DNA from: Citricoccus sp. CH26A
GTDB lineage: Bacteria; Actinomycetota; Actinomycetes; Actinomycetales; Micrococcaceae
DNA: 64,000 nucleotides
Direction of reading: 5' to 3'
Assembly (NCBI RefSeq): GCF_000224415.1
Contig: NZ_AFXQ01000009.1
Coordinates: forward strand, 1 to 64,000
Below the pieces are notes generated by a model. That model was not told the DNA's origin. It did not search any database and worked only from the letters and a program-made list of their open reading frames with translations. The first letter of the stretch is position 1. Each line of letters begins with the position of its first letter. Positions 1 through 64,000 of the stretch are shown one piece after another. Position numbers and translations under genes: made by a program.

Positions 1-48
1 TGCCGGGGACGGCGGGCAGGTGCCGGTCCCGGCGCTGCCGCCGGGTCC

Positions 49-54
49 TACAGT
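49..54 (+). promoter_or_regulatory. -10 hexamer for a possibly leaderless kinase mRNA
   Basis: TACAGT matches the TANNNT -10 consensus and is separated by six bases from the GTG start at 61, so transcription would begin at or next to the start codon. The five G residues between them could alternatively act as a weak ribosome binding site. No clear -35 is visible in the short upstream stretch (1-48), which otherwise shows no gene. Confidence 0.4.
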
Positions 55-60
55 GGGGGC

Positions 61-1827
61 GTGAGCACCACGCGCGAGTCCCGCCGTCCCCGCGGATCCT
101 TCTCCGGGCGGATGACGGCGCTCCTGTTCGCCGCCGTGGCCGGGACGCTGGTCATCTGCCTGCTGGCCATCGGCTGGCTCACGACCCGGCGCATCCACGA
201 CCAGGCGCAGCAGGAGGCCCTGGGGATCGCCCGCACGGTGGCCTCCATCCCGGAGGTGCGCGACCTCGTGGCCGAGCAGGCGGACGAGGACGCCCTGGAC
301 GCCCGCGCGCTCGCCGCCGGCCCGCTGCAGTCCTCCCTCGAGGAGATCCGCCAGCGCACCGGGGCCCTGTTCGTGATCGCCACCGAGGACCGGGGGTTGC
401 GCCTGGCCCATCCCAACCCGGACCTGATCGGCCAGCGGGTCAGCACGGACCCGGTGGCGCTGTCCGGGGTGGAGGACACGTCCACCGAGCGCGGCACCCT
501 CGGCGAGTCCCTGCGCGCCAAGGTCCCCGTCTGGTCCCCGGACGGCTCCCGCGTGACGGGAGAGATCAGCGTCGGGGTGTCCGTGGCCGCCGTGGCGGGT
601 GACGTCCGCCAGGCCGCCGCGTCCGTGGCCGTCGTCGGGCTGGGCGGCCTGGTGCTGGCGGCGGTGTCCTCCGTCTCCCTGCAGCGTCGCCTGCGCCGGC
701 TCACCCTGGGGCTGGAGCCCGAGGAGATCGCCGCCTCGGCACGGGACCAGGCAGCCGTCCTCTACGGGGTGCAGGACGGGGTGATCGGCGTCAGCCCCGA
801 GGGCGTCATCACCGTCCGCAACAAGGCCGCACGGCTCCTCCTGGGCCTGCCGCACCGCACCGACCGGGACGACGTGGTGGGCCGGCGCTACGACGAGGCC
901 GGACTGCCGCCGACGTTGACGGGAGCCGTCGCCACCGCCCTGGACCCCGCCACCCCGTCCACCGGGTTGCGCCTGTCGGTGGGGGAGTCCTCCATGATCG
1001 CCTCCGTGGTCCCGGTGCGGCGAGGCGATGTCGACCTTGGGGCGGTCGTGATGCTGCGGGACACGACGGCGGTGGAGGCCCTCGGCAGCCGGCTCGACGC
1101 CGTCGAGACCATGGCCTCCGCCCTGCGGGCGCAGCGGCACGAGTTCGCCAACCGTCTGCACGCCCTCTCCGGCCTGCTGTCCGCCGGCCATCTCGAGGAG
1201 ACGCGGGAGTTCCTGCAGCAGGTCATCGACTCCGGCCCGGTCCGTGACCCCGTGCCCGGGATCGAGGCGGTGCAGGACACCTTCCTGCGGGCCTTCCTCG
1301 GGGCCAAGGGCGTGCAGGCCCACGAACTCGGGGTGGAGATCCGGGTCGGGGATGAGACCTCGTTCTGGCAGACCGTGGTCGATCCGCAGGACGCCACGGC
1401 GGTGCTCGGCAACCTCCTGGACAATGCCGTCCGCGCCGCGCTGGAACGCCAGGCCCCGGGCGGGGACCCGGCCGCCGGGCAAGCAGTGGAGGCCTCCGGG
1501 CGCCCCTGGGTCGAGGTCGACCTGCTGGGCGACGGCGACACCCTGCACCTGGCCGTCGCGGACTCCGGCAGCGGGGTGCCTGCGGGGCTGGACATCTTCA
1601 CCGCCGGGACCACCACCCGGGAGGCCGGGGAGCACGAGGCCCACGGCCACGGGATGGGACTGTCCCTGGCGCGCAGGCTGGCACGCCAGCGCGGAGGGGA
1701 TGTGTGGTTGGCTGAACCCGGCACCACGGACGGCGCCGGGGCCCTGTTCTGCGCCCGGCTCCCGGGGGTGCTGGCGGTCTCGGAACCGTCACCGGGACGG
1801 GCGACGCCGAAGGAGGCCCAGCGATGA
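61..1827 (+). CDS. Sensor histidine kinase, CitA/DcuS type
   Basis: A membrane-bound sensor of a two-component system, probably detecting an extracellular carboxylate. It has a first membrane helix at about residues 20-40, an extracytoplasmic sensor domain at 45-180, a second helix at 187-206, a cytoplasmic PAS-like region at 225-340, and the family H-box RHEFANRLHALSGLL with phospho-accepting His360. The ATPase N-box is NLLDNAVRAA (Asn451/455) and the glycine boxes lie near 500-507 and 529-535. The start is GTG. Its stop overlaps the regulator start (ATGA), so the two are co-translated. The ligand is inferred from the family only; no transporter target lies next to it in the window. Confidence 0.9.
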   Translation: MSTTRESRRPRGSFSGRMTALLFAAVAGTLVICLLAIGWLTTRRIHDQAQQEALGIARTVASIPEVRDLVAEQADEDALDARALAAGPLQSSLEEIRQRTGALFVIATEDRGLRLAHPNPDLIGQRVSTDPVALSGVEDTSTERGTLGESLRAKVPVWSPDGSRVTGEISVGVSVAAVAGDVRQAAASVAVVGLGGLVLAAVSSVSLQRRLRRLTLGLEPEEIAASARDQAAVLYGVQDGVIGVSPEGVITVRNKAARLLLGLPHRTDRDDVVGRRYDEAGLPPTLTGAVATALDPATPSTGLRLSVGESSMIASVVPVRRGDVDLGAVVMLRDTTAVEALGSRLDAVETMASALRAQRHEFANRLHALSGLLSAGHLEETREFLQQVIDSGPVRDPVPGIEAVQDTFLRAFLGAKGVQAHELGVEIRVGDETSFWQTVVDPQDATAVLGNLLDNAVRAALERQAPGGDPAAGQAVEASGRPWVEVDLLGDGDTLHLAVADSGSGVPAGLDIFTAGTTTREAGEHEAHGHGMGLSLARRLARQRGGDVWLAEPGTTDGAGALFCARLPGVLAVSEPSPGRATPKEAQR

Positions 1828-2516
1828 CGGCACTGCAGGACCGCGGAGGCGATTTCCGGGTGCTGGTGGTGGACGACGACTTCCGGGTCGCCTCCCTGCA
1901 CGCGAGCTATGTGGACGCGGTGCCCGGCTTCAGGGCCCTGCCGCCGGTGAACGACGCCCGGATGGTGGTCCGGACGGTCGCGGACACCACGCCGGACCTG
2001 GTGCTGCTGGACCTCTACCTGCCCCACGTCTCCGGGCTGGACCTGCTCACGGCGCTGGACGTGGACGCCTTCGTCCTCAGCGCCTCCGGAGAGGGGGAGT
2101 CCGTCCGGACGGCCCTGCGCCGCGGTGCGCTCTCCTACCTGGTCAAGCCGTTCGAGGAGAAGGCGCTCGCAGACCGGCTGCGAGCCTACGCCCGGTACCG
2201 GCGGCTGCTGGCCGCCGGTACCCACGACCAGGTGGCGATCGACCGTGCGCGCCGAGTCCTGCTGGCCGAGGCCGAACAGGCCCCGCCGTCGGCGGCCGCC
2301 ACCACGGAGCAGTCGGTGCTGGAGACCGTCAACGGCGCCGTCGAGGACCTGACCGTGATGGAGGTGGCGGAGGCCGTCGGGATCTCCCGCGCCACGGCCC
2401 AGCGGTACCTCTCCCACCTGGCACAGGCCGGCCAGGTCAACCTGGGGCTACGCTACGGTGCCCGGGGCCGGCCAGAGCACCGCTACGGCCCCCTGGACCC
2501 GAGCGCCCGGGGCTGA
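1824..2516 (+). CDS. Response regulator, CitB/DcuR type
   Basis: The partner of the preceding kinase. The receiver domain (about residues 11-125) shows the acidic pair Asp17/Asp18, phospho-acceptor Asp63 in VLLDLYLPHVSG and Lys108 in LVKPF. The C-terminal part carries a helix-turn-helix around ISRATAQRYLSHL and ends in a basic GRPEHRY stretch, as in CitB/DcuR regulators that control uptake of citrate, malate or fumarate. Its length of 230 residues is normal. It ends only 7 bases from the convergent glycosylase-family gene, with no hairpin terminator visible between them. Confidence 0.9.
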   Translation: MTALQDRGGDFRVLVVDDDFRVASLHASYVDAVPGFRALPPVNDARMVVRTVADTTPDLVLLDLYLPHVSGLDLLTALDVDAFVLSASGEGESVRTALRRGALSYLVKPFEEKALADRLRAYARYRRLLAAGTHDQVAIDRARRVLLAEAEQAPPSAAATTEQSVLETVNGAVEDLTVMEVAEAVGISRATAQRYLSHLAQAGQVNLGLRYGARGRPEHRYGPLDPSARG

Positions 2517-2523
2517 ACGGGCC

Positions 2524-3555
2524 TCACGGGCGATCGCCCGGGGCCCGGACGTCCTCCAGGGCGGACAAGGCCTCCAGGAGCCGGCGGCGGAGGACGGTGG
2601 ACTCCTCGGCGAAGCCGCGCTGGTGCCGCACGTATTCCGCGCGGCCTGCCGGCGTCTCGATCCGGATCGGCTCCAGGCCCCAGTCGGCCAGGTCGTAGGG
2701 GGACGCACGCATGTCCATGGTCCGGATCCGCCAGGCCAGCTCGAAGCAGTCGGCCACGAGGTCCGAGCTGAGCACCGGCAGCAGCTTGTAGCTCCACTTG
2801 TAGAGGTCCATGTTCGCGTGCAGGCAGCCGGGCTGCTCCAGGTCGACCTGGGTGGCCCGGGTGGGCTGCAGCTCGTTCAACGGCGCGGCCTCGGGGGCGT
2901 AGAAGCGGAAGGCGTCGAAGTGCGTGCAGGAGATCCGGTTCCGTTCGACCACCTCGTTGGTCCCCTCGGCGCCCAGCCGCAGGGGGACGGTGGAGTGCCG
3001 CACTCCGTGGACCTCCGACCGGTAGGCCATGGCCCACTCGTGCAGGCCGAAGCACGCGAGCCGGGCCGGCCGCTGCACGGTGGCCCCCAGGATCCGGTGG
3101 GCGAACTCGACCATCGACCCGCGCCGGTCGAGGAATGCCCCCACGTCGACCGTCCAGCCACCCGCCGGCAGTCCGGGGCGTGGATCGACCCACCGGTAGA
3201 AGCGCCAGCCGCCGGTGGCACCGGCGGGGACCACGTCGGAGGTCTCCCCGGGGCCGGGGTGCGGCTGCAGGCCCGGGGCGGGGCCGGCGTCGGGCCGGGC
3301 GATCTCTCCCGGGCTCCCGGCCCCGGGGTCTGCGGCCAGCACGACGCCGGCCCCCGGGTGCCAGCGTTCGAGGGCACCGGGGGTGAGCGAGTAGTAGGAG
3401 AAGAGGAAGTCGTGCACCGGGTGCCGGACCCCCGCCGCGTGCAGGTCCCTCAGGGGTGCGGTGTAGGCGCTGATGCGCTGCCGGTGGGACTCCGCGCGGC
3501 TCCGCCACTGCTGCGGGGACAGCACGGACAGGCCATCGAGGCGGGGAGGGAGCAC
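2524..3555 (-). CDS. Protein of the family labelled 3-methyladenine DNA glycosylase (actinobacterial)
   Basis: The sequence, with LSPQQWRSRAESHRQRI near its start and HPVHDFLFSYYSLTPG further on, resembles an actinobacterial family commonly labelled 3-methyladenine DNA glycosylase. I see no helix-hairpin-helix glycosylase signature, so the enzymatic name is uncertain. The protein is cytosolic with no signal peptide. The reading frame is open to 3663, but the N-terminal extension is arginine-rich and not family-like, so I chose GTG at 3555. Another GTG at 3525 is possible. The chosen start lies inside a perfect 14-bp inverted repeat, which could control translation or transcription. Confidence 0.6.
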   Translation of the reverse strand: MLPPRLDGLSVLSPQQWRSRAESHRQRISAYTAPLRDLHAAGVRHPVHDFLFSYYSLTPGALERWHPGAGVVLAADPGAGSPGEIARPDAGPAPGLQPHPGPGETSDVVPAGATGGWRFYRWVDPRPGLPAGGWTVDVGAFLDRRGSMVEFAHRILGATVQRPARLACFGLHEWAMAYRSEVHGVRHSTVPLRLGAEGTNEVVERNRISCTHFDAFRFYAPEAAPLNELQPTRATQVDLEQPGCLHANMDLYKWSYKLLPVLSSDLVADCFELAWRIRTMDMRASPYDLADWGLEPIRIETPAGRAEYVRHQRGFAEESTVLRRRLLEALSALEDVRAPGDRP

Positions 3556-3583
3556 CCGTCCAGAGTAGTCTCTGGACGGGTGC
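3552..3583. promoter_or_regulatory. Perfect 14-bp inverted repeat at gene start
   Basis: GCACCCGTCCAGAG, a 4-base TAGT spacer, and its exact reverse complement. It overlaps the chosen GTG start of the minus-strand glycosylase-family gene. It could be an operator or an mRNA hairpin that hides the start codon. Confidence 0.55.
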
Positions 3584-3855
3584 GCCCGCGTTCCCGGACG
3601 GGACGGAAGGCGGGCCCGACAAGCGGCCATGACGCATCGTTCCCTGTAAAAGATGTGTTTCAAGCCTTCCGTCGGGCCCCCAGACTCAGGTAATCTTCGG
3701 TCATCCCCATCCTGTGGTCGGCATCACTTCCACCGTCTCCACGTGCGTCCCGGGGCCCCGTGCCCGTCTCGCGGAACAGGCGCATTCCCCCGGCGACAGG
3801 ATCAGCCGGGCATGATCGTGCCCGGTTCGCACCTTGGTGAGGAAGGCCAAGCTAC

Positions 3856-6800
3856 ATGTCAGAGAAATCCAGAGGCCGGCGCCGCTCGCTCACGGCCTTC
3901 GCGGCCGGACTGCCCCTCGTGGCCGGTTCGTTCCTGCTCCCCGGCGCCCAGGCCGCGCCCGATGCCGGCGTCCTCGACGCCGGTTCGGTGGACTCCGTGC
4001 TGCAGTCGGCGGTGCAGGAGTACAAGGACGGCAAGTACTTCGTCGTCCTCAAGGACGACCCCGCCCTGACCTACACGGGCGGTGAGGACGACCTCGCGCC
4101 GACGGCCGCCCCGAAGGGCACGTTCAATCCGAACTCGGCCCACGTGCGCAAGTACGAGCAGTTCCTGGAGGGCAAGCAGGAGAAGGTCGCGGCGGCGGAG
4201 GACGTCGAGGTGGACCAGTCCTTCTCCGTGGCGCTGAACGCCTTCACGGCGGACCTCACCGCCGAGCAGGCCCTGGAGATCTCGCGTCACCCGGACGTGC
4301 TCGGCGTGGCCGAGAACACGCAGGCGGCCCCGGATTACTCCTCCGTGGAGTTCCTCGACCTGCCGGGCCGGAAGGGCACCTGGAAGGACACCTACAGGGG
4401 CGTCAGGAACGCGGGCAAGGGCGTGGTGGTCGGCGTGATCGACACCGGTTACTTCCCGGACCAGGACATGCTCGCGGGCGATCCGGTCAAGGCGCTGCCG
4501 GGCCGGAAGAAGCCGAGGGTGGGGGAGCCGTACCTGACCGCCGACGGCGGGATCGCCATGCTCAAGTCCGACGGCACCACCTTCCGGGGCGAGTGCGAGC
4601 CCGGTCAGGACTTCACCGGACAGGAGTGCAACTCCAAGGTGCTCTCGGCGCGGTACTACTCGGAGGACTTCGAGCGATTCGTCCCCATCGACAAGCGCGA
4701 CCCCAACGAGCGGCTGTCCCCGATCGACATCAGCTCCCACGGCACCCACACCGCCACCACCGCGGCGGGCAACGACGGCGTGGACCAGGTCATGAACGGC
4801 GGTGACTACGGTGAGGGCTCCGGCGTGGCGCCGGAGGCCAAGGTGGCCGTCTACAAGATCTGCTGGGAGGACACCGACCCGGACACCGGTGGCTGCTACT
4901 CCTCCGCCTCCGTGCAGGCGATCGAGCAGGCCATCGTGGACAACGTGGACGTGCTGAACTACTCCATCTCCGGCAACAACACCTCGGTGGTGGACCCCGT
5001 GTCCCTGGCCTTCAAGTCCGCGGCGGCGGCGGGCATCTTCGTCTCCGCCTCCGCCGGCAACTCCGGACCCGCCGCCAACACGGTCAACCACTCCGCCCCG
5101 TGGCTGACCTCCGTGGCCGCCGAGACCTTCTCCAACGAGCTGACGGGCACCGTGGAGTTCGAGGACGGCACCAAGGTCCGCGGCGTCTCGTCCATGGTCG
5201 AGGGGGCCGGCCCGGCCGACGTCGTGCTCTCGAGCGAGGTCGCCAAGGCCGGTGCCGCGGCCGAGGACGCGCGGCTCTGCGCCGTGGGCGCCCTGGACCC
5301 CGAGGCGGCCGCCGGCAAGATCGTGCTGTGCGACCGTGGCGTGACGGCTCGCGTGGACAAGTCCAAGGCCGTGGCCGAGGCCGGTGGCGTGGGCATGATC
5401 CTCGTGAACGTCGGCGGCGGCTCCGAGGATGCCGACCTGCACTCCGTCCCCACGGTGCACACCTCCGATGAGTCCGTCCGCCAGCTCGTGGCCACGACGG
5501 ACCTCAAGGCCACCCTCGTCCCCGGTGACACCACCGGGCTGGAGGCCCAGCCGGTTCCGCAGATCGCCGGATTCTCCTCGCGCGGTCCGTCCAACGCGGT
5601 CAACTCCGACCTGCTGAAGCCGGACATCGCCGCACCGGGCGTCAACGTCATCGCCGGTGTCTCCCCGCTGGACCCGAACTACAACGGCAACGAGTACGGC
5701 CTGATGTCCGGCACCTCCATGGCGGCCCCCAACCTGGCCGGCATGGCCGCGCTGATGTACGGGAAGTACCCGAGGTGGTCGCCGATGGCCGTCAAGTCGG
5801 CCATGATGACCTCCACCCAGGACGTGTACAACGCCGACGGTTCCGCCAACCTGGACAACTTCGCCACCGGTGCCGGCTCCGCGGACCCCCAGGCGATGGC
5901 CGCCCCGGGCCTGGTCTACGACTCGAACTACCGGCACTGGAACAGGTTCCTGAACGGCAAGATCGCCGCCCGGGACGTCAACGTCCCGTCCTACGCCGTC
6001 TCCGACGTGGCCGGCTCGGCCACCGTGACCCGGACCCTGACGGCCACGGAGAGCGGCCGTTGGTCCTTCTCCGCGGACGTCCCCGGGTTCACGGTGACCG
6101 CCTCCCCGGCGACGCTGAACCTGAAGAAGGGCAGGTCGGCCACGGTCAAGGTCACCTTCACCCGGGACGGTGCACCGGCGAACACCTGGCAGCACGGTTC
6201 CCTGACGTGGTCCGGCGGCAAGAGGCGCTCCCCGGACGTCACCTCCCCGGTGACGCTGCGGGCCGTGGACGTGGCCGCCGATCGGGCGATCGAGGGCACC
6301 GGGTCCGAGGGATCGGCTGAGGTCACACTGACCGGTGGCATCACCGCCACCGTGGAGCCGACCGTCCTGGGCCTGGACAAGTCCGCCGACGAGGTCTTCG
6401 CCAAGGTGCCGGGTCCACTGAAGGGGACCACCGACGACTCGAACCACCTGTCCGCGACCTCGGTCGAACCGGGCACCACCACCGTCAGCTGGCACCTGCA
6501 GTCCGGTGACGAGGCCGCCGACTGGGACATGTTCGTGATCACCCCGGACAACCGGACCCTGCAGGTCGCCACCGCCTCCGCCTCGGAGCAGCTGACGCTG
6601 AGCGACCCGGCCCCGGGCACCTACTACGTGGTCTCGAACCTGTACTCGTCCCCGACCGGGACGTCTACCCCGGCCACGCTGAGCACGGTGAAGACCCAGG
6701 GGGACGCCGGCAACCTGAGCCTCTCCGAGGACCAGGTGGCCCTGACCCAGGGCGAGGACACCTCGGTGACCGCCTCCTGGGACGGTTTGACGGAAGGCAC

Positions 6801-6960
6801 CTGGCACGGGCTCATCTCCTGGGTCCCGGGGACCGCCACCGCCGTCTCGGTGACCGTGGGCCCGGACGGCAAGGCCGCGGTGACGGACTCGGCCGGTACC
6901 GTGCTGACCCCGGAGGACGTCGAGCAGGCACCGCTGACCGACCTCGTGAAGGAGCGGTGA
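3856..6960 (+). CDS. Secreted S8 family subtilisin-like serine protease
   Basis: A large extracellular protease. Residues 1-34 form a signal peptide with a basic start (KSRGRRR) and AQA-A cleavage site. An inhibitor I9-type propeptide spans about 60-155. The catalytic triad is Asp196 (VVVGVIDTGY), His295 (SSHGTHTA) and Ser621 (LMSGTSMAAP), with oxyanion Asn402. A PA domain is inserted at about 455-555, and a fibronectin-III-like tail follows from about 690. The cysteines around 246-348 may form disulfides. No LPXTG signal or C-terminal membrane helix is seen, so release into the medium is likely. AGGAAGG lies 11 bases before the ATG. A strong palindromic terminator follows. Confidence 0.93.
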   Translation: MSEKSRGRRRSLTAFAAGLPLVAGSFLLPGAQAAPDAGVLDAGSVDSVLQSAVQEYKDGKYFVVLKDDPALTYTGGEDDLAPTAAPKGTFNPNSAHVRKYEQFLEGKQEKVAAAEDVEVDQSFSVALNAFTADLTAEQALEISRHPDVLGVAENTQAAPDYSSVEFLDLPGRKGTWKDTYRGVRNAGKGVVVGVIDTGYFPDQDMLAGDPVKALPGRKKPRVGEPYLTADGGIAMLKSDGTTFRGECEPGQDFTGQECNSKVLSARYYSEDFERFVPIDKRDPNERLSPIDISSHGTHTATTAAGNDGVDQVMNGGDYGEGSGVAPEAKVAVYKICWEDTDPDTGGCYSSASVQAIEQAIVDNVDVLNYSISGNNTSVVDPVSLAFKSAAAAGIFVSASAGNSGPAANTVNHSAPWLTSVAAETFSNELTGTVEFEDGTKVRGVSSMVEGAGPADVVLSSEVAKAGAAAEDARLCAVGALDPEAAAGKIVLCDRGVTARVDKSKAVAEAGGVGMILVNVGGGSEDADLHSVPTVHTSDESVRQLVATTDLKATLVPGDTTGLEAQPVPQIAGFSSRGPSNAVNSDLLKPDIAAPGVNVIAGVSPLDPNYNGNEYGLMSGTSMAAPNLAGMAALMYGKYPRWSPMAVKSAMMTSTQDVYNADGSANLDNFATGAGSADPQAMAAPGLVYDSNYRHWNRFLNGKIAARDVNVPSYAVSDVAGSATVTRTLTATESGRWSFSADVPGFTVTASPATLNLKKGRSATVKVTFTRDGAPANTWQHGSLTWSGGKRRSPDVTSPVTLRAVDVAADRAIEGTGSEGSAEVTLTGGITATVEPTVLGLDKSADEVFAKVPGPLKGTTDDSNHLSATSVEPGTTTVSWHLQSGDEAADWDMFVITPDNRTLQVATASASEQLTLSDPAPGTYYVVSNLYSSPTGTSTPATLSTVKTQGDAGNLSLSEDQVALTQGEDTSVTASWDGLTEGTWHGLISWVPGTATAVSVTVGPDGKAAVTDSAGTVLTPEDVEQAPLTDLVKER

Positions 6961-6984
6961 CCCGCTCCTGAACCGGTGAAGACG

Positions 6985-7020
6985 GGCAAGGCCCCGGACC
7001 GATCGGTCCGGGGCCTTGCC
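6985..7020. terminator. Bidirectional hairpin terminator
   Basis: A perfect 36-base palindrome (18 + 18) with no loop in DNA terms, centred on GACCGATCGGTC. It sits between the convergent protease and aspartate kinase genes and can serve both. There is no T-run. Confidence 0.75.
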
Positions 7021-7033
7021 GTGTCAGTCGTGT

Positions 7034-8320
7034 TCAGCGGCCGGTGCCGCCGTAGACCGTGGCCTCTTCGTCCGCGTCGAGGTTGAAGGCCTGGTGCACG
7101 GCCCGCACGGCGGTGTCCAGCATGTCCTCACGGGTGATGATCGAGATGCGGATCTCCGAGGTGGAGATCATGTCGATGTTCACCCCGGCCTGGTGCAGGG
7201 CGTCGAAGAACCGGGCGGAGACGCCGGGGTTCGACCGCATGCCACCGCCCACGAGGGAGAGCTTGCCGATGTGCGGGTTCAGCAGGATGTCCTCGAAGCC
7301 GATCTCGTCCTGGGCCGCGCGCAGGGCCTCGGTGGCCTGCTTGCCCTCGGTGATCGGCAACGTGAAGGAGATGTCCGAACGGCCGGTCTCCACCCGCGGG
7401 ACGTTCTGGACGATCATGTCGATGTTCACGTTGGCGGAGGCGATCACGTTGAAGACCTCCGCCGCCTTGCCCGGGACGTCCGGGACGCCGTAGACGGTGA
7501 TCTTGCCCTCGGACCGGTCGTGGGCGACGCCGGAGACGATCGGCTGTTCCATGGGTTCGCCTTCCTCGATGGTGATGGTGTCTTCAGGGTTGGGACGCAC
7601 CCAGGTGCCCTCGTTGTGGCTGAACGACGAGCGCACGTGCAGCGGCACGCCGAATCGGCGGGCGTACTCCACGCAGCGCAGGTGCAGGATCTTGGACCCG
7701 GAGGCGGCCATCTCCAGCATGTCCTCGGAACTGATCTCGTCGATCTTCCGTGCGGACGGGACCACGCGTGGGTCGGCGGTGTAGACGCCGTCGACGTCCG
7801 TGTAGATCTCGCAGACGTCGGCACCCAGGGCTGCGGCGAGGGCCACGGCCGTGGTGTCCGAGCCACCGCGGCCCATGGTGGTGATGTCCCGGGACTCCCG
7901 GCTCATCCCCTGGAATCCGGCCACGATGGCGATGTTGCCCTCGTCCACGGCGTCCTTCACGCGGTTCGGGGAGACGTCGATGATGCGTGCCTGGCCGTGC
8001 AGGGAATCGGTGAACATCCCCGCCTGGGAACCGGTGAAGGAGCGTGCGGTGGACCCGAGCGAGTGGATGCCCATGGCCAGCAGGGACATCGAGATGCGCT
8101 CGCCCGCGGAGAGCAGGATGTCCATCTCGCGGGCCGGCGGGTCGATGTTGATCTTCTCGGACAGGTCCAGCAACTCGTCCGTGGTGTCACCCATGGCCGA
8201 GACCACGACGACGACCTGGTGGCCGGCCTGCTGGGTCTCGACCACGCGTCTGGCCACGCGCAGGATTCCATCGGCGTCGGCGACGGAGGATCCTCCGTAC
8301 TTCTGGACGATCAGGCTCAT
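7034..8320 (-). CDS. lysC: Aspartate kinase
   Basis: Phosphorylates aspartate in the first step to lysine, threonine, methionine and diaminopimelate. The kinase domain starts with [11 protein letters not shown] (KYGGSS at residues 7-12) and contains the conserved stretches [11 protein letters not shown] and [10 protein letters not shown]-like [15 protein letters not shown]. Two ACT regulatory domains occupy about 265-420 ([24 protein letters not shown]), which is typical of a feedback-inhibited enzyme. The length of 428 residues is standard. AAGGAA precedes the ATG, and a TAGACT -10-like box lies at 8380-8385 on the same strand. The usual partner asd is not adjacent, which is common outside corynebacteria. 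Confidence 0.95.
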
Positions 8321-8455
8321 GCGGTTCCTTGGGTAGGGGTCGGGCCCGCAGGGCGCGGGCTGTCGGTCGGCTGCGCCCTAGTCTACGGGGGGTCACGGAC
8401 CCGGTTCCGACCATGAACGAGGCGGTAGAGCACCACGCGGCCGAGGGGCCCGCCC

Positions 8456-8564
8456 GACCACGTGCCACACCAGCACCGGTCACCTGCCGGCCCGCGCCGA
8501 CCACGTGCCGGACCCGCACCGACCACGTGCCGGACCCACGTCGATCGCGTACCGGGCCGCGTAG
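8456..8564. repeat. Intergenic tandem repeat, about five 21-22 bp units
   Basis: Units begin at 8456, 8478, 8499, 8521 and 8543 and resemble GACCACGTGCCGGACCCGCA. Units 3 and 4 are identical over 19 bases; units 2 and 5 are more divergent. Three units carry the palindrome CACGTG. The array fills the centre of the 310-bp gap (8321-8630) between divergent lysC and the ABC ATPase gene. The period is about two helical turns, which would suit a row of protein sites. No reading frame with family resemblance was seen. Confidence 0.7.
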
Positions 8565-8630
8565 TGCACGCCAGGGTGCGGTCCCGGCCCTGTCCTTGCC
8601 GCCCGACCCCCCGTACCGCACGATGGTGCC

Positions 8631-9761
8631 ATGACGACTCCCGGCGGCACCGACGAGTCCGGACCGCCGGCGGCGACGGGGCTGCCGCCGGACGCGCCGC
8701 CGTCGGGCATCACCGCCACCGGCGTGACGCGCCGGTTCAGGTCGGTCCGGGCCCTGCAGGGGGTGGACCTGATGGCCCCGCCCGGGGCGATCACGGCCCT
8801 GGTGGGGCCCAACGGATCGGGCAAGACCACGCTGATGCTCGTGCTGGCCTCCCTGCTGCGGCCCGACGCCGGCTCCGTCCGGATCGCGGGAGCGGACCCC
8901 GCCCAGGACCCGGCCGGGGTCCGCCGCCGCACGGGCTGGATGCCGGACACCCTGGGGGTGTGGGATGCGCTGACCGCCCGGGAGATCCTCGAGATGATGG
9001 GTCGGCTCTACGGGCTCGACCGGGACGTCGTGCGTTCCCGGGCGGGACAGCTGCTGGAGTGGCAGGAGCTGAGCACCCTGGCCGACGAGCCGGCGCGGGT
9101 GCTCTCCAGGGGCCAGCAGCAGCGACTGTCCCTGGCGCGGGCCGTCATCCACGAGCCCCAGGTCCTGCTGCTGGACGAACCGGCCTCCGGGCTGGACCCG
9201 GGATCCCGGGTCCGGCTGCGGGACGACCTGCGGCAGATGGCGGCGGCCGGCAAGACGATCCTCGTCTCCTCCCACGTGCTCTCCGAGCTGGACGAGATGG
9301 CGGACGTGGCCGTGTTCATGCAGGACGGCCGCACCGTCCGGGTCGAGGACCTGGGCGGTGACGGTGCCACCGGGGGCCGGTACCTCATCACCGCCCTGGA
9401 CGTCTGTCACCTGCTGACCGTGCTGGAACGCTACTCGGTGGCGTACCGGCGGCAACCGGGCAGGCGTGAGGACTCGGTCAGCGTGGAGGTGAGTTCCGCC
9501 GAGGAGACCGCGGACCTGCTGTCCACCCTGGTCGGGGAGTGTGTCCGCGTCGTCGCGTTCACGCCGGAGGCCTCCCGGCTGGAGACGGCGTACCTGGAAC
9601 TGGACCGGATGCGCTCCGTCGCACCGCCCGCGCCCGGTGCCGGCGTGGACGACGATGCGCGGCCGGGTGCGCCCGGGCCGGACGCCGTCGGGACGGACAC
9701 CGGTGCGCCCGGTGGTGCGAACCGCGCGTCGTGGCGCGCCGGCAGGGGGGAGGACCGGTGA
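8631..9761 (+). CDS. ABC transporter ATP-binding protein (ABC-2/export type)
   Basis: ATPase of an export-type ABC transporter. Walker A GPNGSGKTT is at residues 59-67, signature LSRGQQQ at 159-165, and Walker B VLLLDEP with catalytic Glu183. A switch His lies in VSSHVLSELDEM. The extra C-terminal region of about 120 residues after the ATPase fold ends in a low-complexity Pro/Gly/Ala tail and matches no domain I recognise. The next gene, its membrane partner, starts on the last base of this stop codon. The cargo is unknown. Bacitracin-like, Na+ or copper-related (NosF-like) roles are all possible for this family. Confidence 0.85.
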   Translation: MTTPGGTDESGPPAATGLPPDAPPSGITATGVTRRFRSVRALQGVDLMAPPGAITALVGPNGSGKTTLMLVLASLLRPDAGSVRIAGADPAQDPAGVRRRTGWMPDTLGVWDALTAREILEMMGRLYGLDRDVVRSRAGQLLEWQELSTLADEPARVLSRGQQQRLSLARAVIHEPQVLLLDEPASGLDPGSRVRLRDDLRQMAAAGKTILVSSHVLSELDEMADVAVFMQDGRTVRVEDLGGDGATGGRYLITALDVCHLLTVLERYSVAYRRQPGRREDSVSVEVSSAEETADLLSTLVGECVRVVAFTPEASRLETAYLELDRMRSVAPPAPGAGVDDDARPGAPGPDAVGTDTGAPGGANRASWRAGRGEDR

Positions 9762-10879
9762 TGTCCCGGGTCGACGAGTTCGTGCAGGAGGGCAGTGCCA
9801 GGCTGGGCTGGGGGCGGGCACTGGCCACGGTGGTGCGCATGGACGTGCAGCAGCGGCTGCGCTCGCGCACCTGGTACATCATGCTGGCGGTCTGGTTCGT
9901 GGTCATCGGGCTGGTGACCTGGGGCGCGTTCGCCAGCTTCAACGTGCTCTCCGCCGAGGAACCGGTCGGACCGGGCGCGGGCCGCTTCGTGTTCGAGGCC
10001 GTCGTCGGCTTCGTGCTGTTCTTCGGACTGCTCGTGGCCCCGGCGGTGTCCGCCAGCACGATCAGCGGAAGCCGGTCCGGGGGGACGCTCGCGGTGATGC
10101 AGGTGACCCTGCTGACGCCGGGCCAGTTGCTGCTGGGCAAGTGGCTGGCGTCCTGGATCGCAGCGCTGGCCTTCCTGGCCACGGCGCTGCCGTACATCGT
10201 GGTGGCCATGTCCATGGGCGGTCTGGACGTCTCCGGCCTGGTGGTCTTCGTGGTGATGGTGGCGGTCGAGCTGGGCGTCGTCTGCGCGGTCGGCACCGCG
10301 GCGTCCGCGGTGGCGGACCGTACCCTGTTCGCGGTGGTGGTCACCTACCTGCTGGTGGCCCTGTTCACCTTCGGCACGCTGGTGGCCTTCGCGCTCACCA
10401 TGCCCCTGACCCAGACGACGATCCCGGCGAACACCCCGCGGTGGGCCGTGGCCGAGGGTGAGGACGTCCCGGAGGGGTCCGAGGCCTGCTTCGGGCCGCT
10501 GGTCCCGCAGACCGCCTACGACACCCGGGCGACGTACTGGATGCTCGCCGCCAACCCGTTCGTGGTGGTCTCCGACGCCGTGCCGACGCCGGCCAGCGTC
10601 CCCTACGATCCCGACGATCCGGACACCTGGGCGCCGGACGGGGTGATGACCACCATCTCGTTCGGGGTGCGGTACCTGCAGCGGCCGCCCGAGACGAACG
10701 TGCTGTGCGCCTACGGTGAGCCGGCAGAACCGGGGGACGAGGAGGCCTGGCGTGGCACGCCCGTCTGGCCCCTGGGCCTGGGCCTGCAGTGGGTGGTGGC
10801 CGGCGGGCTGCTCGCGTGGGGCCGCTTCCGCCTGACCACCCCCGCGGTCCGTCTGCCGCGGGGCCACCGGGTGGCCTGA
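9761..10879 (+). CDS. ABC transporter permease (ABC-2 family)
   Basis: A polytopic membrane partner of the preceding ATPase. About six hydrophobic segments are visible: WYIMLAVWFVVIGLVTWG near residue 40, then near 80-100, 140-155, 165-185, 195-220, and at the end (LQWVVAGGLLAWG). A long extracytoplasmic loop of roughly 130 residues precedes the last segment and holds Cys residues. ATG 9761 overlaps the ATPase stop by one base; GTG 9758 is an alternative start. The gene stops 20 bases from the convergent ehuA-like gene. Substrate unknown. Confidence 0.8.
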   Translation: MSRVDEFVQEGSARLGWGRALATVVRMDVQQRLRSRTWYIMLAVWFVVIGLVTWGAFASFNVLSAEEPVGPGAGRFVFEAVVGFVLFFGLLVAPAVSASTISGSRSGGTLAVMQVTLLTPGQLLLGKWLASWIAALAFLATALPYIVVAMSMGGLDVSGLVVFVVMVAVELGVVCAVGTAASAVADRTLFAVVVTYLLVALFTFGTLVAFALTMPLTQTTIPANTPRWAVAEGEDVPEGSEACFGPLVPQTAYDTRATYWMLAANPFVVVSDAVPTPASVPYDPDDPDTWAPDGVMTTISFGVRYLQRPPETNVLCAYGEPAEPGDEEAWRGTPVWPLGLGLQWVVAGGLLAWGRFRLTTPAVRLPRGHRVA

Positions 10880-10899
10880 CCGAGGGCCGACACCGGTCC

Positions 10900-11695
<796 letters not shown>

Positions 11696-11712
<17 letters not shown>

Positions 11713-12358
11713 GGCGCTTCTCCATTCGGCGGATGAGGACGGAGGTCGGGTAACTGGCCAGGAGGAAGATGATGCCGGCCAGGGTGATGGCCTCCACGTA
11801 GCGGAAGTTGTTGCCGCCGAAGATCTGGGCCGCGTTGACCATCTCGACCACGCCGATCACCAGCAGGAACGGTGTGTCCTTGAACATGGAGATCGCGTAG
11901 TTGCCCAGTGCCGGCACCGTGGCCCGCAGGGCCTGCGGGATGACGACGGCGGCCCAGGTGCGGCGCGTGGACATGGACAGGGCCGTGGTTGCCTCCCACT
12001 GGCCCTTCGGCACCGCGTCGATCCCCGCGCGGTACACCTCGGACATGTAGGTGGAGTAGTGGATGCCGAACACCACGATGCCGATGGTCATGGCATCGAC
12101 CATCAGGAACGCGTAGTAGGCGAACAGCAGCTGCACGACGATCGGGGTCATGCGGATGAAGGCCACGAACCACTTGACGATCCCCGAGACCGGTTGCGGG
12201 GCCAGCCGGATCAGCATGGCCCACACCAGTCCCAGTACCGCGGCGATGGCCGTGCCCAGCACCGTCACCAGGAGGGTGACCGTGAGGAATCCCTCGAGCA
12301 CGGGGGGGAGGGCGCGGAAGAACATCTCCCAGTCCCAGAGGTCGCGTTGGTCCTGCAT
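11696..12358 (-). CDS. ehuD: Ectoine/hydroxyectoine-type ABC transporter permease
   Basis: A 220-residue inner-membrane permease of the HisMQ family with about five membrane spans. The starts LWDWEMFFRALPPVLEG and the EAA loop (about YRAGIDAVPKGQWEATTAL) that contacts the ATPase are visible. Its start codon overlaps the stop of the upstream permease (positions 12358-12360), and its end overlaps the ATPase start. The tight overlaps imply translational coupling of all transporter subunits. Confidence 0.75.
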
Positions 12359-13095
12359 CAGAACCCCCTCCCCGCGGTGGACAGGCTGTCCTTGGCGGTC
12401 GGCGTCGGTGAGAGGATCTCACGCAGGGACGGGCCCCGGCCGAGCCGGTGCTTGGCGCGGGCCTCGAGGGCGTTCATGACGAGCGTGAGCGCCAGGGCCA
12501 GCACGAAGTACCCCACCAGTCCGACGACGGCGTACGCCCAGGTCGTGTCCGTGACCCGGCGCAACTGGTCCAGATGGAAGGTGAAGTCCTGCAGCAGGAT
12601 CACGCTGACGATCGCGGTGCCCTTGAGCAGGTGGACCATCAGGCTGGCCAGGGAGGGGATCATCAGCGCCCAGGCCTGCGGGAAGATCACCCGGCGCATG
12701 CGGTGGACCGGTGACATGGACAGTGCCGTGGTGGCCTCCCACTGGCCCCGCGGCACGGAGGCGATGGACCCCCGCACCACCTCGGCGGCATACGCCCCGT
12801 AGTTCAGCCCCAGGGCCAGGACACCCACGACCATGCCGGGCAGGTCGATCCCGAACTGTGGCAGGACGAAGAAGATGAAGAACAGCTGGACCACCAGTGA
12901 GGTCCCCCGGAAGAACTCGATGATGATCCGTCCGGGCACGGACAGGGCCCTAGCGGGGGCTCCGGCCATCAGCCCGAGGATGATCGCCAGGACGAGGGCC
13001 AGGGCCGAACCGAGGACCGTGAGCTGGATGGTCACCCACAGCCCCCGGGCCAGGAACGGCCAGGCCTCGACGGTGGCCTGGATGTTCTCCAGCAC
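12358..13095 (-). CDS. ehuC: Ectoine/hydroxyectoine-type ABC transporter permease
   Basis: A second HisMQ-family permease (245 residues) that pairs with the product of the next gene. It carries GLWVTIQLTVLGSALAL in the first span, the FFRGTSLVVQLFFIFFVLP stretch and the EAA loop RGSIASVPRGQWEATTAL. The last 25 residues are a hydrophilic tail. It begins 6 bases after the binding-protein gene and overlaps ehuD by one base. Confidence 0.75.
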   Translation of the reverse strand: MLENIQATVEAWPFLARGLWVTIQLTVLGSALALVLAIILGLMAGAPARALSVPGRIIIEFFRGTSLVVQLFFIFFVLPQFGIDLPGMVVGVLALGLNYGAYAAEVVRGSIASVPRGQWEATTALSMSPVHRMRRVIFPQAWALMIPSLASLMVHLLKGTAIVSVILLQDFTFHLDQLRRVTDTTWAYAVVGLVGYFVLALALTLVMNALEARAKHRLGRGPSLREILSPTPTAKDSLSTAGRGF

Positions 13096-13101
13096 CGTGC
13101 G

Positions 13102-14061
13102 TCAGCCCAGGTCGCCGGAGCAGAGCTGCTCGGTGGTCAGGTCCTTCGGCGGCAGGTTCTCGGCGGTGAAGCCGTAGTCCCCCACCACTTCCAGGTAGGA
13201 CTCCTCGGACTCGGTGACGGAGGCCAGGGACTCGTTGTAGGCCTCCACCAGCTCCGTGTCCTCCTGGCGGAAGACGGTGGCGCCGGCGCCGACCTGCTCG
13301 ACGCCGTCGATCACCTGCACGAAGGCCTCGGTGGTCTCCACCCCGGCGTCCGGGTTCTCCTCGGCCATGACGTTCAGCGAGATCGCGGTCATGGCGAAGG
13401 CGTCGGCGCGGCCGTTGGCCACGGTGTCCATGCCGGTCTGGGCGTCCGGGACGGACTGGACCTTGAGGCCGAGCGACTCGGCGTAGCCTGCCTCGATGCC
13501 GCCGGCCAGGACCGCCAGGTTGACGTTCTCGCCCGAGTCGATCTTCTGCTTGACGGAATCGAGGTCCGTGAGGTTCTTCGGATTGCCCTCGGCCACCATC
13601 AGGGTGGTGGTGTACATGATCTCCGGATCGGAGAAGGCGGCCTGGGCGCAGCGGTCCGGAAGGATGGACATGCCGGCGGAGACCGCGTCGAAGCGACCGG
13701 CGTTCAGGCCGGGGATCAGCGAGTTCCACTCCACCAGTTCGGCCTCGACGTTCTCGATGCCCATGTCCGCGAAGATCTTCTCGTGCATGGCCACGGTGGC
13801 CCCCGCCGGTTCCCCGCCCTCCAGATAGGAGTAGGGGACCTCACCGGCGATGCCGACGGTGATGGTGCCCTCCTGCTGAAGGCGCTCCAGGGTGTTGCCC
13901 GCGGCAGCGGTGCCACCCTCGCCTTCGCCTCCTCCGCCCCCGCACGCCGTGAGCAACAGGGCCGAGGCGGACAGCAGGCCCAGCCCCAGCAGGCGCCTTC
14001 GGGGGGAACCGGGATTGCGGGAGTCCGCCGTGGACTGGTCGGTGGGGGTGGGGACGGTCAT
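13102..14061 (-). CDS. ehuB: Ectoine/hydroxyectoine-type substrate-binding lipoprotein
   Basis: An extracellular solute-binding protein of the PAAT family (SBP_bac_3), 319 residues. The signal peptide ends in the lipobox LLTAC with lipidated Cys40, followed by a Gly-rich linker. The mature part shows TITVGIAGEVPYSY, SAGMSILPDRCAQAAFSDPE and NGRADAFAMTAISL, which fit ligand-binding loops of this fold. I chose ATG 14061 because GAGGAG lies just upstream and the signal peptide starts there; the open frame to 14199 is not needed. It is the first gene of the operon and is transcribed away from a GntR regulator. Confidence 0.8.
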   Translation of the reverse strand: MTVPTPTDQSTADSRNPGSPRRRLLGLGLLSASALLLTACGGGGGEGEGGTAAAGNTLERLQQEGTITVGIAGEVPYSYLEGGEPAGATVAMHEKIFADMGIENVEAELVEWNSLIPGLNAGRFDAVSAGMSILPDRCAQAAFSDPEIMYTTTLMVAEGNPKNLTDLDSVKQKIDSGENVNLAVLAGGIEAGYAESLGLKVQSVPDAQTGMDTVANGRADAFAMTAISLNVMAEENPDAGVETTEAFVQVIDGVEQVGAGATVFRQEDTELVEAYNESLASVTESEESYLEVVGDYGFTAENLPPKDLTTEQLCSGDLG

Positions 14062-14200
14062 GGTCTGCTCCTCAACCTCCCGGCCCCCGGGCTGCCAGCG
14101 TGGGGCCGGTCGTGCGAATGATGACGGTGCGAACGGTGTGCGACGCGGGCTCCGGTGCGGTGCCAGGCCGAGGATGGCCTGCCCGGCGGCCGGAATCACC

Positions 14201-14231
14201 GCTAGTGAGGCAACTGATTGCCGACGCTAGC
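14201..14231. promoter_or_regulatory. Nested inverted repeat, candidate operator
   Basis: GGCAA-CTGA-TTGCC (14209-14222) is flanked by GCTAG on the left and CTAGC on the right, forming a two-layer imperfect palindrome. It lies between ehuB and the divergent GntR gene and could be the regulator's site. Just beyond it TGTG-ATCCAG-CACA (14237-14250) resembles half of a Crp/GlxR-type site. Confidence 0.45.
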
Positions 14232-14412
14232 AGAATGTGATCCAGCACACCATGGGATCGTCGACCGGAGGAATGTCGACAATATAACGATCCCCATGGC
14301 AGGATCTGGCCCACAAGCGCCCTCGGGCTCCGTCGGACCGTCCCGGGCCGGGTGCGCACCGAGCGGCCGTGTCCCGTGCCGGACGCACCGATGCGTGGAA
14401 AGGAAGACGCGC

Positions 14413-15195
14413 ATGAACACGCCCGCGGCACCGGAACCGTCCCGGCGCGACGGCCTGGTGGCTCGCCCGCTGGTCAAGGCGGTCCGGCGCCCGTCCACGG
14501 TGGACCTCATCACCGTGGAACTGCGGGCCGCCATCTACGGCGGAACGCTGCGGCCGGGGTCCTCGGTGCGCGAGGCGGAGATCGCCGCCCAGCTGGGCGT
14601 GAGCCGCGGTCCCCTGCGCGAGTCGGCCCAGCGGCTGGTCCAGGAGGGGCTTCTCGTGACCCGGCCCGGAGCGGGCCTGCGGGTGGCCATGATCGACCGG
14701 GACGAGGTGGAGGACCTCTACCAGGCGCGACTGGCGATCGAGGGTCACGCCGTACGCGTCCTGTCCGGTCTGGACGAGGCGCAGCGGGCCGAGAGGGCGG
14801 GCACGGTGCGAGTCCTGCTGGCCGCGCTCGAATCAGCCGTGGAGGCGGGCACGGACGCCCGGCGGATCGGGGACGCCGACCTGGACCTGCACTACGGCCT
14901 CGTCGAATCCACGGGGAACCACCGGCTCACCGCCTACGCGTCCACGCTCATCGTGCAGACCCGCATCGCCGCGCTGTCCCACCCGGAGGGCTACGTGGTG
15001 CGGACCGACATCCTGGACGTGCACCGCAGCCTGTTGCGCCAGGTCACCGAGGGCGACGCCGAGGGGGCCTGCCGCACGCTGGACGAGCACTTCCGCCAGA
15101 CCGTGGACCGGCTCCGGGGTGACCTCACGGAACCGTTCAGCACGGTCGCCGGAAGACCTGACGGTTCGGGCTACACGTTCAACCCGCTGGCATAG
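14413..15195 (+). CDS. GntR-family regulator, FadR (FCD) subfamily
   Basis: A transcription factor of 260 residues. The N-terminal winged helix-turn-helix contains LRPGSSVREAEIAAQLGVSRGP-type residues (shown here as two parts: LRPGSSVREAEIA and QLGVSRGPLRESAQRL). The C-terminal FCD ligand domain has the usual Asp/His positions (DLYQARLAIEGHA, DADLDLHYGLVESTGNHRL, DVHRSLLRQV). The ATG at 14413 follows AAGGAAG; the open frame to 14218 is leader sequence. Its divergence from the Ehu-like operon suggests it controls that operon. This is unusual, since the known ectoine regulator EnuR belongs to the MocR group. Confidence 0.85.
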   Translation: MNTPAAPEPSRRDGLVARPLVKAVRRPSTVDLITVELRAAIYGGTLRPGSSVREAEIAAQLGVSRGPLRESAQRLVQEGLLVTRPGAGLRVAMIDRDEVEDLYQARLAIEGHAVRVLSGLDEAQRAERAGTVRVLLAALESAVEAGTDARRIGDADLDLHYGLVESTGNHRLTAYASTLIVQTRIAALSHPEGYVVRTDILDVHRSLLRQVTEGDAEGACRTLDEHFRQTVDRLRGDLTEPFSTVAGRPDGSGYTFNPLA

Positions 15196-15210
15196 TCCTG
15201 GTGCGACGGA

Positions 15211-15810
15211 TCACCCGGTGACGCTGCGGCGGCCCTCGAAGGCGCGTCCCAGGGTCACCTCGTCCGCGTACTCCAGGTCGCCGCCGACGGGCAGTCCGGA
15301 GGCCAGCCGCGTGACCTTCAGGCCGGTGGCCCCGAGCATGCGCGACAGGTAGGTGGCCGTGGCCTCGCCCTCCAGGTTCGGGTCGGTGGCGAGGATGACC
15401 TCCTCGATCGCCGCATCCTGGAGACGGGTGAGCAACTCCCGGATGTGCAACTGGTCCGGCCCGATGCCGGCGATCGGGTTGATCGCCCCGCCGAGCACGT
15501 GGTACCTGCCGCGGAAGGTCCGGGTGCGCTCGATCGCCATGACGTCCTTGGACTCCTCCACGACGCACACCTGGGAGGGGTCCCGGCGCTCGTCCCGGCA
15601 GATCGAGCACGTCTCCTGCTCGGAGACGTTGAAGCAGATCGTGCAGAGCTTGACCTTGTCCTTCACGGTCCGGATGGCGTCCGCGAGCCGCAGCATGTCC
15701 TCGGGGTCGGCCTCCAGGATGTGGAAGGCGATGCGCTGGGCGGACTTGGGGCCGATGCCGGGCAGCCGCCCGAGTTCGTCGATCAGGTCCTGGACCGCAC
15801 CTTCGTACAC
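15211..15810 (-). CDS. recR: Recombination mediator RecR
   Basis: Works with RecF/RecO in loading RecA at gaps. All family features are present: helix-hairpin-helix [17 protein letters not shown], zinc finger [16 protein letters not shown] (C-x2-C...C-x2-C), and Toprim domain from [13 protein letters not shown] to [17 protein letters not shown]. The GTG at 15810 gives the usual N-terminus [14 protein letters not shown]; a second GTG at 15822 would add four residues. The length of 199 is standard. It is downstream of dnaX, with a hairpin between the two that may reduce read-through. Confidence 0.95.
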
Positions 15811-15848
15811 GTTACCGACCACTTTCCGCGTTGGATCACTGCCCCCGG

Positions 15849-15875
15849 GCCCGGACGAAAGGACGTCGTCCGGGC
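15849..15875 (-). terminator. Hairpin between dnaX and recR
   Basis: A 10-bp stem GCCCGGACGA/TCGTCCGGGC with a 7-base loop and no T-run. It may be a weak terminator or mRNA-stability element in the dnaX-recR spacer. Confidence 0.4.
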
Positions 15876-15885
15876 GGCTCTCAGA

Positions 15886-18800
15886 TCAGGACAGGGGGCT
15901 TCCGTCCAGCATCCGTTCCTCCACGAGGCGTCCGCCGAGCAGGCGTTCGACCACCTTGCGTCCGGCCATGCCGGACTCCTCGATGGTGACGTCGTCGTCG
16001 CTGGGAACGTCGTCCCAGTCTACGGACCGTCCCGGGCCGGGGCGGGCAGCACCGCCGGGTGCGTGGCCGTCCGCCGCCGGTCCCGTCGCGGCCGGGCCGG
16101 TCCCGGGCGCCGGCGAACCCGGTCCCGGGACGTTGCCCCCCACCCCCGGTCCGGGATTCCCGGCCGGCCCGGCGGGCAGGCCGGGCGTGGGCGGGGGAGC
16201 GCCGTCCTGGGTGCGCTGGTACTGCTCCATCATCTGCTGGAAGCGACTGGCCCGGCGGTGGTGCGGAGTGCCGTCCGCCCCGGTCCCGGCCGCCGGCGTC
16301 GAGGGGCCGGCCTCGGGTGCGCTGCTGGCCGAGGCCCCGGAACCGCGGCGGGACATGCGTGCCTCGAACTCGGCCTGCAACTCCGCCTCGGGACGGGCGA
16401 AGGACGGAATCCCGCCACGGCCGGGTTCGGGCCGGGCGACCGCGCCGGCGTCGGACACCGGCCGCGGGATCGACCCCTGGCCGGGTTCCGGGAGGGGCAT
16501 CCCTCCGAGGCCGGGCTCCGGCCGCTCACCCCAGGACGGACGCGTGTCCGGGAAGACGTCATCCCGGTCCTCCTCGTCCGGCTCGGGGGGCGGCGGGAAC
16601 GCGTCGTCGTGCGGCTCCTCCCCGTACCAGTCGGACACGGGGATGGAATCGGCCTCCAGGTCCTCCGGCGGCGCCGGGGTGCCCGGACCCGTGGCGCCCT
16701 CCTCGACGGGCTCGGACCCGGTCTCCAGGTCCTCGTCATCGGGACTGTCGTCGGGCATTCCGTCGGACATGCCGGCGCGATGCGGCCACGCAGCGGCCGT
16801 GGGCGCCGGTGTCATGTGGTCCGGCGTGGTGGGCTCCGACGCGGTCGGCTGGGGCGCGGTCGGCTGGGGAGTGGCCGCCTCGGGCGCCGGGCGCGGTGCC
16901 ACCGGGGAGGCGGGATCCGGGTGCGCGGGGGCCGCCGGTCCGGGCGAGGGTGGGGCCGCTGCCGGGGCGGCGTCGCGCGCGGCCCGGTCCGGCGCCGCGG
17001 GCTCCTCTACTGCATCCGGTCGGGGGGCCGCCGGGGCGGGGCGGCCCTCAGCTTTTGGGCCGGGACCACCCGCCGGGGCGGACCCTCCGGTGATGAGGTC
17101 CAGGCGCGGCTGGATGCCCAGGACCGCGTGCACCGCCTGGGCGATCACCTGGTCGCCACCGCGGCGCTGGACCGTGTCCCGGGGGCCGTCCCCGGAGAAC
17201 CCGATGGTCAGCAACTGGCCGTCGAAGCCCGCGACCGAGGCGTTCTGCGAGACGAGCATCCAGACCAGCCGGGAGTGTTCCTCCAGGTAGGCGAGCACCT
17301 CCGGCCAGGCCCGGCGGATCATCTCGACCTGCGAGGCGGAGGCCCCCGGCTGGCCCTGGGTCGACGGTGCCGACCGGTCCGGGGCCGGTGCCTCCCGTGA
17401 CGACGGGTCGTGCTGAGCCTGTTCCTCTCCCGCCCTGGAGGGCATGTGCTTCTCCGGGCGGGTGTCCCCGGCGGCGGCAGGAGCGGGCCGGGACGTCTCC
17501 GGCCGGGGCGTCCCGGCCGGGACCTGCTCCGCGGGAGGCGCGGCCGGGCCTCCCTGGGCGGGCGCCTGCTCGTGCTGGACCGGTGCAGGCTCGGCGGGCT
17601 CGGTCCCCGGCGCGGGGCGCCCCGCCGTGGGCCCGGTGCTCACCGGTGCCGGTTGCTCTGCGGAGGACGGAACCGGCCGGTCGGCCGCGGGACGCTGGGG
17701 CTGGTCGGCCTGCTGGGGCTGGGGTTCCGGCATGACACCCCAGCCACCACCCCAGTCCGCGGACGGGGTGACCTGCGGACGGGGAGCCTCGGGCGCGGGA
17801 GCCGGCGACGGGGCGGAGGCCGGCGAGTGCGCCGAGGCGGGCGTGGACCGGTCCTCGGCACGCTTCATCGCGGCACGGGCCAGGGCGGCCCCACTCAGGC
17901 CGCTCGGAGCACCGGAGGGCGCCTCGCCCTGCGTCGGGGCGGCGAAGGAGCCCGGGGCGGGACGACCGGTGTCCGGGGCGCCGGTGGCCGGGCCCGGGGC
18001 GCGCACGGTCGCGCCGGCGTCGGGAGCCTCGGGGGTGCCCCCGTAGGCGAGGCGACGTTCGATCCGGTCCAGCCGGGCGGCCAGTCCCCGTTCGGTGGCG
18101 TCCGAGGACGGCAGCATGAGCCGGGCCATGAGCAGTTCGAGGTGCAGGCGTGGGCTGGTCGCCCCGACCATCTCCGTCAGCGCCTGATTGGTGATGTCCG
18201 CCGCCCGGGAGATCTCCCCGGCGCCGAGCTGCGCGGCCTGGGCCTCGAGGCGGCGCAACTGGTCGTCGGGCATGCCGTGCAGCACGGAGGAGGCAGCGTC
18301 CGGCATGGCCTTGACGATCACCAGGTCCCGGAAGCGCTCCAGCAGGTCCTCCACGAAGCGCCGCGGGTCCTGGCCGGACTGGACCACCCGGTCCACCACG
18401 CGGAAGACGGTCTGCGAGTCGGCGGCGGCGACGGCGTCCACCACGTCGTCCAGCAGGGCGCCGGGGGTGTAGCCGAGCAGGTTCACGGCCAGGTCGTAGC
18501 CGATGCGTCCCTCGGCCGCGCCGGCCATGAGCTGGTCCAGCACGGACAGGGTGTCACGGACGGATCCCCCGCCCGAGCGGATCACCAGGGACAGCACCCC
18601 CGGCTCCACGTCCACGCCCTCCTGCACGCACAACCGCTCGAGGTACTCCATCAGCGGCTCGGGCGGCACCAGGCGGAAGGGGTAGTGGTGCGTGCGGGAA
18701 CGGATGGTCCCGATCACCTTGTCCGGCTCCGTGGTGGCGAAGATGAACTTGATGTGCGGAGGCGGCTCCTCCACGATCTTCAGCAGGGCGTTGAACCCGG

Positions 18801-19203
18801 CCGAGGTGACCATGTGCGCCTCGTCGATGATGAAGATCTTGTAGCGGTCCCGCACCGGGGCGAAGGTCGCGCGCTCGCGCAGGTCCCGGGCGTCGTCCAC
18901 GCCACCGTGGCTGGCCGCGTCGATCTCGATGACGTCCAGGGCGCCCGGACCGCCGGTGGCCAGTTCCCGGCAGGAGTCGCAGGTGCCGCAGGGGTTCGGG
19001 GTGGGCCCCTCGGCACAGTTCAGGCAGCGCGCGAGCACTCGCGCGGACGTGGTCTTGCCGCAGCCGCGGGGCCCGGAGAACAGGTAGGCGTGGTTGACCC
19101 GGTCCTTGGACAGCGCGGTCATCAGGGGCACGGTGACGTGTTCCTGGCCAATGACGTCCTCGAAGGAGTCGGGACGATAGCGGCGGTACAGGGCGGTGGT
19201 CAC
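15886..19203 (-). CDS. dnaX: DNA polymerase III subunits gamma/tau
   Basis: Clamp-loader ATPase that opens the beta clamp. Walker A SGPRGCGKTTSARVL (about residue 45), zinc module CLNCAEGP...CGTCDSC, Walker B IFIIDEAH and sensor region FATTEPDKV lie in the first 230 residues, followed by the collar domain to about 370. The remaining ~730 residues are Pro/Ala/Gly/Glu-rich, with one folded island (SQVEMIRRAWPEVLAYLEEHSRLVW) that resembles the tau C-terminal domain. At 1105 residues it is long for the family. The GTG start overlaps the gluQ stop. No obvious slippery A-run for gamma synthesis was noticed. Confidence 0.95.
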   Translation of the reverse strand: MTTALYRRYRPDSFEDVIGQEHVTVPLMTALSKDRVNHAYLFSGPRGCGKTTSARVLARCLNCAEGPTPNPCGTCDSCRELATGGPGALDVIEIDAASHGGVDDARDLRERATFAPVRDRYKIFIIDEAHMVTSAGFNALLKIVEEPPPHIKFIFATTEPDKVIGTIRSRTHHYPFRLVPPEPLMEYLERLCVQEGVDVEPGVLSLVIRSGGGSVRDTLSVLDQLMAGAAEGRIGYDLAVNLLGYTPGALLDDVVDAVAAADSQTVFRVVDRVVQSGQDPRRFVEDLLERFRDLVIVKAMPDAASSVLHGMPDDQLRRLEAQAAQLGAGEISRAADITNQALTEMVGATSPRLHLELLMARLMLPSSDATERGLAARLDRIERRLAYGGTPEAPDAGATVRAPGPATGAPDTGRPAPGSFAAPTQGEAPSGAPSGLSGAALARAAMKRAEDRSTPASAHSPASAPSPAPAPEAPRPQVTPSADWGGGWGVMPEPQPQQADQPQRPAADRPVPSSAEQPAPVSTGPTAGRPAPGTEPAEPAPVQHEQAPAQGGPAAPPAEQVPAGTPRPETSRPAPAAAGDTRPEKHMPSRAGEEQAQHDPSSREAPAPDRSAPSTQGQPGASASQVEMIRRAWPEVLAYLEEHSRLVWMLVSQNASVAGFDGQLLTIGFSGDGPRDTVQRRGGDQVIAQAVHAVLGIQPRLDLITGGSAPAGGPGPKAEGRPAPAAPRPDAVEEPAAPDRAARDAAPAAAPPSPGPAAPAHPDPASPVAPRPAPEAATPQPTAPQPTASEPTTPDHMTPAPTAAAWPHRAGMSDGMPDDSPDDEDLETGSEPVEEGATGPGTPAPPEDLEADSIPVSDWYGEEPHDDAFPPPPEPDEEDRDDVFPDTRPSWGERPEPGLGGMPLPEPGQGSIPRPVSDAGAVARPEPGRGGIPSFARPEAELQAEFEARMSRRGSGASASSAPEAGPSTPAAGTGADGTPHHRRASRFQQMMEQYQRTQDGAPPPTPGLPAGPAGNPGPGVGGNVPGPGSPAPGTGPAATGPAADGHAPGGAARPGPGRSVDWDDVPSDDDVTIEESGMAGRKVVERLLGGRLVEERMLDGSPLS

Positions 19204-20285
19204 CCTTGGAACCTTAGCTTCTCCGGGGCCTGCTCCGCAGGGCGGGCCAGGGCGTGTGGAGGAGTCCACGGCACGCGCGGCACGCCCTCCGGATCGAAGC
19301 GCGCCAGGGCGTGCTGCAGGTCACCGGCCGGCAGCCCGAGCGAGCCCAGCAGCAGGTCCCTGACCCGCCCGGGTGACCAGCCTCCGTCGGGAACGCCGGG
19401 GGCGCCCTCGGGCAGTGCGGCGAGGTCCTCGAGGGTGACGGCGCCGTCCCGCTTGGCCAGGCGCTGGCCCGCCTCGTTGAGCACCAGGGGCACGTGGACG
19501 TACTCGGTCTCCGGTGCCGGTGACCCCGTCCGCAGTGCCAGCAGCCGGGCGAGCCAGTCCTGCCGGGGCGTCGAGGAGAGCAGGTCGTCCCCGCGGACCA
19601 CCTGGTCGATGCCCTGCGCGACGTCGTCCACCACGACGGCGAGGTTGTAGGCGAACGCCCCGTCGTTGCGGCGCACCACGAAGTCGTCCACGGCGGCCGT
19701 GACCGGACCGTGCAACCGGTCCGTCGCGGTGTGGACGGGGGCCGGGCCCCCGGGCTGCCCCGCGGCCGCGGCCGCGTCGATCCGCAGGGCGGCAGGCCGT
19801 TCCCGACGCCGGCGCTCGCGCTCGGCCGCGGAGAGGCGGCGGCACGTGCCCGGATAGGACCCCGGGGGGAGGACGTCCAGGGGGGCTGCCCCTGACGGGC
19901 TGACGGGAGAGCCGGCGGGGGAGTCCCCGGGAGGGCGCTGCGGAACCGGTGCCGGGTGGGGCGCGCTGGTGGCCTCGGCGATGTCCCTGCGGGTGCAGAA
20001 GCACTCGTACACGAGCCCGTCCGCGGCGAGGGACCCCACGGCGCGTTCGTAGTGTTCCGTCCGCTCGGACTGGCGGACCGGTTCGCCGTCCCAGTCCAGG
20101 CCGATGGCGCGCAGGTCGGCCAGCTGGGACTGCTCGGCGCCGGACCGGACGCGGTCCAGGTCCTCGATCCGCATGAGGAAGTCCCGTCCCGAGTGGCGGG
20201 CGAACAGCCAGGCCAGGATCGCGGTGCGAAGATTGCCCAGGTGCAGGGTGCCGGAAGGGCTCGGGGCGTAACGGCCAGCGGGCAT
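19200..20285 (-). CDS. gluQ: Glutamyl-Q tRNA(Asp) synthetase
   Basis: A truncated glutamyl-tRNA synthetase homologue that attaches glutamate to queuosine in tRNA-Asp. HIGH-type motif SPSGTLHLGN starts at residue 9, and the KMSKS-type motif is RLAKRDGAVTLEDL. Zinc ligands appear as CFC near 95 and Cys in PGTCRRL. The anticodon-binding domain of GluRS is absent, as expected for the family. A Pro/Gly/Ser-rich insertion lies at about 108-140, larger than in the E. coli enzyme. Its stop overlaps the dnaX start in a GTGA junction, so it sits first in the gluQ-dnaX(-recR) unit. Confidence 0.9.
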   Translation of the reverse strand: MPAGRYAPSPSGTLHLGNLRTAILAWLFARHSGRDFLMRIEDLDRVRSGAEQSQLADLRAIGLDWDGEPVRQSERTEHYERAVGSLAADGLVYECFCTRRDIAEATSAPHPAPVPQRPPGDSPAGSPVSPSGAAPLDVLPPGSYPGTCRRLSAAERERRRRERPAALRIDAAAAAGQPGGPAPVHTATDRLHGPVTAAVDDFVVRRNDGAFAYNLAVVVDDVAQGIDQVVRGDDLLSSTPRQDWLARLLALRTGSPAPETEYVHVPLVLNEAGQRLAKRDGAVTLEDLAALPEGAPGVPDGGWSPGRVRDLLLGSLGLPAGDLQHALARFDPEGVPRVPWTPPHALARPAEQAPEKLRFQG

Positions 20286-20324
20286 GGCACCTCCGTCGGG
20301 ACTCCTGGTGGGGAGGACGTTAAA

Positions 20325-20412
20325 GACCCCCCACGCACCTGCCAGAGCCCACCTACCCTTGCTACCTTCCGGTCCTGGGGGAGTTCAGCGAGATGACACC
20401 ACGTGAGGGGCC
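20325..20412 (-). ncRNA. ffs: Small signal recognition particle RNA (4.5S type)
   Basis: On the minus strand the sequence carries the highly conserved domain IV core AGGACCGGAAGGTAGCAAGG and the closing stem GGCCCCUCACG pairing with CGUGGGGGGUC. It would bind Ffh to target membrane proteins. A -10 box TATGCT at 20420-20425 (minus strand) lies seven bases before the predicted first nucleotide. The ends are set from base pairing and may shift by a few bases. Confidence 0.9.
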
Positions 20413-20482
20413 GGCATCCAGCATACCAGCGTCCGGGCGACGGGCCGACGCCGAGGCCGTCAGACCGCCCGGCCGGCCTCGA

Positions 20483-20513
20483 TTGGTCCCGGGGCCCGGA
20501 TGTCAGGTACGAT
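20483..20513 (+). promoter_or_regulatory. Candidate tRNA-Ser promoter
   Basis: TTGGTC (20483-20488), 19-base spacer, TACGAT (20508-20513). It is positioned about 50 bases before the mature tRNA 5' end. Confidence 0.4.
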
Positions 20514-20564
20514 GAATCCTGCTCTTGCGTCGTCTGCCCTCGCGCGGCCGGCCGGAGCGACTGA

Positions 20565-20652
20565 GGAGGATTCGCCTAGCGGCCTATGGCGCACGCCTGG
20601 AACGCGTGTTGGGTTAACGCCCTCGGGGGTTCAAATCCCCCATCCTCCGCCA
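20565..20652 (+). tRNA. tRNA-Ser, anticodon GGA
   Basis: An 88-nucleotide type II tRNA including an encoded CCA. The acceptor stem is GGAGGAT/ATCCTCC with discriminator G. The anticodon arm CACGC-CTGGAAC-GCGTG gives anticodon GGA (reads UCC/UCU), a long variable arm follows, and the T-arm is GGGGGTTCAAATCCCCC. A perfect hairpin terminator follows directly. Confidence 0.95.
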
Positions 20653-20658
20653 GTGGCG

Positions 20659-20699
20659 GCGGCCCCGACCGGACATGATCCGGTCGGGGCCGCTTTTTT
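20659..20699 (+). terminator. Rho-independent terminator of tRNA-Ser
   Basis: Perfect 15-bp stem GCGGCCCCGACCGGA with a CATGA loop, followed by six T residues. It is the clearest intrinsic terminator in the window. Confidence 0.93.
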
Positions 20700-20732
20700 G
20701 TGCCCGGATGCGCCCGGGGACACCTGAACAAC

Positions 20733-20777
20733 CTGTCAACTGACCAGGCTTTGCCATACTCTGTGACGGTCATCACG
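20733..20777 (+). promoter_or_regulatory. Promoter with Crp/GlxR-like site for the MHS transporter
   Basis: CTGTCA (20733-20738), 18-base spacer, TACTCT (20757-20762). Overlapping the -10 end and the start region is TGTGA-CGGTCA-TCACG (20762-20777), close to the TGTGA-N6-TCACA consensus of Crp/GlxR proteins. A bound regulator would block initiation here. Confidence 0.5.
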
Positions 20778-20845
20778 TGTGCAGTGGCGACAATCACATC
20801 GCATCGGTCGTGGCCGTGGGGCCACCCTGACGAAGGAGTACCGGC

Positions 20846-22207
20846 ATGAGCGCCGTGGCCGAACCGAGTTCAGCACACCACCTGGACAGGAAGAACCTGC
20901 GCCGGGTGGTGACCGCATCCATGGCCGGCACGGTCGTGGAATGGTACGAGTTCTTCCTCTACGCCACTGCGGCGACCATCGTCTTCAACAAGATCTTCTT
21001 CCCGGCCGGCGGCAGTGAACTGGACGCGATCATCAACGCGTTCCTCACCTACGCGGTCGGCTTCGTCGCCCGGCCGATCGGCGGCATCGTCTTCGGGCAC
21101 TTCGGGGACAAGTACGGCCGCAAGGGCCTGCTGCAGCTGGCCATCATCCTGGTCGGCGTCACCACCTTCCTGATGGGCTGCCTGCCCACCTTCGACGCCG
21201 TCGGGTACGCGGCCCCGATCATGCTGGTCATCCTGAGGTTCTTCCAGGGATTCGCCGTCGGTGGGGAGTGGGGCGGCGCCGTCCTGCTGGTCTCCGAGCA
21301 CTCACCGGACAAGGAGCGCGGCTTCTGGGCGTCCTGGCCCCAGGCCGCGGTGCCGATGGGCAACCTGCTGGCCACCGTGGTGCTGCTCATCCTGAACGGC
21401 GTGCTCTCCGAGGAGGATTTCCTGGCCTGGGGCTGGCGGATCGCGTTCTGGCTGTCCGTGGTGATCGTGGCCGTCGGGTACTACATCCGCACCAAGGTCA
21501 CCGACGCCCCGATCTTCCAGGAGGCCAAGGCCGAGCTGGAGCAGAACGCGAAGGCCGGCTACGGCGTCATCGAGGTCCTCAAGCGCTACCCCCGCGGTGT
21601 GTTCACGGCCATGGGCCTGCGCTTCGGGGAGAACATCCTCTACTACATGGTGGTGACCTTCTCCATCACCTACCTCAGCACCCAGCTGGACATGGAGACC
21701 GGGACCATCCTGCGGTTGCTGCTGGTCGCCCACGTCATCCACTTCATCGTGGTGCCGCTCGTCGGACGCATGACCGACAAGGTGGGCCGGCGCCTGCCAT
21801 ACGCGATCGGGGCCACCCTGATGATCGCCTGGGGCTTCCTGGCCTTCCCGATGTTCAACACGAAGAACGAGTGGATCATCCTGGTCACGATCATCCTGGG
21901 CCTGATGGTGCACGCCCTGATGTACGCCGGCCAGCCGGCCATCATGTCCGAGATGTTCCCCACCCGCATGCGGTACTCCGGGGTCTCGCTCGGCTATCAG
22001 GTGACCTCGATCGTGGCCGGTTCGCTGGCCCCGATCATCGCCACCACGCTGCTGCGTGACTTCGGCAGCTGGGTCCCGGTGTCCATCTACATCGCCATCG
22101 CCGCGGTCGTCACCCTGATCGCCGTGGCGGTCGCCCGGGAGACCGTCGGGTCCTCCCTGCACGAGCTGGACGACGTGGACCGGCAGCGGCTCGCCGCCGG
22201 GGACTGA
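20846..22207 (+). CDS. MHS-family MFS transporter (metabolite:H+ symporter)
   Basis: A 453-residue inner-membrane symporter with about 12 spans. The family signature is clear at the start: ASMAGTVVEWYEFFLYATAA near residue 25, GHFGDKYGRKG in loop 2-3, and RFFQGFAVGGEWGGAVLLV in span 4. The second half has VGRMTDKVGRRLPY. Relatives import shikimate, alpha-ketoglutarate, proline/betaine or dicarboxylates; the substrate here is unknown. AAGGAG precedes the ATG. The next two genes encode a 3-hydroxyisobutyrate dehydrogenase-like protein and an alcohol dehydrogenase, separated by a terminator, so a metabolic link is possible but not shown. Confidence 0.9.
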   Translation: MSAVAEPSSAHHLDRKNLRRVVTASMAGTVVEWYEFFLYATAATIVFNKIFFPAGGSELDAIINAFLTYAVGFVARPIGGIVFGHFGDKYGRKGLLQLAIILVGVTTFLMGCLPTFDAVGYAAPIMLVILRFFQGFAVGGEWGGAVLLVSEHSPDKERGFWASWPQAAVPMGNLLATVVLLILNGVLSEEDFLAWGWRIAFWLSVVIVAVGYYIRTKVTDAPIFQEAKAELEQNAKAGYGVIEVLKRYPRGVFTAMGLRFGENILYYMVVTFSITYLSTQLDMETGTILRLLLVAHVIHFIVVPLVGRMTDKVGRRLPYAIGATLMIAWGFLAFPMFNTKNEWIILVTIILGLMVHALMYAGQPAIMSEMFPTRMRYSGVSLGYQVTSIVAGSLAPIIATTLLRDFGSWVPVSIYIAIAAVVTLIAVAVARETVGSSLHELDDVDRQRLAAGD

Positions 22208-22222
22208 CCCGTGCGGGAGCGT

Positions 22223-22263
22223 GGCCGGTCCGGGCCCCCTTCCGTCAGGGGCCCGGACCGGCC
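22223..22263 (+). terminator. Hairpin terminator after the MHS gene
   Basis: Perfect 16-bp GC-rich stem GGCCGGTCCGGGCCCC with a 9-base loop and no T-run. It separates the transporter from the next operon. Confidence 0.7.
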
Positions 22264-22303
22264 ATGCTGTCCATGACCCACAACACACGAGGCAGGAGCA
22301 GCG

Positions 22304-23239
22304 ATGACGCGCTATGCATGGATCGGGCTGGGCAACATGGGCGGGCCGATGGCCGCCAACCTGGTCGCCGCAGGCCATCAGGTCCGCGGGGTGGACCTGA
22401 ACGAGCGGGCGGCCGCCGCGGCCGCGGACTCGGGAGTGGAGGTCGTCGGATCCATCGCGGAGGCTGTCCGGGACGCCGAGGCGGTGTTCACCATGCTGCC
22501 CAAGGGTGAACACGTCCGTGCGGTGTTCGACGGACCGGACGGCATCTGGGCCCATGCCCCGAAGGACGCGCTGCTCTGCGACTCCTCCACCGTGGACATC
22601 GAGACCAGCCGGTGGTGCCACGAGCAGTCGGAGGCCCGGGGCTTCGCCTTCGCCGACACCCCGGTCTCCGGCGGCATCTCCGGGGCCGCGGACGCCACGC
22701 TGTGCTTCATGATCGGTGGCGAACCCGCCGCCGTGGAGCGGGCTGCCGAACTCGTGGGGCCCATGTCCGGCAAGGTCATCGCCGCCGGCGGGCCGACCGC
22801 GGGGACCGCTGCGAAGATCTGCAACAACATGATGCTGTTCATCACCCTGATGGCGAATTCGGAGGGCAGCCAGCTCGCAGCCCGGCTCGGCCTGGACCCG
22901 AAGGTGTTCTGGGAGATCGTCTCCGTCTCCTCGGGCCGCAGCTGGTCCCAGCAGACCTGGTACCCGGTGCCGGACATCATCCCGACGGCGGCTGCCAACA
23001 ACAACTTCGAGGCCACCTTCCGCGTCGACCTGGCCGCGAAGGACGTCGGCCTCGCCCTGGCCGCGGGGGCGCAGACGGGTGTCCGGCTGCCCGCGGCCCA
23101 GCTCATCGCCTCACAGCTGCAGGAGCTGATCGACGAGGGGTACGCCGACCGGGACTGCTCCCTGGTGGCCCTGCTGTCCACGCCGGACGGCGTCCTGGAC
23201 GGCTTCACCCCGGGCGCGTCCGAGGCCGGCGGGCGGTGA
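22304..23239 (+). CDS. mmsB: 3-hydroxyisobutyrate dehydrogenase-like NAD-dependent oxidoreductase
   Basis: A beta-hydroxyacid dehydrogenase of 311 residues. The Rossmann motif GLGNMGGPMAANL begins at residue 8, the substrate loop is DTPVSGGISGA, and the catalytic Lys lies in AGTAAKICNNM. Enzymes of this type oxidise 3-hydroxyisobutyrate, tartronate semialdehyde or related acids; valine breakdown is the usual role of MmsB. The typical partner mmsA is not next to it. CAGGAG precedes the ATG. The alcohol dehydrogenase start overlaps its stop (GTGA). The family is certain; the exact substrate is inferred. Confidence 0.8.
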   Translation: MTRYAWIGLGNMGGPMAANLVAAGHQVRGVDLNERAAAAAADSGVEVVGSIAEAVRDAEAVFTMLPKGEHVRAVFDGPDGIWAHAPKDALLCDSSTVDIETSRWCHEQSEARGFAFADTPVSGGISGAADATLCFMIGGEPAAVERAAELVGPMSGKVIAAGGPTAGTAAKICNNMMLFITLMANSEGSQLAARLGLDPKVFWEIVSVSSGRSWSQQTWYPVPDIIPTAAANNNFEATFRVDLAAKDVGLALAAGAQTGVRLPAAQLIASQLQELIDEGYADRDCSLVALLSTPDGVLDGFTPGASEAGGR

Positions 23240-24405
23240 ACGCGGCGTCCTCCGCTCCCCGGCCCGGGCCGATCACCATCCGCGGAGCCGTACTGGAGCG
23301 TATCGGGGCGGAGCGCCCCTATGCGCGGTCGGCGCCGTTGCGGGTGCAGGAGCTGGCGCTGGACCCGCCCGGTCCGGGTGAGCTGCTGGTGCGCATCGAG
23401 GCGGCCGGGCTGTGCCATTCGGACCTGTCTGTCGTGGACGGCAACCGTGTCCGCCCGGTGCCGATGCTGCTGGGCCACGAGTCCGCCGGGACCGTCGAGG
23501 CGGTCGGATCCCAGGTGGACGACCTCGTGCCCGGGGACCGCGTCGTCATGGTCTTCCTGCCTCGCTGCGGCGAGTGCGCCGAGTGCCGCACGGAGGGGCG
23601 GCTGCCGTGTGCGCGCGGATCGGCGGCCAACAACGCCGGTGAGCTGCTGGGCGGTGGACGGCGGTTGCACCGGGCCGCAGGGGACCAGGCCGCGGGCACG
23701 TCCGCGCGGGAGGACGTCCATCACCACCTGGGCGTCTCCGGGTTCGCCACCCACGCCGTGGTGGACCGCCGCTCGGTGGTGCCGATCGGGGCGGACGTGC
23801 CGGCCGGCGTCGCCGCCGTGCTGGGCTGCGCCGTGCTCACCGGGGGTGGTGCCGTGGTCAATGCGGCGCGGCCGGGGCCGGAGGACGATGTCGTCATCGT
23901 GGGCCTCGGCGGCGTGGGCATGGCGGCACTGCTGGTTGCCCGCGCGCTGACGTCCGGGACGGTCACGGCCGTGGACCAGCAGGAGTCGAAACTGGACCTG
24001 GCCCGTCGCCTCGGGGCGGACCGGGCCCTGACGCCGCGGCAGGCCGAGGAGGCCGGCGTCCGGGCGGGGGCCGTCGTCGAGGCCGCCGGCCACCCGCGCG
24101 CGTTCGAGACCGCGGTGCGGCTGACGGCCCCGGGCGGGACCACGGTCACGGTGGGGCTGCCCGCGCCGGACGCGGTGGCCGAGATCAATCCGCTGGCACT
24201 GACGGCGGAGGCCCGCACGATCGTGGGGTCCTACCTGGGTTCCGCGGTGCCCGCGCGGGACATCCCCCGGTTCGAACAGCTCTGGCGCGAGGGGAAGCTG
24301 CCCCTGGAGGAACTCATCTCCGGCACGATCCGACTGGAAGAGGTCAACGAGGGCATGGACCGGCTGGCCGACGGGCTGGCGGTGCGGCAGGTCATCGAGT
24401 TCTGA
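23236..24405 (+). CDS. Zinc-dependent alcohol dehydrogenase (class III-like)
   Basis: A medium-chain dehydrogenase of 389 residues. Catalytic zinc ligands are Cys in EAAGLCHSDL, the GHESAG motif, and a Cys in VLGCAVLTGGG. Structural-zinc cysteines are in PRCGECAECRTEGRLPC. The NAD fold has GLGGVGMAALLVARAL. It starts with GTG inside the stop of the preceding gene, so the two products are made together. The pair could convert an alcohol to an aldehyde and a hydroxyacid to a semialdehyde, but the substrate is not indicated. Confidence 0.85.
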   Translation: MNAASSAPRPGPITIRGAVLERIGAERPYARSAPLRVQELALDPPGPGELLVRIEAAGLCHSDLSVVDGNRVRPVPMLLGHESAGTVEAVGSQVDDLVPGDRVVMVFLPRCGECAECRTEGRLPCARGSAANNAGELLGGGRRLHRAAGDQAAGTSAREDVHHHLGVSGFATHAVVDRRSVVPIGADVPAGVAAVLGCAVLTGGGAVVNAARPGPEDDVVIVGLGGVGMAALLVARALTSGTVTAVDQQESKLDLARRLGADRALTPRQAEEAGVRAGAVVEAAGHPRAFETAVRLTAPGGTTVTVGLPAPDAVAEINPLALTAEARTIVGSYLGSAVPARDIPRFEQLWREGKLPLEELISGTIRLEEVNEGMDRLADGLAVRQVIEF

Positions 24406-24536
24406 GCTGCTGGGCCTGTCGGTCCGGCCCTCACGCCTCACTTCCCCGTCTGACCTCGGCGGATGGGGGCAGAACACGTGGAGGACAGGTGTGTGTCTTG
24501 CGCGGGTCCCGAGCGGGCCTACGTCAGGATGTCCTC

Positions 24537-25745
24537 ATGTCTCGTATCTCATGGAAGGCCCAGCGCGTGCTGGGCGGCGCCGCACTGGCCTGCACCCTCC
24601 TGCTCACCAGTGCTGTTCCGGCCCTCGGGGCCGTGCCCTCCCCAGGGGCCTCGTCATCAGCCGTCCCGGCCGCCCTCACCCACCAGGCCGTCACCGCGCC
24701 CGGAATCACGACGGCGAGCGTGACCGACGCACCGGGGGAGCTGGTCGCTGCCACCCCCCGGATCACCGGCGCTCCGCGCGTCGGCGAGAAGCTGACCGCG
24801 ATCGTGGGCTACTGGACGCCCGGTACCAAGACCACGTACCAGTGGTACCGCGCCGGCCAGCGCATCACCGGTGCCACGGCCAAGACCTACACCGCCACGG
24901 TGCACGACAGGGGCAAGACGCTGACCGTCGCGGTCACCGGTTCCCAGGCCGGGTACACCACCAAGACGGTCTCCTCCGCTGCCTTCGGCCCCCTCGCGGC
25001 CGGTGTGCTGACCGCTCCGGTGCCGAAGGTCCCCGCCGCACCGAAGGTGGGCCAGAGGCTCACGGCCAGCGTGGGGAACTGGACGGCCGGCACGGTCCTG
25101 AAGTACCAGTGGTACCGCAACGGCTCAGGCATCAAGGGCGCCACGGCCAAGAGCTACACCGCCACGGCGTCCGACCGCGGCAAGGCGCTGACGGTCAAGG
25201 TCACCGGGTCCAGGACGGGCTACGCCACCAAGTCCGTGACGTCGGCGAAGTCGAGGGCCGTGGCCGCCGGAACGTTGAAGACGGCGGTGCCGAAGGTCTC
25301 CGGCACCGCCAAGGCCGGGATGAAGCTCACGGTCAGCCGTGGCAGCTGGACCACCGGGACGAAGCTGACCCAGCGGTGGTACCGCAACGGGGCCGCCATC
25401 TCCGGGGCCACCGGGACCGCCTACACGCTGAAGTCCGCGGACGCGGGCCGAACCATCACCGTGAAGGTGACCGGGTCCAAGGCCGGTTACACCACGCTGA
25501 CCAAGGTCTCCGCCGGCGTGCGGGTCCAGGCCGCGTCCAAGCCGGTGGCCAAGCCCAAGCCGGTGTCCACGCGCACGGCGCCGCGCGGGAAGAACTGCCC
25601 GTCGACACACCCGATCAAGGGCAACGCCGACTCCGGCATCTACCATGTGCCCACGGGGTCCTACTACAGCCGAACGACCCCGGAGGAGTGTTTCAAGACG
25701 GAGTCCGCCGCCCGGGCCGCCGGTTACCGCAAGTCGAAGCTCTGA
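24537..25745 (+). CDS. Secreted protein with three Ig-like repeats and a sunset-type C-terminal domain
   Basis: A signal peptide spans about residues 1-32 (TLLLTSAVPALG-AVP). Three repeats of about 95 residues follow. Each contains the pattern P-x-VG-x-x-LTA-x-x-G-x-W-x-x-GT, then YQWYR or QRWYR, and closes with GKTLTV-type strands and GSxAGYTT. The last 50 residues (CPSTHPIKGNADSGIYHVP ... ECFKTESAARAAGYRKSKL) resemble a short domain I know as the sunset domain, also found at the end of other actinobacterial proteins. There is no anchor motif, so it is probably secreted. ATG 24537 follows AGGAT. The function is unknown; cell-wall or matrix binding is a guess. Confidence 0.75.
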   Translation: MSRISWKAQRVLGGAALACTLLLTSAVPALGAVPSPGASSSAVPAALTHQAVTAPGITTASVTDAPGELVAATPRITGAPRVGEKLTAIVGYWTPGTKTTYQWYRAGQRITGATAKTYTATVHDRGKTLTVAVTGSQAGYTTKTVSSAAFGPLAAGVLTAPVPKVPAAPKVGQRLTASVGNWTAGTVLKYQWYRNGSGIKGATAKSYTATASDRGKALTVKVTGSRTGYATKSVTSAKSRAVAAGTLKTAVPKVSGTAKAGMKLTVSRGSWTTGTKLTQRWYRNGAAISGATGTAYTLKSADAGRTITVKVTGSKAGYTTLTKVSAGVRVQAASKPVAKPKPVSTRTAPRGKNCPSTHPIKGNADSGIYHVPTGSYYSRTTPEECFKTESAARAAGYRKSKL

Positions 25746-25773
25746 CCACGTCCTACCCTGCCTGAATGACGGA

Positions 25774-25816
25774 GGACCCGCCGTTCCTGATCATCCGGAT
25801 CGGGAACGGCGGGTCC
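25774..25816. terminator. Bidirectional hairpin terminator
   Basis: A 19-bp stem (one mismatch) beginning GGACCCGCCGTTCC with a 5-base loop. It lies between the convergent repeat-protein and oxygenase genes and is followed by TTC on the plus strand. Confidence 0.75.
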
Positions 25817-25863
25817 TTCACGTCGTGGGGGCGTGACGGGCACTCGGCCCGTACGCCGGTGGG

Positions 25864-26919
25864 TCACCGCCCGGCGAGCTCCGGGTGGAACTTCTCCGTC
25901 ACCTTCGGGTGCGCCCGGACGAAGCCCTTGAGCATGTTCGAGCCGAAGGAGGCCAGCATCGGGTTGTCGGGGTCATCGGAGACCCCACGGGCCTGGGCAG
26001 CCAGCTCTGCCGGCAGCTCCACGGGGTCGATGACGGCGTCGAGGCGGGGGGAGTAGAAGAACGGCACGGAGTACCGGTCCACGCCCTCGTCCGGGGCCTG
26101 GGCGCGGTGGATGGTGGCCATCAGGTAGCCGTTGGTCGCGACCTCCAGCATCTCGCCGAGGTTGACCACCAGGGCGCCGTGGATCGGCTCGACCGGCAGC
26201 CACTCGTCCTGGCCGTAGGGACGCACCTCGAGCCCGCCCACCATGTCCTGCAACAGCAGGGTGATGAAGCCGTAGTCGGCGTGCAGCCCCACGCCCTGGG
26301 TCCCCGCCTCCTTGACACCGCCGACGTAGTGGGCCAGCTTGGCCATCCAGGCGCGGTCGCCGGAGAACGGCTCGGCGAAGTGGTCCTCGTCCAGCCCGAT
26401 GGACACGCACAGGGCCTTCAGCAGATCCTCTCCGACCCGGTCCATCAGGGCGGTCCACGCCATGGCGGTCTGCTCCAGCTCCGGCATGTCGGCGGGCCAC
26501 TGGTTGGGGCCCTGCAGGTACCAGTACTCCTCGCCGGGCCTGATCTTCTCGGCCGGCACCGGTTCACGGTGGGGAGAGAAGTCGATCTGCTCGCGCGAGT
26601 CCGGGCGGCCCTGGGTGCGCTCGGCACCGACGGACGAGTAGCCCCGGTAGTGCGGGGAGTTCTGGTTGTGCAGGGCCAGCTTCTCCTCGTCCGGGCGGGC
26701 GAAGAACTCGGCGGTCACGCGGAACAGCTCGTCGACCTGTCCCTCGGCCGCACCGTAGTTGACGATCTGGAAGAACCCGACGTTGTGGGCCGCGTACCGC
26801 AAGCGGTCCAGGAACTCGGGGGCGAAGTCCCCGTCGGCCGAACGCATGGTGGACAGGTCCAGGACGGGGATGTCCAGCGCGGCCTGTCCGGCCGCGGAGT
26901 CGGGGAGAGCAGGTGTCAT
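25864..26919 (-). CDS. Isopenicillin N synthase-family 2OG/Fe(II) oxygenase
   Basis: A soluble non-heme iron oxygenase of 351 residues with a DIOX_N domain (IPVLDLSTM ... NVGFFQIVNYG) and a C-terminal 2OG-Fe(II) domain. Iron ligands are His213 and Asp215 in GLHADYGF and His271 in TIHRAQAP. The oxoglutarate-binding Arg282 and Ser284 are in DRYSVPFF. No beta-lactam or ethylene cluster is nearby, so penicillin synthesis is not implied; such genes are common in actinobacteria without assigned substrates. No strong ribosome site is seen before the ATG. Confidence 0.85.
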   Translation of the reverse strand: MTPALPDSAAGQAALDIPVLDLSTMRSADGDFAPEFLDRLRYAAHNVGFFQIVNYGAAEGQVDELFRVTAEFFARPDEEKLALHNQNSPHYRGYSSVGAERTQGRPDSREQIDFSPHREPVPAEKIRPGEEYWYLQGPNQWPADMPELEQTAMAWTALMDRVGEDLLKALCVSIGLDEDHFAEPFSGDRAWMAKLAHYVGGVKEAGTQGVGLHADYGFITLLLQDMVGGLEVRPYGQDEWLPVEPIHGALVVNLGEMLEVATNGYLMATIHRAQAPDEGVDRYSVPFFYSPRLDAVIDPVELPAELAAQARGVSDDPDNPMLASFGSNMLKGFVRAHPKVTEKFHPELAGR

Positions 26920-26993
26920 ACCACTAGTGAACGACGCCGGATCCCCTGGTGCGGAGCACGTTGCCTTCCGCTACCCCGGGTGACGTCATCCCG

Positions 26994-27902
26994 TCACGAA
27001 CTGGACCCGGGAGTGCCGATGGTGTTCAATGCCCACTCCAGCAGCGCCTGGCCGGTCGCCTCGTGGACACCGTCGGCCGGGCCGAACCCCGATGCGGACA
27101 GGTCCCTGCTGGTCAGCACGGGGTACGGGGTCTCCGGGATGCCGTCCGCGGGCCGGGCGTCCACGTGGACGACGTCCGCCCCGTGGCCGTGCAGCCAGTC
27201 GGCCATCGCGTAGTCGGTCCGGGAATCACCACAGGTGAACCAGCGCACGGGCAGTTCGCCGTCGGCCGAGACGAGGTCCCAGGAACGGGAGGCCCCGAGG
27301 TCCTTGCCGCTGCTGCGGTGCTCGACGTCCGAGGAGATGATGGTCGGGTCGAGCTGGAACCCGTCGCCTGCTGCCTCCGCGTCCAGCAACCGGCGGACCC
27401 GGTCGTCGAACCGGGCCTGGTCCCGGTGGTATCGCTCCAGGGACTCGCCCACGTTCATCTCCGCGGAGAACATCGCCAGTTTCGTGTCGTCGTAGAACAT
27501 CGTCGCACCGAACTCGTCCTTCACCAGCCGGGCCAGGCGGGACTCGAGCTCCTCCGGCAGCCGCATGCCGTCGTCGACCACCAGCCAGTCCGGCACCCCG
27601 GCGCGGCCACCGATGTCCGGCAGGTCACCGTCGGGGAGGTCGGCGAAGGAGAATCGCACGGCGCCCTTCTCGCAGACCGCGTGGAACCTCGCATCCGCCG
27701 GCAGGCCCGCCCGGCGCAGGGGTTCCGCCAACTGCCGGGCCACGAACTCGGCCGAGCGGCCCGTGTTGAACACGACCGGATCGCCGCGGCGTGCCAGGGC
27801 CACCAGGGCGGTCAGGATCGCCTCCGGGACCCGTCGGGTCTTCGGGGAGGCGATCGGCCCGTCCACGTCGAGCAGGAATCCGGCGGAGGGGAGGGTGCGC
27901 AT
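26994..27902 (-). CDS. HAD-superfamily hydrolase (Cof/sucrose-phosphatase-like)
   Basis: A 302-residue phosphatase-like protein. Motif I is FLLDVDGP with nucleophile Asp12 and Asp14, motif II is VVFNTGRS, and motif IV is FTCGDSRTDYAMADWL. The long cap between motifs (about residues 75-190) fits the C2 cap of Cof-type or sugar-phosphate phosphatases. It likely dephosphorylates a small metabolite in the cytosol; the substrate is unknown. It is transcribed divergently from the LytR_C gene and ends 74 bases upstream of the oxygenase start, so the two could be co-transcribed. Confidence 0.75.
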   Translation of the reverse strand: MRTLPSAGFLLDVDGPIASPKTRRVPEAILTALVALARRGDPVVFNTGRSAEFVARQLAEPLRRAGLPADARFHAVCEKGAVRFSFADLPDGDLPDIGGRAGVPDWLVVDDGMRLPEELESRLARLVKDEFGATMFYDDTKLAMFSAEMNVGESLERYHRDQARFDDRVRRLLDAEAAGDGFQLDPTIISSDVEHRSSGKDLGASRSWDLVSADGELPVRWFTCGDSRTDYAMADWLHGHGADVVHVDARPADGIPETPYPVLTSRDLSASGFGPADGVHEATGQALLEWALNTIGTPGSSS

Positions 27903-28046
27903 GGCCCCAGCCTAGGTCCACCCGGGGCCTGGTCCGCGCGAACCGGCCTCGTCCGGCCCCCCGCGGACCGCGGTGGCCGCGTTCGGATCCGGCCCCTCGT
28001 CTGGGGTGTAATGGTCGTCACGGTCCGCGATCGCTGAGGGGGGCGC

Positions 28047-28745
28047 ATGGGCAGCGTGGGGGGAGCCGGCGAGTGGCATCCAGGGGGCTCGCGACCGCAG
28101 GAGCCGTCCCGGGATGACCCGCGGGTCGAGGAGGACGGCCGGCGGATCTTCACGGAGGACGACCTGGACGGGTACTTCCGTGCGGTCGACCCCAGCCTGC
28201 TGGCGCGCGACCGCCGCCGACGGCACCGGCGTCACGGCCTCGTGCTGGGGCTCCTGGCACTGCTGGTGGCCGGACTGACCGTCATCGCCGTGCAGGTGTT
28301 GCGGGGTGAGTGGGCCATCCCCGGCTGGGAGTCGGCGCCTCCGGGAGAACCGCTGCTGTGCCCGGCCGGGACGTTCGACTACGCCAAGGAGTCCCCCGTC
28401 ACGGTCTACAACGGCACCACCATCGGCGGCCTGGCCGGGGACGTGGCCAACGCTCTCGAGCGGCGCCGGTTCATCATCGACGGTGTCGGCAACAAGCGCT
28501 TCTCCACGTCCAACATGGTGGCCGTCATCCTTTCCGGCCCGGACGGCCGGGAGACCGCCCTCGCCCTACAGCGGAACATCGAGGGTTCCGTCTACCGGCC
28601 CGACGACCGCCAGGAGGACACCGTGGACATCATCATGGGCACGAAGTACACGGGGCTCGTGCCCGCCGCGGTCGTCGACCCGAGGCCGGGGCCCCTGGAC
28701 TGCCAGCGGCTCGAGACCGAGGCTGCGGGGGCCGTCCGCGACTGA
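28047..28745 (+). CDS. Membrane-anchored LytR C-terminal-domain protein
   Basis: A 232-residue protein with an acidic/basic cytoplasmic segment, one membrane helix (LVLGLLALLVAGLTVIAVQVL, about 66-86) and an extracellular LytR_C domain (VTVYNGTTIGGLAGDVANAL ... VAVILSGPDG, about 115-205). This domain occurs alone or at the end of LytR-CpsA-Psr ligases that attach polymers to peptidoglycan; no catalytic LCP domain is present. A cell-envelope role is inferred. GAGGGGGG precedes the ATG. It converges on the AsnB-like pair with only 46 bases between. Confidence 0.75.
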   Translation: MGSVGGAGEWHPGGSRPQEPSRDDPRVEEDGRRIFTEDDLDGYFRAVDPSLLARDRRRRHRRHGLVLGLLALLVAGLTVIAVQVLRGEWAIPGWESAPPGEPLLCPAGTFDYAKESPVTVYNGTTIGGLAGDVANALERRRFIIDGVGNKRFSTSNMVAVILSGPDGRETALALQRNIEGSVYRPDDRQEDTVDIIMGTKYTGLVPAAVVDPRPGPLDCQRLETEAAGAVRD

Positions 28746-28791
28746 ACGACGGCGCGCGGAGGGAACCGCGCCGCGCCGGTGGCCAGTCCCG

Positions 28792-30891
28792 TCACCGTCC
28801 GCCGCGGAGGTTCCGCGCCGAGCGCAGGGCACGGCGGGCCAGGCGCCGCAGGTGCGAGGCCGCGTCGGTCGGAGGCGTGTGTTCCCGGGGCGCGGGACCG
28901 GGAACGGCCGCTGTCGCGGTGCCGGGTACCCGGCGGACGGGAACGGGGCCGGTGGTGCCGGCACCGGCCAGGGGCAGGAACGCCATGAGCGTGCCGGCGT
29001 CACCGCGTGCGTGGGACAACGGTCCGCCCGCGGCCAGGGACGTGCGGGCGCGCCCGGCCGTGGGTTCGAACCACTCGGCGAGACCGGCGTCACCGGCCAC
29101 CTGGAGCCCACCGTCCACGAGGGCTCCCACCTGGGCGTGGATGCCGGCGCCCTCCGGCACCTGCTCCGGGGCGTACGCCAGGTAGTGGTCGAACCGGCTC
29201 TGCGCCCACCGTTCGAAGACCTGGGCAGGACCGTTGACGACGTCGGCCGGGGCGCCGAACGCGTGGACCGCATGGCGCTCGGCTGAGTCCAGCGGCCCGC
29301 CCGCGGTGGCCAGGACTGCCTCGATGGTCTCCGGGGCGATGGCCTTGGCCGGGTGGTCGTAGGGGGCCGCGGCCAGGCGGGGGTCCAGGACGGACAGCAC
29401 GGCGGCGGTGAGTGAGCGGTTGCCGGGACCCCGGGACCAGGCGGGACCGACCTGCGGCGGCGGGGCGACCGCGGACCCCTCCGGGGCGTGGGCCAGGGAC
29501 ACCAGTTGGCGTTGCATGAGCGGGCGGGGCCCGAGCATGTTCTGGATCGCGAACCGGCCACCGTGGATGGAATTGCGCACGCCCAGGTAGTGCCACTCCG
29601 TCGCGTGCGGCCCGTCCTCCGGGGCGATCCCGACCTCGTGCAACACCTCGGAGACGGAGGCTGCCACGGCCGCGGCCAGTTGTGGGTCGGAGGCGGCGAT
29701 CTCGGCGCGCAGGGCGGGGATGGACCGCCAGCCGTAGGCGCCCTTGTGCACGCCGGCCCCGTGGCCGCTGACCGTGAAGAACCCGGCACCGCCCACCCGG
29801 AACGAGGGCAGTGCCAGCTGATGGTTCAGTCCCAGGGAGTCCAGCAGCCAGACGGACAGCGGCGAGGCGAACTTCTCCAGGACGGGACGTGGCGCAGGCC
29901 GTCCCCCGGCGCCCACCGGGAAGCCGAAACGCTCGGAGAGGGCCTGCACGGTGTCCGCGTCCGCACGGTTGGCGCGACCGAGGTTGGTGGTGTTGTACAC
30001 CGTCACGTCCGAGGAGGGATCGGCCATGAGGGTCGCGGCCAGCACCAGCCGCGAGTCCACGCCGCCGGACAGCGCCACCCGGACGGAGGTCCCCGGGAAC
30101 GCGGCCCAGGCCTGCGCCAGTGAGGCGGTCCGGACGGCGGCCCGGCGGACCTGGTCACCCCACGAGCCACTCACCGGGGCGAACACCTCGGGCCACGGGG
30201 ACTGCTCGGTGCGGGCGGACCCGGCGCCCTCGGCGCTCACGGGCAACACCAGGCAGGCGGCCGGCGGGAGCATCCGGACCTCGTGGCACAGGGTCGTGGT
30301 CGAGAGGGGGTGGTTGGCCATCGTGTTGGACCAGGCGGACGCCAGGGCCGCGGCGGTGTCCACCGTGACCGGCAGGCCCAGGGCGGAGCGCAGGTCCACC
30401 AGCAGCGGCCAGGAGTCCGAGAGCGCCGCCAGGCCCGCGCCGGTGGTGTAGAGCAGGGGCAGCTGCCGGAAGAAGTCCGTGGTGGCCGTCAGGCCGTCCG
30501 GTCCCGCCTGCACCAGCAGGTGGCAGCCATCCCAGTCCGTGCCGGGCCTCGGGGCGATGGTGTCTCGGGCCGGTGCCGACCGGCGGTGCCAGTCGGCCAG
30601 TCCACTCGCGCCGAAGACCAGGGCGGTTCCCTCCGCGTCCTGGGCATAACCGCGGAACAGGGTCACCCCGTGGCGACCCATCGGGACCGTCCCCCCGGTG
30701 CCCGGTCCGGCGGGACCGGCGGGGGCCGAGGCCACGAGGTCCCGCCGTGCCGCCCGGGCCACGTGGTGGAGACGGGCCTGTCCGCCGGGGAAGTCCACCA
30801 CCAGGTGGTCGTGCGCGTCCACGGGGCCCAGCCAGGCGGTGAACCGCTCCTCGAGGGCGCGGGGCACCACGGCGGTCAGGTACGTGGACAT
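28792..30891 (-). CDS. Asparagine synthetase-like protein (paralogue A), no glutaminase Cys
   Basis: A 699-residue protein with the ATP-pyrophosphatase loop VALSGGVDSRLVLAAT (SGGVDS at 275-280) of the asparagine-synthetase family. The N-terminal ~215 residues look like a remnant of the Ntn domain (TDFFRQLPLLYTT, LAALSDSWPLLVDLRSALG), but the sequence begins MSTYLTAVV, so the Cys-2 nucleophile for glutamine hydrolysis is missing. The ATG at 30891 shares one base with the stop of paralogue B; family resemblance begins exactly there. It may activate a carboxylate with ATP for amide formation, as beta-lactam synthetases and lasso cyclases do. The true reaction is unknown. Confidence 0.7.
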   Translation of the reverse strand: MSTYLTAVVPRALEERFTAWLGPVDAHDHLVVDFPGGQARLHHVARAARRDLVASAPAGPAGPGTGGTVPMGRHGVTLFRGYAQDAEGTALVFGASGLADWHRRSAPARDTIAPRPGTDWDGCHLLVQAGPDGLTATTDFFRQLPLLYTTGAGLAALSDSWPLLVDLRSALGLPVTVDTAAALASAWSNTMANHPLSTTTLCHEVRMLPPAACLVLPVSAEGAGSARTEQSPWPEVFAPVSGSWGDQVRRAAVRTASLAQAWAAFPGTSVRVALSGGVDSRLVLAATLMADPSSDVTVYNTTNLGRANRADADTVQALSERFGFPVGAGGRPAPRPVLEKFASPLSVWLLDSLGLNHQLALPSFRVGGAGFFTVSGHGAGVHKGAYGWRSIPALRAEIAASDPQLAAAVAASVSEVLHEVGIAPEDGPHATEWHYLGVRNSIHGGRFAIQNMLGPRPLMQRQLVSLAHAPEGSAVAPPPQVGPAWSRGPGNRSLTAAVLSVLDPRLAAAPYDHPAKAIAPETIEAVLATAGGPLDSAERHAVHAFGAPADVVNGPAQVFERWAQSRFDHYLAYAPEQVPEGAGIHAQVGALVDGGLQVAGDAGLAEWFEPTAGRARTSLAAGGPLSHARGDAGTLMAFLPLAGAGTTGPVPVRRVPGTATAAVPGPAPREHTPPTDAASHLRRLARRALRSARNLRGGR

Positions 30892-33035
30892 CAGTCGCGC
30901 CCCCGCAGGCCGCGTACGAGGCGCCCGGCCGCGCGTCGGGTGAACCGCGCGACCCGCCTGCCGGCCCGTTCGGGTCCGGCGAGGACGGGCGGCAGGATCC
31001 CGCTGGGGGAGCCCGCACCCGGAGCGGACGGGCTGGGGCGGACCGGGGCCCGCGGGGGCGCGGGGCTGTCCAGGGAGGCGTCCGCGAGGGGCAGGAACGT
31101 CATCAACCTCCCGAACGAGCCTCGCTGATGACCCATCGGCACCTTCTCCTGCAGCAGGGTGGCGGCGCGTTCCGCGAGCGGTCCGTACCACTCGGCCAGT
31201 CCGGCGTCGGCGGCGATCGCCCCGCCCCGGGCGACCAGGGGCGCCACGGAGGCGCGGTCCGCGTCCACGGTGTGCCCCCAGGTCCGGGACAGGGACTGGA
31301 ACGTCTCCGCCGCGCCGTGGTCGACGTCGGCCGGGACGCCGTACGTGGCCAGGGGCCAGAGCTCGCCGTCGGACAGGGGTCCGCCGACGACGCCCAGGAT
31401 GGTGTCCAGGGTCTCGCGGTCCACGTCCTTCTGGGGGTCGTCGTAGGGCAGGGCGGCCAGTCCGGGGTCCAGCAGGGCCGTCAGCACCGTGGAGATGGAG
31501 GTGTTGAGCCGCGGCGCGTTGGAATCCGGATGCTTGCGCAGGGCGGCGGGCAGCGAGCGGGACGAGTCCGCCGGTACGTGGGCGAGCCGGCCCAGGTCCC
31601 GCTGCATCAGCGGCGGGCTGCCGAAATAGGTGGACAGGGTGAAGCGACCGCCGTGCAGGGCGTTGCGCAACCCGATGTAGTGCCATTCGCTCGAGTCCGG
31701 GGACCGGGGATCCACCCCCACGGATCGCAGGTACCCGCGGCCCAGCGTGCCGGCGACGGCGCCCACGCCCGGGTCCCACCGTTCCAGGCCCTCGGCGACG
31801 TCCATGAAGGGCCGCCACCCGTAGGTGCCCTTGAAGAGTCCTGCGCCGTGGCCGGTGAGCGTGTAGTGCCCGGGACTTCCCACGCGTGGGCTGGGCAATT
31901 GCAGCCGGTCGTGCAGGCCCAGGGAGCCGGTCATCCAGACCAGGAATCGATTGCGGTACCGGTGCAATTGGGGCGCAGGAGCCGAGGGGTTGTTGCCCAG
32001 CCGCAGCCCGGTGGCCTGGGCCAGGCCCTGGACCACCTCGTAGTCCCGCGAGGTGGCCGCGGCGGGTGCCGCTGTCGTCAGCGTGGTCGACTGCTGCTCC
32101 GGGTCCGCCCGCAGGGCCGCGGCCAGGACCGCCCGCGAGTCCGCGCCGCCGGACATGGACAACCGGAGGGAGCCGCCGGGCAGGTCCCTCCAGGCGCGCA
32201 GCACGGAGGCCATGGACGCCGCGCCCTGACGGACCGTCTCCGCCCACGCCCCCGAGGGCTCCGCGAAGATCTCGGGGAACGGGGCCTGGTGGACGCGGGG
32301 CTCGTCGGCGCCCTCGGCCGTCCAGCGGACCGCGACCTGGGCGCCCACGGTCGCCATGCGGACCTGGGTGCAGGCGGTGCTGGCGTCCAGGGGGTGCTCG
32401 GTGATGGCCCGGTCGGTGGCCATGGCACAGACGGTCGCGGTGTTGATGCTGACGGGCAGGCCCAGGGCGGTGCGCAATCGGACCAGCAGTTGCCAGGAGT
32501 CCGAGAGGGCGAGCAGGCCGTTGCCGGAGGTGTAGAGCAGCGGCAGCATCCGGAAGAAGTCCGTGTGCGCTGTCAACCCCTCGGGGTCCCACGCCACGGC
32601 CAGGTGCGTCCCGTCCCATTCGCGACCGTGCCGGCCGCCGATGAGGCCGGATCCCGCGCCGTACACGGCGTCCGGATCCCTCGCGGCGAGGGCCTCGGCA
32701 CCGGCGCCGCCGAACACGAGGGTGTCCCCTGCGGGGGACTGGGCGTACCCCCGGAACAGGGCGCCGGCCGGGGCCCGCCCGGGCGGCGGGGGCACCAGGT
32801 CCGCGGTGGCCGAGCGGCCCACGTGGTGCAGTCGGGCCCCGGTGCCCGGGAGATCGATCGCGAGGTGCTCACCGGCACCGGGTGCGAAGGCACCGGTGGC
32901 GGTTCCCGTGCCGTCGACCGGGGCCGGGTCCGCGGCACCGGGGGTGCTGACGTCGGCGGGGACGTGAGGGGACAGCCACGCCTGGAATCGCTGCTCCAGG
33001 TCCCGGGGCACCACCGCGGTCAGGTAGGTCGTCAT
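30891..33035 (-). CDS. Asparagine synthetase-like protein (paralogue B), no glutaminase Cys
   Basis: A 714-residue paralogue of the next gene. It has the same start (MTTYLTAVVPRDLEQRFQAW), the same NTN-like stretch (TDFFRMLPLLYTSGNGLLALSD) and ATP loop RLSMSGGADSRAVLAAA (SGGADS at 295-300). Cys-2 is again absent. Both proteins share HYIGLRN/HYLGVRN-type motifs, LMQRxL, and a FLPLA stretch near 650. The tandem, one-base-overlapping arrangement suggests they act together, perhaps as a heteromer. No precursor peptide, protease or adenylation gene lies beside them. The upstream gap of 47 bases to the DASS gene leaves little room for a promoter of its own. Confidence 0.7.
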   Translation of the reverse strand: MTTYLTAVVPRDLEQRFQAWLSPHVPADVSTPGAADPAPVDGTGTATGAFAPGAGEHLAIDLPGTGARLHHVGRSATADLVPPPPGRAPAGALFRGYAQSPAGDTLVFGGAGAEALAARDPDAVYGAGSGLIGGRHGREWDGTHLAVAWDPEGLTAHTDFFRMLPLLYTSGNGLLALSDSWQLLVRLRTALGLPVSINTATVCAMATDRAITEHPLDASTACTQVRMATVGAQVAVRWTAEGADEPRVHQAPFPEIFAEPSGAWAETVRQGAASMASVLRAWRDLPGGSLRLSMSGGADSRAVLAAALRADPEQQSTTLTTAAPAAATSRDYEVVQGLAQATGLRLGNNPSAPAPQLHRYRNRFLVWMTGSLGLHDRLQLPSPRVGSPGHYTLTGHGAGLFKGTYGWRPFMDVAEGLERWDPGVGAVAGTLGRGYLRSVGVDPRSPDSSEWHYIGLRNALHGGRFTLSTYFGSPPLMQRDLGRLAHVPADSSRSLPAALRKHPDSNAPRLNTSISTVLTALLDPGLAALPYDDPQKDVDRETLDTILGVVGGPLSDGELWPLATYGVPADVDHGAAETFQSLSRTWGHTVDADRASVAPLVARGGAIAADAGLAEWYGPLAERAATLLQEKVPMGHQRGSFGRLMTFLPLADASLDSPAPPRAPVRPSPSAPGAGSPSGILPPVLAGPERAGRRVARFTRRAAGRLVRGLRGRD

Positions 33036-33082
33036 GCAGTCATGCTTTCACAGCGTGCTGGCCCCGCCGTGGTGCCCTGCGG

Positions 33083-34657
33083 TCACATCCCGTCCGGGAA
33101 CACCAGCGGCACCAGCGTGGACATGACCACCATGATCAGCGCCAGCGAGATCACGTTGAGCCAGACCCCGGCGCGGACCATCTGCTTGATGGAGACCTCG
33201 CCGGAGCCGAAGGCCACCGCGTTCGAGGGGGTGGCGACGGGCAGCATGTAAGCCGAGCAGACGGCCAGGGTGACGGCGATGGTCATGAACAGCGGGTCCA
33301 TGCCCAGGCCCACGGCCACGGCGCCGAAGATCGGGAAGAAGGCCGCGGCGGTGGCGGTGTTGGAGGTCAGCTCGGTCAGGGCCAGGCTGACGATGATCAC
33401 CACGAGCATCACCAGCCAGGGCGGCACACCGGTCAGCCCGCTGACCTGGCTGCCCAGCCAGTCACTGAACCCGGTGGCGGTGAACATGGCGGACAGGGAC
33501 AGGCCGCCGCCGAACAGCAGCAGCAGGCCCCACGGGATCTCCTTGGCCGCGGACCAGCGCAGCAGGGCGGTGCCGCCGGGGTCCACGGAGCGCCGCTGGG
33601 CCGGCACCAGGAAGCAGGCGATCGCGGCGGCCATGGCGACCTGGGTGTCCGAGATCGAGCCCAGGAACGGCAGCGTCCCGGCGACGGCCGGGATGTCGGC
33701 GATGAACGGGACGGCGACCCAGAAGAAGATGGCCAGCAGGAAGATGATGCCGACGCGGCGCTCCGGGGTGGTCATGGTACCCAGCGCGGCCAGTTCCCGG
33801 CGGATCATCTCCTTGCCACCGGGGATCTCCTGGACCTCGGCGCGGAACACGATCTTGGTCAGCACCAGCCAGGCGATGAACAGCATGACCAGGGCCCACG
33901 GGACGCCCACGAGCATCCAGTGGCCGAACTGCAGGTCGAAACCGTGGGCCTCACCGAGGTAGGCCTTCATCAGGGCCATCGGGGGCTGGCCGATCAGGGT
34001 GGCGGTCGAGCCGATGGTCACGCCGTAGGCGACGCCGAGCAGCATGGACGCGGCGAACTTCGTGCCGGCGGCCTCGCGGTCGACCGAGCGGACCAGCTGG
34101 AGGATGGATACCGCGATCGGCACCATGATCACCGCGGTGGCGGTGTTGGACACCCATGCCGAGATGAACGCGGAGGCGGCCATCAGCCCGAAGACGATCT
34201 GCGCCGGCTTGGTGCCGACAGCACGGATGGTCAACAGCGCCACGCGCAGGTGCAGGTTGGACTTCTCCGTGGCCAGGCCGAGGATCACACCACCCATGAC
34301 GAGGAACACCACGGAGTCCGCGTACGGCGCCGCCACCTCCTTCATGGACGCCATGCCGAACAGCGGGAACAGCACCAGCGGCAGCAGGGAGGTCACCGGG
34401 ATGGGCGCGGCCTCGGTCATCCACCAGATGGCCATCCAGAGGGCGCAACCGGCTACGGCCCGTCCCTCGAAGGACAACGACGCCGGCAGCACCAGCGCCA
34501 GCACCAGGCCGGCCACCGGGCCCAGGGCGAGCAGCCACCAGTTGCGTTTCGCGCCGGAGTCGAGCGCGTCGCGCTGCTCGGTGGTCTCGCCGGATCCCGG
34601 AGAACCGGGCGCCTCGGACGGGCGGAGGTCCCGCGCGTCGATGGGGGAAGTCGTCAT
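33083..34657 (-). CDS. DASS/SLC13-family dicarboxylate transporter
   Basis: A 524-residue membrane protein with about 11-12 spans. Both conserved Na+/substrate motifs are present: SNTATAVIMVP in the first half and SNTATAAAFFP in the second, plus ATPSNAVAFGSG near the end. Relatives carry succinate, malate, fumarate, citrate or sulfate with sodium. ATG 34657 begins the family-like part; the frame runs open to 34873 but overlaps the divergent lysR promoter. It faces lysR-catB-catA, so the LysR protein may control uptake of a substrate or an end product (succinate) of the catechol pathway. Confidence 0.88.
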   Translation of the reverse strand: MTTSPIDARDLRPSEAPGSPGSGETTEQRDALDSGAKRNWWLLALGPVAGLVLALVLPASLSFEGRAVAGCALWMAIWWMTEAAPIPVTSLLPLVLFPLFGMASMKEVAAPYADSVVFLVMGGVILGLATEKSNLHLRVALLTIRAVGTKPAQIVFGLMAASAFISAWVSNTATAVIMVPIAVSILQLVRSVDREAAGTKFAASMLLGVAYGVTIGSTATLIGQPPMALMKAYLGEAHGFDLQFGHWMLVGVPWALVMLFIAWLVLTKIVFRAEVQEIPGGKEMIRRELAALGTMTTPERRVGIIFLLAIFFWVAVPFIADIPAVAGTLPFLGSISDTQVAMAAAIACFLVPAQRRSVDPGGTALLRWSAAKEIPWGLLLLFGGGLSLSAMFTATGFSDWLGSQVSGLTGVPPWLVMLVVIIVSLALTELTSNTATAAAFFPIFGAVAVGLGMDPLFMTIAVTLAVCSAYMLPVATPSNAVAFGSGEVSIKQMVRAGVWLNVISLALIMVVMSTLVPLVFPDGM

Positions 34658-34865
34658 GGTCAATGCCTCGAGTGCTCGTGTGGAGAGTATGGAGTGGGAT
34701 CTGCCACGTCTGAATCGGTGAACCGTCACACCGTACTGGGATGAATGACGACCGTGAAGTACACATTCAACGGGCATTGAGAGGCTTGTCGTCCTAAAGT
34801 GGGTCGAACCGGTCTTTCCCCTGTGATGGAGGCCATCCCTACGCTGGATCGGTACCACCGGGCGA

Positions 34866-34885
34866 ACGGGCACTCGTCCGCCCGT
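34866..34885. promoter_or_regulatory. Inverted repeat in the DASS/lysR divergent region
   Basis: ACGGGC-ACTCGTCC-GCCCGT lies 39 bases before the lysR start. Its place between divergent genes fits a LysR-type autoregulatory site, though the T-N11-A motif is not clean. Confidence 0.35.
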
Positions 34886-34923
34886 GAAGATGCACCGGGA
34901 TGGCCAGTATGAAAGGAGGCGCC

Positions 34924-35874
34924 GTGGACCTGCGCCAGATGCGCTACTTCGTGGCCGTCGCCGAGGAACGGCACTTCGGTCGCGCCGCCGACCGCCTGCA
35001 CATGGCCCAGCCTCCGCTGTCCCAGCAGATCAAGCAGCTCGAGGCCAGTCTCGGGACGCAGCTGCTCGAGCGCACCACCCGCAAGGTCGACCTGACCGAG
35101 GCCGGCCGCCTCATGCTCGAGCGCGCCCGCCAGATCCTGGCGGACGTCGAATCCCTCAAGAAGGACGTCCAGGAGGTGGGGGCCGGGGCCGCGGGCGTGC
35201 TGCGCATCGGGTTCGTCGGCTCGGCCACCTACCGGGTGATGCCGGCCGTCGTCCAGCTGGCCCGCCAGGAGCTGCCCGGCGTGCGGCTGCACGTGATGGG
35301 GGAGATGCTGACCCCGAACATCGAGCAGGGCCTGCTGGAGAACCGCCTCGACGTGGCGGTGCTGCGGCCCCCGGTCCAGTCCGCCGAGATCGTGCTGGAC
35401 CCGCTGGAGGGCGACTCGCTGGTCGTCGCGCTGCCCCCCGCGCATCCGCTGGCCGCCGGCAGTGGCCCCCTGACGCTGTCGGAGCTGGCCGGGGAGGAGT
35501 TCGTGGGATACCCGCCGGCCTCCGCCGTCGCCACCGTGTCCTTCGAGGCCTGCCGGCAGGCCGGTTTCCGGCCGCGCGTCGTGCAGGAGGCCACCGAGAC
35601 CTCCACCCTGCTGGCCTTCGTGGGCGCGGGCATGGGGCTGGCCCTGGTGCCCGACGGCGCCCGCCGCGCCACCTCCGCCTCGCCCGTCGTGTACCGCGAA
35701 CTCACCGAGGGGCCCGAGGTCGGCCTGGCCCTGGCCTGGAAGCGGGGGAGCCGGTCGCTACTCATCCCGGGTTTCCGGGCCCTCGCCCATCGGGCCGTGG
35801 AGCAGGTCCGGCGGTCCCCGGCGAACCAGCAGACCGCCCCGTCATCCCACCCAGTCGCCGAGGAGGCACCATGA
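34924..35874 (+). CDS. LysR-type regulator of the cat genes (CatR/BenM-like)
   Basis: A 316-residue regulator. The N-terminal helix-turn-helix reads LRQMRYFVAVAEERHFGRAA ... QPPLSQQIKQLEASLG, and the C-terminal effector domain starts near VLRIGFVGSATYRVMP. I chose GTG 34924 because the near-perfect ribosome site AAAGGAGG lies four bases before it; the ATG at 34900 would overlap this site. Its stop overlaps the catB start (ATGA), so regulator and enzymes are made from one mRNA. By family, cis,cis-muconate would be the effector. Confidence 0.88.
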   Translation: MDLRQMRYFVAVAEERHFGRAADRLHMAQPPLSQQIKQLEASLGTQLLERTTRKVDLTEAGRLMLERARQILADVESLKKDVQEVGAGAAGVLRIGFVGSATYRVMPAVVQLARQELPGVRLHVMGEMLTPNIEQGLLENRLDVAVLRPPVQSAEIVLDPLEGDSLVVALPPAHPLAAGSGPLTLSELAGEEFVGYPPASAVATVSFEACRQAGFRPRVVQEATETSTLLAFVGAGMGLALVPDGARRATSASPVVYRELTEGPEVGLALAWKRGSRSLLIPGFRALAHRAVEQVRRSPANQQTAPSSHPVAEEAP

Positions 35875-36974
35875 AGATCACCGGCATCGAGGCCATTCCC
35901 TACGCCATCCCGTACACCCATCCACTGAAGTTCGCCTCCGGGGCGGTGGAGACGGCGGACCATGTCCTGGTGCGGATCCACACGGACGAGGGCCTGGTCG
36001 GCGTGGCGGATGCCCCGCCGCGGCCCTACACCTACGGCGAGACCCAGGTGTCCATCAAGAACGTGGTGGAGGAGATCTTCGCCCCCCAGGTGATCGGGCT
36101 GGACCCCTTCGACCGGGAGAAGGTCCACGCCGTCATGCGCCGGACCGTCAACAACCAGGTGGCCAAGGGCACCGTGGACATCGCCCTGTGGGACCTGGCC
36201 GGCAAGGCCCTGGGGATGCCGGTGCACAAGATGCTGGGGGGCTGGACGGACTCGATGCGCGTCAGCCACATGCTCGGTTTCCGGCCGGCGCAGGAGCTGC
36301 TCGAGGAGGCCCAGCGGTTCGGCGAGGAGTACGGCATCACCACGTTCAAGCTCAAGGTCGGCCGGCGCCCCCTGGCCCTCGACATCGAGGCCTGCCACGT
36401 GTTGCGGGACGGACTGGGGGGCGACGTCGAGATCTACCTGGACGCCAATCGCGGCTGGACGGCCAACGAGGCCTTGCAGGTGCTCGAGGGGACGGCCGGG
36501 CTCGGGCTGACCCTGCTCGAGGAGCCCTGTGACGCGAAGGAGGCCATGAGCCGGCGCCGCCTCGTGGAGAAGTCCCCGATCCCCGTGGTGGGCGACGAGT
36601 CCGTGCCGACGGCCGGGGACGCGTCCCGCGAGCTGCTCTCCGGCGGCTGCAACGCCATCTGCATCAAGACGGCACGATCCGGTTTCACCGAGGCCACCGA
36701 GATCCTCGGGCTGTGCACCGGCCTGGGCGTGGACGTGACGATGGGCAACCAGATCGACACGCAGGTCGGCTCCCTGGCCACCGTCACCTTCGGTGCTGCC
36801 CACGAGGCCACCTCGCGCCGGGCCGGTGAGCTGTCCAACTTCCTGGACATGAGCGACGACCTGCTGGCCGAGCCGATCGCGATCACGGACGGCCGGATCG
36901 CGGTGCGGGACCTGCCCGGTGTCGGGGCCGAGATCGACGACGAGAAGCTCAGCACCTACCGCACCGACCGCTAG
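35871..36974 (+). CDS. catB: Muconate cycloisomerase
   Basis: Converts cis,cis-muconate to muconolactone in catechol ortho cleavage. It is an enolase-superfamily protein of 367 residues. The catalytic Lys pair is in TFKLKVG (Lys160/162), metal ligands are Asp191 in YLDANRGW, Glu217 or Glu218 in LLEEPCD, and Asp242 in VVGDES, and a further Lys is in ICIKTARSG. AGGAGG precedes the ATG. It is coupled to lysR upstream and followed by catA after 155 bases. A role on another lactone cannot be excluded, but the catA neighbour supports the name. Confidence 0.9.
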   Translation: MKITGIEAIPYAIPYTHPLKFASGAVETADHVLVRIHTDEGLVGVADAPPRPYTYGETQVSIKNVVEEIFAPQVIGLDPFDREKVHAVMRRTVNNQVAKGTVDIALWDLAGKALGMPVHKMLGGWTDSMRVSHMLGFRPAQELLEEAQRFGEEYGITTFKLKVGRRPLALDIEACHVLRDGLGGDVEIYLDANRGWTANEALQVLEGTAGLGLTLLEEPCDAKEAMSRRRLVEKSPIPVVGDESVPTAGDASRELLSGGCNAICIKTARSGFTEATEILGLCTGLGVDVTMGNQIDTQVGSLATVTFGAAHEATSRRAGELSNFLDMSDDLLAEPIAITDGRIAVRDLPGVGAEIDDEKLSTYRTDR

Positions 36975-37129
36975 TCAGCCGGATTCGGACTCCTGGCGTC
37001 TCAATAACGACGCAAACAGACTTTCCGCTTGATCCGCGCCATCCATAGGCTGGACGCAACAATGTGACCGGCAGCACGGCGCGGACGACTTGATCCCCAC
37101 CACCGATGCACCACCATGAAGGAGAAACC

Positions 37130-38020
37130 ATGACCCCCCAGGAGCAAGCCACCGCAGCCGCCTCCGGCGCCGCGGCCACCGACCGGTTCCGCCAGTCCGG
37201 GAAGACCGCGGCGGTCGAGGCCGATCAGGCCCGTGTCAACGAACTGGCCTCGGCCCTCGTGCAGGCCGCCAACGACATCATCCTCGAGAAGAAGGTCACC
37301 TACCCCGAGTTCAACGCCCTCAAGGCCTGGCTGATCAAGGTGGGCGAGGACGGCGAGTGGCCGCTGTTCCTGGACGTGTGGCTGGAGCACTCCGTGGAGG
37401 AGGTCGCCACGGAGCACCGTGAGGGCAACAAGGGCTCCATCGAGGGGCCGTACTACATCCCGGACGCCCCGCGCCACGAGACCGGCAAGGGCAAGCCCGC
37501 CACCATCGACATGCGCCCGGACGAGAAGGGCACCATGATGCTCTTCCAGGGCCAGGTCACCAGCACCGAGGGCAAGCCCCTGCCGAACGCCAAGATCGAG
37601 CTGTGGCACGCGGACGAGGACGGCTTCTACGCCCAGTTCGCACCCGGCATCCCGGACTGGAACCTGCGCGGCACCTTCATCGCCGACGAGGAGGGCTACT
37701 TCGCGATCCGGTCCCTGCAGCCGGCCCCGTACCAGATCCCGACCGACGGCGCCTGCGGCCAGCTGATCGCCGCCGCCGGCTGGCACGCCTGGCGGCCCGC
37801 GCACCTGCACCTGAAGGTCTCGGCCCCCGGCCACGAGCTGCTGACCGCCCAGCTGTACTTCCCGGGTGATCCGCACAACGAGGACGACATCGCCACCGCG
37901 GTGAAGCCTGAGCTGATGCTCGACCCGAAGCCGGCCGCGGACGGCGACGGCGTCCAGGTCGACTACGACTTCGTCCTGGATCCCGTCTCGGACGAGACCC
38001 CGGCGCACCTGCGCGTCTGA
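37130..38020 (+). CDS. catA: Catechol 1,2-dioxygenase (intradiol)
   Basis: Opens the catechol ring between the hydroxyls to cis,cis-muconate. It has 296 residues with an N-terminal helical linker domain (to about 100) and the beta-sandwich catalytic domain. Iron(III) ligands are Tyr167 (DGFYAQF), Tyr201 (PAPYQIP), His225 and His227 (RPAHLHLKV). Hydroxyquinol or chlorocatechol dioxygenase activity is possible, but the CatB neighbour favours catechol. AAGGAG lies before the chosen ATG. A TAGGCT -10-like box is at 37046-37051. A strong hairpin follows. Confidence 0.92.
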   Translation: MTPQEQATAAASGAAATDRFRQSGKTAAVEADQARVNELASALVQAANDIILEKKVTYPEFNALKAWLIKVGEDGEWPLFLDVWLEHSVEEVATEHREGNKGSIEGPYYIPDAPRHETGKGKPATIDMRPDEKGTMMLFQGQVTSTEGKPLPNAKIELWHADEDGFYAQFAPGIPDWNLRGTFIADEEGYFAIRSLQPAPYQIPTDGACGQLIAAAGWHAWRPAHLHLKVSAPGHELLTAQLYFPGDPHNEDDIATAVKPELMLDPKPAADGDGVQVDYDFVLDPVSDETPAHLRV

Positions 38021-38085
38021 TACTGCGGAACGGGAGGACCGGCGTCGCCGTGAGGTGACGCCGGGAACCCGGTTCCGGGAACGGG

Positions 38086-38116
38086 AGGCCCCGCAGGCCT
38101 GTGGCCTGCGGGGCCT
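38086..38116. terminator. Hairpin terminator between catA and the UDG-like gene
   Basis: Perfect 14-bp stem AGGCCCCGCAGGCC with a TGT loop. It can stop transcription from both convergent genes. Confidence 0.75.
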
Positions 38117-38126
38117 TGTCGTGGGG

Positions 38127-38765
38127 TCAGTTCCCCGAGACGAGCGGGCGGATGCCGCACAGCCGCATGGCCTGCGCGTAGGCCTCGGCCATCTGTTCCT
38201 CGGCCTCCTCCGGTGTCTGCTTCCTGGTCGCGGACTGGGCGTGGAGTGCCGGCAGGGGGAAGACCTTGATCGCCTTGCTGTCCAGGATGGTCCCACCGAT
38301 CGTGGCCGAAAAGGCCTTGATGAGCTTCTGGGCCTCCCCGCCATGGGCCATGATGGCCACGACCCGGGGAACCAGCTTGAGGAACCGGTTGAAGGGCTTC
38401 ACGCCCGCGGCGATCTGGTCCTTGGTGAGGTTGATCGCGAAGTCGTCCTGGGTCCAGGGGTGGACGGTCCACGGGACGGCATAGCGTGGTGCCAGTCCGG
38501 CGCCCTGGAAGACGCGGAGCAGGCGCTCGGAGGTGTCGTCGTCGTTCTCGTGGGAGAGGAACCCGGAGGCGGTGCCCGGCCCGGGGGCTGACGTGAGCAC
38601 GAGGATCCGGGCCTCGTCCACGTCGTATCCCGGGTCGACGTACGGTACGGGGCCCTTGTCGGGGTCCTTCAGCGACTCGCAGAGCTGGGTGATCGGGGCG
38701 ATGTTCTCCGCGTGCAGGTTGTTCTGGGCTTCAGTGACGTAGGCGGGATCGGACATTCGGCGCAT
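38127..38765 (-). CDS. Uracil-DNA glycosylase superfamily-like protein
   Basis: A 212-residue cytosolic protein. The motifs ARILVLTSAPGPGTASGFLS and DDTSERLLRVFQGAGL, followed by VPWTVHPW, match the uracil-DNA glycosylase fold (motif A region with a proline-glycine loop and the N-x-V-P-W-like strand). The conserved catalytic Asp/Asn seen in classic families is not obvious, so activity on uracil is uncertain. ATG 38765 is the first likely start; ATG 38756 is close behind. Upstream frame extension into the DUF3052 gene region is discounted. Confidence 0.65.
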   Translation of the reverse strand: MRRMSDPAYVTEAQNNLHAENIAPITQLCESLKDPDKGPVPYVDPGYDVDEARILVLTSAPGPGTASGFLSHENDDDTSERLLRVFQGAGLAPRYAVPWTVHPWTQDDFAINLTKDQIAAGVKPFNRFLKLVPRVVAIMAHGGEAQKLIKAFSATIGGTILDSKAIKVFPLPALHAQSATRKQTPEEAEEQMAEAYAQAMRLCGIRPLVSGN

Positions 38766-38887
38766 GGGTGCAGTTCCCTGAGTCGTCGGAGCGCGGACCG
38801 GCGAGTGCAGGCCAGCGTGCCCCCAGTCTACGAGTCGGCCAGGGGGCGTCCGCTGCGGGCCGCTGCGCCCGGTGGGGCGAACCGCCG

Positions 38888-39295
38888 CTACCGCGCCGGC
38901 GTGGTCTTGACGCGCACCGAGGACCACTCCCCGGACAGTGGGACGTTGGCGTTGAGCGTGTGCCCGCGCCCCTGGAGGTCCTTCCAGATGGAGTCCCGAT
39001 TGATGTCCGAGCGCCCGCCCTTGGGGTAGCCGATCCACAGCACCCGTGCGCCGAGGGCCGGCGCGAGCCAGTCGTCCAGGACGCCGTCCAGCGAGCGCTG
39101 GTCCTGGGCGAACAGCACGACGGCGGTGGCCTCGCCGATCTCCTGGGTCACGAGCACGTCCGCGGGCAGCGGGTCGAGCAGGGCGTGCAGGCCCTGGTGG
39201 CCCCCGCCCAGGTACAACACGTCTCCGGGCTTGATGAAGAGCTTCTGGGCCGTCGTCTTGGCGGGCATGGCGGGCTGGTTCGTCGTCTCGGCCAT
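38888..39295 (-). CDS. DUF3052-type small conserved protein
   Basis: A cytosolic protein of 135 residues with the pattern LFIKPGDVLYLGGGHQGLHAL ... VLFAQDQRSLDGVL ... ALGARVLWIGYPKGGRSD ... GEWSSVRVKT. This resembles the actinobacterial DUF3052 group, small alpha/beta proteins with no known activity. Its stop is 122 bases upstream of the UDG-like gene on the same strand. ATG 39295 is preceded by a close GGAG; a GTG at 39310 would add five residues. Confidence 0.65.
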   Translation of the reverse strand: MAETTNQPAMPAKTTAQKLFIKPGDVLYLGGGHQGLHALLDPLPADVLVTQEIGEATAVVLFAQDQRSLDGVLDDWLAPALGARVLWIGYPKGGRSDINRDSIWKDLQGRGHTLNANVPLSGEWSSVRVKTTPAR

Positions 39296-39409
39296 GGCTC
39301 CATTGTGCACCGGCTCTATGACGGACCGGAGTGCGGGGGGCTGGGGAGCCCGGGCGATGGCCTACGCTTCACCACGTCATCACGGTGGGGGCTGGGACAA
39401 GGGAGTCGC

Positions 39410-40672
39410 ATGTCAGGTACTGGATCAGGGGCCTCGGCAGCTGGAGGGTCGATGGCCACGAAGGTCATCGTCGGCGGGGTGATCACCACCATCGTGGTGG
39501 GCACCGTCGTCGCGGTGGCGCAGGCCTCCGGTGGGGACGGCCGCGATCAGGCCACCGTGGTGCGGGTCATCGACGGGGACACCATCGACGCGGAGGTGGG
39601 CGGGCGCACGGAGCGTATCCGGTTGCTCAACGTGGATACCCCGGAGACCAAGCACCCGCAGGAACCGGTCCAGTGCCTGGGGCCGGAGGCCACCGAGTAC
39701 CTGGAGTCGCTGCTGACGCCGGGGGACCGGATCGAGTTGGAGTACGACGTCGAGCGGACGGACCGGTACGACCGGACCCTGGCCGGGGTGTTCAAGGACG
39801 ACTCGCTCGTGAACGCGGACATCGCCGAGGCGGGCCTGGGCGTGGCCGTGCTCTACGAGCCGAACGACCGGTTCTACCAGGAGGTGCTCGACGCCCAGGA
39901 ACGTGCGCGGGAGGCAGGCCAGGGCCTGCACGATCCGGAGGTCGGCTGCACCCTGCCCGGCCTGGCCGCGGCCGCGCTGCCTCCGCTGGAGGACCTGCCG
40001 GCCGAGGTCCCGGTCGACGCCGCGGGCGTGGCCGCAGCCCTGGCAGCCGTGGCCCCGGTGATCGCCGGTGGCGTGGCCCTGGAGGGAGTCCTGGACCTCG
40101 TGGAGTCAGGCAAGCACGTGGTGCTGGCGAACGCCTACTCCGACTCGGCCCCGGACCTGCGCCGCGAGCTGACCGCCGCCCTGCCGGCGGCCGAGAAGTA
40201 CCGGGACCGGCTCGAGGCCCAGCAGGTGGAGATCCGTCAGGCGGAGGAAGCGCGCAAGGCCGAGGAGAAGCGTAAGGCGGAGGAGAAGCGTAAGGCGGAG
40301 GAGAAGCGTAAGGCTGAGGAGAAGCGCAAGGCTGAGGAGCAGCGTCAGGCTGAGGAACAGCGCAAGGCCGAGGAAAAGCGCCAGGCGGAGGAGAGACGCC
40401 AGGCGGAAGCGCGTCGGGCTGAGGACGCCAGGCAGGCTGAGCAGGCACGTCAGGCCGAGGTCGCGCGCCAAGCGGAGGAAAAGCGCCAGGCCGAGGTCGA
40501 GAGGAATCGCCAGCGGCAGCAGCCGCGCCCACCGCAACCGCCGCAGCCGAAACCCGCGGCGCCCCGTCAGCAGTCACCGGGCGGGGGCTACGGTACGGAC
40601 GCCGACTTCCCGGGGTACACGGGCCCGCGCTGCTACGCGCCGGGTGGCCAGGTCTGGCGGCCCTGCGGCTGA
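39410..40672 (+). CDS. Membrane-anchored thermonuclease (SNase) with KAEEKR helix and excalibur-like tail
   Basis: A 420-residue protein. One N-terminal membrane helix (about residues 15-38) is followed by a staphylococcal-nuclease domain (about 42-175). Catalytic residues appear as Arg in IRLLNVDTPETKHP, Glu in the same motif, and Arg in YDRTLAGVF. Residues about 275-365 form a highly charged repeated helix of KAEEKR/QAEEKR units. A Pro/Gln-rich linker follows, and the end (DADFPGYTGPRCYAPGGQVWRPCG) has Cys residues and resembles the excalibur-type ending in part. It probably hydrolyses extracellular nucleic acid at the cell surface. AAGGGAG precedes the ATG. Confidence 0.82.
   Translation: MSGTGSGASAAGGSMATKVIVGGVITTIVVGTVVAVAQASGGDGRDQATVVRVIDGDTIDAEVGGRTERIRLLNVDTPETKHPQEPVQCLGPEATEYLESLLTPGDRIELEYDVERTDRYDRTLAGVFKDDSLVNADIAEAGLGVAVLYEPNDRFYQEVLDAQERAREAGQGLHDPEVGCTLPGLAAAALPPLEDLPAEVPVDAAGVAAALAAVAPVIAGGVALEGVLDLVESGKHVVLANAYSDSAPDLRRELTAALPAAEKYRDRLEAQQVEIRQAEEARKAEEKRKAEEKRKAEEKRKAEEKRKAEEQRQAEEQRKAEEKRQAEERRQAEARRAEDARQAEQARQAEVARQAEEKRQAEVERNRQRQQPRPPQPPQPKPAAPRQQSPGGGYGTDADFPGYTGPRCYAPGGQVWRPCG
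40239..40508 (+). repeat. 18-bp in-frame tandem repeat coding KAEEKR units
   Basis: About 15 copies of an 18-base unit similar to AAGGCGGAGGAGAAGCGT inside the nuclease gene. The copies at about 40257-40330 are nearly identical in DNA, suggesting recent expansion; later copies have diverged. Copy number is likely to vary between strains. Confidence 0.8.
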
Positions 40673-40683
40673 CCGGCTGAAGG

Positions 40684-40732
40684 CGACGGCCCGGTACCGG
40701 CGCAGCGGTCCTGCACCGGTACCGGGCCGTCG
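40684..40732. terminator. Bidirectional hairpin terminator
   Basis: Perfect 17-bp stem CGACGGCCCGGTACCGG with a 15-base loop, between the nuclease gene and the convergent YihY gene. Confidence 0.7.
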
Positions 40733-40777
40733 GCGTGATGCCGGGCCCTGCCGGACCCTACCCCTCAGGACGGGGCA

Positions 40778-41896
40778 TCACGCCTTCGTGTCGTCCGACT
40801 CCCGGCCGTAGGTCAGCCGGAGGACGCGGCCGTCCGCCTCGAGCTGGTCACGAGCCTCCCGTGCCTTCTCCACCTTGTCCGTGCTGCGCGGCGGCAACTG
40901 GATCATCTCCTCCGCCTGGATGCCGGCCTGGAGCTGGCGGGCACGTTCCATCTCGGCGTCGATCTCGGCGCCGAGCAACAGGACGATGTTGAAGATCCAG
41001 AGTGCGAACAGCAGGGCCATCACGGTGCCGATGGCACCGTAGGAGCTGTAGCCGGCGAAGAAGCTGAAGTAGATGTACAGCGCCACGCCGGCGAGGCCGA
41101 TCCCGACGATCGCCACGATCGCACCGATGCTGACCCAGGTGAACTTGGGCTGCTTCACGATGGGCGTGAAGTAGTACAGGACGGCGATCATGGCGACCAC
41201 GAGGGCCAGGATGACGGGCCACTTCACCCAGGCCCAGATGGGCAGGAACGTCTGGGTGAGGAAGTTCAGGGCCCCGCCGAGGCCCAGTGGCTCGGCGATG
41301 GGGCCCAGCACGCCGGACACCAGCGGCTGGTTCAGCGCGAGTGAGACCAGGATGAGCACCACCCCGACGAGCAGGACCAGGGTGACCAGCAGCATGGACA
41401 CGACCTGCTTCACGAAGCCGCGCCCCTCCTCGACGCCGTAGATGGTGTTCATGCAGCGCGAGAAGGCCTTCACGTAGGCCGAGGACGACCACAGGGCGGT
41501 GGCGATACCGATGATCAGCGCGATCACGCCTCCGCTGGCCGAACTGGTCATCGTCTCCACCAGGTTGACCACCAGGCCCTGGTAGTCGGCGGGGACGTAC
41601 TGCTTGACCAGGTCTTCCACCAGGGCAGTGACGGTCTCCGCGTTGTTGGCCAGCACGAGCGTGATGATGGAGAAGATCGCCAGCAGTGCCGGGGCCAGTG
41701 ACAGGACCGTGTAGTAGGTCAGCATGGCGGCCAGGTCGGTGCCGCCGTCGGATCCGAACTCCTTGAGGGCCCGTTTGAGGGCGTATTTCCGGCTCGCGCC
41801 GTTCAGCTTCGGAGGACTGTCCGGCTTCTTGTCGCTGTCAGGCGCCGGGGCGTCGGCAGCCTCCAGTGTCGCGTCGATCGGGTCCTTGATGGGCAC
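40778..41896 (-). CDS. YihY/BrkB-family inner-membrane protein
   Basis: A 372-residue integral membrane protein with about six spans between residues 55 and 300. Typical stretches are DGGTDLAAMLTYYTVLSLAP at the first span, IALIIGIATALWSSSAYVKA, and SSYGAIGTVMALLFALWIFN near the last span. The hydrophilic C-terminus is charged. The family is called BrkB but was misnamed RNase BN; its role is unknown, probably in the envelope. GTG 41896 follows GAGAGGAC; the frame extends to 41932. Confidence 0.85.
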   Translation of the reverse strand: MPIKDPIDATLEAADAPAPDSDKKPDSPPKLNGASRKYALKRALKEFGSDGGTDLAAMLTYYTVLSLAPALLAIFSIITLVLANNAETVTALVEDLVKQYVPADYQGLVVNLVETMTSSASGGVIALIIGIATALWSSSAYVKAFSRCMNTIYGVEEGRGFVKQVVSMLLVTLVLLVGVVLILVSLALNQPLVSGVLGPIAEPLGLGGALNFLTQTFLPIWAWVKWPVILALVVAMIAVLYYFTPIVKQPKFTWVSIGAIVAIVGIGLAGVALYIYFSFFAGYSSYGAIGTVMALLFALWIFNIVLLLGAEIDAEMERARQLQAGIQAEEMIQLPPRSTDKVEKAREARDQLEADGRVLRLTYGRESDDTKA

Positions 41897-41986
41897 GGTA
41901 CGTCCTCTCGTTGTTCCATCGGTCCTCCACATCTAACCCACCCGTCCCCGGTAAAGTCGAGTCGTCGACCAGAAGGGAGCAGGCCG

Positions 41987-42667
41987 TTGGCGGGATCACT
42001 GACGCCCCGGGAAGGGGTGCTCGCGGGGATCCTGACCGCCACGGCCGGCTTCGTGGACGGCGTGGCCTTCATCCACCTCGGCGGGTACTTCGTGTCGTTC
42101 ATGTCCGGGAACTCGACCCGTGCAGGCGCCGACATCGCCCAGGGGGACCCGCTGGCCTGGGCGAAGGCCATGGGGCTCGTCGCGTTCTTCGTGGCCGGTG
42201 TGGTGGTGTCCTCCCTGGCCGTGCACCTGCGCTCCTCGAGAGGCGCCCGGCCGGAGCACGCCGGGCCCCGGTCGACCGCCGTCTGGGTGTCCATGGGGTT
42301 CCTGCTGCTCGCGGCCCTGATGTCCCTGGTCCCGGTGCTGCGGGTGGCCGTCCCTCCCGCGGTGGCTGCCGGCATGGGTGCCGTCAACGGAACCTTCACC
42401 CGGGGCGGCGAGGTGACGGTGGGACTGACCTATATGACGGGGACCCTGGTGAAGACCGGGCAGCACCTGGCGCTGGCCCTGACCGGGGGCAACCGGGTCG
42501 TCTGGCTGCGGTTCCTGGCCCTGTGGGCGGCGATCGCCCTCGGTTCCGCCATCGGTGCCTTCGCCTATCTCGCCTGGGGGCTGGGAGCCCTGTGGGTCGC
42601 CGTGGTCCTGCTGGCCGGGATCGCCGCGATGCTCGACCTCCGCCGGCACAGCGGCGCGGTGGACTAG
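41987..42667 (+). CDS. DUF1275 (YoaK) family membrane protein
   Basis: A 226-residue protein with six predicted spans, beginning LAGILTATAGFVDGVAFIHL and FVSFMSGNSTRAG, which are the signature of the DUF1275 family. The function is unknown; transport has been suggested for the family. It begins with a rare TTG start, supported by AAGGGAG 10 bases upstream. It lies 10 bases before the methylase gene and may be co-transcribed with it. Confidence 0.85.
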   Translation: MAGSLTPREGVLAGILTATAGFVDGVAFIHLGGYFVSFMSGNSTRAGADIAQGDPLAWAKAMGLVAFFVAGVVVSSLAVHLRSSRGARPEHAGPRSTAVWVSMGFLLLAALMSLVPVLRVAVPPAVAAGMGAVNGTFTRGGEVTVGLTYMTGTLVKTGQHLALALTGGNRVVWLRFLALWAAIALGSAIGAFAYLAWGLGALWVAVVLLAGIAAMLDLRRHSGAVD

Positions 42668-42677
42668 GTTCGAGGTC

Positions 42678-43802
42678 ATGATCAAGTACCTGGGCTCCAA
42701 GCGGGTCCTGGTGCCGGTCCTGGGGGCCATGGCGGAAGCGGCCGGGGCGCGCACCGCCGTCGACCTGTTCTCCGGGACCACCCGGGTGGCCCAGGAGTTC
42801 AAGCGGCGCGGCATCCACACCACGGCCGCGGACCGGGCCACCTACACCGGTGTGCTCGCCGACTGTTACATCGCCACCGACGCGCGGACCGTGGACCGCG
42901 AGCACCTCGCCGCGGTCCTCGCGGACCTCCAGGCCACGCCGCCGGCGCGCGGGTACGTCACCGAGACCTTCTGCGAGCAGGCGAGGTACTTCCAGCCCAA
43001 GAACGGGATGCGCATCGACGCGATCCGGCAGCGGATCGAGGACGAGCACGCGGGCACGGAGCTGTACCCCGTCCTGCTGACCTCGCTCCTGGAGGCCGCC
43101 GACCGGGTGGACTCCACCACCGGGATCCAGATGGCCTACCTGAAGGACTGGGCCCCCCGATCGGTCCGGGACCTGGAGCTGAGGGTGCCGGTGCTGCTGG
43201 ACGGGCCCGGGGCGTCGGTCACCGGGGACGTGATGCAGACCGTGGACGCCCTGCCGGCGGTGGACCTCTGCTACGTGGACCCGCCCTACAACCAGCATCG
43301 CTACTTCGCGAACTACCACGTGTGGGAGACCCTGGTCCGCTGGGACGCCCCGGACCACTACGGGGTGGCCTGCAAGCGGGTGGACGTGCGCGAGGACGAG
43401 ACCCGCAGCGTGTTCAACTCCCGGCGCACCATGCCGGCCGCGCTCGCGGACGTGCTGTCCCGGATCCGGGCGGAGACGGTGATCCTGTCCTACAACGACG
43501 AGTCCTGGATCACCGCCGGGCAGATGGCGGACATGCTCCGGGACGCCGGGCACGAGGCGGTCGAGGTCTTCGCCTTCGACTCGAAGCGGTACGTGGGGGC
43601 CCAGATCGGCATCCACAGCCCGGCGGGGAAGAAGGTGGGCGCGGTGTCCCACCTGCGCAACACGGAGTACGTGTTCGTGGCCGGCGGGGCACAGGCCGTC
43701 CGGGATGTCGCGGCCTCGCTCGCGGGCGGGGCCGACGGCCGGGGTTCCCGGGTTCTGGACCGCAGGGCGGCCGCCCTCGGTACGCTGTCCACAGACCTGT
43801 AG
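42678..43802 (+). CDS. Orphan DNA adenine methylase (D12 class)
   Basis: A 374-residue N6-adenine methyltransferase. It begins MIKYLGSKRVL, carries the AdoMet-binding motif AVDLFSGTTRVAQEFKRRG (about residues 27-45) and the catalytic DPPYN motif at 201-205 (VDLCYVDPPYNQHRY). A target-recognition region lies between them. No restriction endonuclease or specificity gene is nearby, so it is either a housekeeping/orphan methylase or a remnant of a type II system. AGG lies a few bases before the ATG. Confidence 0.85.
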   Translation: MIKYLGSKRVLVPVLGAMAEAAGARTAVDLFSGTTRVAQEFKRRGIHTTAADRATYTGVLADCYIATDARTVDREHLAAVLADLQATPPARGYVTETFCEQARYFQPKNGMRIDAIRQRIEDEHAGTELYPVLLTSLLEAADRVDSTTGIQMAYLKDWAPRSVRDLELRVPVLLDGPGASVTGDVMQTVDALPAVDLCYVDPPYNQHRYFANYHVWETLVRWDAPDHYGVACKRVDVREDETRSVFNSRRTMPAALADVLSRIRAETVILSYNDESWITAGQMADMLRDAGHEAVEVFAFDSKRYVGAQIGIHSPAGKKVGAVSHLRNTEYVFVAGGAQAVRDVAASLAGGADGRGSRVLDRRAAALGTLSTDL

Positions 43803-43849
43803 CGGCACCCGCCAGTTGAAGGGGCCGGCGCCGACGTCGAAAGGACGCC

Positions 43850-44353
43850 ATGACCGAGAGATACCTGTCCATCCCCCTGGAACTGCGGTGGTCCGACCAG
43901 GACCTGATGGGGCACGTTAACAACGCCAAGATCGTGACGCTGGCCGAGGAAGCGCGAATTCGTTTTCAGATCCAGGTGGAACGGCTCGATGCCGTGGCGG
44001 AGCCCGAGAGCGTGGGTGGCCGGGTCGTCGCCCGGCAGGTCATCGACTACCACCGGCCGGTGCGCTACGGTCAGCTGCTCGAAATGCGCGTGGGGGTGCT
44101 CCGCGTGGGCACCAGCTCCTTCACCCTGCGCCACCAGGGGGTCCAGGACGGCCGCCCGGTGTTCACCGTGGATGCCGTGGTGGTCGTGGTCTCCGCGGAC
44201 GGTTCCTCCCGCCCACTGACCGATGCCGAGCGCGCCGGACTCGAGGACTGGCGGTGGCCCGAGGACGCCGGGGCCGGGACCGAGGAGCCCCGGGCCCGTC
44301 CGTCCGCGACGGTGGCCTCCGGTGCGGGCGCGGGGACGGGAGCGGAATCGTGA
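43850..44353 (+). CDS. Acyl-CoA thioesterase (hotdog, 4HBT family)
   Basis: A 167-residue hotdog-fold protein. The active-site loop is WSDQDLMGHVNNAKIVTLAEE, with Asp/Asn and the GHVNN turn near residues 16-25. It likely hydrolyses acyl-CoA. The C-terminal ~35 residues are low-complexity. AAAGGA precedes the ATG. Its stop overlaps the start of the TspO-like gene (GTGA), so both are one operon. Confidence 0.85.
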   Translation: MTERYLSIPLELRWSDQDLMGHVNNAKIVTLAEEARIRFQIQVERLDAVAEPESVGGRVVARQVIDYHRPVRYGQLLEMRVGVLRVGTSSFTLRHQGVQDGRPVFTVDAVVVVVSADGSSRPLTDAERAGLEDWRWPEDAGAGTEEPRARPSATVASGAGAGTGAES

Positions 44354-45351
44354 GTACTGCCGCAACACCCAGCGGCGGACCCGGCCGCCCGGGCCGTTCC
44401 ACTCCCGCCCCCACCGCCGCCTCCGGCTCGGCTGGCTTCCTGGGCACGCGGACCGGCCAGACCACGACGGCGGTGGTCATCGTGATCGCCATCCTCAGCG
44501 CCTTCGTCGGTTCCGGCGCGGTCGGGGGAACCCCGATCACGGAGGCCGCCGACGGCTGGCTGACCGCGGACAGCACCTGGATCGCCCCGGCCGGGCCCGC
44601 CTTCTCGATCTGGTCGGTCATCTACACCGGTCTCGTGGGCTACGGGATCTGGCAGTTCTTCCCGGCTGCGGACGCCGCCCGTCACCACGCCGCACGGCCG
44701 TGGATCCTCGCGGGGGTCGTCCTGAACTCGGCCTGGATCTGGGTCGTCCAGGCCGACTGGCTGGCCGTCAGCGTGCTGGTGATCGTCCTGCTGCTGGCGT
44801 GCCTGTGCCGGGTCCTCGTGATCCTGGAGTCCGCACGGTACCGCGAGCCCGCCCCGCCGGCGACGGCGACCGGCACCGGAGCGCCTGCGGCCCCGTCCCG
44901 GGGGGTCGCCGCCCGCTGGACCGAGAGGATCCTGCTCGATGGCGTCCAGGGGCTGTACCTGGGCTGGGTCACGGTGGCGACCCTGGCCAACATCGCGGCA
45001 TGGCTGGCATCCCTCGGCTGGACCGGCGCGCCGCTGGGGCCCGTGGTCTGGGCGACCGTCCTGGTGGTGGTCGCCACGCTGATCGCCACGGCCACGGCGC
45101 TGTACGATGGCGGCCGGTTCGCCCCGGCACTGGCGACCGCCTGGGGGCTGGCCTGGATCGCCGTCGGACGTTCAGACGGCTCGGGGTTGCAGTCCGCGTC
45201 GCTGGCCCTCACCGCCGCGGGCGCCGCTGTCCTGGTCGTGCTGGCCACCATCGCCGCCTGGCTGATGTCCCGCAGATCCGTCACCGGGGAGGCGCGTGAC
45301 CTGATCGCCGATGCCCTGGACGGGGACGGCGATCCGATCGACGGGCGCTGA
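44350..45351 (+). CDS. TspO/MBR-like tryptophan-rich membrane protein
   Basis: A 333-residue membrane protein with a hydrophilic N-terminal 35 residues and about nine short hydrophobic segments. GPAFSIWSVIYTGLVGYGIW and LNSAWIWVVQADWLAVS match the tryptophan-rich sensory protein (TspO) family. It is longer than bacterial TspO (about 160), with an added Pro/Ala-rich loop near 175-200 and further spans after it, so the second half is not the canonical fold. It starts with GTG in the thioesterase stop. A hairpin follows. Confidence 0.75.
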   Translation: MSTAATPSGGPGRPGRSTPAPTAASGSAGFLGTRTGQTTTAVVIVIAILSAFVGSGAVGGTPITEAADGWLTADSTWIAPAGPAFSIWSVIYTGLVGYGIWQFFPAADAARHHAARPWILAGVVLNSAWIWVVQADWLAVSVLVIVLLLACLCRVLVILESARYREPAPPATATGTGAPAAPSRGVAARWTERILLDGVQGLYLGWVTVATLANIAAWLASLGWTGAPLGPVVWATVLVVVATLIATATALYDGGRFAPALATAWGLAWIAVGRSDGSGLQSASLALTAAGAAVLVVLATIAAWLMSRRSVTGEARDLIADALDGDGDPIDGR

Positions 45352-45352
45352 G

Positions 45353-45379
45353 CTCCTGACCTGCAGGGCAGGTCGGGAG
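45353..45379 (+). terminator. Hairpin terminator
   Basis: CTCCTGACCTGC / GCAGGTCGGGAG stem (12 bp, one G-U type pair) with an AGG loop, followed by TATTCT. It lies after the TspO-like gene. Confidence 0.6.
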
Positions 45380-45419
45380 TATTCTCCGAGCATCCACCGT
45401 GCCGGAGCAGGAGGCCCCC

Positions 45420-45671
45420 ATGAGTACCGAACCACGCACCCCTGGTGACCCGGACGAGGCCCCGGCGGGAGCCCCGTCCCAGGAGTCCGCGGAGCAGACC
45501 CGAGCAGCTGCCGAGGAGGCCCGGGAGGCCGCTGAGGAGGCGCGTGCCGCTGCCGAGGAGGCCCGGGAGGCCGCCGAGGAGGCCAAGAGACGCCACGATG
45601 CCGACGACGCCCGGGCTGACGAATGGGAGGAGGAGTCCTTTCCCGCCTCCGACCCCCCCGCCAATTACTGA
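45420..45671 (+). CDS. Small acidic protein with FPASDPPANY tail (1)
   Basis: An 83-residue soluble protein. An acidic Pro/Gly start is followed by four AAEEAREAAEEAR-type heptad units (about residues 32-58, coiled-coil or single helix) and an acidic end DEWEEESFPASDPPANY. AGGAGG lies 5 bases before the ATG. The C-terminal ten residues are identical to those of the convergent small protein. The tail motif occurs in many small bacterial proteins; its role is unknown. Confidence 0.7.
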   Translation: MSTEPRTPGDPDEAPAGAPSQESAEQTRAAAEEAREAAEEARAAAEEAREAAEEAKRRHDADDARADEWEEESFPASDPPANY

Positions 45672-45679
45672 CCACAGGC

Positions 45680-45720
45680 GCAGGGCCCCGGAGACCAGGC
45701 AATGGTCTCCGGGGCCCTGC
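45680..45720. terminator. Bidirectional terminator between twin small genes
   Basis: Perfect 18-bp stem GCAGGGCCCCGGAGACCA with a GGCAA loop. It stands at the exact centre of the two convergent FPASDPPANY genes. Confidence 0.85.
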
Positions 45721-45740
45721 TCGTCGAGGCGGCGTGCCGC

Positions 45741-45911
45741 TCAGTAGTTGGCCGGCGGATCGGAGGCCGGGAAGGTGTCCTCGACCTGCTCGTCCAGCTC
45801 CTCCTCGGTCTCCGGGCCGCGCGAGGACTTCTCGTTCTCGCTGAACTGGGTCTGCGGCTCGTCGAGGCGGTCCTCGTCCGGGACCTCCGGGTTGACGGGA
45901 TCAGTGCTCAT
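45741..45911 (-). CDS. Small acidic protein with FPASDPPANY tail (2)
   Basis: A 56-residue, strongly acidic protein ending EQVEDTFPASDPPANY. ATG 45911 lies five bases after AGGAGG; a second ATG at 45914 overlaps that spacing. The body (PEVPDEDRLDEPQTQFSENEKSSRGPE) lacks the Ala-rich repeats of its convergent twin, so only the tail is shared. It could be a small stress or partner-binding protein; this is a guess. Confidence 0.7.
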   Translation of the reverse strand: MSTDPVNPEVPDEDRLDEPQTQFSENEKSSRGPETEEELDEQVEDTFPASDPPANY

Positions 45912-46268
45912 CATGTCCTCCTGAAAATACGTCGGGCTTCCAGTCTGAACCCTAGCGGTGCTCAGCACGGGCGTGACCACCCTACAGAGGGCCGGCGCTC
46001 ATTCCGCGTCTTGTCCTGTACGGATGCCGGTGCGCACGGTGGATCGTTCCTTGGTTCCGCCCATGCCATGCCCGCCCGGAACGTCCATCTCCACCGATAA
46101 GCCGCGTAGGCGGGGAGGTGTGGACATGGTCGCATGCGTGACCTACTGTTCGACATATTCATTCGCATCATTCTTCTGGATAGGGATCGCCGGGGCGGCA
46201 CAGCGAACATTGAGTTCAGCGCGTTCAGCGCACTGCGTCGTACAGCAGGCGGTGATCAGGAGACCTGC

Positions 46269-46718
46269 ATGCTCGCACCTCGGGAGACGACCATGACTGA
46301 TACCCACGAGACGACCATGACCGACCGTCTGGCGATCGAGAAGCTGCTCAATACCTACTCCCTGGCCTATGACAGCCGGGACCTGGAGACGATGGAATCC
46401 TGTTTCACCGCCGACGCCGTCTTCAGCATGCGGATCGCTGGGCAGGAGCCCGTGTCCTTCGAGGGCCGGGACAGCATCATGAAGCTGATGACCGACTCGA
46501 TGGCGGTGCAGACCGACCAGCGTCGCCACATCAACTCCAACCTCCTGGTGTCCGAGGAGGACGGGGTGGTCCGCACGACGAGCTACCTCACGCTGGTCGC
46601 CACGGAGGGTGACCAGATCCGGTTGCTCAGTGCCGGGGTGTACCGGAACGAGATCGTCGAGGACGGTGGAGCCCTGCGGCTCCGCAGGCTCCACCTGGAC
46701 CTGGACAAGGCCTACTGA
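46269..46718 (+). CDS. SnoaL-like/NTF2-fold protein (1)
   Basis: A 149-residue protein with LAIEKLLNTYSLAYDSRDLETMESCFTADAVFSM split over two strands, and the pattern IRLLSAGVYRNEIV at the end. This fits the SnoaL_4 type NTF2 fold used by bile-acid dehydratases, scytalone dehydratase and limonene-epoxide hydrolases. AGGAG lies six bases before ATG 46269; ATG 46293 and 46317 are alternatives, within a short repeat of GAGACGACCATGAC. It is the first gene of the plus-strand catabolic operon, 32 bases ahead of the CoA ligase. A dehydratase, isomerase or hydrolase role is inferred. Confidence 0.75.
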   Translation: MLAPRETTMTDTHETTMTDRLAIEKLLNTYSLAYDSRDLETMESCFTADAVFSMRIAGQEPVSFEGRDSIMKLMTDSMAVQTDQRRHINSNLLVSEEDGVVRTTSYLTLVATEGDQIRLLSAGVYRNEIVEDGGALRLRRLHLDLDKAY

Positions 46719-46750
46719 GCCACGCCGGAATCCCAGGAGAGGAGACCGTA

Positions 46751-48307
46751 GTGACCAACCAAGGACTGATCCCGGCCAAGTGGGCGGCGCTGACGCCTGA
46801 CGCGCAGGCCGTGTATGACGTGCCCCATGACCGCAGGATCAACTGGGCCGACCTGGACTCGATGGTGCGGCGGCTGGCGAATGGACTACTCGGGTTGGGG
46901 TTGCAGCCCGGGGACCGGGTGGCCATGCTCTCCAAGAACAGCGTCGAGTACCAGGCCCTGTACTTCGCGGCCGGTCGTGCCGGCCTGGTGACACAGCCGC
47001 TGAACTGGCGGTTGGCCTCGGCTGCCCTCGCGGAGATCGTGCAGGACGCATCCCCGAAGGCAGTCATTGTCTCCGATGAGTTCCTTGACGTGTCCCGTGA
47101 CCTGCAGCGAACCCTTGACATCTCGCACTGGTTCGAGTTCGGAGCCGGGGGCGACGGGAGCCTTGAACGCCTGGTCGAGGGTTCCTCCGACGACGAGCCG
47201 GAGATCACCTCCCGGGTCGGTGAGGACGATCCCTTCTTCATCCTCTACACCGGGGGTACGACGGGGAAGTCCAAGGGCGCCCTGCATACCCATCGCAGCG
47301 CGGCGGCCGGGATGTTGAACCAGACCGTGGCGGAGCGGATCGTCCCGAGTGATGTCTACATGCTCACGGGGCAGATGTACCACATCCCCATCATCCTCTC
47401 GATGAATTACATGAAGCACGGATGCCCCCTGGTCCTGGTGAACTTCGAGGCGCAGCAGGCGCTGGAGATCATCGAGGCGGAGAACGTGTCGGCGTTCTTG
47501 GGGATCACCACGATGCTCAACTGGATGATGGCTGTGGAGGGATTCGGGCAGTACGACCTCAGCAGCCTCCGCAACATCCAGTACGGTGGCGGGCCGATGC
47601 CGTCGTCGATCGTCCGCCAGGCCCTGGACTCGTTCCCCTGCACCCTGATCCAGGGATACGGGCAGACCGAGGGGACCACGATGTGCTTCCTCTCGCAGGA
47701 GGACCACGCGAATGCCGTCGCGGGGATACATCCGGAGCGACTGCGCTCCTGTGGCCGCGAGGGCTTCCTGACCTCTGTCCGGATCGTGGACGACCAGGGC
47801 CGCGAAGTGCCACGGGACGGCAAGACTCCGGGCGAGATCGTCGTCCGGTCGCAGGCGAACATGGTCGGCTACCTGAACCAACCCGAACTGACCGCCCAGA
47901 CCCTGCGCGATGGGTGGATGTGGACCGGGGACGTGGCCACCTGGGACCAGGACCGATACGTCTACATCGTCGACCGCGCCAAGGACATGATCATCTCCGG
48001 GGGCGAGAACATCTTCAGCGTCCAGGTCGAGGAGGCGATCGCCAGCCATCCCGCTGTCCTGGAGTGCGCCGTCATCGGCGTTCCGGATGAGGAATGGGGC
48101 GAGTCGGCCAAGGGGTTCGTCGTGCTCAAGCCCGGGCAGCAGGCGACCGAACAGGAGATCATCGACCAGGCCAAGACCCAGCTGGCCAGCTACCAGAAAC
48201 CCCGTTCGGTGGAGTTCGTGCCGCAGTTGCCCAAGGCGCCCACGGGCAAGATCCTGAAGCGGGATCTCCGGGCGCCCTACTGGGAGGAGCTGGAACGGCG
48301 TGTCTGA
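46751..48307 (+). CDS. Acyl-CoA ligase (ANL superfamily, FadD-like)
   Basis: A 518-residue AMP-forming CoA ligase. Its P-loop motif is ILYTGGTTGKSKGALHTH (about 168-185). The A5-type motif GYGQTEGTTMCFLS, A7 MWTGDVATW, A8 YIVDRAKDMIISGGENI and A10 lysine in KAPTGKILKRDL are all visible. It should activate the pathway acid to its CoA thioester; the acid is not indicated. It starts with GTG and ends overlapping the next gene by eight bases. The following genes are hydratases and a thioesterase, all translationally coupled. Confidence 0.9.
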   Translation: MTNQGLIPAKWAALTPDAQAVYDVPHDRRINWADLDSMVRRLANGLLGLGLQPGDRVAMLSKNSVEYQALYFAAGRAGLVTQPLNWRLASAALAEIVQDASPKAVIVSDEFLDVSRDLQRTLDISHWFEFGAGGDGSLERLVEGSSDDEPEITSRVGEDDPFFILYTGGTTGKSKGALHTHRSAAAGMLNQTVAERIVPSDVYMLTGQMYHIPIILSMNYMKHGCPLVLVNFEAQQALEIIEAENVSAFLGITTMLNWMMAVEGFGQYDLSSLRNIQYGGGPMPSSIVRQALDSFPCTLIQGYGQTEGTTMCFLSQEDHANAVAGIHPERLRSCGREGFLTSVRIVDDQGREVPRDGKTPGEIVVRSQANMVGYLNQPELTAQTLRDGWMWTGDVATWDQDRYVYIVDRAKDMIISGGENIFSVQVEEAIASHPAVLECAVIGVPDEEWGESAKGFVVLKPGQQATEQEIIDQAKTQLASYQKPRSVEFVPQLPKAPTGKILKRDLRAPYWEELERRV

Positions 48308-48740
48308 GACGGCTCCCGCGCACCTGGCGCTCGTCGGACGCGCGTTCCCCGGAGGCCAGTACACCCTCGAGCCGTGGCGGGCCTGGCTGCTCACGGACGC
48401 GCTAGGGGATGACACGGGGGACACCCAGCCCCACCCGGTCATGGCGTGGATGGCCGCCGTCGGGGGCATGGGCATCACGTGGGACGAGTTGTTCGCCTGG
48501 TTCGATGCCACGGCGGACGACGGGCCCATGCTCGGTGAACACCAGACCACCCTGCACGCGCCGCTGCGATCCGGGGTGACGTACCGCGTGAGCGGGAAGG
48601 TCACCTCGGTGGACCGCAAGACGGGCCGCCGGGCCGGCACCTTTGACATCGTCGGCTACGAGCTGTATCTCCATGACGGACAGGAACACGTGGCCACCTG
48701 CTGGAACTCGCTGGTGCTGCCGAGGAGGCTCGCGACATGA
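48300..48740 (+). CDS. FAS1-like dehydratase (MaoC N-terminal-domain type)
   Basis: A 146-residue hotdog protein related to the N-terminal half of MaoC/FAS1-like dehydratases (HPVMAWMAAVGGMG, LHAPLRSGVTYRVSGKVTSVDR). It lacks the catalytic Asp/His dyad pattern seen in its neighbour, as expected for the non-catalytic half of a split hydratase. It starts GTG inside the ligase gene and its stop overlaps the MaoC gene start (ATGA). The pair likely forms a heterodimeric enoyl-CoA hydratase. Confidence 0.75.
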   Translation: MSETAPAHLALVGRAFPGGQYTLEPWRAWLLTDALGDDTGDTQPHPVMAWMAAVGGMGITWDELFAWFDATADDGPMLGEHQTTLHAPLRSGVTYRVSGKVTSVDRKTGRRAGTFDIVGYELYLHDGQEHVATCWNSLVLPRRLAT

Positions 48741-49204
48741 ACGTCACCGTGGGGAGTCCGCTGCCCGTCCACGAGGTGCGCGTGGACCCCGGGCCCATGA
48801 AGACCATGGCGGCACTGCTCGGTGATCCCAATCCGATCCACTGGGACACCCGAGCCGTCGCCGAACTGGGCCTGGGCGAGCGTCCGGTGAACCAGGGGCC
48901 GCTCAACATGGGGTACCTCATGACGATGCTGGCGCGCTGGGCCGGGGGCCGCGATCGGGTCCTCGACTTCCGGGTGCGGTTCCTCGGGAACGTTCTCGCC
49001 GGAGATCGGGTCCGCGCCGAAGGCACCGTGACGGGACTGCGCGTCACGGGTGCAGGCCGGATCGCCGACTGCGAGGTGGTCCTGAAGGTCATCGGCGGGG
49101 ACACGGTCCTGGCCGGGACGGCCAGTGTCCTGGTCGAGCCCCTGGGCCCGGGCGACCACACCATGACGCCAGAAGCGGTCCACCAGACAGGGAGAGAACG
49201 ATGA
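48737..49204 (+). CDS. MaoC-family dehydratase (R-hydratase type)
   Basis: A 155-residue hotdog hydratase. The hydratase 2 motif LLGDPNPIHWDTRAVAELGL provides the catalytic Asp/His pair (D-x-N-P-I-H), and VNQGPLNMGYLM follows. It adds water to an enoyl-CoA, giving a 3-hydroxyacyl-CoA. It is start-stop overlapped on both sides. With the preceding protein it makes up a double-hotdog unit like the split hydratases of steroid side-chain breakdown. Confidence 0.85.
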   Translation: MNVTVGSPLPVHEVRVDPGPMKTMAALLGDPNPIHWDTRAVAELGLGERPVNQGPLNMGYLMTMLARWAGGRDRVLDFRVRFLGNVLAGDRVRAEGTVTGLRVTGAGRIADCEVVLKVIGGDTVLAGTASVLVEPLGPGDHTMTPEAVHQTGRER

Positions 49205-49647
49205 CGATGACGGATACCAGCTCACGGCTGGACTTCCAACTGTCCTACGGCGACTGCGATGCCGTGGGCATCGCCTACTTCGCCATCTACTACCGCTGGA
49301 TGGAACGTGCCTACACCTCATGGCTCTATGCCCAGGGCATCCGCAGTGGTGAGATGCAGGAGCAACTCGGTGTGGTCACGGTGGGCATCAGCTCAGGCGC
49401 CCGTTACCTGTCCACCGCGCAGGTCTTCGACCATCTCACGTGCCAAGTGGTGCTCGACCGGCTGGGCGAGTCCTCGTATCGGGTCGGGTACGAGTTCATC
49501 CGGGACGGAGAACTGGTCACCCGCGGCCAGATGAGCTACGCCTGCCGAGACGCCACGGACTTCTCCAAGACGCCCCTTCCGGGCCGGTTGCGCGAGACAC
49601 TCAATCTGCTGCCCGCCCCGTCGTTCGACATCGACCTGGGAGGCTGA
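49201..49647 (+). CDS. Acyl-CoA thioesterase (4HBT family)
   Basis: A 148-residue hotdog thioesterase starting with the 4HBT motif FQLSYGDCDAVGIAYFAIYYRWMERA (shown in part), with Asp and the D-x-x-G pattern of 4-hydroxybenzoyl-CoA thioesterase. It could release a free acid from a CoA intermediate or rescue trapped CoA. ATG overlaps the MaoC stop. The presence of a thioesterase inside an operon that begins with a CoA ligase is typical of CoA-recycling pathways. Confidence 0.85.
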   Translation: MTMTDTSSRLDFQLSYGDCDAVGIAYFAIYYRWMERAYTSWLYAQGIRSGEMQEQLGVVTVGISSGARYLSTAQVFDHLTCQVVLDRLGESSYRVGYEFIRDGELVTRGQMSYACRDATDFSKTPLPGRLRETLNLLPAPSFDIDLGG

Positions 49648-49648
49648 G

Positions 49649-50245
49649 GTGGAAGCAGAGAGCCCCTTGGCCGCGCTGATCGGCCGGCAGAGTCGAGTGC
49701 CCGATGTCGTCGACACGGAGTCCCTGCGCGAGGTGGTCCGCGGCTTGCTGGATCGCGAGGCGATCCGCGACCTGGTGATGCTCTACGCCCGGGCCGTGGA
49801 CGATCACGACATCGATGCCGTCGTCGGTACCTTCACCACCGACGGGGTCTTCGACCGGCGGGGTGACGAGGCGGTCGGACACGAGGAGATCCGCGCAGCC
49901 TTCCTGTCCGCCATGCATACCTACCAGGCGATGCTGCATACCCCCGAGGCCCATGTCGTCACGCTCACGGGCCCGGAGGAGGCGGTCGGCTGGGCGAGTG
50001 GCCACGCCGAGCTGGTGACGCGGCGGACGACCATCATCGCCGCCTATCGCTACGACGACGCCTACGTCCGTGAGGACGGGCGCTGGCGGTTCTCCCGTCG
50101 TCGGGTGCAGTTCATGTACGCCGTCCCGGCCGACGAACACGGTCCCGGGCTGGTCGGTCCGGACCGCATGCGGTGGCCCGGCCTGGAGCCCGCTCCCGCG
50201 GATTACCCGGAGGGCATCGAAACCTGGGCCGCGTCCCGGCGATGA
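49649..50245 (+). CDS. SnoaL-like/NTF2-fold protein (2)
   Basis: A 198-residue second SnoaL_4-type protein. It has LLDREAIRDLVMLYARAVDDHD, then DAVVGTFTTDGVFDRRG and HEEIRAAFLSAM, a common NTF2 beginning, and the end RRVQFMYAVPADEHG. GTG 49649 starts one base after the previous stop. It is the last gene of the plus-strand operon and shows weak likeness to the first SnoaL-like protein. Two NTF2-fold enzymes in one operon suggest two dehydration or isomerisation steps. Confidence 0.75.
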   Translation: MEAESPLAALIGRQSRVPDVVDTESLREVVRGLLDREAIRDLVMLYARAVDDHDIDAVVGTFTTDGVFDRRGDEAVGHEEIRAAFLSAMHTYQAMLHTPEAHVVTLTGPEEAVGWASGHAELVTRRTTIIAAYRYDDAYVREDGRWRFSRRRVQFMYAVPADEHGPGLVGPDRMRWPGLEPAPADYPEGIETWAASRR

Positions 50246-50281
50246 CCCGGCCGGCGGCGATCCGCTCGGGGGTGACCCGCC

Positions 50282-50326
50282 CGGACTGGCAACCCACGCA
50301 GCCTGTTCGAAGGCGAGGTTCCAGTC
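50282..50326. terminator. Weak inverted repeat between convergent operons
   Basis: GGACTGGCAACC pairs with GGTTCCAGTCC with one bulged base. It lies in the 114-bp gap between the SnoaL and SDR genes. Confidence 0.35.
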
Positions 50327-50359
50327 CTCACCCCCGCATGGGGCCTCACTGCATATTGT

Positions 50360-51169
50360 CTAGGCGCTCACCACTTCCTTCTGGCCGCGCCACGCGAGCT
50401 GCCCGCCGTCGGCCAGCCAGACGGCACCGGTCACGAATGAGGACAGGGGACTGGCAAGGAACATCGTGACGTTGGCGATGTCCTGCGGCTGGCCCAAGCG
50501 ACCGGCCAGGTGGCTGGCCGCCATGTGGCGGGCAGCGAGCTCGGGGTCGCCCTGCGCCTCCAGGTAGTCCTTCGTCATCTGGGTCTCCGTGGTTGCCGGG
50601 CAGATCGCATTCACCCGGATCGCGTCGTCGGACAGCTCGAGCGCGAGGTTCTTCGTCAGCAGGGCGACCGCCCCCTTGGAGGCACCGTAGGCGAGGGTGT
50701 GCGGAAAGGCGGAGATGGATCCCACCGAGCCGACGTTGACGATGGCGGCACGGTCGCTCTTCTTGAGGTGCGGGTAGGCGGCACGGCACAGCAGGAACAT
50801 CGCCTTGACATTAATGTCGAAGACGCGGTCCCAAACCTCGATCGGCAGCTCGTCGATGGCCAGCTTGTCGGTCAGCATCGCATCGGCCACGCCGGCGTTG
50901 TTGAACAGGACGTCGATGCCTCCGAAGACCTCGACGGTCTCGGCGACGAGCCGTTCGATGGCCAGGGGATCGGTCAGGTCGCACTCCACGTAGACCGCCT
51001 CACCGCCCGCCGACGTCAAGTCCGAGACCGTCGCCTCGGCAGCAGTGCTGTTGATATCTGCGATGACGACACGGCACCCTGCCTCGATGGCGAGCCTGGC
51101 CGTGGTCGCTCCGATGCCGCCTGCCCCTCCGGTGATGATCATGACCGCGCCATCAAGCTGATAGTCCAT
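50360..51169 (-). CDS. Short-chain dehydrogenase/reductase (1)
   Basis: A 269-residue SDR. The cofactor motif is ITGGAGGIGATTARLA, with Asp in VVIADINS pointing to NAD(H). NNAG is present, and the catalytic Ser/Tyr/Lys appear in VGSVGSIS and YGASKGAVALL. It likely oxidises a hydroxyacyl or alicyclic alcohol. The ATG at 51169 follows GGGAG. A second, broken copy of part of this gene lies immediately upstream (51243-51395). Confidence 0.88.
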   Translation of the reverse strand: MDYQLDGAVMIITGGAGGIGATTARLAIEAGCRVVIADINSTAAEATVSDLTSAGGEAVYVECDLTDPLAIERLVAETVEVFGGIDVLFNNAGVADAMLTDKLAIDELPIEVWDRVFDINVKAMFLLCRAAYPHLKKSDRAAIVNVGSVGSISAFPHTLAYGASKGAVALLTKNLALELSDDAIRVNAICPATTETQMTKDYLEAQGDPELAARHMAASHLAGRLGQPQDIANVTMFLASPLSSFVTGAVWLADGGQLAWRGQKEVVSA

Positions 51170-51206
51170 GAAACGCTCCCTTGCCCCGTGCCAGTTGATG
51201 CGACGA

Positions 51207-51241
51207 ACGTAACAAATACGTGCGAATGATGGCAATCATTC
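51207..51241. promoter_or_regulatory. Two adjacent palindromes upstream of SDR
   Basis: ACGTA-acaaa-TACGT (51207-51221) and GAATGAT-ggca-ATCATTC (51224-51241), both perfect. They sit 38-72 bases before the SDR start and are AT-rich compared with surroundings. They could be operator sites for a TetR-like or other dimeric regulator. Confidence 0.55.
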
Positions 51242-51242
51242 A

Positions 51243-51395
51243 CGGCCGCTGCGCCAGGCGGTCGCGCGTCATCTGGGCTCCGCGGTCGCCGGGCGCCCGC
51301 ATTCACCCGGGTCGCGTCATCCGAGAGCTTGAGCGTGAGGTTCCTCCCCAGCAGGAGCCCGGCGCCCTTGGAGACCGGAGCCCAGAGCGTGGGAC
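51243..51395 (-). pseudogene. Truncated duplicate of the SDR gene
   Basis: This stretch aligns with 50552-50700 of the SDR gene, with mismatches and small gaps. Shared parts are CGTCATCTGG, ATTCACCCGG and the segment coding LTLKLSDDATRVNA (intact copy: LALELSDDAIRVNA) preceded by VSKGAGLLL (intact: ASKGAVALL). The frame breaks after VNA. It is a remnant of a duplication, possibly from a recombination event with another SDR. Confidence 0.75.
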
Positions 51396-51401
51396 AGTCG
51401 A

Positions 51402-51435
51402 GCGAGGGGGACACGCACAGGGGTGTCCCCCTCGC
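51402..51435 (-). terminator. Hairpin terminator after the Zn-ADH
   Basis: 13-bp perfect stem GCGAGGGGGACAC with an 8-base loop, just beyond the ADH stop on the minus strand. Confidence 0.7.
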
Positions 51436-51447
51436 CGAGCGTGGAGG

Positions 51448-52548
51448 TCAGTCGAAGGTGATGACCGCTCGGGCCACCTTGCCGCCCTCGAGCTCCTTGT
51501 ACGCCTCGTTGATCTCCTCGAGCCTGATGCGCTTCGAGACGAGGTCGTCCAGGTTCAGGCGTCCCTGGACGTAGAGGTCGGCGTACATCGGGATGTCGAT
51601 CTGCGGATTGGTGGATCCCATGAAGACGCCCTTGACGGACTTCCGCTTCATGAGGACGTCGTGGTAGAGCGCCAGGTCGAGCGTGCTTTCCGGCTGCTGC
51701 ATGCCCACCACGTAGGCGGTGCCGTCCATCCCGAGGATCTCGAAAGCCTGCCTCATGGTCGCCAGCACGCCGATCATCTCGAAGGCGTGGTGCACCCCGT
51801 AGCCACCGGTGATCTCCATGACCCGCTCGATGACGTCATCGTCCTTCGGGTTGATGGTGTCGGTTGCGCCGAACTTCCGGGCCAGCTCGAGCTTTTCGGG
51901 CTGTAGGTCGATGGCGATGATCCGGCGGGCTCCGGCGATCTTGGCGCCCTGCACGCCGTTGAGGCCCACGCCGCCGCAACCGAAGACCGCCACGTAGTCG
52001 CCGGGGCGGACACCCGCGGTATTGATGGCGGTGCCGATGCCCGTGACCACGCCGCAGCCGAGGAGGCAGGCTCGGTCGAAGGGAATCTCCTTGTTGATCT
52101 TGACGAGGTTGTTCTCGTGCGAAAGCGCCTGTTCGGCGAACCCTGCCAGACCCATGAACTGGGTAATCGGACTACCGTCCTCGGCGGCAATCCTCTGGGT
52201 GTCGTCCGCGTCGCGGGCGGTGGAGGTGTTCTGGTTGAGGCAACGGAACGGGGCGCCCTTCATGCACTCGCCGCAGCTCCCGCAGAAGCTGACCAGGGAT
52301 CCGGTCACATGGTCGCCCACAGCCAGGCCAGTGACGTCCGGTCCGACCTCGCGGACGATTCCGGCGATCTCGTGCCCGAGGACGGTCGGCATGGGAAAGC
52401 CGAAGTCGTGAGAGCGGATGTGCTCGTCGGAGTGGCAGAGGCCGCTGGCCTTGATGTCGACCAGGACCTCCTGTCCCTTAGGGGCATCGAGCTTGACGTC
52501 GCGGATCTCGTACTTGCCGCCGACTCTGTCCAGGACTGCAGCCTTCAT
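51448..52548 (-). CDS. Zinc-dependent alcohol dehydrogenase (class III/NDMA type)
   Basis: A 366-residue medium-chain dehydrogenase. Catalytic Zn ligands lie in ASGLCHSDEH and GHEIAG; four structural Cys lie in SFCGSCGECMKGAPFRC. The NAD fold is GCGGVGLNGVQGAKIAGARRI with Asp in IAIDLQ. ATG 52548 is preceded by GGAGA; the frame runs on to 52695 over the promoter. It is probably a separate transcription unit with its own strong promoter. It could oxidise the pathway alcohol or detoxify an aldehyde. Confidence 0.88.
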   Translation of the reverse strand: MKAAVLDRVGGKYEIRDVKLDAPKGQEVLVDIKASGLCHSDEHIRSHDFGFPMPTVLGHEIAGIVREVGPDVTGLAVGDHVTGSLVSFCGSCGECMKGAPFRCLNQNTSTARDADDTQRIAAEDGSPITQFMGLAGFAEQALSHENNLVKINKEIPFDRACLLGCGVVTGIGTAINTAGVRPGDYVAVFGCGGVGLNGVQGAKIAGARRIIAIDLQPEKLELARKFGATDTINPKDDDVIERVMEITGGYGVHHAFEMIGVLATMRQAFEILGMDGTAYVVGMQQPESTLDLALYHDVLMKRKSVKGVFMGSTNPQIDIPMYADLYVQGRLNLDDLVSKRIRLEEINEAYKELEGGKVARAVITFD

Positions 52549-52910
52549 GGATTCTCCTAGCGGGAGGGAAATGAAATGGGAGGGTTTCACGATTGATCGG
52601 CCTTCACGAATGTGGGCCACATCACAATGCATTCTATTGCGTTTGAATCGTCGGGCAAGGGATGGGCCACCTCGGCTTCTTATTGCCGAGCGCACTGCGA
52701 GGGATGCATCGTTTCACGGTGTCGTCGACCCCGAAGGACATCTCCGACGATCCCGCCGGAGAGGGGCTTGGGATTCGAGTGCCCGCGGCCAGCGGCACCT
52801 GGCACCTCGTGTCGATGAAATGTCCCTGGGGAGTCCGTGGGCTGGTCGCATGATGGAGGTGACCAGCCCGCAGCTCTCGGGCCCGGTGCGCTGGGGGCCG
52901 TCCGAGCCCC
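52549..52910. other. 362-bp non-coding gap between ADH and thiolase genes
   Basis: Upstream region of ADH (promoter near 52631-52658) followed by about 250 bases in which I see no recognisable protein, RNA or repeat. Several short open frames exist on both strands, but none has family-like composition. It may be residual sequence from a lost gene. Confidence 0.5.
52611..52658 (-). promoter_or_regulatory. Promoter of Zn-ADH gene with palindrome
   Basis: On the minus strand: TTGCCC (52653-52658), 16-base spacer, TAGAAT (52631-52636). The palindrome TGTGG-G-CCACA (52611-52621) lies just beyond the predicted start of transcription, about 63 bases before the ATG. Confidence 0.6.
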
Positions 52911-54107
52911 TCAGGCCTCCCATCGCCGGAAGAGGGCGGCGATGGCCTGCCCTCCACCGATACACAAGGTCGCGATGCCGTACTCCAGCCCTCGGCGTTG
53001 CAGGTCCTTCGCGACGCGCAGGGCAAGGATGGCGCCAGTGGCGCCGATCGGATGTCCCATGGCGATGGCTCCGCCATACGGATTCGTGCTGTCGGGATCC
53101 AGCCCGGCGTCGCGGATGACGGCCAGGGCTTGGGCGGCGAACGCCTCGTTGAGTTCGACGATCCCGACGTCGGCGGGCTTCAACCCGGTCTCGGCGAAGA
53201 GTTTCTGCAGGGCCAGGGTCGGGGCGTACCCCATGAGCGCAGGGTCCAGTCCCGCCACCGTGACGTGTTCGAGCGTGGCCATGGCGGATAATCCGCGGTC
53301 CCGGAGGGTGGATTCTCGCATGAGCACCATGGCCGCGGCGCCGTCGTTGATGCCGGAGGAATTGCCGGCGGTGACCGTTCCGTCCTTGCTGAACGCCGGG
53401 CGAAGGGCCTGCAGGCTCTCGAGGGTGGTGTCGGCGCGGGGGTGTTCGTCCTCGGTGACCGTCACAGGCCGCTTGCCCGGGACCTCCACAGGGACGATCT
53501 CCTCGGCGAACGCCTGTCGGGCGGCGGCGGTTGCCGCTCGACGCTGGCTCTCGAACGCGAAGTCATCCTGGTCGGCGCGGCTGATGCCGTACTTGTCGGC
53601 CACGTTCTCCGCGGTGACCCCCATGTGCTTGTTGCTGAAGGGGTCGGTCAGCATCGCCAGGGTCCCGTCGAGTGTCGTGCGGTTGCCCAGCCGCGCATTG
53701 GCGCGTGCCTCGTAGTCCAGGAACGGCATCCGGGACATCGATTCATCACCGCCAGCGACGGCGACGTCGGTGGCACCCCACTGTAATTGCTGGGCAGCCG
53801 ACCAGAGTGCCTGGAGCCCGCTGCCGCAGAGACGGTTCACCGTCATCGCGGTGCTGTCGGGCTGGATCCCGGCGGCCAGTGCGACGCGTCGTGCGTTGTA
53901 GGCGTCCGCCCCCACTTGGCCCACGCAGCCCATCGTGACCTCGCCGACATCCGCGGCCTGGACGCCACTGCGTGACAGTGCCGCCGTCGTCGCGATGGCT
54001 CCCAATTCGTGCGCCGGTACGGCCTTCAGGCTTCCGCCGAACCGGCCCACCGGGGTCCGGGCGCCGTCGACGATGACGATCTTCTCCTGCTTCTTGTGCT
54101 GCATCAT
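52911..54107 (-). CDS. Thiolase (acetyl-CoA C-acyltransferase)
   Basis: A 398-residue thiolase. The nucleophilic Cys lies in VNRLCGSGLQALWSA, the NEAFA motif in VELNEAFAAQALAV, His in GGAIAMGHPIGATG and the second Cys in TLCIGGGQAIAA. It would cleave 3-ketoacyl-CoA with CoA. ATG 54107 (or 54104) follows GAGAA; the open frame upstream overlaps the acyl-CoA dehydrogenase gene and is not needed. It is the last gene of the long minus-strand operon. Confidence 0.92.
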   Translation of the reverse strand: MMQHKKQEKIVIVDGARTPVGRFGGSLKAVPAHELGAIATTAALSRSGVQAADVGEVTMGCVGQVGADAYNARRVALAAGIQPDSTAMTVNRLCGSGLQALWSAAQQLQWGATDVAVAGGDESMSRMPFLDYEARANARLGNRTTLDGTLAMLTDPFSNKHMGVTAENVADKYGISRADQDDFAFESQRRAATAAARQAFAEEIVPVEVPGKRPVTVTEDEHPRADTTLESLQALRPAFSKDGTVTAGNSSGINDGAAAMVLMRESTLRDRGLSAMATLEHVTVAGLDPALMGYAPTLALQKLFAETGLKPADVGIVELNEAFAAQALAVIRDAGLDPDSTNPYGGAIAMGHPIGATGAILALRVAKDLQRRGLEYGIATLCIGGGQAIAALFRRWEA

Positions 54108-54174
54108 TTCTCGTTTCCGTTCTCTCTCCAGTCCGAACCTCGGTTGCGTCACCGGGTAGGTGGCGGGCCAGCCG

Positions 54175-55419
54175 TCAGCCGGCGACCTCACGTCCCAGCA
54201 GCTGCCTGGCGATGATCCACTTCTGGATCTCGTTGGCACCCTCGTAGATCTCCGTCACCTTGCTGTCCCGGTATATGGCCTCGACCGGTCCGGTCGTTCC
54301 GTCCGCTCCCAGTTCCTGCGTGTAACCCATCCCGCCGAAGAGCTGGACGGCTTCACGGGCGATGTCGACGGCCAGGGACGTGCCGGCCACCTTGGCCATG
54401 GCCGCCTCCGGTTCCGGGACCGTGACGCCCTCGTCCATCCGGAGGGCGGCCTTGATGTACAGGGATCGAGCGGACTCCAGCTGGATGGCCCGTTCGGCCA
54501 TCAGGAACTGCCAGTGCTGTAACCGGCCGAGGGGGGCCCCGAACGCCTCTCTGGTGCTCAGGCGCTCGGTCATGTGATCGAACGCTGCCTGCGCCATCCC
54601 GACGCCGGCGGCGGAGATGGCGATGCGCCCGTACGTCAGCATCGACAGGGCGATCTTCAGGCCACCACCCTCAGTGCCGAGCAGGGCGTGGTCCGGCAGG
54701 TCGACGTCATCCAGGATCACGTCTGCCGTGAGCTGGCCCTTGTTGCCGATCTTGCGGTCCGCACGCCCCACGGTGACCCCCGTAGTGGTGGCCGGCACGA
54801 TGAACATGGACAGCCGGTCCGCGGTCCTGGCCAGCACGAGGATGATGTCCGCGACCGGGGCGTTGGTGATCCAGCGCTTCCGGCCCTGGAGTCGCCAGCC
54901 GGAGGAGGTCCGAGTGGCGACGGTCTGGACGGACTGTGGACTGAGGTCGCTCGAGGAGCCCGGTTCACTGGTGGCGAAGGCGCCGATGAGTTCACCGCGG
55001 ACCAAGGGCCGGAGCCATTCGTCCTGCTGCCGGGATGTGCCCTGCGTGAGTGCGGTCCCGGCCAGGACGCAGTGGACGTCGTAGATCGCGGCGACGGAAT
55101 TCGAGTGATAGGCCATCTCTTCGATGGCGGCCACGGTGGCCGACGCCGGTCGCTGCAGTCCCAGCCCTCCCGCCTCGGCCCGGAAGGCGATACGGAACAG
55201 CTCCTCCTGGGCCATCGCCTCGAACACGTCCGTGGGGAACCCGTCCTCGACCTCGTCGCCGGTGGCGATCCGGTGGGCGGCGGGTGCGATGACCGAGTCG
55301 GCGAAACGACGGACCCGGCTCCGGATCTCCATGGTCTCGTCGCTGGACAGCAGGTCGTGGTACAGGCGGTCGGCCTGACGGGCGGGGACGTGGACTGCGC
55401 TGGCGGTGGTGCTGGTCAT
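54175..55419 (-). CDS. Acyl-CoA dehydrogenase (1)
   Basis: A 414-residue flavoprotein. The family stretches FATSEPGSSSD, GRKRWITNAPVADI, LSTREAFGAPLGRLQHWQF and QLFGGMGYTQELG near the end are present; the catalytic Glu probably lies in IYEGANEIQKWII. It introduces the 2,3 double bond of an acyl-CoA. The start MTSTTASAV is a normal non-structured leader. It is followed by the thiolase after 67 bases. Confidence 0.9.
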   Translation of the reverse strand: MTSTTASAVHVPARQADRLYHDLLSSDETMEIRSRVRRFADSVIAPAAHRIATGDEVEDGFPTDVFEAMAQEELFRIAFRAEAGGLGLQRPASATVAAIEEMAYHSNSVAAIYDVHCVLAGTALTQGTSRQQDEWLRPLVRGELIGAFATSEPGSSSDLSPQSVQTVATRTSSGWRLQGRKRWITNAPVADIILVLARTADRLSMFIVPATTTGVTVGRADRKIGNKGQLTADVILDDVDLPDHALLGTEGGGLKIALSMLTYGRIAISAAGVGMAQAAFDHMTERLSTREAFGAPLGRLQHWQFLMAERAIQLESARSLYIKAALRMDEGVTVPEPEAAMAKVAGTSLAVDIAREAVQLFGGMGYTQELGADGTTGPVEAIYRDSKVTEIYEGANEIQKWIIARQLLGREVAG

Positions 55420-55464
55420 GTCATCTCCAGGGATGGGTGGTCGTGGTCTGCCGAGACGGGGGCG

Positions 55465-56238
55465 TCACCTGGCGGTGTAGCCGGCATCGGCGTGGATGGT
55501 GCTTCCGGTGACGTAGGAGGAGCAGTCGGAGGCGAGCCAGAGCGACGCCTGGGCCACCTCTTCGGCCGTGCCGATCCGGTGCAGCAGGCTCAGGTCCGGG
55601 GCGACGTCGGCCTCCGCCTGGCCGCGGCGGGCGAGGGCCGCCCGCAGCATGGGGGTGTCCATGGCGCCCGGGGCCACGCAGTTCACCCGGATGCCCCGGG
55701 CCCCGTTCTCCATCGCTGCCACCTTCGTGAGCCCGACGATCCCGTGCTTGGCGGCCACATAGGCGGCGGAACGTGGCCGGCCACGGAACCCTCGCACGGA
55801 CGAGATATTGACGACGGAACCTCCCTGGCCCTGGCGTATCAGCTGCCTCAGTTCGTACTTCAGGGACAGTGCAACGCCTCGGAGATTGACGTCCATGAGG
55901 CGATCCCAGTCGTCCACGTCGAGCTCGTCGAGCGGCCGCAGGTCGGGGGTCACCGCGGCGTTGTTCACGGCGATGTCCAGCCGGCCGAAGCCCTCGACGA
56001 CCGCCTCAACCATCGACTCGACGTCCTCCGGCCGGGACACGTCCGTCCGGACGAACAGGGCGGTCCCTCCGGAGGCCTCGATGTGGGCCACGACCCGCTC
56101 TCCCGACCCCACGTCGACGTCGGCGACGGCCACGCTGGCGCCGGACGCGGCGAAGAGCCGTGCCGTGGCCTCGCCCAGGCCCGCTCCGCCGCCCGTCACG
56201 AGGGCCACCTTGTCCTGGAGCACGGGATGCGTCGTCAT
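55465..56238 (-). CDS. Short-chain dehydrogenase/reductase (2)
   Basis: A 257-residue SDR. It shows VTGGGAGLGEATARLF for cofactor binding, Asp in VAVADVDVG (NAD preference), NNAA, catalytic Ser in NISSVRG and YVAAKHG. A role as 3-hydroxyacyl-CoA or ring-alcohol dehydrogenase fits. ATG 56238 or GTG 56244. It lies between the flavoenzyme LLM gene and the dehydrogenase gene, with 25- and 45-base gaps, so it belongs to the same operon. Confidence 0.88.
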   Translation of the reverse strand: MTTHPVLQDKVALVTGGGAGLGEATARLFAASGASVAVADVDVGSGERVVAHIEASGGTALFVRTDVSRPEDVESMVEAVVEGFGRLDIAVNNAAVTPDLRPLDELDVDDWDRLMDVNLRGVALSLKYELRQLIRQGQGGSVVNISSVRGFRGRPRSAAYVAAKHGIVGLTKVAAMENGARGIRVNCVAPGAMDTPMLRAALARRGQAEADVAPDLSLLHRIGTAEEVAQASLWLASDCSSYVTGSTIHADAGYTAR

Positions 56239-56263
56239 TGCCACTCGATTCCACGGTCACCGC

Positions 56264-57277
56264 TCAGCGGAACGCCGGCAGGACCTGGTCCTTGAACAGT
56301 TCCAGGGTGCGGAGCACCTGTTCCTGGCCCAGCTCGTACCACTGCATGCGCAGCACGATGTAGGTCAGGCCCTGGGCCTCCAGCTCCTTCAGCGAGGCGA
56401 TGACGGACGCCGGGTCGGCGAACAGGTAGGAGGCGTCCGCGGTCTGGGTCGCTGCCTGGTCGGAGGCCAGGTGGGCGTAGTTGCCGGTCTGGTCCGGGGC
56501 GTTGTAGCGGGCGTATTTCCGGCTCAGCGCGTTGCGGGCACCGAGGCCGATCTCCCGGGCACGGTCGGCATCGGGGTCCAGGACCAGCTCGCGGCGGACC
56601 ACGAACTCCGCGGCCGGACCGAGGCCGAGACGATCGCGCTCGGCCCGGTAGTGCCCCAGGACTGTCTCGAGCTTCTCAGGGGAGGCGTGCGGAGGCACGA
56701 TCCAGGCGTCACCGAGCCGGGCCGCGCGTTCTGCGCCCTTGCGGTGAGCGCCCGCACCGATCCAGATCTGTGGGCCACCGGGTTGGACCGGGACCAGGCT
56801 GATCCGCTCGTCCTCGACCTGGAAGTGGTGGCCGGCGAAGCTCGTCGGTTCTCCTCTCCAGAGCTGGCGGACCAGCTGGATGCTCTCCTCGAATCGCCCG
56901 ATGCGCTCCTCCATCGGCACCCCGAAGGCCTTGAATTCGTTCTCCCGGTAGCCCATGCCGAACCCGGCGATCACGTTGCCGTTGGTGAGGTGGTCCAGGG
57001 TGGAGAATTCCTCGGCCACCCCTACAGGGTGGCGCAGCGGCAGGATGTACATGTTCGTGCCGAGCTTCATGTCGCCGGCGTCCTGTGCCAGGGCGGACAG
57101 CAGGTGCACGGGTTGCAGGGTCGGCATGGCGCCGAGGTAGTGCTGCAGCACCCAGAGTGAGTCGATCCCGGCGTCACGTGCGGCGCGGACCTGTTCGCGC
57201 AGCATGGAGACGCGGCTGGCGGGCACCACGTGCGCCGGGAAGTCATTCATCAGGGCAAGGCCGAACTTCAGGGCCAT
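56264..57277 (-). CDS. LLM-class flavin-dependent oxidoreductase
   Basis: A luciferase-like monooxygenase fold protein of 337 residues. Typical parts are FGLALMNDFPAHVVPASR at the start, GTNMYILPLRHPVGVAEEF and GFGMGYRENEFKAFG, followed by IWIGAGAHRKGAERAARLGDAW. It may use FMN with a reductase or F420. It could oxygenate or reduce an intermediate. AAGGAG precedes the ATG. The gap to the upstream synthetase gene is only 4 bases. Confidence 0.87.
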   Translation of the reverse strand: MALKFGLALMNDFPAHVVPASRVSMLREQVRAARDAGIDSLWVLQHYLGAMPTLQPVHLLSALAQDAGDMKLGTNMYILPLRHPVGVAEEFSTLDHLTNGNVIAGFGMGYRENEFKAFGVPMEERIGRFEESIQLVRQLWRGEPTSFAGHHFQVEDERISLVPVQPGGPQIWIGAGAHRKGAERAARLGDAWIVPPHASPEKLETVLGHYRAERDRLGLGPAAEFVVRRELVLDPDADRAREIGLGARNALSRKYARYNAPDQTGNYAHLASDQAATQTADASYLFADPASVIASLKELEAQGLTYIVLRMQWYELGQEQVLRTLELFKDQVLPAFR

Positions 57278-57281
57278 GGGA

Positions 57282-59453
57282 TCACTCCTTGTGGAACGGG
57301 TCGAGGACGAGGGCGGCGTCGACGATGGAGGCGCCGCCTCCCGGTGTGCAGGAGACGACGACGGGGTTCAGATCGGCCTGCGTGATCCAGTCGGCACCGG
57401 CGAACAGGACGGAGAAGTCCACGATGAGCTGGGTCAGGGCCTCACGGTCATGGGTGGTTCCGCGATGGCCGCGCAGTACGCGGTCGATGGCGAGCCCGTC
57501 GAGCGCGGCACCGGCCTCCTCGGCCGAGACGGGGCACTGGCGGAACGCCACGTCATCGAGCAGCTCCGCGAGCACCCCTCCGGCCCCGACCATGATCAGG
57601 GGGCCGAACCGCGGGTCGCGTACGCCGCCGATGATCACCTCGAGGCCCCGGTGAAGCTCGGAGAGCAGCACGCCCTCGGGGTTCAGTTGGTTCTCGTCGA
57701 CGATGCCCGTGAAATCGTGGATCGCCTGTTCGAGTTCAGCCTGATCGCGCAGGCCGACCCGGACCAGACCCAGGTCGGACTTGTGGATGACGCCGGTGCA
57801 GAGTTGCTTGGCGACCAGCGGAAAGCCGATCTGCTGGGCCTTCTCGACGGCGTCGGCCGGGTCCATGGACAGGACCTCCCGGGCGACGGGCAGCCCGTGC
57901 TGCCGCAGGAACTCCTTGGCCTCATGCTCACCGGGCTCGTTCGCCAGCCCTGCCGGGCGGGAGACCGACAGCACCTCCGGGCGGGCGGTGTCCTCCACCA
58001 CGGTGCCCCGCAGGACGGACCAGCGGTGCAGGCCGGCCAGGGCGGTCAGCGCCGCGTCGACCGAACCGAAGGCCGGCGCCCCGCCGGCCCGCATGATCTG
58101 CTCACTGCGGCCTGTCAGGTTCTCGGCCGTCCAGGCCGAGACCACCGTGGGCTTGGTGCTGGCTTTCGCCGCGGAGATGAATCCGGGCAGCAGTCGCTCG
58201 GCGTCGTGGGCCCCCCAGGTGGGGATGGCGTACAGCACCATGTCGAACTCGTCGGCGCGCTCGAGCTCGCCCAGGACGGTGCCGAGGAACTCGGAGTTGC
58301 CGATCACCTGGCCGGTGAGGTCGAAGGGGTTGCTGGGTGTCCCGAAACGCATGTCCCGGGACAGCGCCTCGACGGTGCCGGCGGACAGGGGCGCAACGTC
58401 GAGTCCGAGCTCGCTGGCCCGGTCGGCGGCGTAGCTGCACTCGCCGCCGGACGGTGAGACGATGAGAAGGCGGCCTGACGCCGGCGGGTCCATGCGCGAC
58501 ATCAGTCCGGCGGTGTCGATGAGGGCGTCCACGGAGTCGACCTCGAGGACACCGAGCTGGGCCATGACATCGCGGAAGACCGCGTAGGAGCCGGCCAGCG
58601 CGCCGGTGTGGCTGAGCGAGCTGCGCTGCCCGGCGTCCGAACGGCCGACCTTCAGGACCAGGACGGGCTTGCCCGCCCGATGGGCCTTGGCCACGGCGGC
58701 CCGGAACGCCGAGACGTCGCGTAGGTCTTCGACGAACAGGGCGATCACCCGGGTGGGTCCGTCATCGGCCAGCGCCTCGACGAGTTCGGCGACATCGATG
58801 TCCCCCTCGTTGCCGACACTGACGAACCCGCGCACGCCGATGCCGCGTCCCTGGGCACGGTTGAACAGGTTCACGGCCATTCCGCCGCTCTGGCTGACGA
58901 TGCTGATGCCACCGGGGGTGTGGGCGTCGGTGATGTTGAGCGTCGGACAGGGCACCACGTTGTCCACGACGCTGACGGCACCGATGCAGTTCGGCCCGAT
59001 CAGCCGGCTGCCCCCTGCCCGGGCCACGTGGACGAGATCCTGCTGGGCTTCCCTGCCGGCCGGACCGTCCTCGGCGAAGCCGGCCGAGCACACGGTGATG
59101 ACCTTGACCCCGGCCTCCACGCAGTCGCGGACGGCCTGCTGCACCAGATCACTGCGCACCAGGATCATCGCGGCATCCACCGGCCGGCCGATGTGGCGCA
59201 CCGTGGGATAGCACGTCAGGCCGTTGATCTCGGTGTGCCGCGGGTTGACCGGGTAGACCGCCCCTGCATAACCGGTCCGCAGAAGATTGGTCAGGCTGCG
59301 GGACGAGTAACCGTCCGGGTTGGCAGAGGCTCCGACCAAGGCGATGGAGCGAGGGGCGAACACCGCGCCGAGGTCCACGGACGGACCTTCCGGGGCGATG
59401 CCGCTGGCGGTTCCATCGGGGGACTCGACAGTGATCGATACGGGGGTGCTCAT
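57282..59453 (-). CDS. NDP-forming acyl-CoA synthetase (acetate-CoA ligase family)
   Basis: A 723-residue single-chain enzyme. It has a CoA-binding domain (FAPRSIALVGASANPDGYSS, about 29-48), succinyl-CoA-ligase-like domains, a phosphohistidine motif SLSHTGALAGSYAVF and an ATP-grasp domain in the last ~230 residues (HGLPVAREVLSMDPADAVEK). Such enzymes use ADP/ATP rather than AMP chemistry. It joins an AMP-forming ligase in the same island, so two kinds of CoA activation are present. ATG overlaps the OYE gene stop (ATGA). Confidence 0.88.
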   Translation of the reverse strand: MSTPVSITVESPDGTASGIAPEGPSVDLGAVFAPRSIALVGASANPDGYSSRSLTNLLRTGYAGAVYPVNPRHTEINGLTCYPTVRHIGRPVDAAMILVRSDLVQQAVRDCVEAGVKVITVCSAGFAEDGPAGREAQQDLVHVARAGGSRLIGPNCIGAVSVVDNVVPCPTLNITDAHTPGGISIVSQSGGMAVNLFNRAQGRGIGVRGFVSVGNEGDIDVAELVEALADDGPTRVIALFVEDLRDVSAFRAAVAKAHRAGKPVLVLKVGRSDAGQRSSLSHTGALAGSYAVFRDVMAQLGVLEVDSVDALIDTAGLMSRMDPPASGRLLIVSPSGGECSYAADRASELGLDVAPLSAGTVEALSRDMRFGTPSNPFDLTGQVIGNSEFLGTVLGELERADEFDMVLYAIPTWGAHDAERLLPGFISAAKASTKPTVVSAWTAENLTGRSEQIMRAGGAPAFGSVDAALTALAGLHRWSVLRGTVVEDTARPEVLSVSRPAGLANEPGEHEAKEFLRQHGLPVAREVLSMDPADAVEKAQQIGFPLVAKQLCTGVIHKSDLGLVRVGLRDQAELEQAIHDFTGIVDENQLNPEGVLLSELHRGLEVIIGGVRDPRFGPLIMVGAGGVLAELLDDVAFRQCPVSAEEAGAALDGLAIDRVLRGHRGTTHDREALTQLIVDFSVLFAGADWITQADLNPVVVSCTPGGGASIVDAALVLDPFHKE

Positions 59454-61495
59454 GGCCTGCTCCCGGGGGCGGTGAGCACGGCCGTCGCCGACGACGTCCG
59501 GCCCTGCTCCTGCAGGATCTTGGCCAGCGCATAGGCCTGACGGGTGGCGAAGACAAGTCGGCGCGGTGCGTAGGCGTCCCCGAGCAGGTGGACGTCACCG
59601 TGCAGCTCGCGCAACTCCTCGAACAGCCCGCTCTCGGAGACACCGCCACAGGCCAGGACCACGGAGTCGACGCCCGTCAGGCGGTCCTCGACGCCGGAGT
59701 AGACGTTGCGTGTGGTGGCGGACCCGCCGCCGACCGCGACGACCTCCTCCATGCAGCGGATCGTAACCCCTTGCGCGCTGAGCCGACCCAGGATCCCGCC
59801 GATGATGTAGCGACCCAGCAACTGGCCCGGGCCGTTCGTGCCGTAGACCACCGTGACGTCATGCCCCCGGGAGCTCAGGTGGTCGGCCACGGCGAGGGGC
59901 GGCATGTGGTCGTCCTGGGCCACGACGACGACCCGGCGGCCGGGGACGGCGGCGCCCGAGAGCACGTCCCTGATCTCAAGCACGTCCTGGCCCTCGACGC
60001 CCGCAATGTCCGGACGGCGCGCCGAGGCGCCCGTGGCGACGGCGACCGTGTCGGCGTTCTCGGCAAGCACCCCTTCCACCGTGGCGGTGTGGTCGAGGCG
60101 GACCCGGACCCCGGCCTCTGCCAGGCGCCTCCGCTGCCATTCGAGGTACTGGTCGAACCGCTCATGACAGGGCGCGGCAGCGGCGATCCTCAACTGGCCG
60201 CCCAGGGCGTCCGCGGCCTCCCACAACTCGACCCGGTGACCGCTCTCGGCCGCGAGGGCGGCCAGTTCCATGCCGGCCGGGCCGCCACCGACCACGAGCA
60301 GGCGCCGCGGGGCGGCGGCTCGCTGCCAGGGCCCCTCCAGTTCCTGGCTCGTGTGGGGGTTGACCGCGCATCCGAACGGCAACCCGTCCACGTAGCGGCG
60401 GCTGATGCACTCATTGCCGCCGACGCACGGACGGATCGCCTCGGTGCGTCCCTGGGCCGCCTTGGTGAGCAGTTGACCGTCGGCGATGTGCGCCCGGGCC
60501 ATGCCGACGACGTCGGCCTCGCCGGCAGCCAGGATCCGTTCCGCGATCTCCGGGGAGCTGACGAGCCCGGTATGGACGATGGGCAGGCGGACCGTGCGCT
60601 TGAGTTCGCCCGACAGGCCCGCCCATTGGCCGGCGTCGTAGAAGTGGGGCTGGATGTAGCTGGGGTTGCCCCATGGCGTGCCGACGACCGCATGGATGAA
60701 GTCGATGAGTCCTGTGGACTCGAGGTAGGCGGCGATCTCGCGACCGCCTGTGGCGTCGTAACCACCGGGGACGTCCTCCACGAGGTTGAGCCGCACGCCC
60801 ACGGCCATCGAGTCGCCCACGGCGTCGCGGATGGCGGTCAGTACCTCGACGACGAACCGGGCCCGGTTCTCCAGGGAGCCGCCGTAGGCGTCCTGGCGCT
60901 GGTTCGTCAGCGGGGAGAGGAACCACTGGAGCATGTCGTCGTGGTTGGCATGGAGTTCGATGCCGTCCAGTCCGGCACGTCGGGCCTGTTCCGCCGAGAA
61001 CCGGTACTCCTCGACGAACCACGCGATCTCACGGGTTGTCAGCACGTGCGGCAGGGCGTTGCCGACCGGTGCGCTGAGCCGGGCGGACGGCGCGTGGGGG
61101 AATCCGCCGATCATGGTCATCTGGCAGGTGACCACGGCGCCGGCCGCGTGCAGGGTGTCCGTGACCCAGCGGACTCGGTCCACGAAGTAGGGCAGCCGGA
61201 AGTATCCCTTGGTCTCGGCGCTGATGCCCGATGGCTCGAAACCGGGGATGAACTGGTTCTGGATCCTTCCGGTGACCCCGCCGATCCACGCCACACCGGC
61301 CTTGGCCCGGGACTCGAGGTAGGCGATGGTCCGGGCGGCGTCCCTGTCGTCCGCGCTCCAGAGGTTGCCGATCGCCGAGTTGTGCGGAGGCATCATGACG
61401 CGATTGCGAAGGCGCATCGGTCCCAGCATCGTGCTGGTGAACAGGTGCGGGAACGCATGTCCCGGCACGCTTTCCAATTCGTGCTCATGATCCAT
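59450..61495 (-). CDS. OYE-type FMN/FAD reductase (2,4-dienoyl-CoA reductase/BaiCD-like)
   Basis: A 681-residue fusion with an OYE-type TIM barrel (about 10-370; DGIELHANHDDMLQWFLSPL, RQDAYGGSLENRARF) and an FAD/NADH domain (RRLLVVGGGPAGMELAALAAES from about 405). Fe-S cysteines are found in CVGGNECISRR and FGCAVNP, so only three of the four ligands in the classic C-x2-C-x3-C-x11-C motif are plain; the second looks changed to Gly. It probably reduces a C=C bond of an enoyl- or dienoyl-CoA or enone. It is the first gene of the minus-strand operon. ATG 61495 is chosen; GGAGA lies 13 bases upstream. Confidence 0.85.
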   Translation of the reverse strand: MDHEHELESVPGHAFPHLFTSTMLGPMRLRNRVMMPPHNSAIGNLWSADDRDAARTIAYLESRAKAGVAWIGGVTGRIQNQFIPGFEPSGISAETKGYFRLPYFVDRVRWVTDTLHAAGAVVTCQMTMIGGFPHAPSARLSAPVGNALPHVLTTREIAWFVEEYRFSAEQARRAGLDGIELHANHDDMLQWFLSPLTNQRQDAYGGSLENRARFVVEVLTAIRDAVGDSMAVGVRLNLVEDVPGGYDATGGREIAAYLESTGLIDFIHAVVGTPWGNPSYIQPHFYDAGQWAGLSGELKRTVRLPIVHTGLVSSPEIAERILAAGEADVVGMARAHIADGQLLTKAAQGRTEAIRPCVGGNECISRRYVDGLPFGCAVNPHTSQELEGPWQRAAAPRRLLVVGGGPAGMELAALAAESGHRVELWEAADALGGQLRIAAAAPCHERFDQYLEWQRRRLAEAGVRVRLDHTATVEGVLAENADTVAVATGASARRPDIAGVEGQDVLEIRDVLSGAAVPGRRVVVVAQDDHMPPLAVADHLSSRGHDVTVVYGTNGPGQLLGRYIIGGILGRLSAQGVTIRCMEEVVAVGGGSATTRNVYSGVEDRLTGVDSVVLACGGVSESGLFEELRELHGDVHLLGDAYAPRRLVFATRQAYALAKILQEQGRTSSATAVLTAPGSRP

Positions 61496-61500
61496 ATAAT
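61471..61500 (+). promoter_or_regulatory. Candidate plus-strand promoter over the OYE start codon
   Basis: TTTCCA (61471-61476), 18-base spacer, perfect TATAAT (61495-61500). It reads toward the enoyl-CoA hydratase gene and overlaps the OYE ATG, so the two transcripts would interfere. Confidence 0.5.
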
Positions 61501-61677
61501 TAAGGTAGTTCTCCGGTGGGAACGGGTCAAGGCGAATGGCGCCGGGTCGTGGCTCCGCGGTGTGCGGTCGGCCGCCGACACCCACGCGTGCCCGCCGGGT
61601 GCATAGAGTCGTCCTGGCCGGTGAGGCGGTGAACGGCCATCGGCTTCGGGGCGAGAACCTAAGAGTTGGGAGTGGAC

Positions 61678-62463
61678 ATGTCTTCAGTTGGTGTGACTGT
61701 CGAGCAGGAGGCCGGGGTCGTCCGGATCCGGCTCGAGCGCCCGGAACGGCGCAATGCCTACGACATCGAGATGGCCCGGGCCATGATCGACGGCCTCCAG
61801 GCCGCCTCGCGCGCTGAGGCCGTGGTGATCACCGGCAGTGGCGGGTCGTTCTGCGCGGGAGGTGCCCTGGGGCAGCTCAGCGATCCCGACCCGGAGGAAC
61901 TCCGCGACCTGTTCACCACATCGTTGCGACTGGTCGACGCCATCCGCGCCTGTCCTCGCCCCGTCATCGCCGCCGTCGACGGCCCTGCTGCCGGTGGCGG
62001 GAACGAGCTGGTCATCGCCTGCGACTTCGCGATCGCGACCAGCCGCTCGACGTTCGGCCAGACCGGTCCCAAGGTCGGCTCGGCCCCGGTGCTTGGAGCC
62101 ACTAATCTCGCCTCCGTCCAGATCGGTGAGAAGCGGGCCAAGGAGATGTCCTTGATGTGCCGTCGCTACAGCGCGGAGCAGGCCCTGGCGATGGGCCTGA
62201 TCAACGAGGTGGTGGCCGATGGCCAGCTTGATGAGGCGGTGAACCGCTGGCTCGCTGAGATCCACCAGCTCAGCCCGCGATACCTGGAGATCGCCAAGGT
62301 GAGCTCGAACCTGTGGTGGAACGCCTCGAAGGACAACATGCAGGCGGGCCTGGAGACGCTCATCCAGGCCATCGGGAGCGATGACATGCGAGAGGGGAGT
62401 CGGGCCTTCATGGAGAAGCGCAAGCCCAGGTTCCGGGACACGCCTCGGCCGGCGTCCTCGTGA
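61678..62463 (+). CDS. MenB/BadI-type enoyl-CoA hydratase-isomerase (crotonase) family protein
   Basis: A 261-residue crotonase-fold protein. The oxyanion region is CAGGALGQLSD-like and AAGGGNELVIACDFAIA, and the hallmark FGQTGPKVGS follows, as in naphthoyl-CoA synthase (MenB) and 2-ketocyclohexanecarboxyl-CoA hydrolase (BadI). C-terminal MCRRYSAEQALAMGLINEVV agrees with this group. It may open or close a carbon ring rather than hydrate a chain. ATG 61678 follows GGGAG; TTG 61666 is possible. No other men gene is near, so a menaquinone role is less likely. Confidence 0.82.
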   Translation: MSSVGVTVEQEAGVVRIRLERPERRNAYDIEMARAMIDGLQAASRAEAVVITGSGGSFCAGGALGQLSDPDPEELRDLFTTSLRLVDAIRACPRPVIAAVDGPAAGGGNELVIACDFAIATSRSTFGQTGPKVGSAPVLGATNLASVQIGEKRAKEMSLMCRRYSAEQALAMGLINEVVADGQLDEAVNRWLAEIHQLSPRYLEIAKVSSNLWWNASKDNMQAGLETLIQAIGSDDMREGSRAFMEKRKPRFRDTPRPASS

Positions 62464-62511
62464 CCAGGGCAGGCACCCTGACCTGAGGCTGGCCGGCTGA
62501 GGGAAGGGGGC

Positions 62512-62540
62512 TTCTCGTTCGCCGGCCTATCTAGTATAAT
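62512..62540 (+). promoter_or_regulatory. Promoter of acyl-CoA dehydrogenase (2)
   Basis: TTCTCG (weak -35) 17 bases before a perfect TATAAT (62535-62540). The region is AT-rich compared with the neighbourhood. GACA...TGTC arms (62547-62565) follow the -10 box and could be an operator. Confidence 0.5.
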
Positions 62541-62644
62541 GAATAAGACAGACATAACGATTGTCGGCCCGAGCGGATCCTGCTGCAGAGCGCAGCGACG
62601 CTCCGGCTACGTGAACGAATTCAATGCAATTGGAGGTGGGGGCC

Positions 62645-63805
62645 GTGACGGTTTCCGTTGTTGATGAGCATGCTGAGATCCGGGACCTGGCCGCCCAAGT
62701 GGCCCGAGAGGTCTACGCGCCGATGGCCGAGGAGCTGGATGTCACCAGGACCCCGATCTCCCTGGCCGAGCGGAAACGCCTGGGCGACCTGGGCTTTCTG
62801 GGGATCGCGCACTCGGAGAAGTACGGCGGCGCCGGGGCCCCGCTGTCGCAGGCGCTCGCCGTGATCGAGGAGTTCGCCAAGGTCTGCCGGCCGGCTGCGT
62901 TCCAGATCTTCGAGTCGAACACGGGGCCCGCCCAGGTCATCCATCACCTGGGCACGGAGGAGCAGCGTGAGCGGCTCCTGCCAGACATCATCACCGGTGA
63001 CAAGACCATGGCCGTGGCCATTTCCGAGCCCGACGCTGGCTCCGCGGCGACCGACGCCCGGACGACGGCCCGCCCCGTGGGCGACGGCTATGTGGTGAAC
63101 GGGAACAAGCGTTGGATCTCCAACGGCGGCGAGGCCGATCACTACCTGGTGTACGCGCGCCTCTCGGACGCTCCCGGGGCGAAGGGGATCGGGGCCATCG
63201 TCGTCGACAAGACGATGCCGGGGGTCAGCTTCGGGGCCTCCGAGCGGCTCATGGGCTTCCGCGGGATCCCGTCCGCGGACGTCATCTTCGATGACGTGTT
63301 GGTCCCGAAGGAGAACGTCGTCGTCCCCGCGGGTGAGTTCAGCTCGCTGTTCGGGGCCTTCTCGATCGAGCGCATGGGGAATGCGACCATGTCGCTCGCC
63401 ATCGGCCAGGCAGCGCTGGACAAGACGCTGTCGTACGTGCAGGAGCGGCAGCAGTTCGGCAAGGACCTCATCGAGTTCCAGTCGATGCAGATGATGGTGG
63501 CGGACATGGTGCTGCAGGTCGAGGCTGCACGGTTGCTCGTCGAGCGGGCAGCCGGCAGCGTGAAGGACGGCATCCCGAACCCGCTGCAGGTCTCCTTGGC
63601 CAAGTGCACCGCCAACGAGATGGCGAAGAAGGTCACCGACCTGGCCATCCAGGCGCACGGCGGCAATGGGTACACCGAGGAGTACGGCCTGGAGCGGCTG
63701 CACCGCGACGCCCACGGCTGGGCGATCGCCGGCGGCACCCCCTCGATGCAGCGTATCCGCATCGTCTCCGAGGTCCTCGGGCGTCGATTCGACCAGCGCG
63801 GCTGA
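62645..63805 (+). CDS. Acyl-CoA dehydrogenase (2)
   Basis: A 386-residue flavoprotein. Family stretches are VAISEPDAGSAATDART, NKRWISNGGEADHYLV, VQERQQFGKDLIEFQSMQ and IQAHGGNGYTEEYGLERLHRDA near the end. GTG 62645 is chosen because GGAGGTG stands seven bases upstream; the ATG at 62624 would place that site inside the gene. It oxidises an acyl-CoA, perhaps a cyclic one. A hairpin and a third acyl-CoA dehydrogenase-like start follow it. Confidence 0.9.
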   Translation: MTVSVVDEHAEIRDLAAQVAREVYAPMAEELDVTRTPISLAERKRLGDLGFLGIAHSEKYGGAGAPLSQALAVIEEFAKVCRPAAFQIFESNTGPAQVIHHLGTEEQRERLLPDIITGDKTMAVAISEPDAGSAATDARTTARPVGDGYVVNGNKRWISNGGEADHYLVYARLSDAPGAKGIGAIVVDKTMPGVSFGASERLMGFRGIPSADVIFDDVLVPKENVVVPAGEFSSLFGAFSIERMGNATMSLAIGQAALDKTLSYVQERQQFGKDLIEFQSMQMMVADMVLQVEAARLLVERAAGSVKDGIPNPLQVSLAKCTANEMAKKVTDLAIQAHGGNGYTEEYGLERLHRDAHGWAIAGGTPSMQRIRIVSEVLGRRFDQRG

Positions 63806-63809
63806 CGGT

Positions 63810-63837
63810 TCCGTCCGGGGCGTGAGCCCCGGACGGA
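63810..63837 (+). terminator. Hairpin after the acyl-CoA dehydrogenase gene
   Basis: Perfect 12-bp stem TCCGTCCGGGGC with a GTGA loop, no T-run. Confidence 0.55.
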
Positions 63838-63912
63838 GCCCGGTCCTCAGGGGCCGTATCTTCTGTATCAAGACGTAGGCGAGATTCGATGAGCGGGAAA
63901 GCGGGATGTGCA

Positions 63913-64000
63913 GTGAGCGTTGACCTTCAAGACGTGACCGGTGTGGAGTCGGTCGGCGGGCTGTTCGACCTGAGCGGGGCCCACCAAGAGATCCAGCGGC
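63913..64000 (+). CDS. Probable third acyl-CoA dehydrogenase, N-terminal fragment cut by window end
   Basis: Only 29 codons are visible: VSVDLQDVTGVESVGGLFD then LSGAHQEIQR. This resembles the flexible start and first helix (x-x-LSxxHxEIxR) of acyl-CoA dehydrogenases. GTG 63913 is preceded by GGGA-rich sequence; the in-frame ATG at 63889 is an alternative. Its position after another acyl-CoA dehydrogenase supports the guess, but it is a guess. Confidence 0.4.
   Translation, partial: MSVDLQDVTGVESVGGLFDLSGAHQEIQR

Follow-up and report, generated by a model that had tools for sequence, protein, structure and literature searches.

The cyclohexanecarboxylate (chc) pathway of Sinomonas comprises a P450 together with ChcB, ChcC1 and ChcC2, and the npd genes of picrate and dinitrophenol catabolism include an F420 reductase of the NpdG type. 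Picrate and dinitrophenol catabolism in Rhodococcus, Nocardia and Nocardioides relies on F420H2 and a reductase of the LLM/LLHT class, the hydride transferase Fht (PMC8498797), and beyond nitroaromatics little is known of the role of F420 in these actinobacteria (PMC8498797). Here we describe a 70.9-kb genomic island of Citricoccus sp. CH26A at 45,962-116,820 of its contig, of which 45,962..64,000, roughly the left quarter of the block, falls within the window (the whole 64,000-nucleotide stretch analysed, which ends at position 64,000). With the picrate/dinitrophenol system the island would share actinobacterial catabolism by F420H2 and an LLM/LLHT-class reductase, whereas it lacks nitroaromatic genes, is CoA-dependent and carries a complete F420 biosynthesis set into a family mostly without F420. 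A P450, an SDR and ring-desaturating KstD-like flavoproteins are common to the island and the chc pathway, but the island proteins miss all Chc equivalog cut-offs (463/1000 and 228/350), CoA enzymes are many and there is no evidence of aromatisation. The RipABC (Ict-Ich-Ccl) itaconate/methylsuccinate module has counterparts in a RipB/Ich-like MaoC protein, a RipC/Ccl-like CitE protein, a CaiB-type transferase and an acyl-CoA dehydrogenase (ACAD), although these all score under the equivalog cut-offs (124/340 and 125/375 bits), the island adds an aldehyde dehydrogenase, and its CaiB protein presumably belongs to a CoA-transferase family other than that of the RipABC transferase.

Related clusters, unassigned and of partial gene content, lie on the Rhodococcus megaplasmids pRWAY01 and pRZP2 and on Paracoccus pPAN2. 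The Rhodococcus clusters share with the island an amidohydrolase, an ACAD, a thiolase, an SDR/crotonase pair, a FadR regulator and, on pRWAY01, a Baeyer-Villiger monooxygenase (BVMO), and the Paracoccus cluster shares the OYE/ABC transporter/MaoC pair; the stretches compared in all three hold no F420 genes. The consulted passages of the WAY2 genome paper assign no substrate (PMC7276702). The initial annotation had rightly described a catabolic cluster that depends on CoA and has no assigned substrate, and no homologous cluster that is characterised or assigned to a named substrate was found in the literature searched.

An inserted island shared with two other genera

In blastn comparisons, homology to the same-genus genome G119 ends at 45,961 and restarts at 116,821. 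The flanks adjoin in four same-genus genomes (G119, G060, G102 and G034), with ~5-7 kb between flanking genes that lie 77 kb apart here; because they stand side by side at this empty site, we conclude that the island is an insertion. The gene composition of the part seen would permit an ordinary chromosomal fatty- or branched-acid beta-oxidation region native to the genus, but this reading is hardly credible in view of the empty site, the absence of the region from all seven same-genus genomes sampled (0/7) and its lower GC content, which at 68.3% against 71.4% in the left flank (right flank, 68.5%) makes the composition deviant only modestly. No integrase was present among the scanned island genes, no tRNA target was found at the island ends, and direct repeats (att) at these ends did not rise above chance. 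A near-DNA search against plasmids returned short conserved patches only, and a scan of the genome contigs with the OYE protein gave a sole, irrelevant match. On this comparative evidence the 70.9-kb region is almost certainly a horizontally acquired catabolic island.

The conserved gene order for which the initial annotation suggested a search does exist: two further genera of the family (G085 and G030) have the main block of 47 called genes, with gene order essentially unchanged. Orthologs at >=55% identity were found for 47/47 genes in G085 and 46/47 in G030 (median identities of 82% and 81%), a degree of conservation that rules out chance, and the block sits there at non-homologous chromosomal places, the right-flank gene lying on other contigs. 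Carriers of the island number 3/149 in the family and 1/396 in the order sample, the latter being the source genome of the window, and six more distant actinobacterial genomes carry the same catabolic core. The block shared with G085 and G030 has the thiolase as its leftmost gene, and most of the left arm (46,134-52,695) has no conserved counterpart in the other carriers. Gene junctions are short or overlapping, with -8, -4, -4 and +1 bases across 46,751-50,245 and -4 to +67 bases across 61,585-52,911, and fit operons.

Gene content of the window

The 16 complete genes and the one cut by the edge that had been annotated are all present, the former between 46,134 and 63,805 (Table 1), and their naming was mostly correct, with families confirmed by Pfam/NCBIfam profiles and two ACADs, or three with the cut gene. 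Substrate-level identity was judged by NCBIfam equivalog cut-offs; none of the scanned catabolic enzymes reached one, so statements on substrate rest on fold-level similarity.

Table 1. Genes of the island in the window, with the gene cut by its right edge
Feature	Coordinates	Strand	Evidence
SnoaL-like protein	46134..46718	+	PF13577 66 bits; likely start 46,269 from Met positions
AMP-forming acyl-CoA ligase, left arm	46751..48307	+	PF00501 258 bits
FAS1_DH-region-like half of likely split MaoC hydratase	48300..48740	+	PF13452 17.1 bits, below cut-off
MaoC hydratase half	48737..49204	+	PF01575 48.5 bits; hydratase-2 motif GDPNPIH
4HBT thioesterase (YbgC-like)	49201..49647	+	PF13279 47.9 bits; YGDCDAVGI
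SnoaL-like protein	49649..50245	+	PF13577 86 bits
SDR oxidoreductase	50360..51235	-	PF13561 214 bits; TGGAGGIG, YGASK
Zn-dependent alcohol dehydrogenase	51448..52695	-	TIGR03989 349/440 bits; structural Zn motif
Thiolase	52911..54107 (ORF open to 54,239)	-	PF00108 306 bits; NRLCGSG, GHP, CIGGG
Acyl-CoA dehydrogenase, IYEG catalytic Glu	54175..55419	-	81-86% orthologs in G085/G030
SDR oxidoreductase	55465..56244	-	Family profiles and orthologs in G085/G030
LLM-class oxidoreductase, putatively F420-dependent	56264..57277	-	TIGR03619 134/167 bits
NDP-forming acyl-CoA synthetase	57282..59453	-	PF13549, PF13607, PF13380
OYE/FadH-like two-domain reductase	59450..61585	-	Oxidored_FMN + Pyr_redox_2; best PDB 1ps9 253 bits
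Crotonase, MenB/BadI-like by similarity	61666..62463	+	badI 171/468 bits; best in PDB MenB
Acyl-CoA dehydrogenase without C-terminal catalytic Glu (IAGG)	62624..63805	+	Family profile, motif
Acyl-CoA dehydrogenase, IYEG	63,889-65,088		Partner of ACAD 62624..63805; cut by window edge

Both SnoaL-like genes belong to the SnoaL_4 family. The left-arm ligase has no ortholog among the conserved-block ligases and matches the island ligases of G085 and G030 at 30%, and the alcohol dehydrogenase has the NDMA-dependent ADH as its closest family, at a score below cut-off. Orthologs in G085/G030 stand at 78-80% for the thiolase and 85-88% for the LLM enzyme, which also has 71% orthologs in G986/G1030, and the NDP-forming synthetase combines CoA_binding_2, Succ_CoA_lig and ATP-grasp_5 domains. 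The ACAD pair at the window edge, with one catalytic Glu between its two members, is kept in seven genomes. As annotated at the outset, the two adjoining hydratase genes are likely to encode a split FAS1/MaoC enzyme, although only the MaoC half is recognised by its motif; the FAS1 half falls short of its cut-off of 22 bits, and its single-sequence AlphaFold model, at pLDDT 43, is uninformative. Orthologs of the FAS1 half (59-62%) lie within the cluster of G085 and G030.

The crotonase is most similar to BadI/MenB models, and its GGGNEL and FGQTGPKVGSAP are kept in seven genomes. We rejected its identity as BadI (2-ketocyclohexanecarboxyl-CoA hydrolase), since it scores about one third of the cut-off (TIGR03210, 170.8/467.6 bits) and its residues argue against it, and also as MenB (149/343 bits), since GSAP replaces GSFD in seven orthologs. 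The MenB-type active-site Asp is thus a Pro, whereas the crotonase Glu144-type residue is retained, and BadI ring opening is ruled out by score and residues as proof of a ring substrate. Alignment of the OYE with 1ps9 and orthologs showed Gly in place of the second Fe-S cysteine and Asp in place of Tyr166; its Fe-S motif reads CVGGNEC in six actinobacterial orthologs and CIGCNDC in Paracoccus. Identification as the 2,4-dienoyl-CoA reductase FadH, which has a four-Cys Fe-S motif and the catalytic Tyr, was therefore dismissed. Mycofactocin dependence, considered because of the OYE, GMC and ADH matches, was likewise rejected, as the MftC radical SAM protein is absent from the genome and the markers stay below cut-off (best MftC 75/265, OYE 445/793, MftG-like GMC 364/387 and ADH 349/440 bits). 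The ring-containing acid originally proposed as substrate is still plausible, but its basis in the BadI/OYE/SnoaL combination fails, because the SnoaL domains are uninformative, the OYE lacks one Fe-S cysteine and the crotonase is not BadI.

Genes to the right of the window and the nature of the substrate

The part seen holds no transporter or regulator, as had been stated, but following the contig rightward located both, in the form of a branched-chain-type ABC transporter and GntR-type regulators. A P450-ferredoxin-reductase system, two 3-ketosteroid-dehydrogenase (KstD)-like flavoproteins and a BVMO with an esterase lie there too; of these, the flavoproteins, the P450cin/CYP142-like P450 and the BVMO with its esterase would furnish better evidence for a ring. 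The P450 is closest to P450cin/CYP142 (CYP142, 178-179 bits). The BVMO is of type I, with the FxGxxxHxxxW(P/D) fingerprint FTGEVYHTGEWP and Rossmann motifs GAGFSG and GTGSSG, and scores 678 bits to PAMO and 617 bits to steroid monooxygenase. KstD families are the best matches of the KstD-like protein at 66,774, and the second such protein (95,618-97,285) is closest to ChcC1 (4-oxocyclohexanecarboxylate 2-dehydrogenase, 463/1000 bits).

A steroid or bile acid could be degraded by such a CYP142/CYP125-like P450, KstD-like dehydrogenases, BVMO and heteromeric ACAD pair, and the CYP142 and steroid monooxygenase scores, the top matches of the protein at 66,774 and the single catalytic Glu of the ACAD pair agree with this. 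All steroid equivalogs are nevertheless far under cut-off (KstD 253/789, steroid-24-oyl-CoA synthetase 249/750 and thiolase 244/515 bits), the KstD-like protein at 95,618-97,285 is nearer ChcC1, and a ring-cleavage oxygenase for steroids was not recognised in the island, leaving a steroid pathway improbable. Methyl ketones are typical substrates of BVMOs of the PAMO/steroid-monooxygenase type found here, which would suit a phytohormone or flavour compound of apocarotenoid type (abscisic acid/ionone class) with a trimethyl-cyclohexenone and a methyl-ketone stage, as would the KstD/ChcC1-like and OYE enzymes for the cyclohexenone. Rhodococcus P1Y turns abscisic acid into the methyl ketone dehydrovomifoliol by an uncharacterised route (PMC7996341), but known abscisic-acid degraders provide no gene-level link to the cluster, and we view a substrate of this class as quite doubtful.

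An itaconate-type hydratase/lyase pair, the RipB/Ich-like MaoC protein (83,800-84,273, +) and the RipC/Ccl-like CitE protein, forms one conserved block with the CaiB-type transferase and an ACAD. An 'ORF' at 83,847-84,053 (-), considered as a conserved non-coding RNA, proved on alignment to be the antisense of this MaoC gene, which had been missed, and an Rfam search found nothing.

Coenzyme F420 genes are linked to the catabolic block

The island encodes fbiA, fbiC, fbiD/cofC, cofE and the F420:NADPH reductase NpdG, with two luciferase-like (LLM) enzymes alongside, encoded at 56,264-57,277 and 78,333-79,391. Scores were 333 bits against a cut-off of 257 for FbiA/CofD (TIGR01819), 1467 against 1018 for FbiC/CofGH (PRK09234), 146 against 105 for FbiD/CofC (TIGR03552), 226 against 181 for CofE (TIGR01916) and 213.6 against 149.8 for NpdG (TIGR01915). 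FbiC occurs in 5/149 family genomes, all 3 island carriers included (Fisher p=1.9e-5). The insertion with its empty sites, the gene-for-gene block in two genera and this F420 co-occurrence and linkage are direct results of genome comparison.

We considered whether the F420 genes are a passenger of the acquired island, with LLM enzymes that depend on FMN and a linkage that arose because both inserted at one hotspot or because F420 serves some unrelated purpose. Both LLM enzymes score below the TIGR03619 F420-dependent subfamily cut-off (133.8 and 158.7 against 166.9 bits) and their best PDB matches are a mixture of FMN and F420 enzymes, so they could use FMN. A dehydro-F420 (DH-F420) reductase of the nitroreductase fold (FbiB/FbiE of the PEP route) was also not found, there being no PF00881 match in the 99.9% complete genome (controls, 14/14 found), and the CofE protein matches the N-terminal part of FbiB only, without its C-terminal domain. 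Against a passenger role, all three family carriers have NpdG within the catabolic block, where it sits between a crotonase and an SDR gene; the F420 genes next to the block follow one order in these three genomes, at different loci; and in the two other FbiC-positive family genomes the F420 genes likewise adjoin LLM genes. The presence of FbiC in 6/6 distant core carriers, a count confined to these carriers, points the same way as weak evidence; FbiC lies elsewhere in these genomes, unlinked to the cluster, which has neither the F420 kit nor NpdG. We consider passenger status unlikely. The F420 kit very probably belongs to the island, and there is a good likelihood that F420 serves at least one of the pathway's LLM enzymes. 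The lack of an encoded DH-F420 reductase means that the cofactor is possibly a variant, dehydro-F420 or 3PG-F420. Tentatively, and with just under an even chance, F420 biosynthesis and recharging entered F420-less hosts together with a CoA-based pathway that depends on F420 and acts on an alicyclic natural product, the cofactor perhaps being a variant.

Proposed pathway and implications

The gene families identified here favour, to a moderate degree, an acquired island for the breakdown of a ketone or acid that is alicyclic, methyl-branched and terpenoid-like, with its own F420 supply for one or two LLM steps. Taken separately, the alicyclic character of the substrate is rather likely and its terpenoid-like character more tentative. 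The substrate would enter through the branched-chain-type ABC transporter, be oxygenated by the P450-ferredoxin-reductase system and be oxidised further by ADH, GMC, ALDH and SDR enzymes. Ring desaturation and reduction may then involve the two KstD-like flavoproteins, the OYE and the F420H2-LLM enzymes, with F420 recharged by NpdG using electrons from NADPH, and the ring or side chain could be cleaved by the BVMO and esterase, by the MenB/BadI-like crotonase, or by both. Once the AMP- and NDP-forming ligases have attached CoA, beta-oxidation would fall to ACADs, MaoC, crotonases, SDRs and thiolases, and the methyl-branched remainder would be removed by the CaiB transferase, ACAD, RipB-Ich-like hydratase and RipC-Ccl-like lyase, a combination with precedent on methylsuccinate (PMC12290011).

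The region in the window is thus the left end of an island that probably allows the use of a ring-shaped, terpene-like compound and that brings genes for the rare cofactor F420, which close relatives do not have. It defines a set of 47 genes for a probably unassigned route of alicyclic degradation. With F420 synthesis packaged with one specific pathway and moved into hosts otherwise F420-less, the role of the cofactor becomes open to testing by gene removal, and the island shows that a cofactor and the pathway dependent on it can spread jointly.

The catabolic genes lie on a 70.9-kb insertion

On the source contig (121,046 bases, with the window as positions 1-64,000, from a 3.47-Mb genome that is 99.9% complete), the genes flanking the island stand 77 kb apart, compared with ~5-7 kb in four same-genus genomes. 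DNA alignment with one of these empty sites, that of G119, stops at 45,961 and restarts at 116,821 with 144 bases between, defining a 70.9-kb insertion (45,962-116,820) that adjoins a 79-codon ORF and the terminal part of a VOC-like gene. Because a single contig spans both junctions and the flanks are 85-90% identical to a relative, an assembly chimera is an unlikely origin. GC content drops from 71.4% on the left side of the island to 68.3% inside it. The island ends showed neither an integrase nor a tRNA target or direct repeat.

All 16 genes named by the initial annotation in its CoA-dependent catabolic set are present, in the families stated. Gene overlaps of 4-8 bases within 46,751-50,245 and the close spacing of minus-strand genes at 61,585-52,911 indicate probable operons in both places. 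The absence of transporter and regulator genes noted by the initial annotation holds for the part of the island inside the window but not for the island as a whole: the rightward extension proposed with it brought an ABC transporter, MFS proteins and GntR-type regulators (table). The interpretation was partly right and drawn too narrowly in extent. The two GntR/FadR-type regulators are close paralogs, their orthologs in G085 and G030 (island carriers of two other genera of the family) cross-matching at 73-75%, which suggests that there may be two linked regulons.

Island genes at and beyond the right edge of the window (contig positions; ACAD, acyl-CoA dehydrogenase; LLM, luciferase-like oxidoreductase)
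Feature	Position	Remark
ACAD	63,889	
Amidohydrolase (Amidohydrolase_2)	65,085-65,891	Rare; adjoins ACAD pair in most carriers; no PDB sequence match at 1e-6; candidate hydrolase, hydratase or decarboxylase
KstD-like flavoprotein	66,774	
Branched-chain-type ABC transporter	68,613-74,418	Two copies each of binding protein, permease and ATPase (one ATPase recognised by reading in frame, 71.7-72.5 kb)
SnoaL	74,460	
AMP ligase	74,872	
Crotonase	76,607	
SDR	77,530	
LLM	78,333	
AMP ligase	80,014	
ACAD	81,708	
CitE-like lyase	82,670	
MaoC (RipB-like)	83,800-84,273	Locus L012:300-773; easily overlooked, GC3-based caller favours spurious antisense ORF
ALDH	84,270	
SnoaL	86,025	
GMC	86,518	
SnoaL	88,097	
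ALDH	88,712	
P450	90,856	
HtaA-domain protein (heme-transport-associated)	92,192-92,812	Between P450 and its ferredoxin; kept in G085 and G030
Ferredoxin	92,868	
Ferredoxin reductase	93,194	
GntR/FadR-type regulator	94,519-95,292	
KstD/ChcC1-like	95,618	
MFS	97,398	
Crotonase	98,784	
F420:NADPH reductase NpdG	99,554	
SDR	100,245	
Thiolase	101,026	
SnoaL	102,323	
Second GntR/FadR-type regulator	103,092-103,835	
CaiB-type CoA-transferase	103,832	
SDR	105,161	
MFS	106,124	
cofE, fbiD, fbiC, fbiA	107,440-112,809	
Baeyer-Villiger monooxygenase (BVMO)	113,190	
Hormone-sensitive-lipase-type esterase	114,799	
GntR regulator	115,828	

Recurrence in other genomes

The island's FadH-like two-domain reductase (OYE, 59,450-61,585) occurs in three of 149 family genomes, each of a different genus (the window genome, G030 and G085), in 0/7 same-genus genomes and, among 396 genomes sampled from the order, only in the window's own. 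Gene order, a check suggested in the initial annotation, proved conserved: the block 52,911-106,000 recurs essentially gene for gene in G085 and G030, where 47/47 (median 82%) and 46/47 (median 81%) of the called block genes, respectively, match at ≥55% identity. The block sits at another chromosomal place in both, because the housekeeping gene of the right flank is on other contigs there. The left arm (46,134-52,695) departs from this pattern. Orthologs of its MaoC pair and thioesterase lie inside the G085/G030 block, between the SnoaL and ligase corresponding to 74,460 and 74,872, and these genes have therefore been relocated or replaced in the window genome; the remaining left-arm genes have no such ortholog within that block. 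The BVMO and esterase lie right of the F420 genes here and within the block in G085.

A smaller core, found in at least four other families of the class, comprises the ACAD pair with the amidohydrolase, thiolase/SDR/crotonase, ligase-ACAD-CitE-MaoC-ALDH-CaiB and the MenB/BadI-like crotonase. The ABC transporter and an LLM accompany it, as do the OYE, NDP-synthetase and P450 in some genomes, and parts of it are also carried on Rhodococcus megaplasmids and, more distantly, on a Paracoccus plasmid.

Family tests and proposed pathway

Assignment to BadI fails by score (171/468 bits), as does assignment to MenB (149/343 bits, Asp replaced by Pro). FadH was likewise rejected for the OYE: in six actinobacterial orthologs (window, G085, G030, G986, G1030 and G962) Gly stands in place of the second of the four Fe-S cysteines (motif CVGGNEC) and Asp in place of the catalytic Tyr166, whereas all four cysteines are retained in the Paracoccus pPAN2 homolog. 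No MftC of a mycofactocin system was found in the genome, and steroid catabolic equivalogs were not reached by score. These failures weaken the claim of membership, not that of similar chemistry.

In the pathway we propose, the ABC transporter would mediate uptake and the P450 (closest to P450cin, 182 bits, and CYP142, 179 bits), with its ferredoxin and reductase, oxygenation. Zn-ADH, GMC, SDR and ALDH enzymes would catalyze oxidation, and KstD-like proteins ketone-directed ring desaturation; the 95,618 protein is closest to ChcC1 (463 of 1000 bits) and, in the PDB, to 3-oxosteroid dehydrogenases. Reduction would fall to the OYE and F420H2-LLM enzymes, with NpdG recharging F420, and Baeyer-Villiger insertion to the BVMO (PAMO/steroid-monooxygenase type, fingerprint intact), the resulting ester being cleaved by the esterase. 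AMP- and NDP-forming ligases would provide CoA activation, and beta-oxidation would include the heteromeric-type ACAD pair, only one partner of which keeps the IYEG glutamate. A methyl-branched dicarboxylate would be finished by the RipB/Ich-like hydratase (124 bits) and RipC/Ccl-like lyase (125 bits), both under cut-off, together with an ACAD and the CaiB-type transferase, a set that would act as in the itaconate/methylsuccinate cluster, the precedent for this finish (PMC12290011). Taken together, the proposed steps point to a methyl-branched alicyclic, terpenoid-like substrate class; the ring-containing substrate favored by the initial annotation is retained, mainly on grounds located outside the window.

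The island is bundled with F420 genes

Unlike the catabolic enzymes, fbiA, fbiC, fbiD, cofE and npdG all score above curated equivalog cut-offs. FbiC is present in only five of 149 family genomes, in none of seven same-genus relatives and in all three island carriers (Fisher p=1.9e-5, which gauges linkage and not three independent events, as the carriers share one linked unit). In each carrier the F420 genes adjoin the island in identical order and NpdG is lodged between the block crotonase and SDR. Other-family core carriers have that crotonase and SDR adjacent, with no NpdG between them and no F420 genes nearby, and in 6/6 FbiC lies elsewhere in the genome (~2.2 Mb from the core in the closed genome G1030). 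The F420 kit thus appears to accompany the island in host families without F420 and to be omitted where hosts have it.

In G030 (C3:60812-63622, L024/L081) and G085 (C2:217151-218083, L080), the F420 module is separated from the island edge by a conserved ~310-aa gene that has no counterpart at that place in the window genome; G030 has an EtfB-like gene there as well.

F420 biosynthesis looks complete, from gene content, up to poly-glutamylated dehydro-F420. The DH-F420 reductase is the FbiB C-terminal domain or FbiE (PMC8498797). Because the island cofE is single-domain and no PF00881 (nitroreductase-family) protein was found in the 99.9% complete window genome (matches in 14/14 control genomes), there is no candidate in it for this PEP-route step. 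The cofactor made may be dehydro-F420; alternatively, the cell may follow a 3PG-type route or possess an unrelated reductase.

In the two other FbiC-positive family genomes (G096 C34, L082; G066 C3, L084), the F420 genes neighbor a different cluster that includes LLM-class genes along with hydantoinase-like and ABC-permease-like proteins; this cluster may be a second F420-dependent catabolic unit. F420-dependent picrate catabolism is already known. Horizontal transfer of F420 genes is also known (PMC8498797), and our search, which covered few subscription papers, found no report of F420 genes and a catabolic pathway packaged in one inserted island. What stands out is that a transferable catabolic island comes bundled with its own F420 system.
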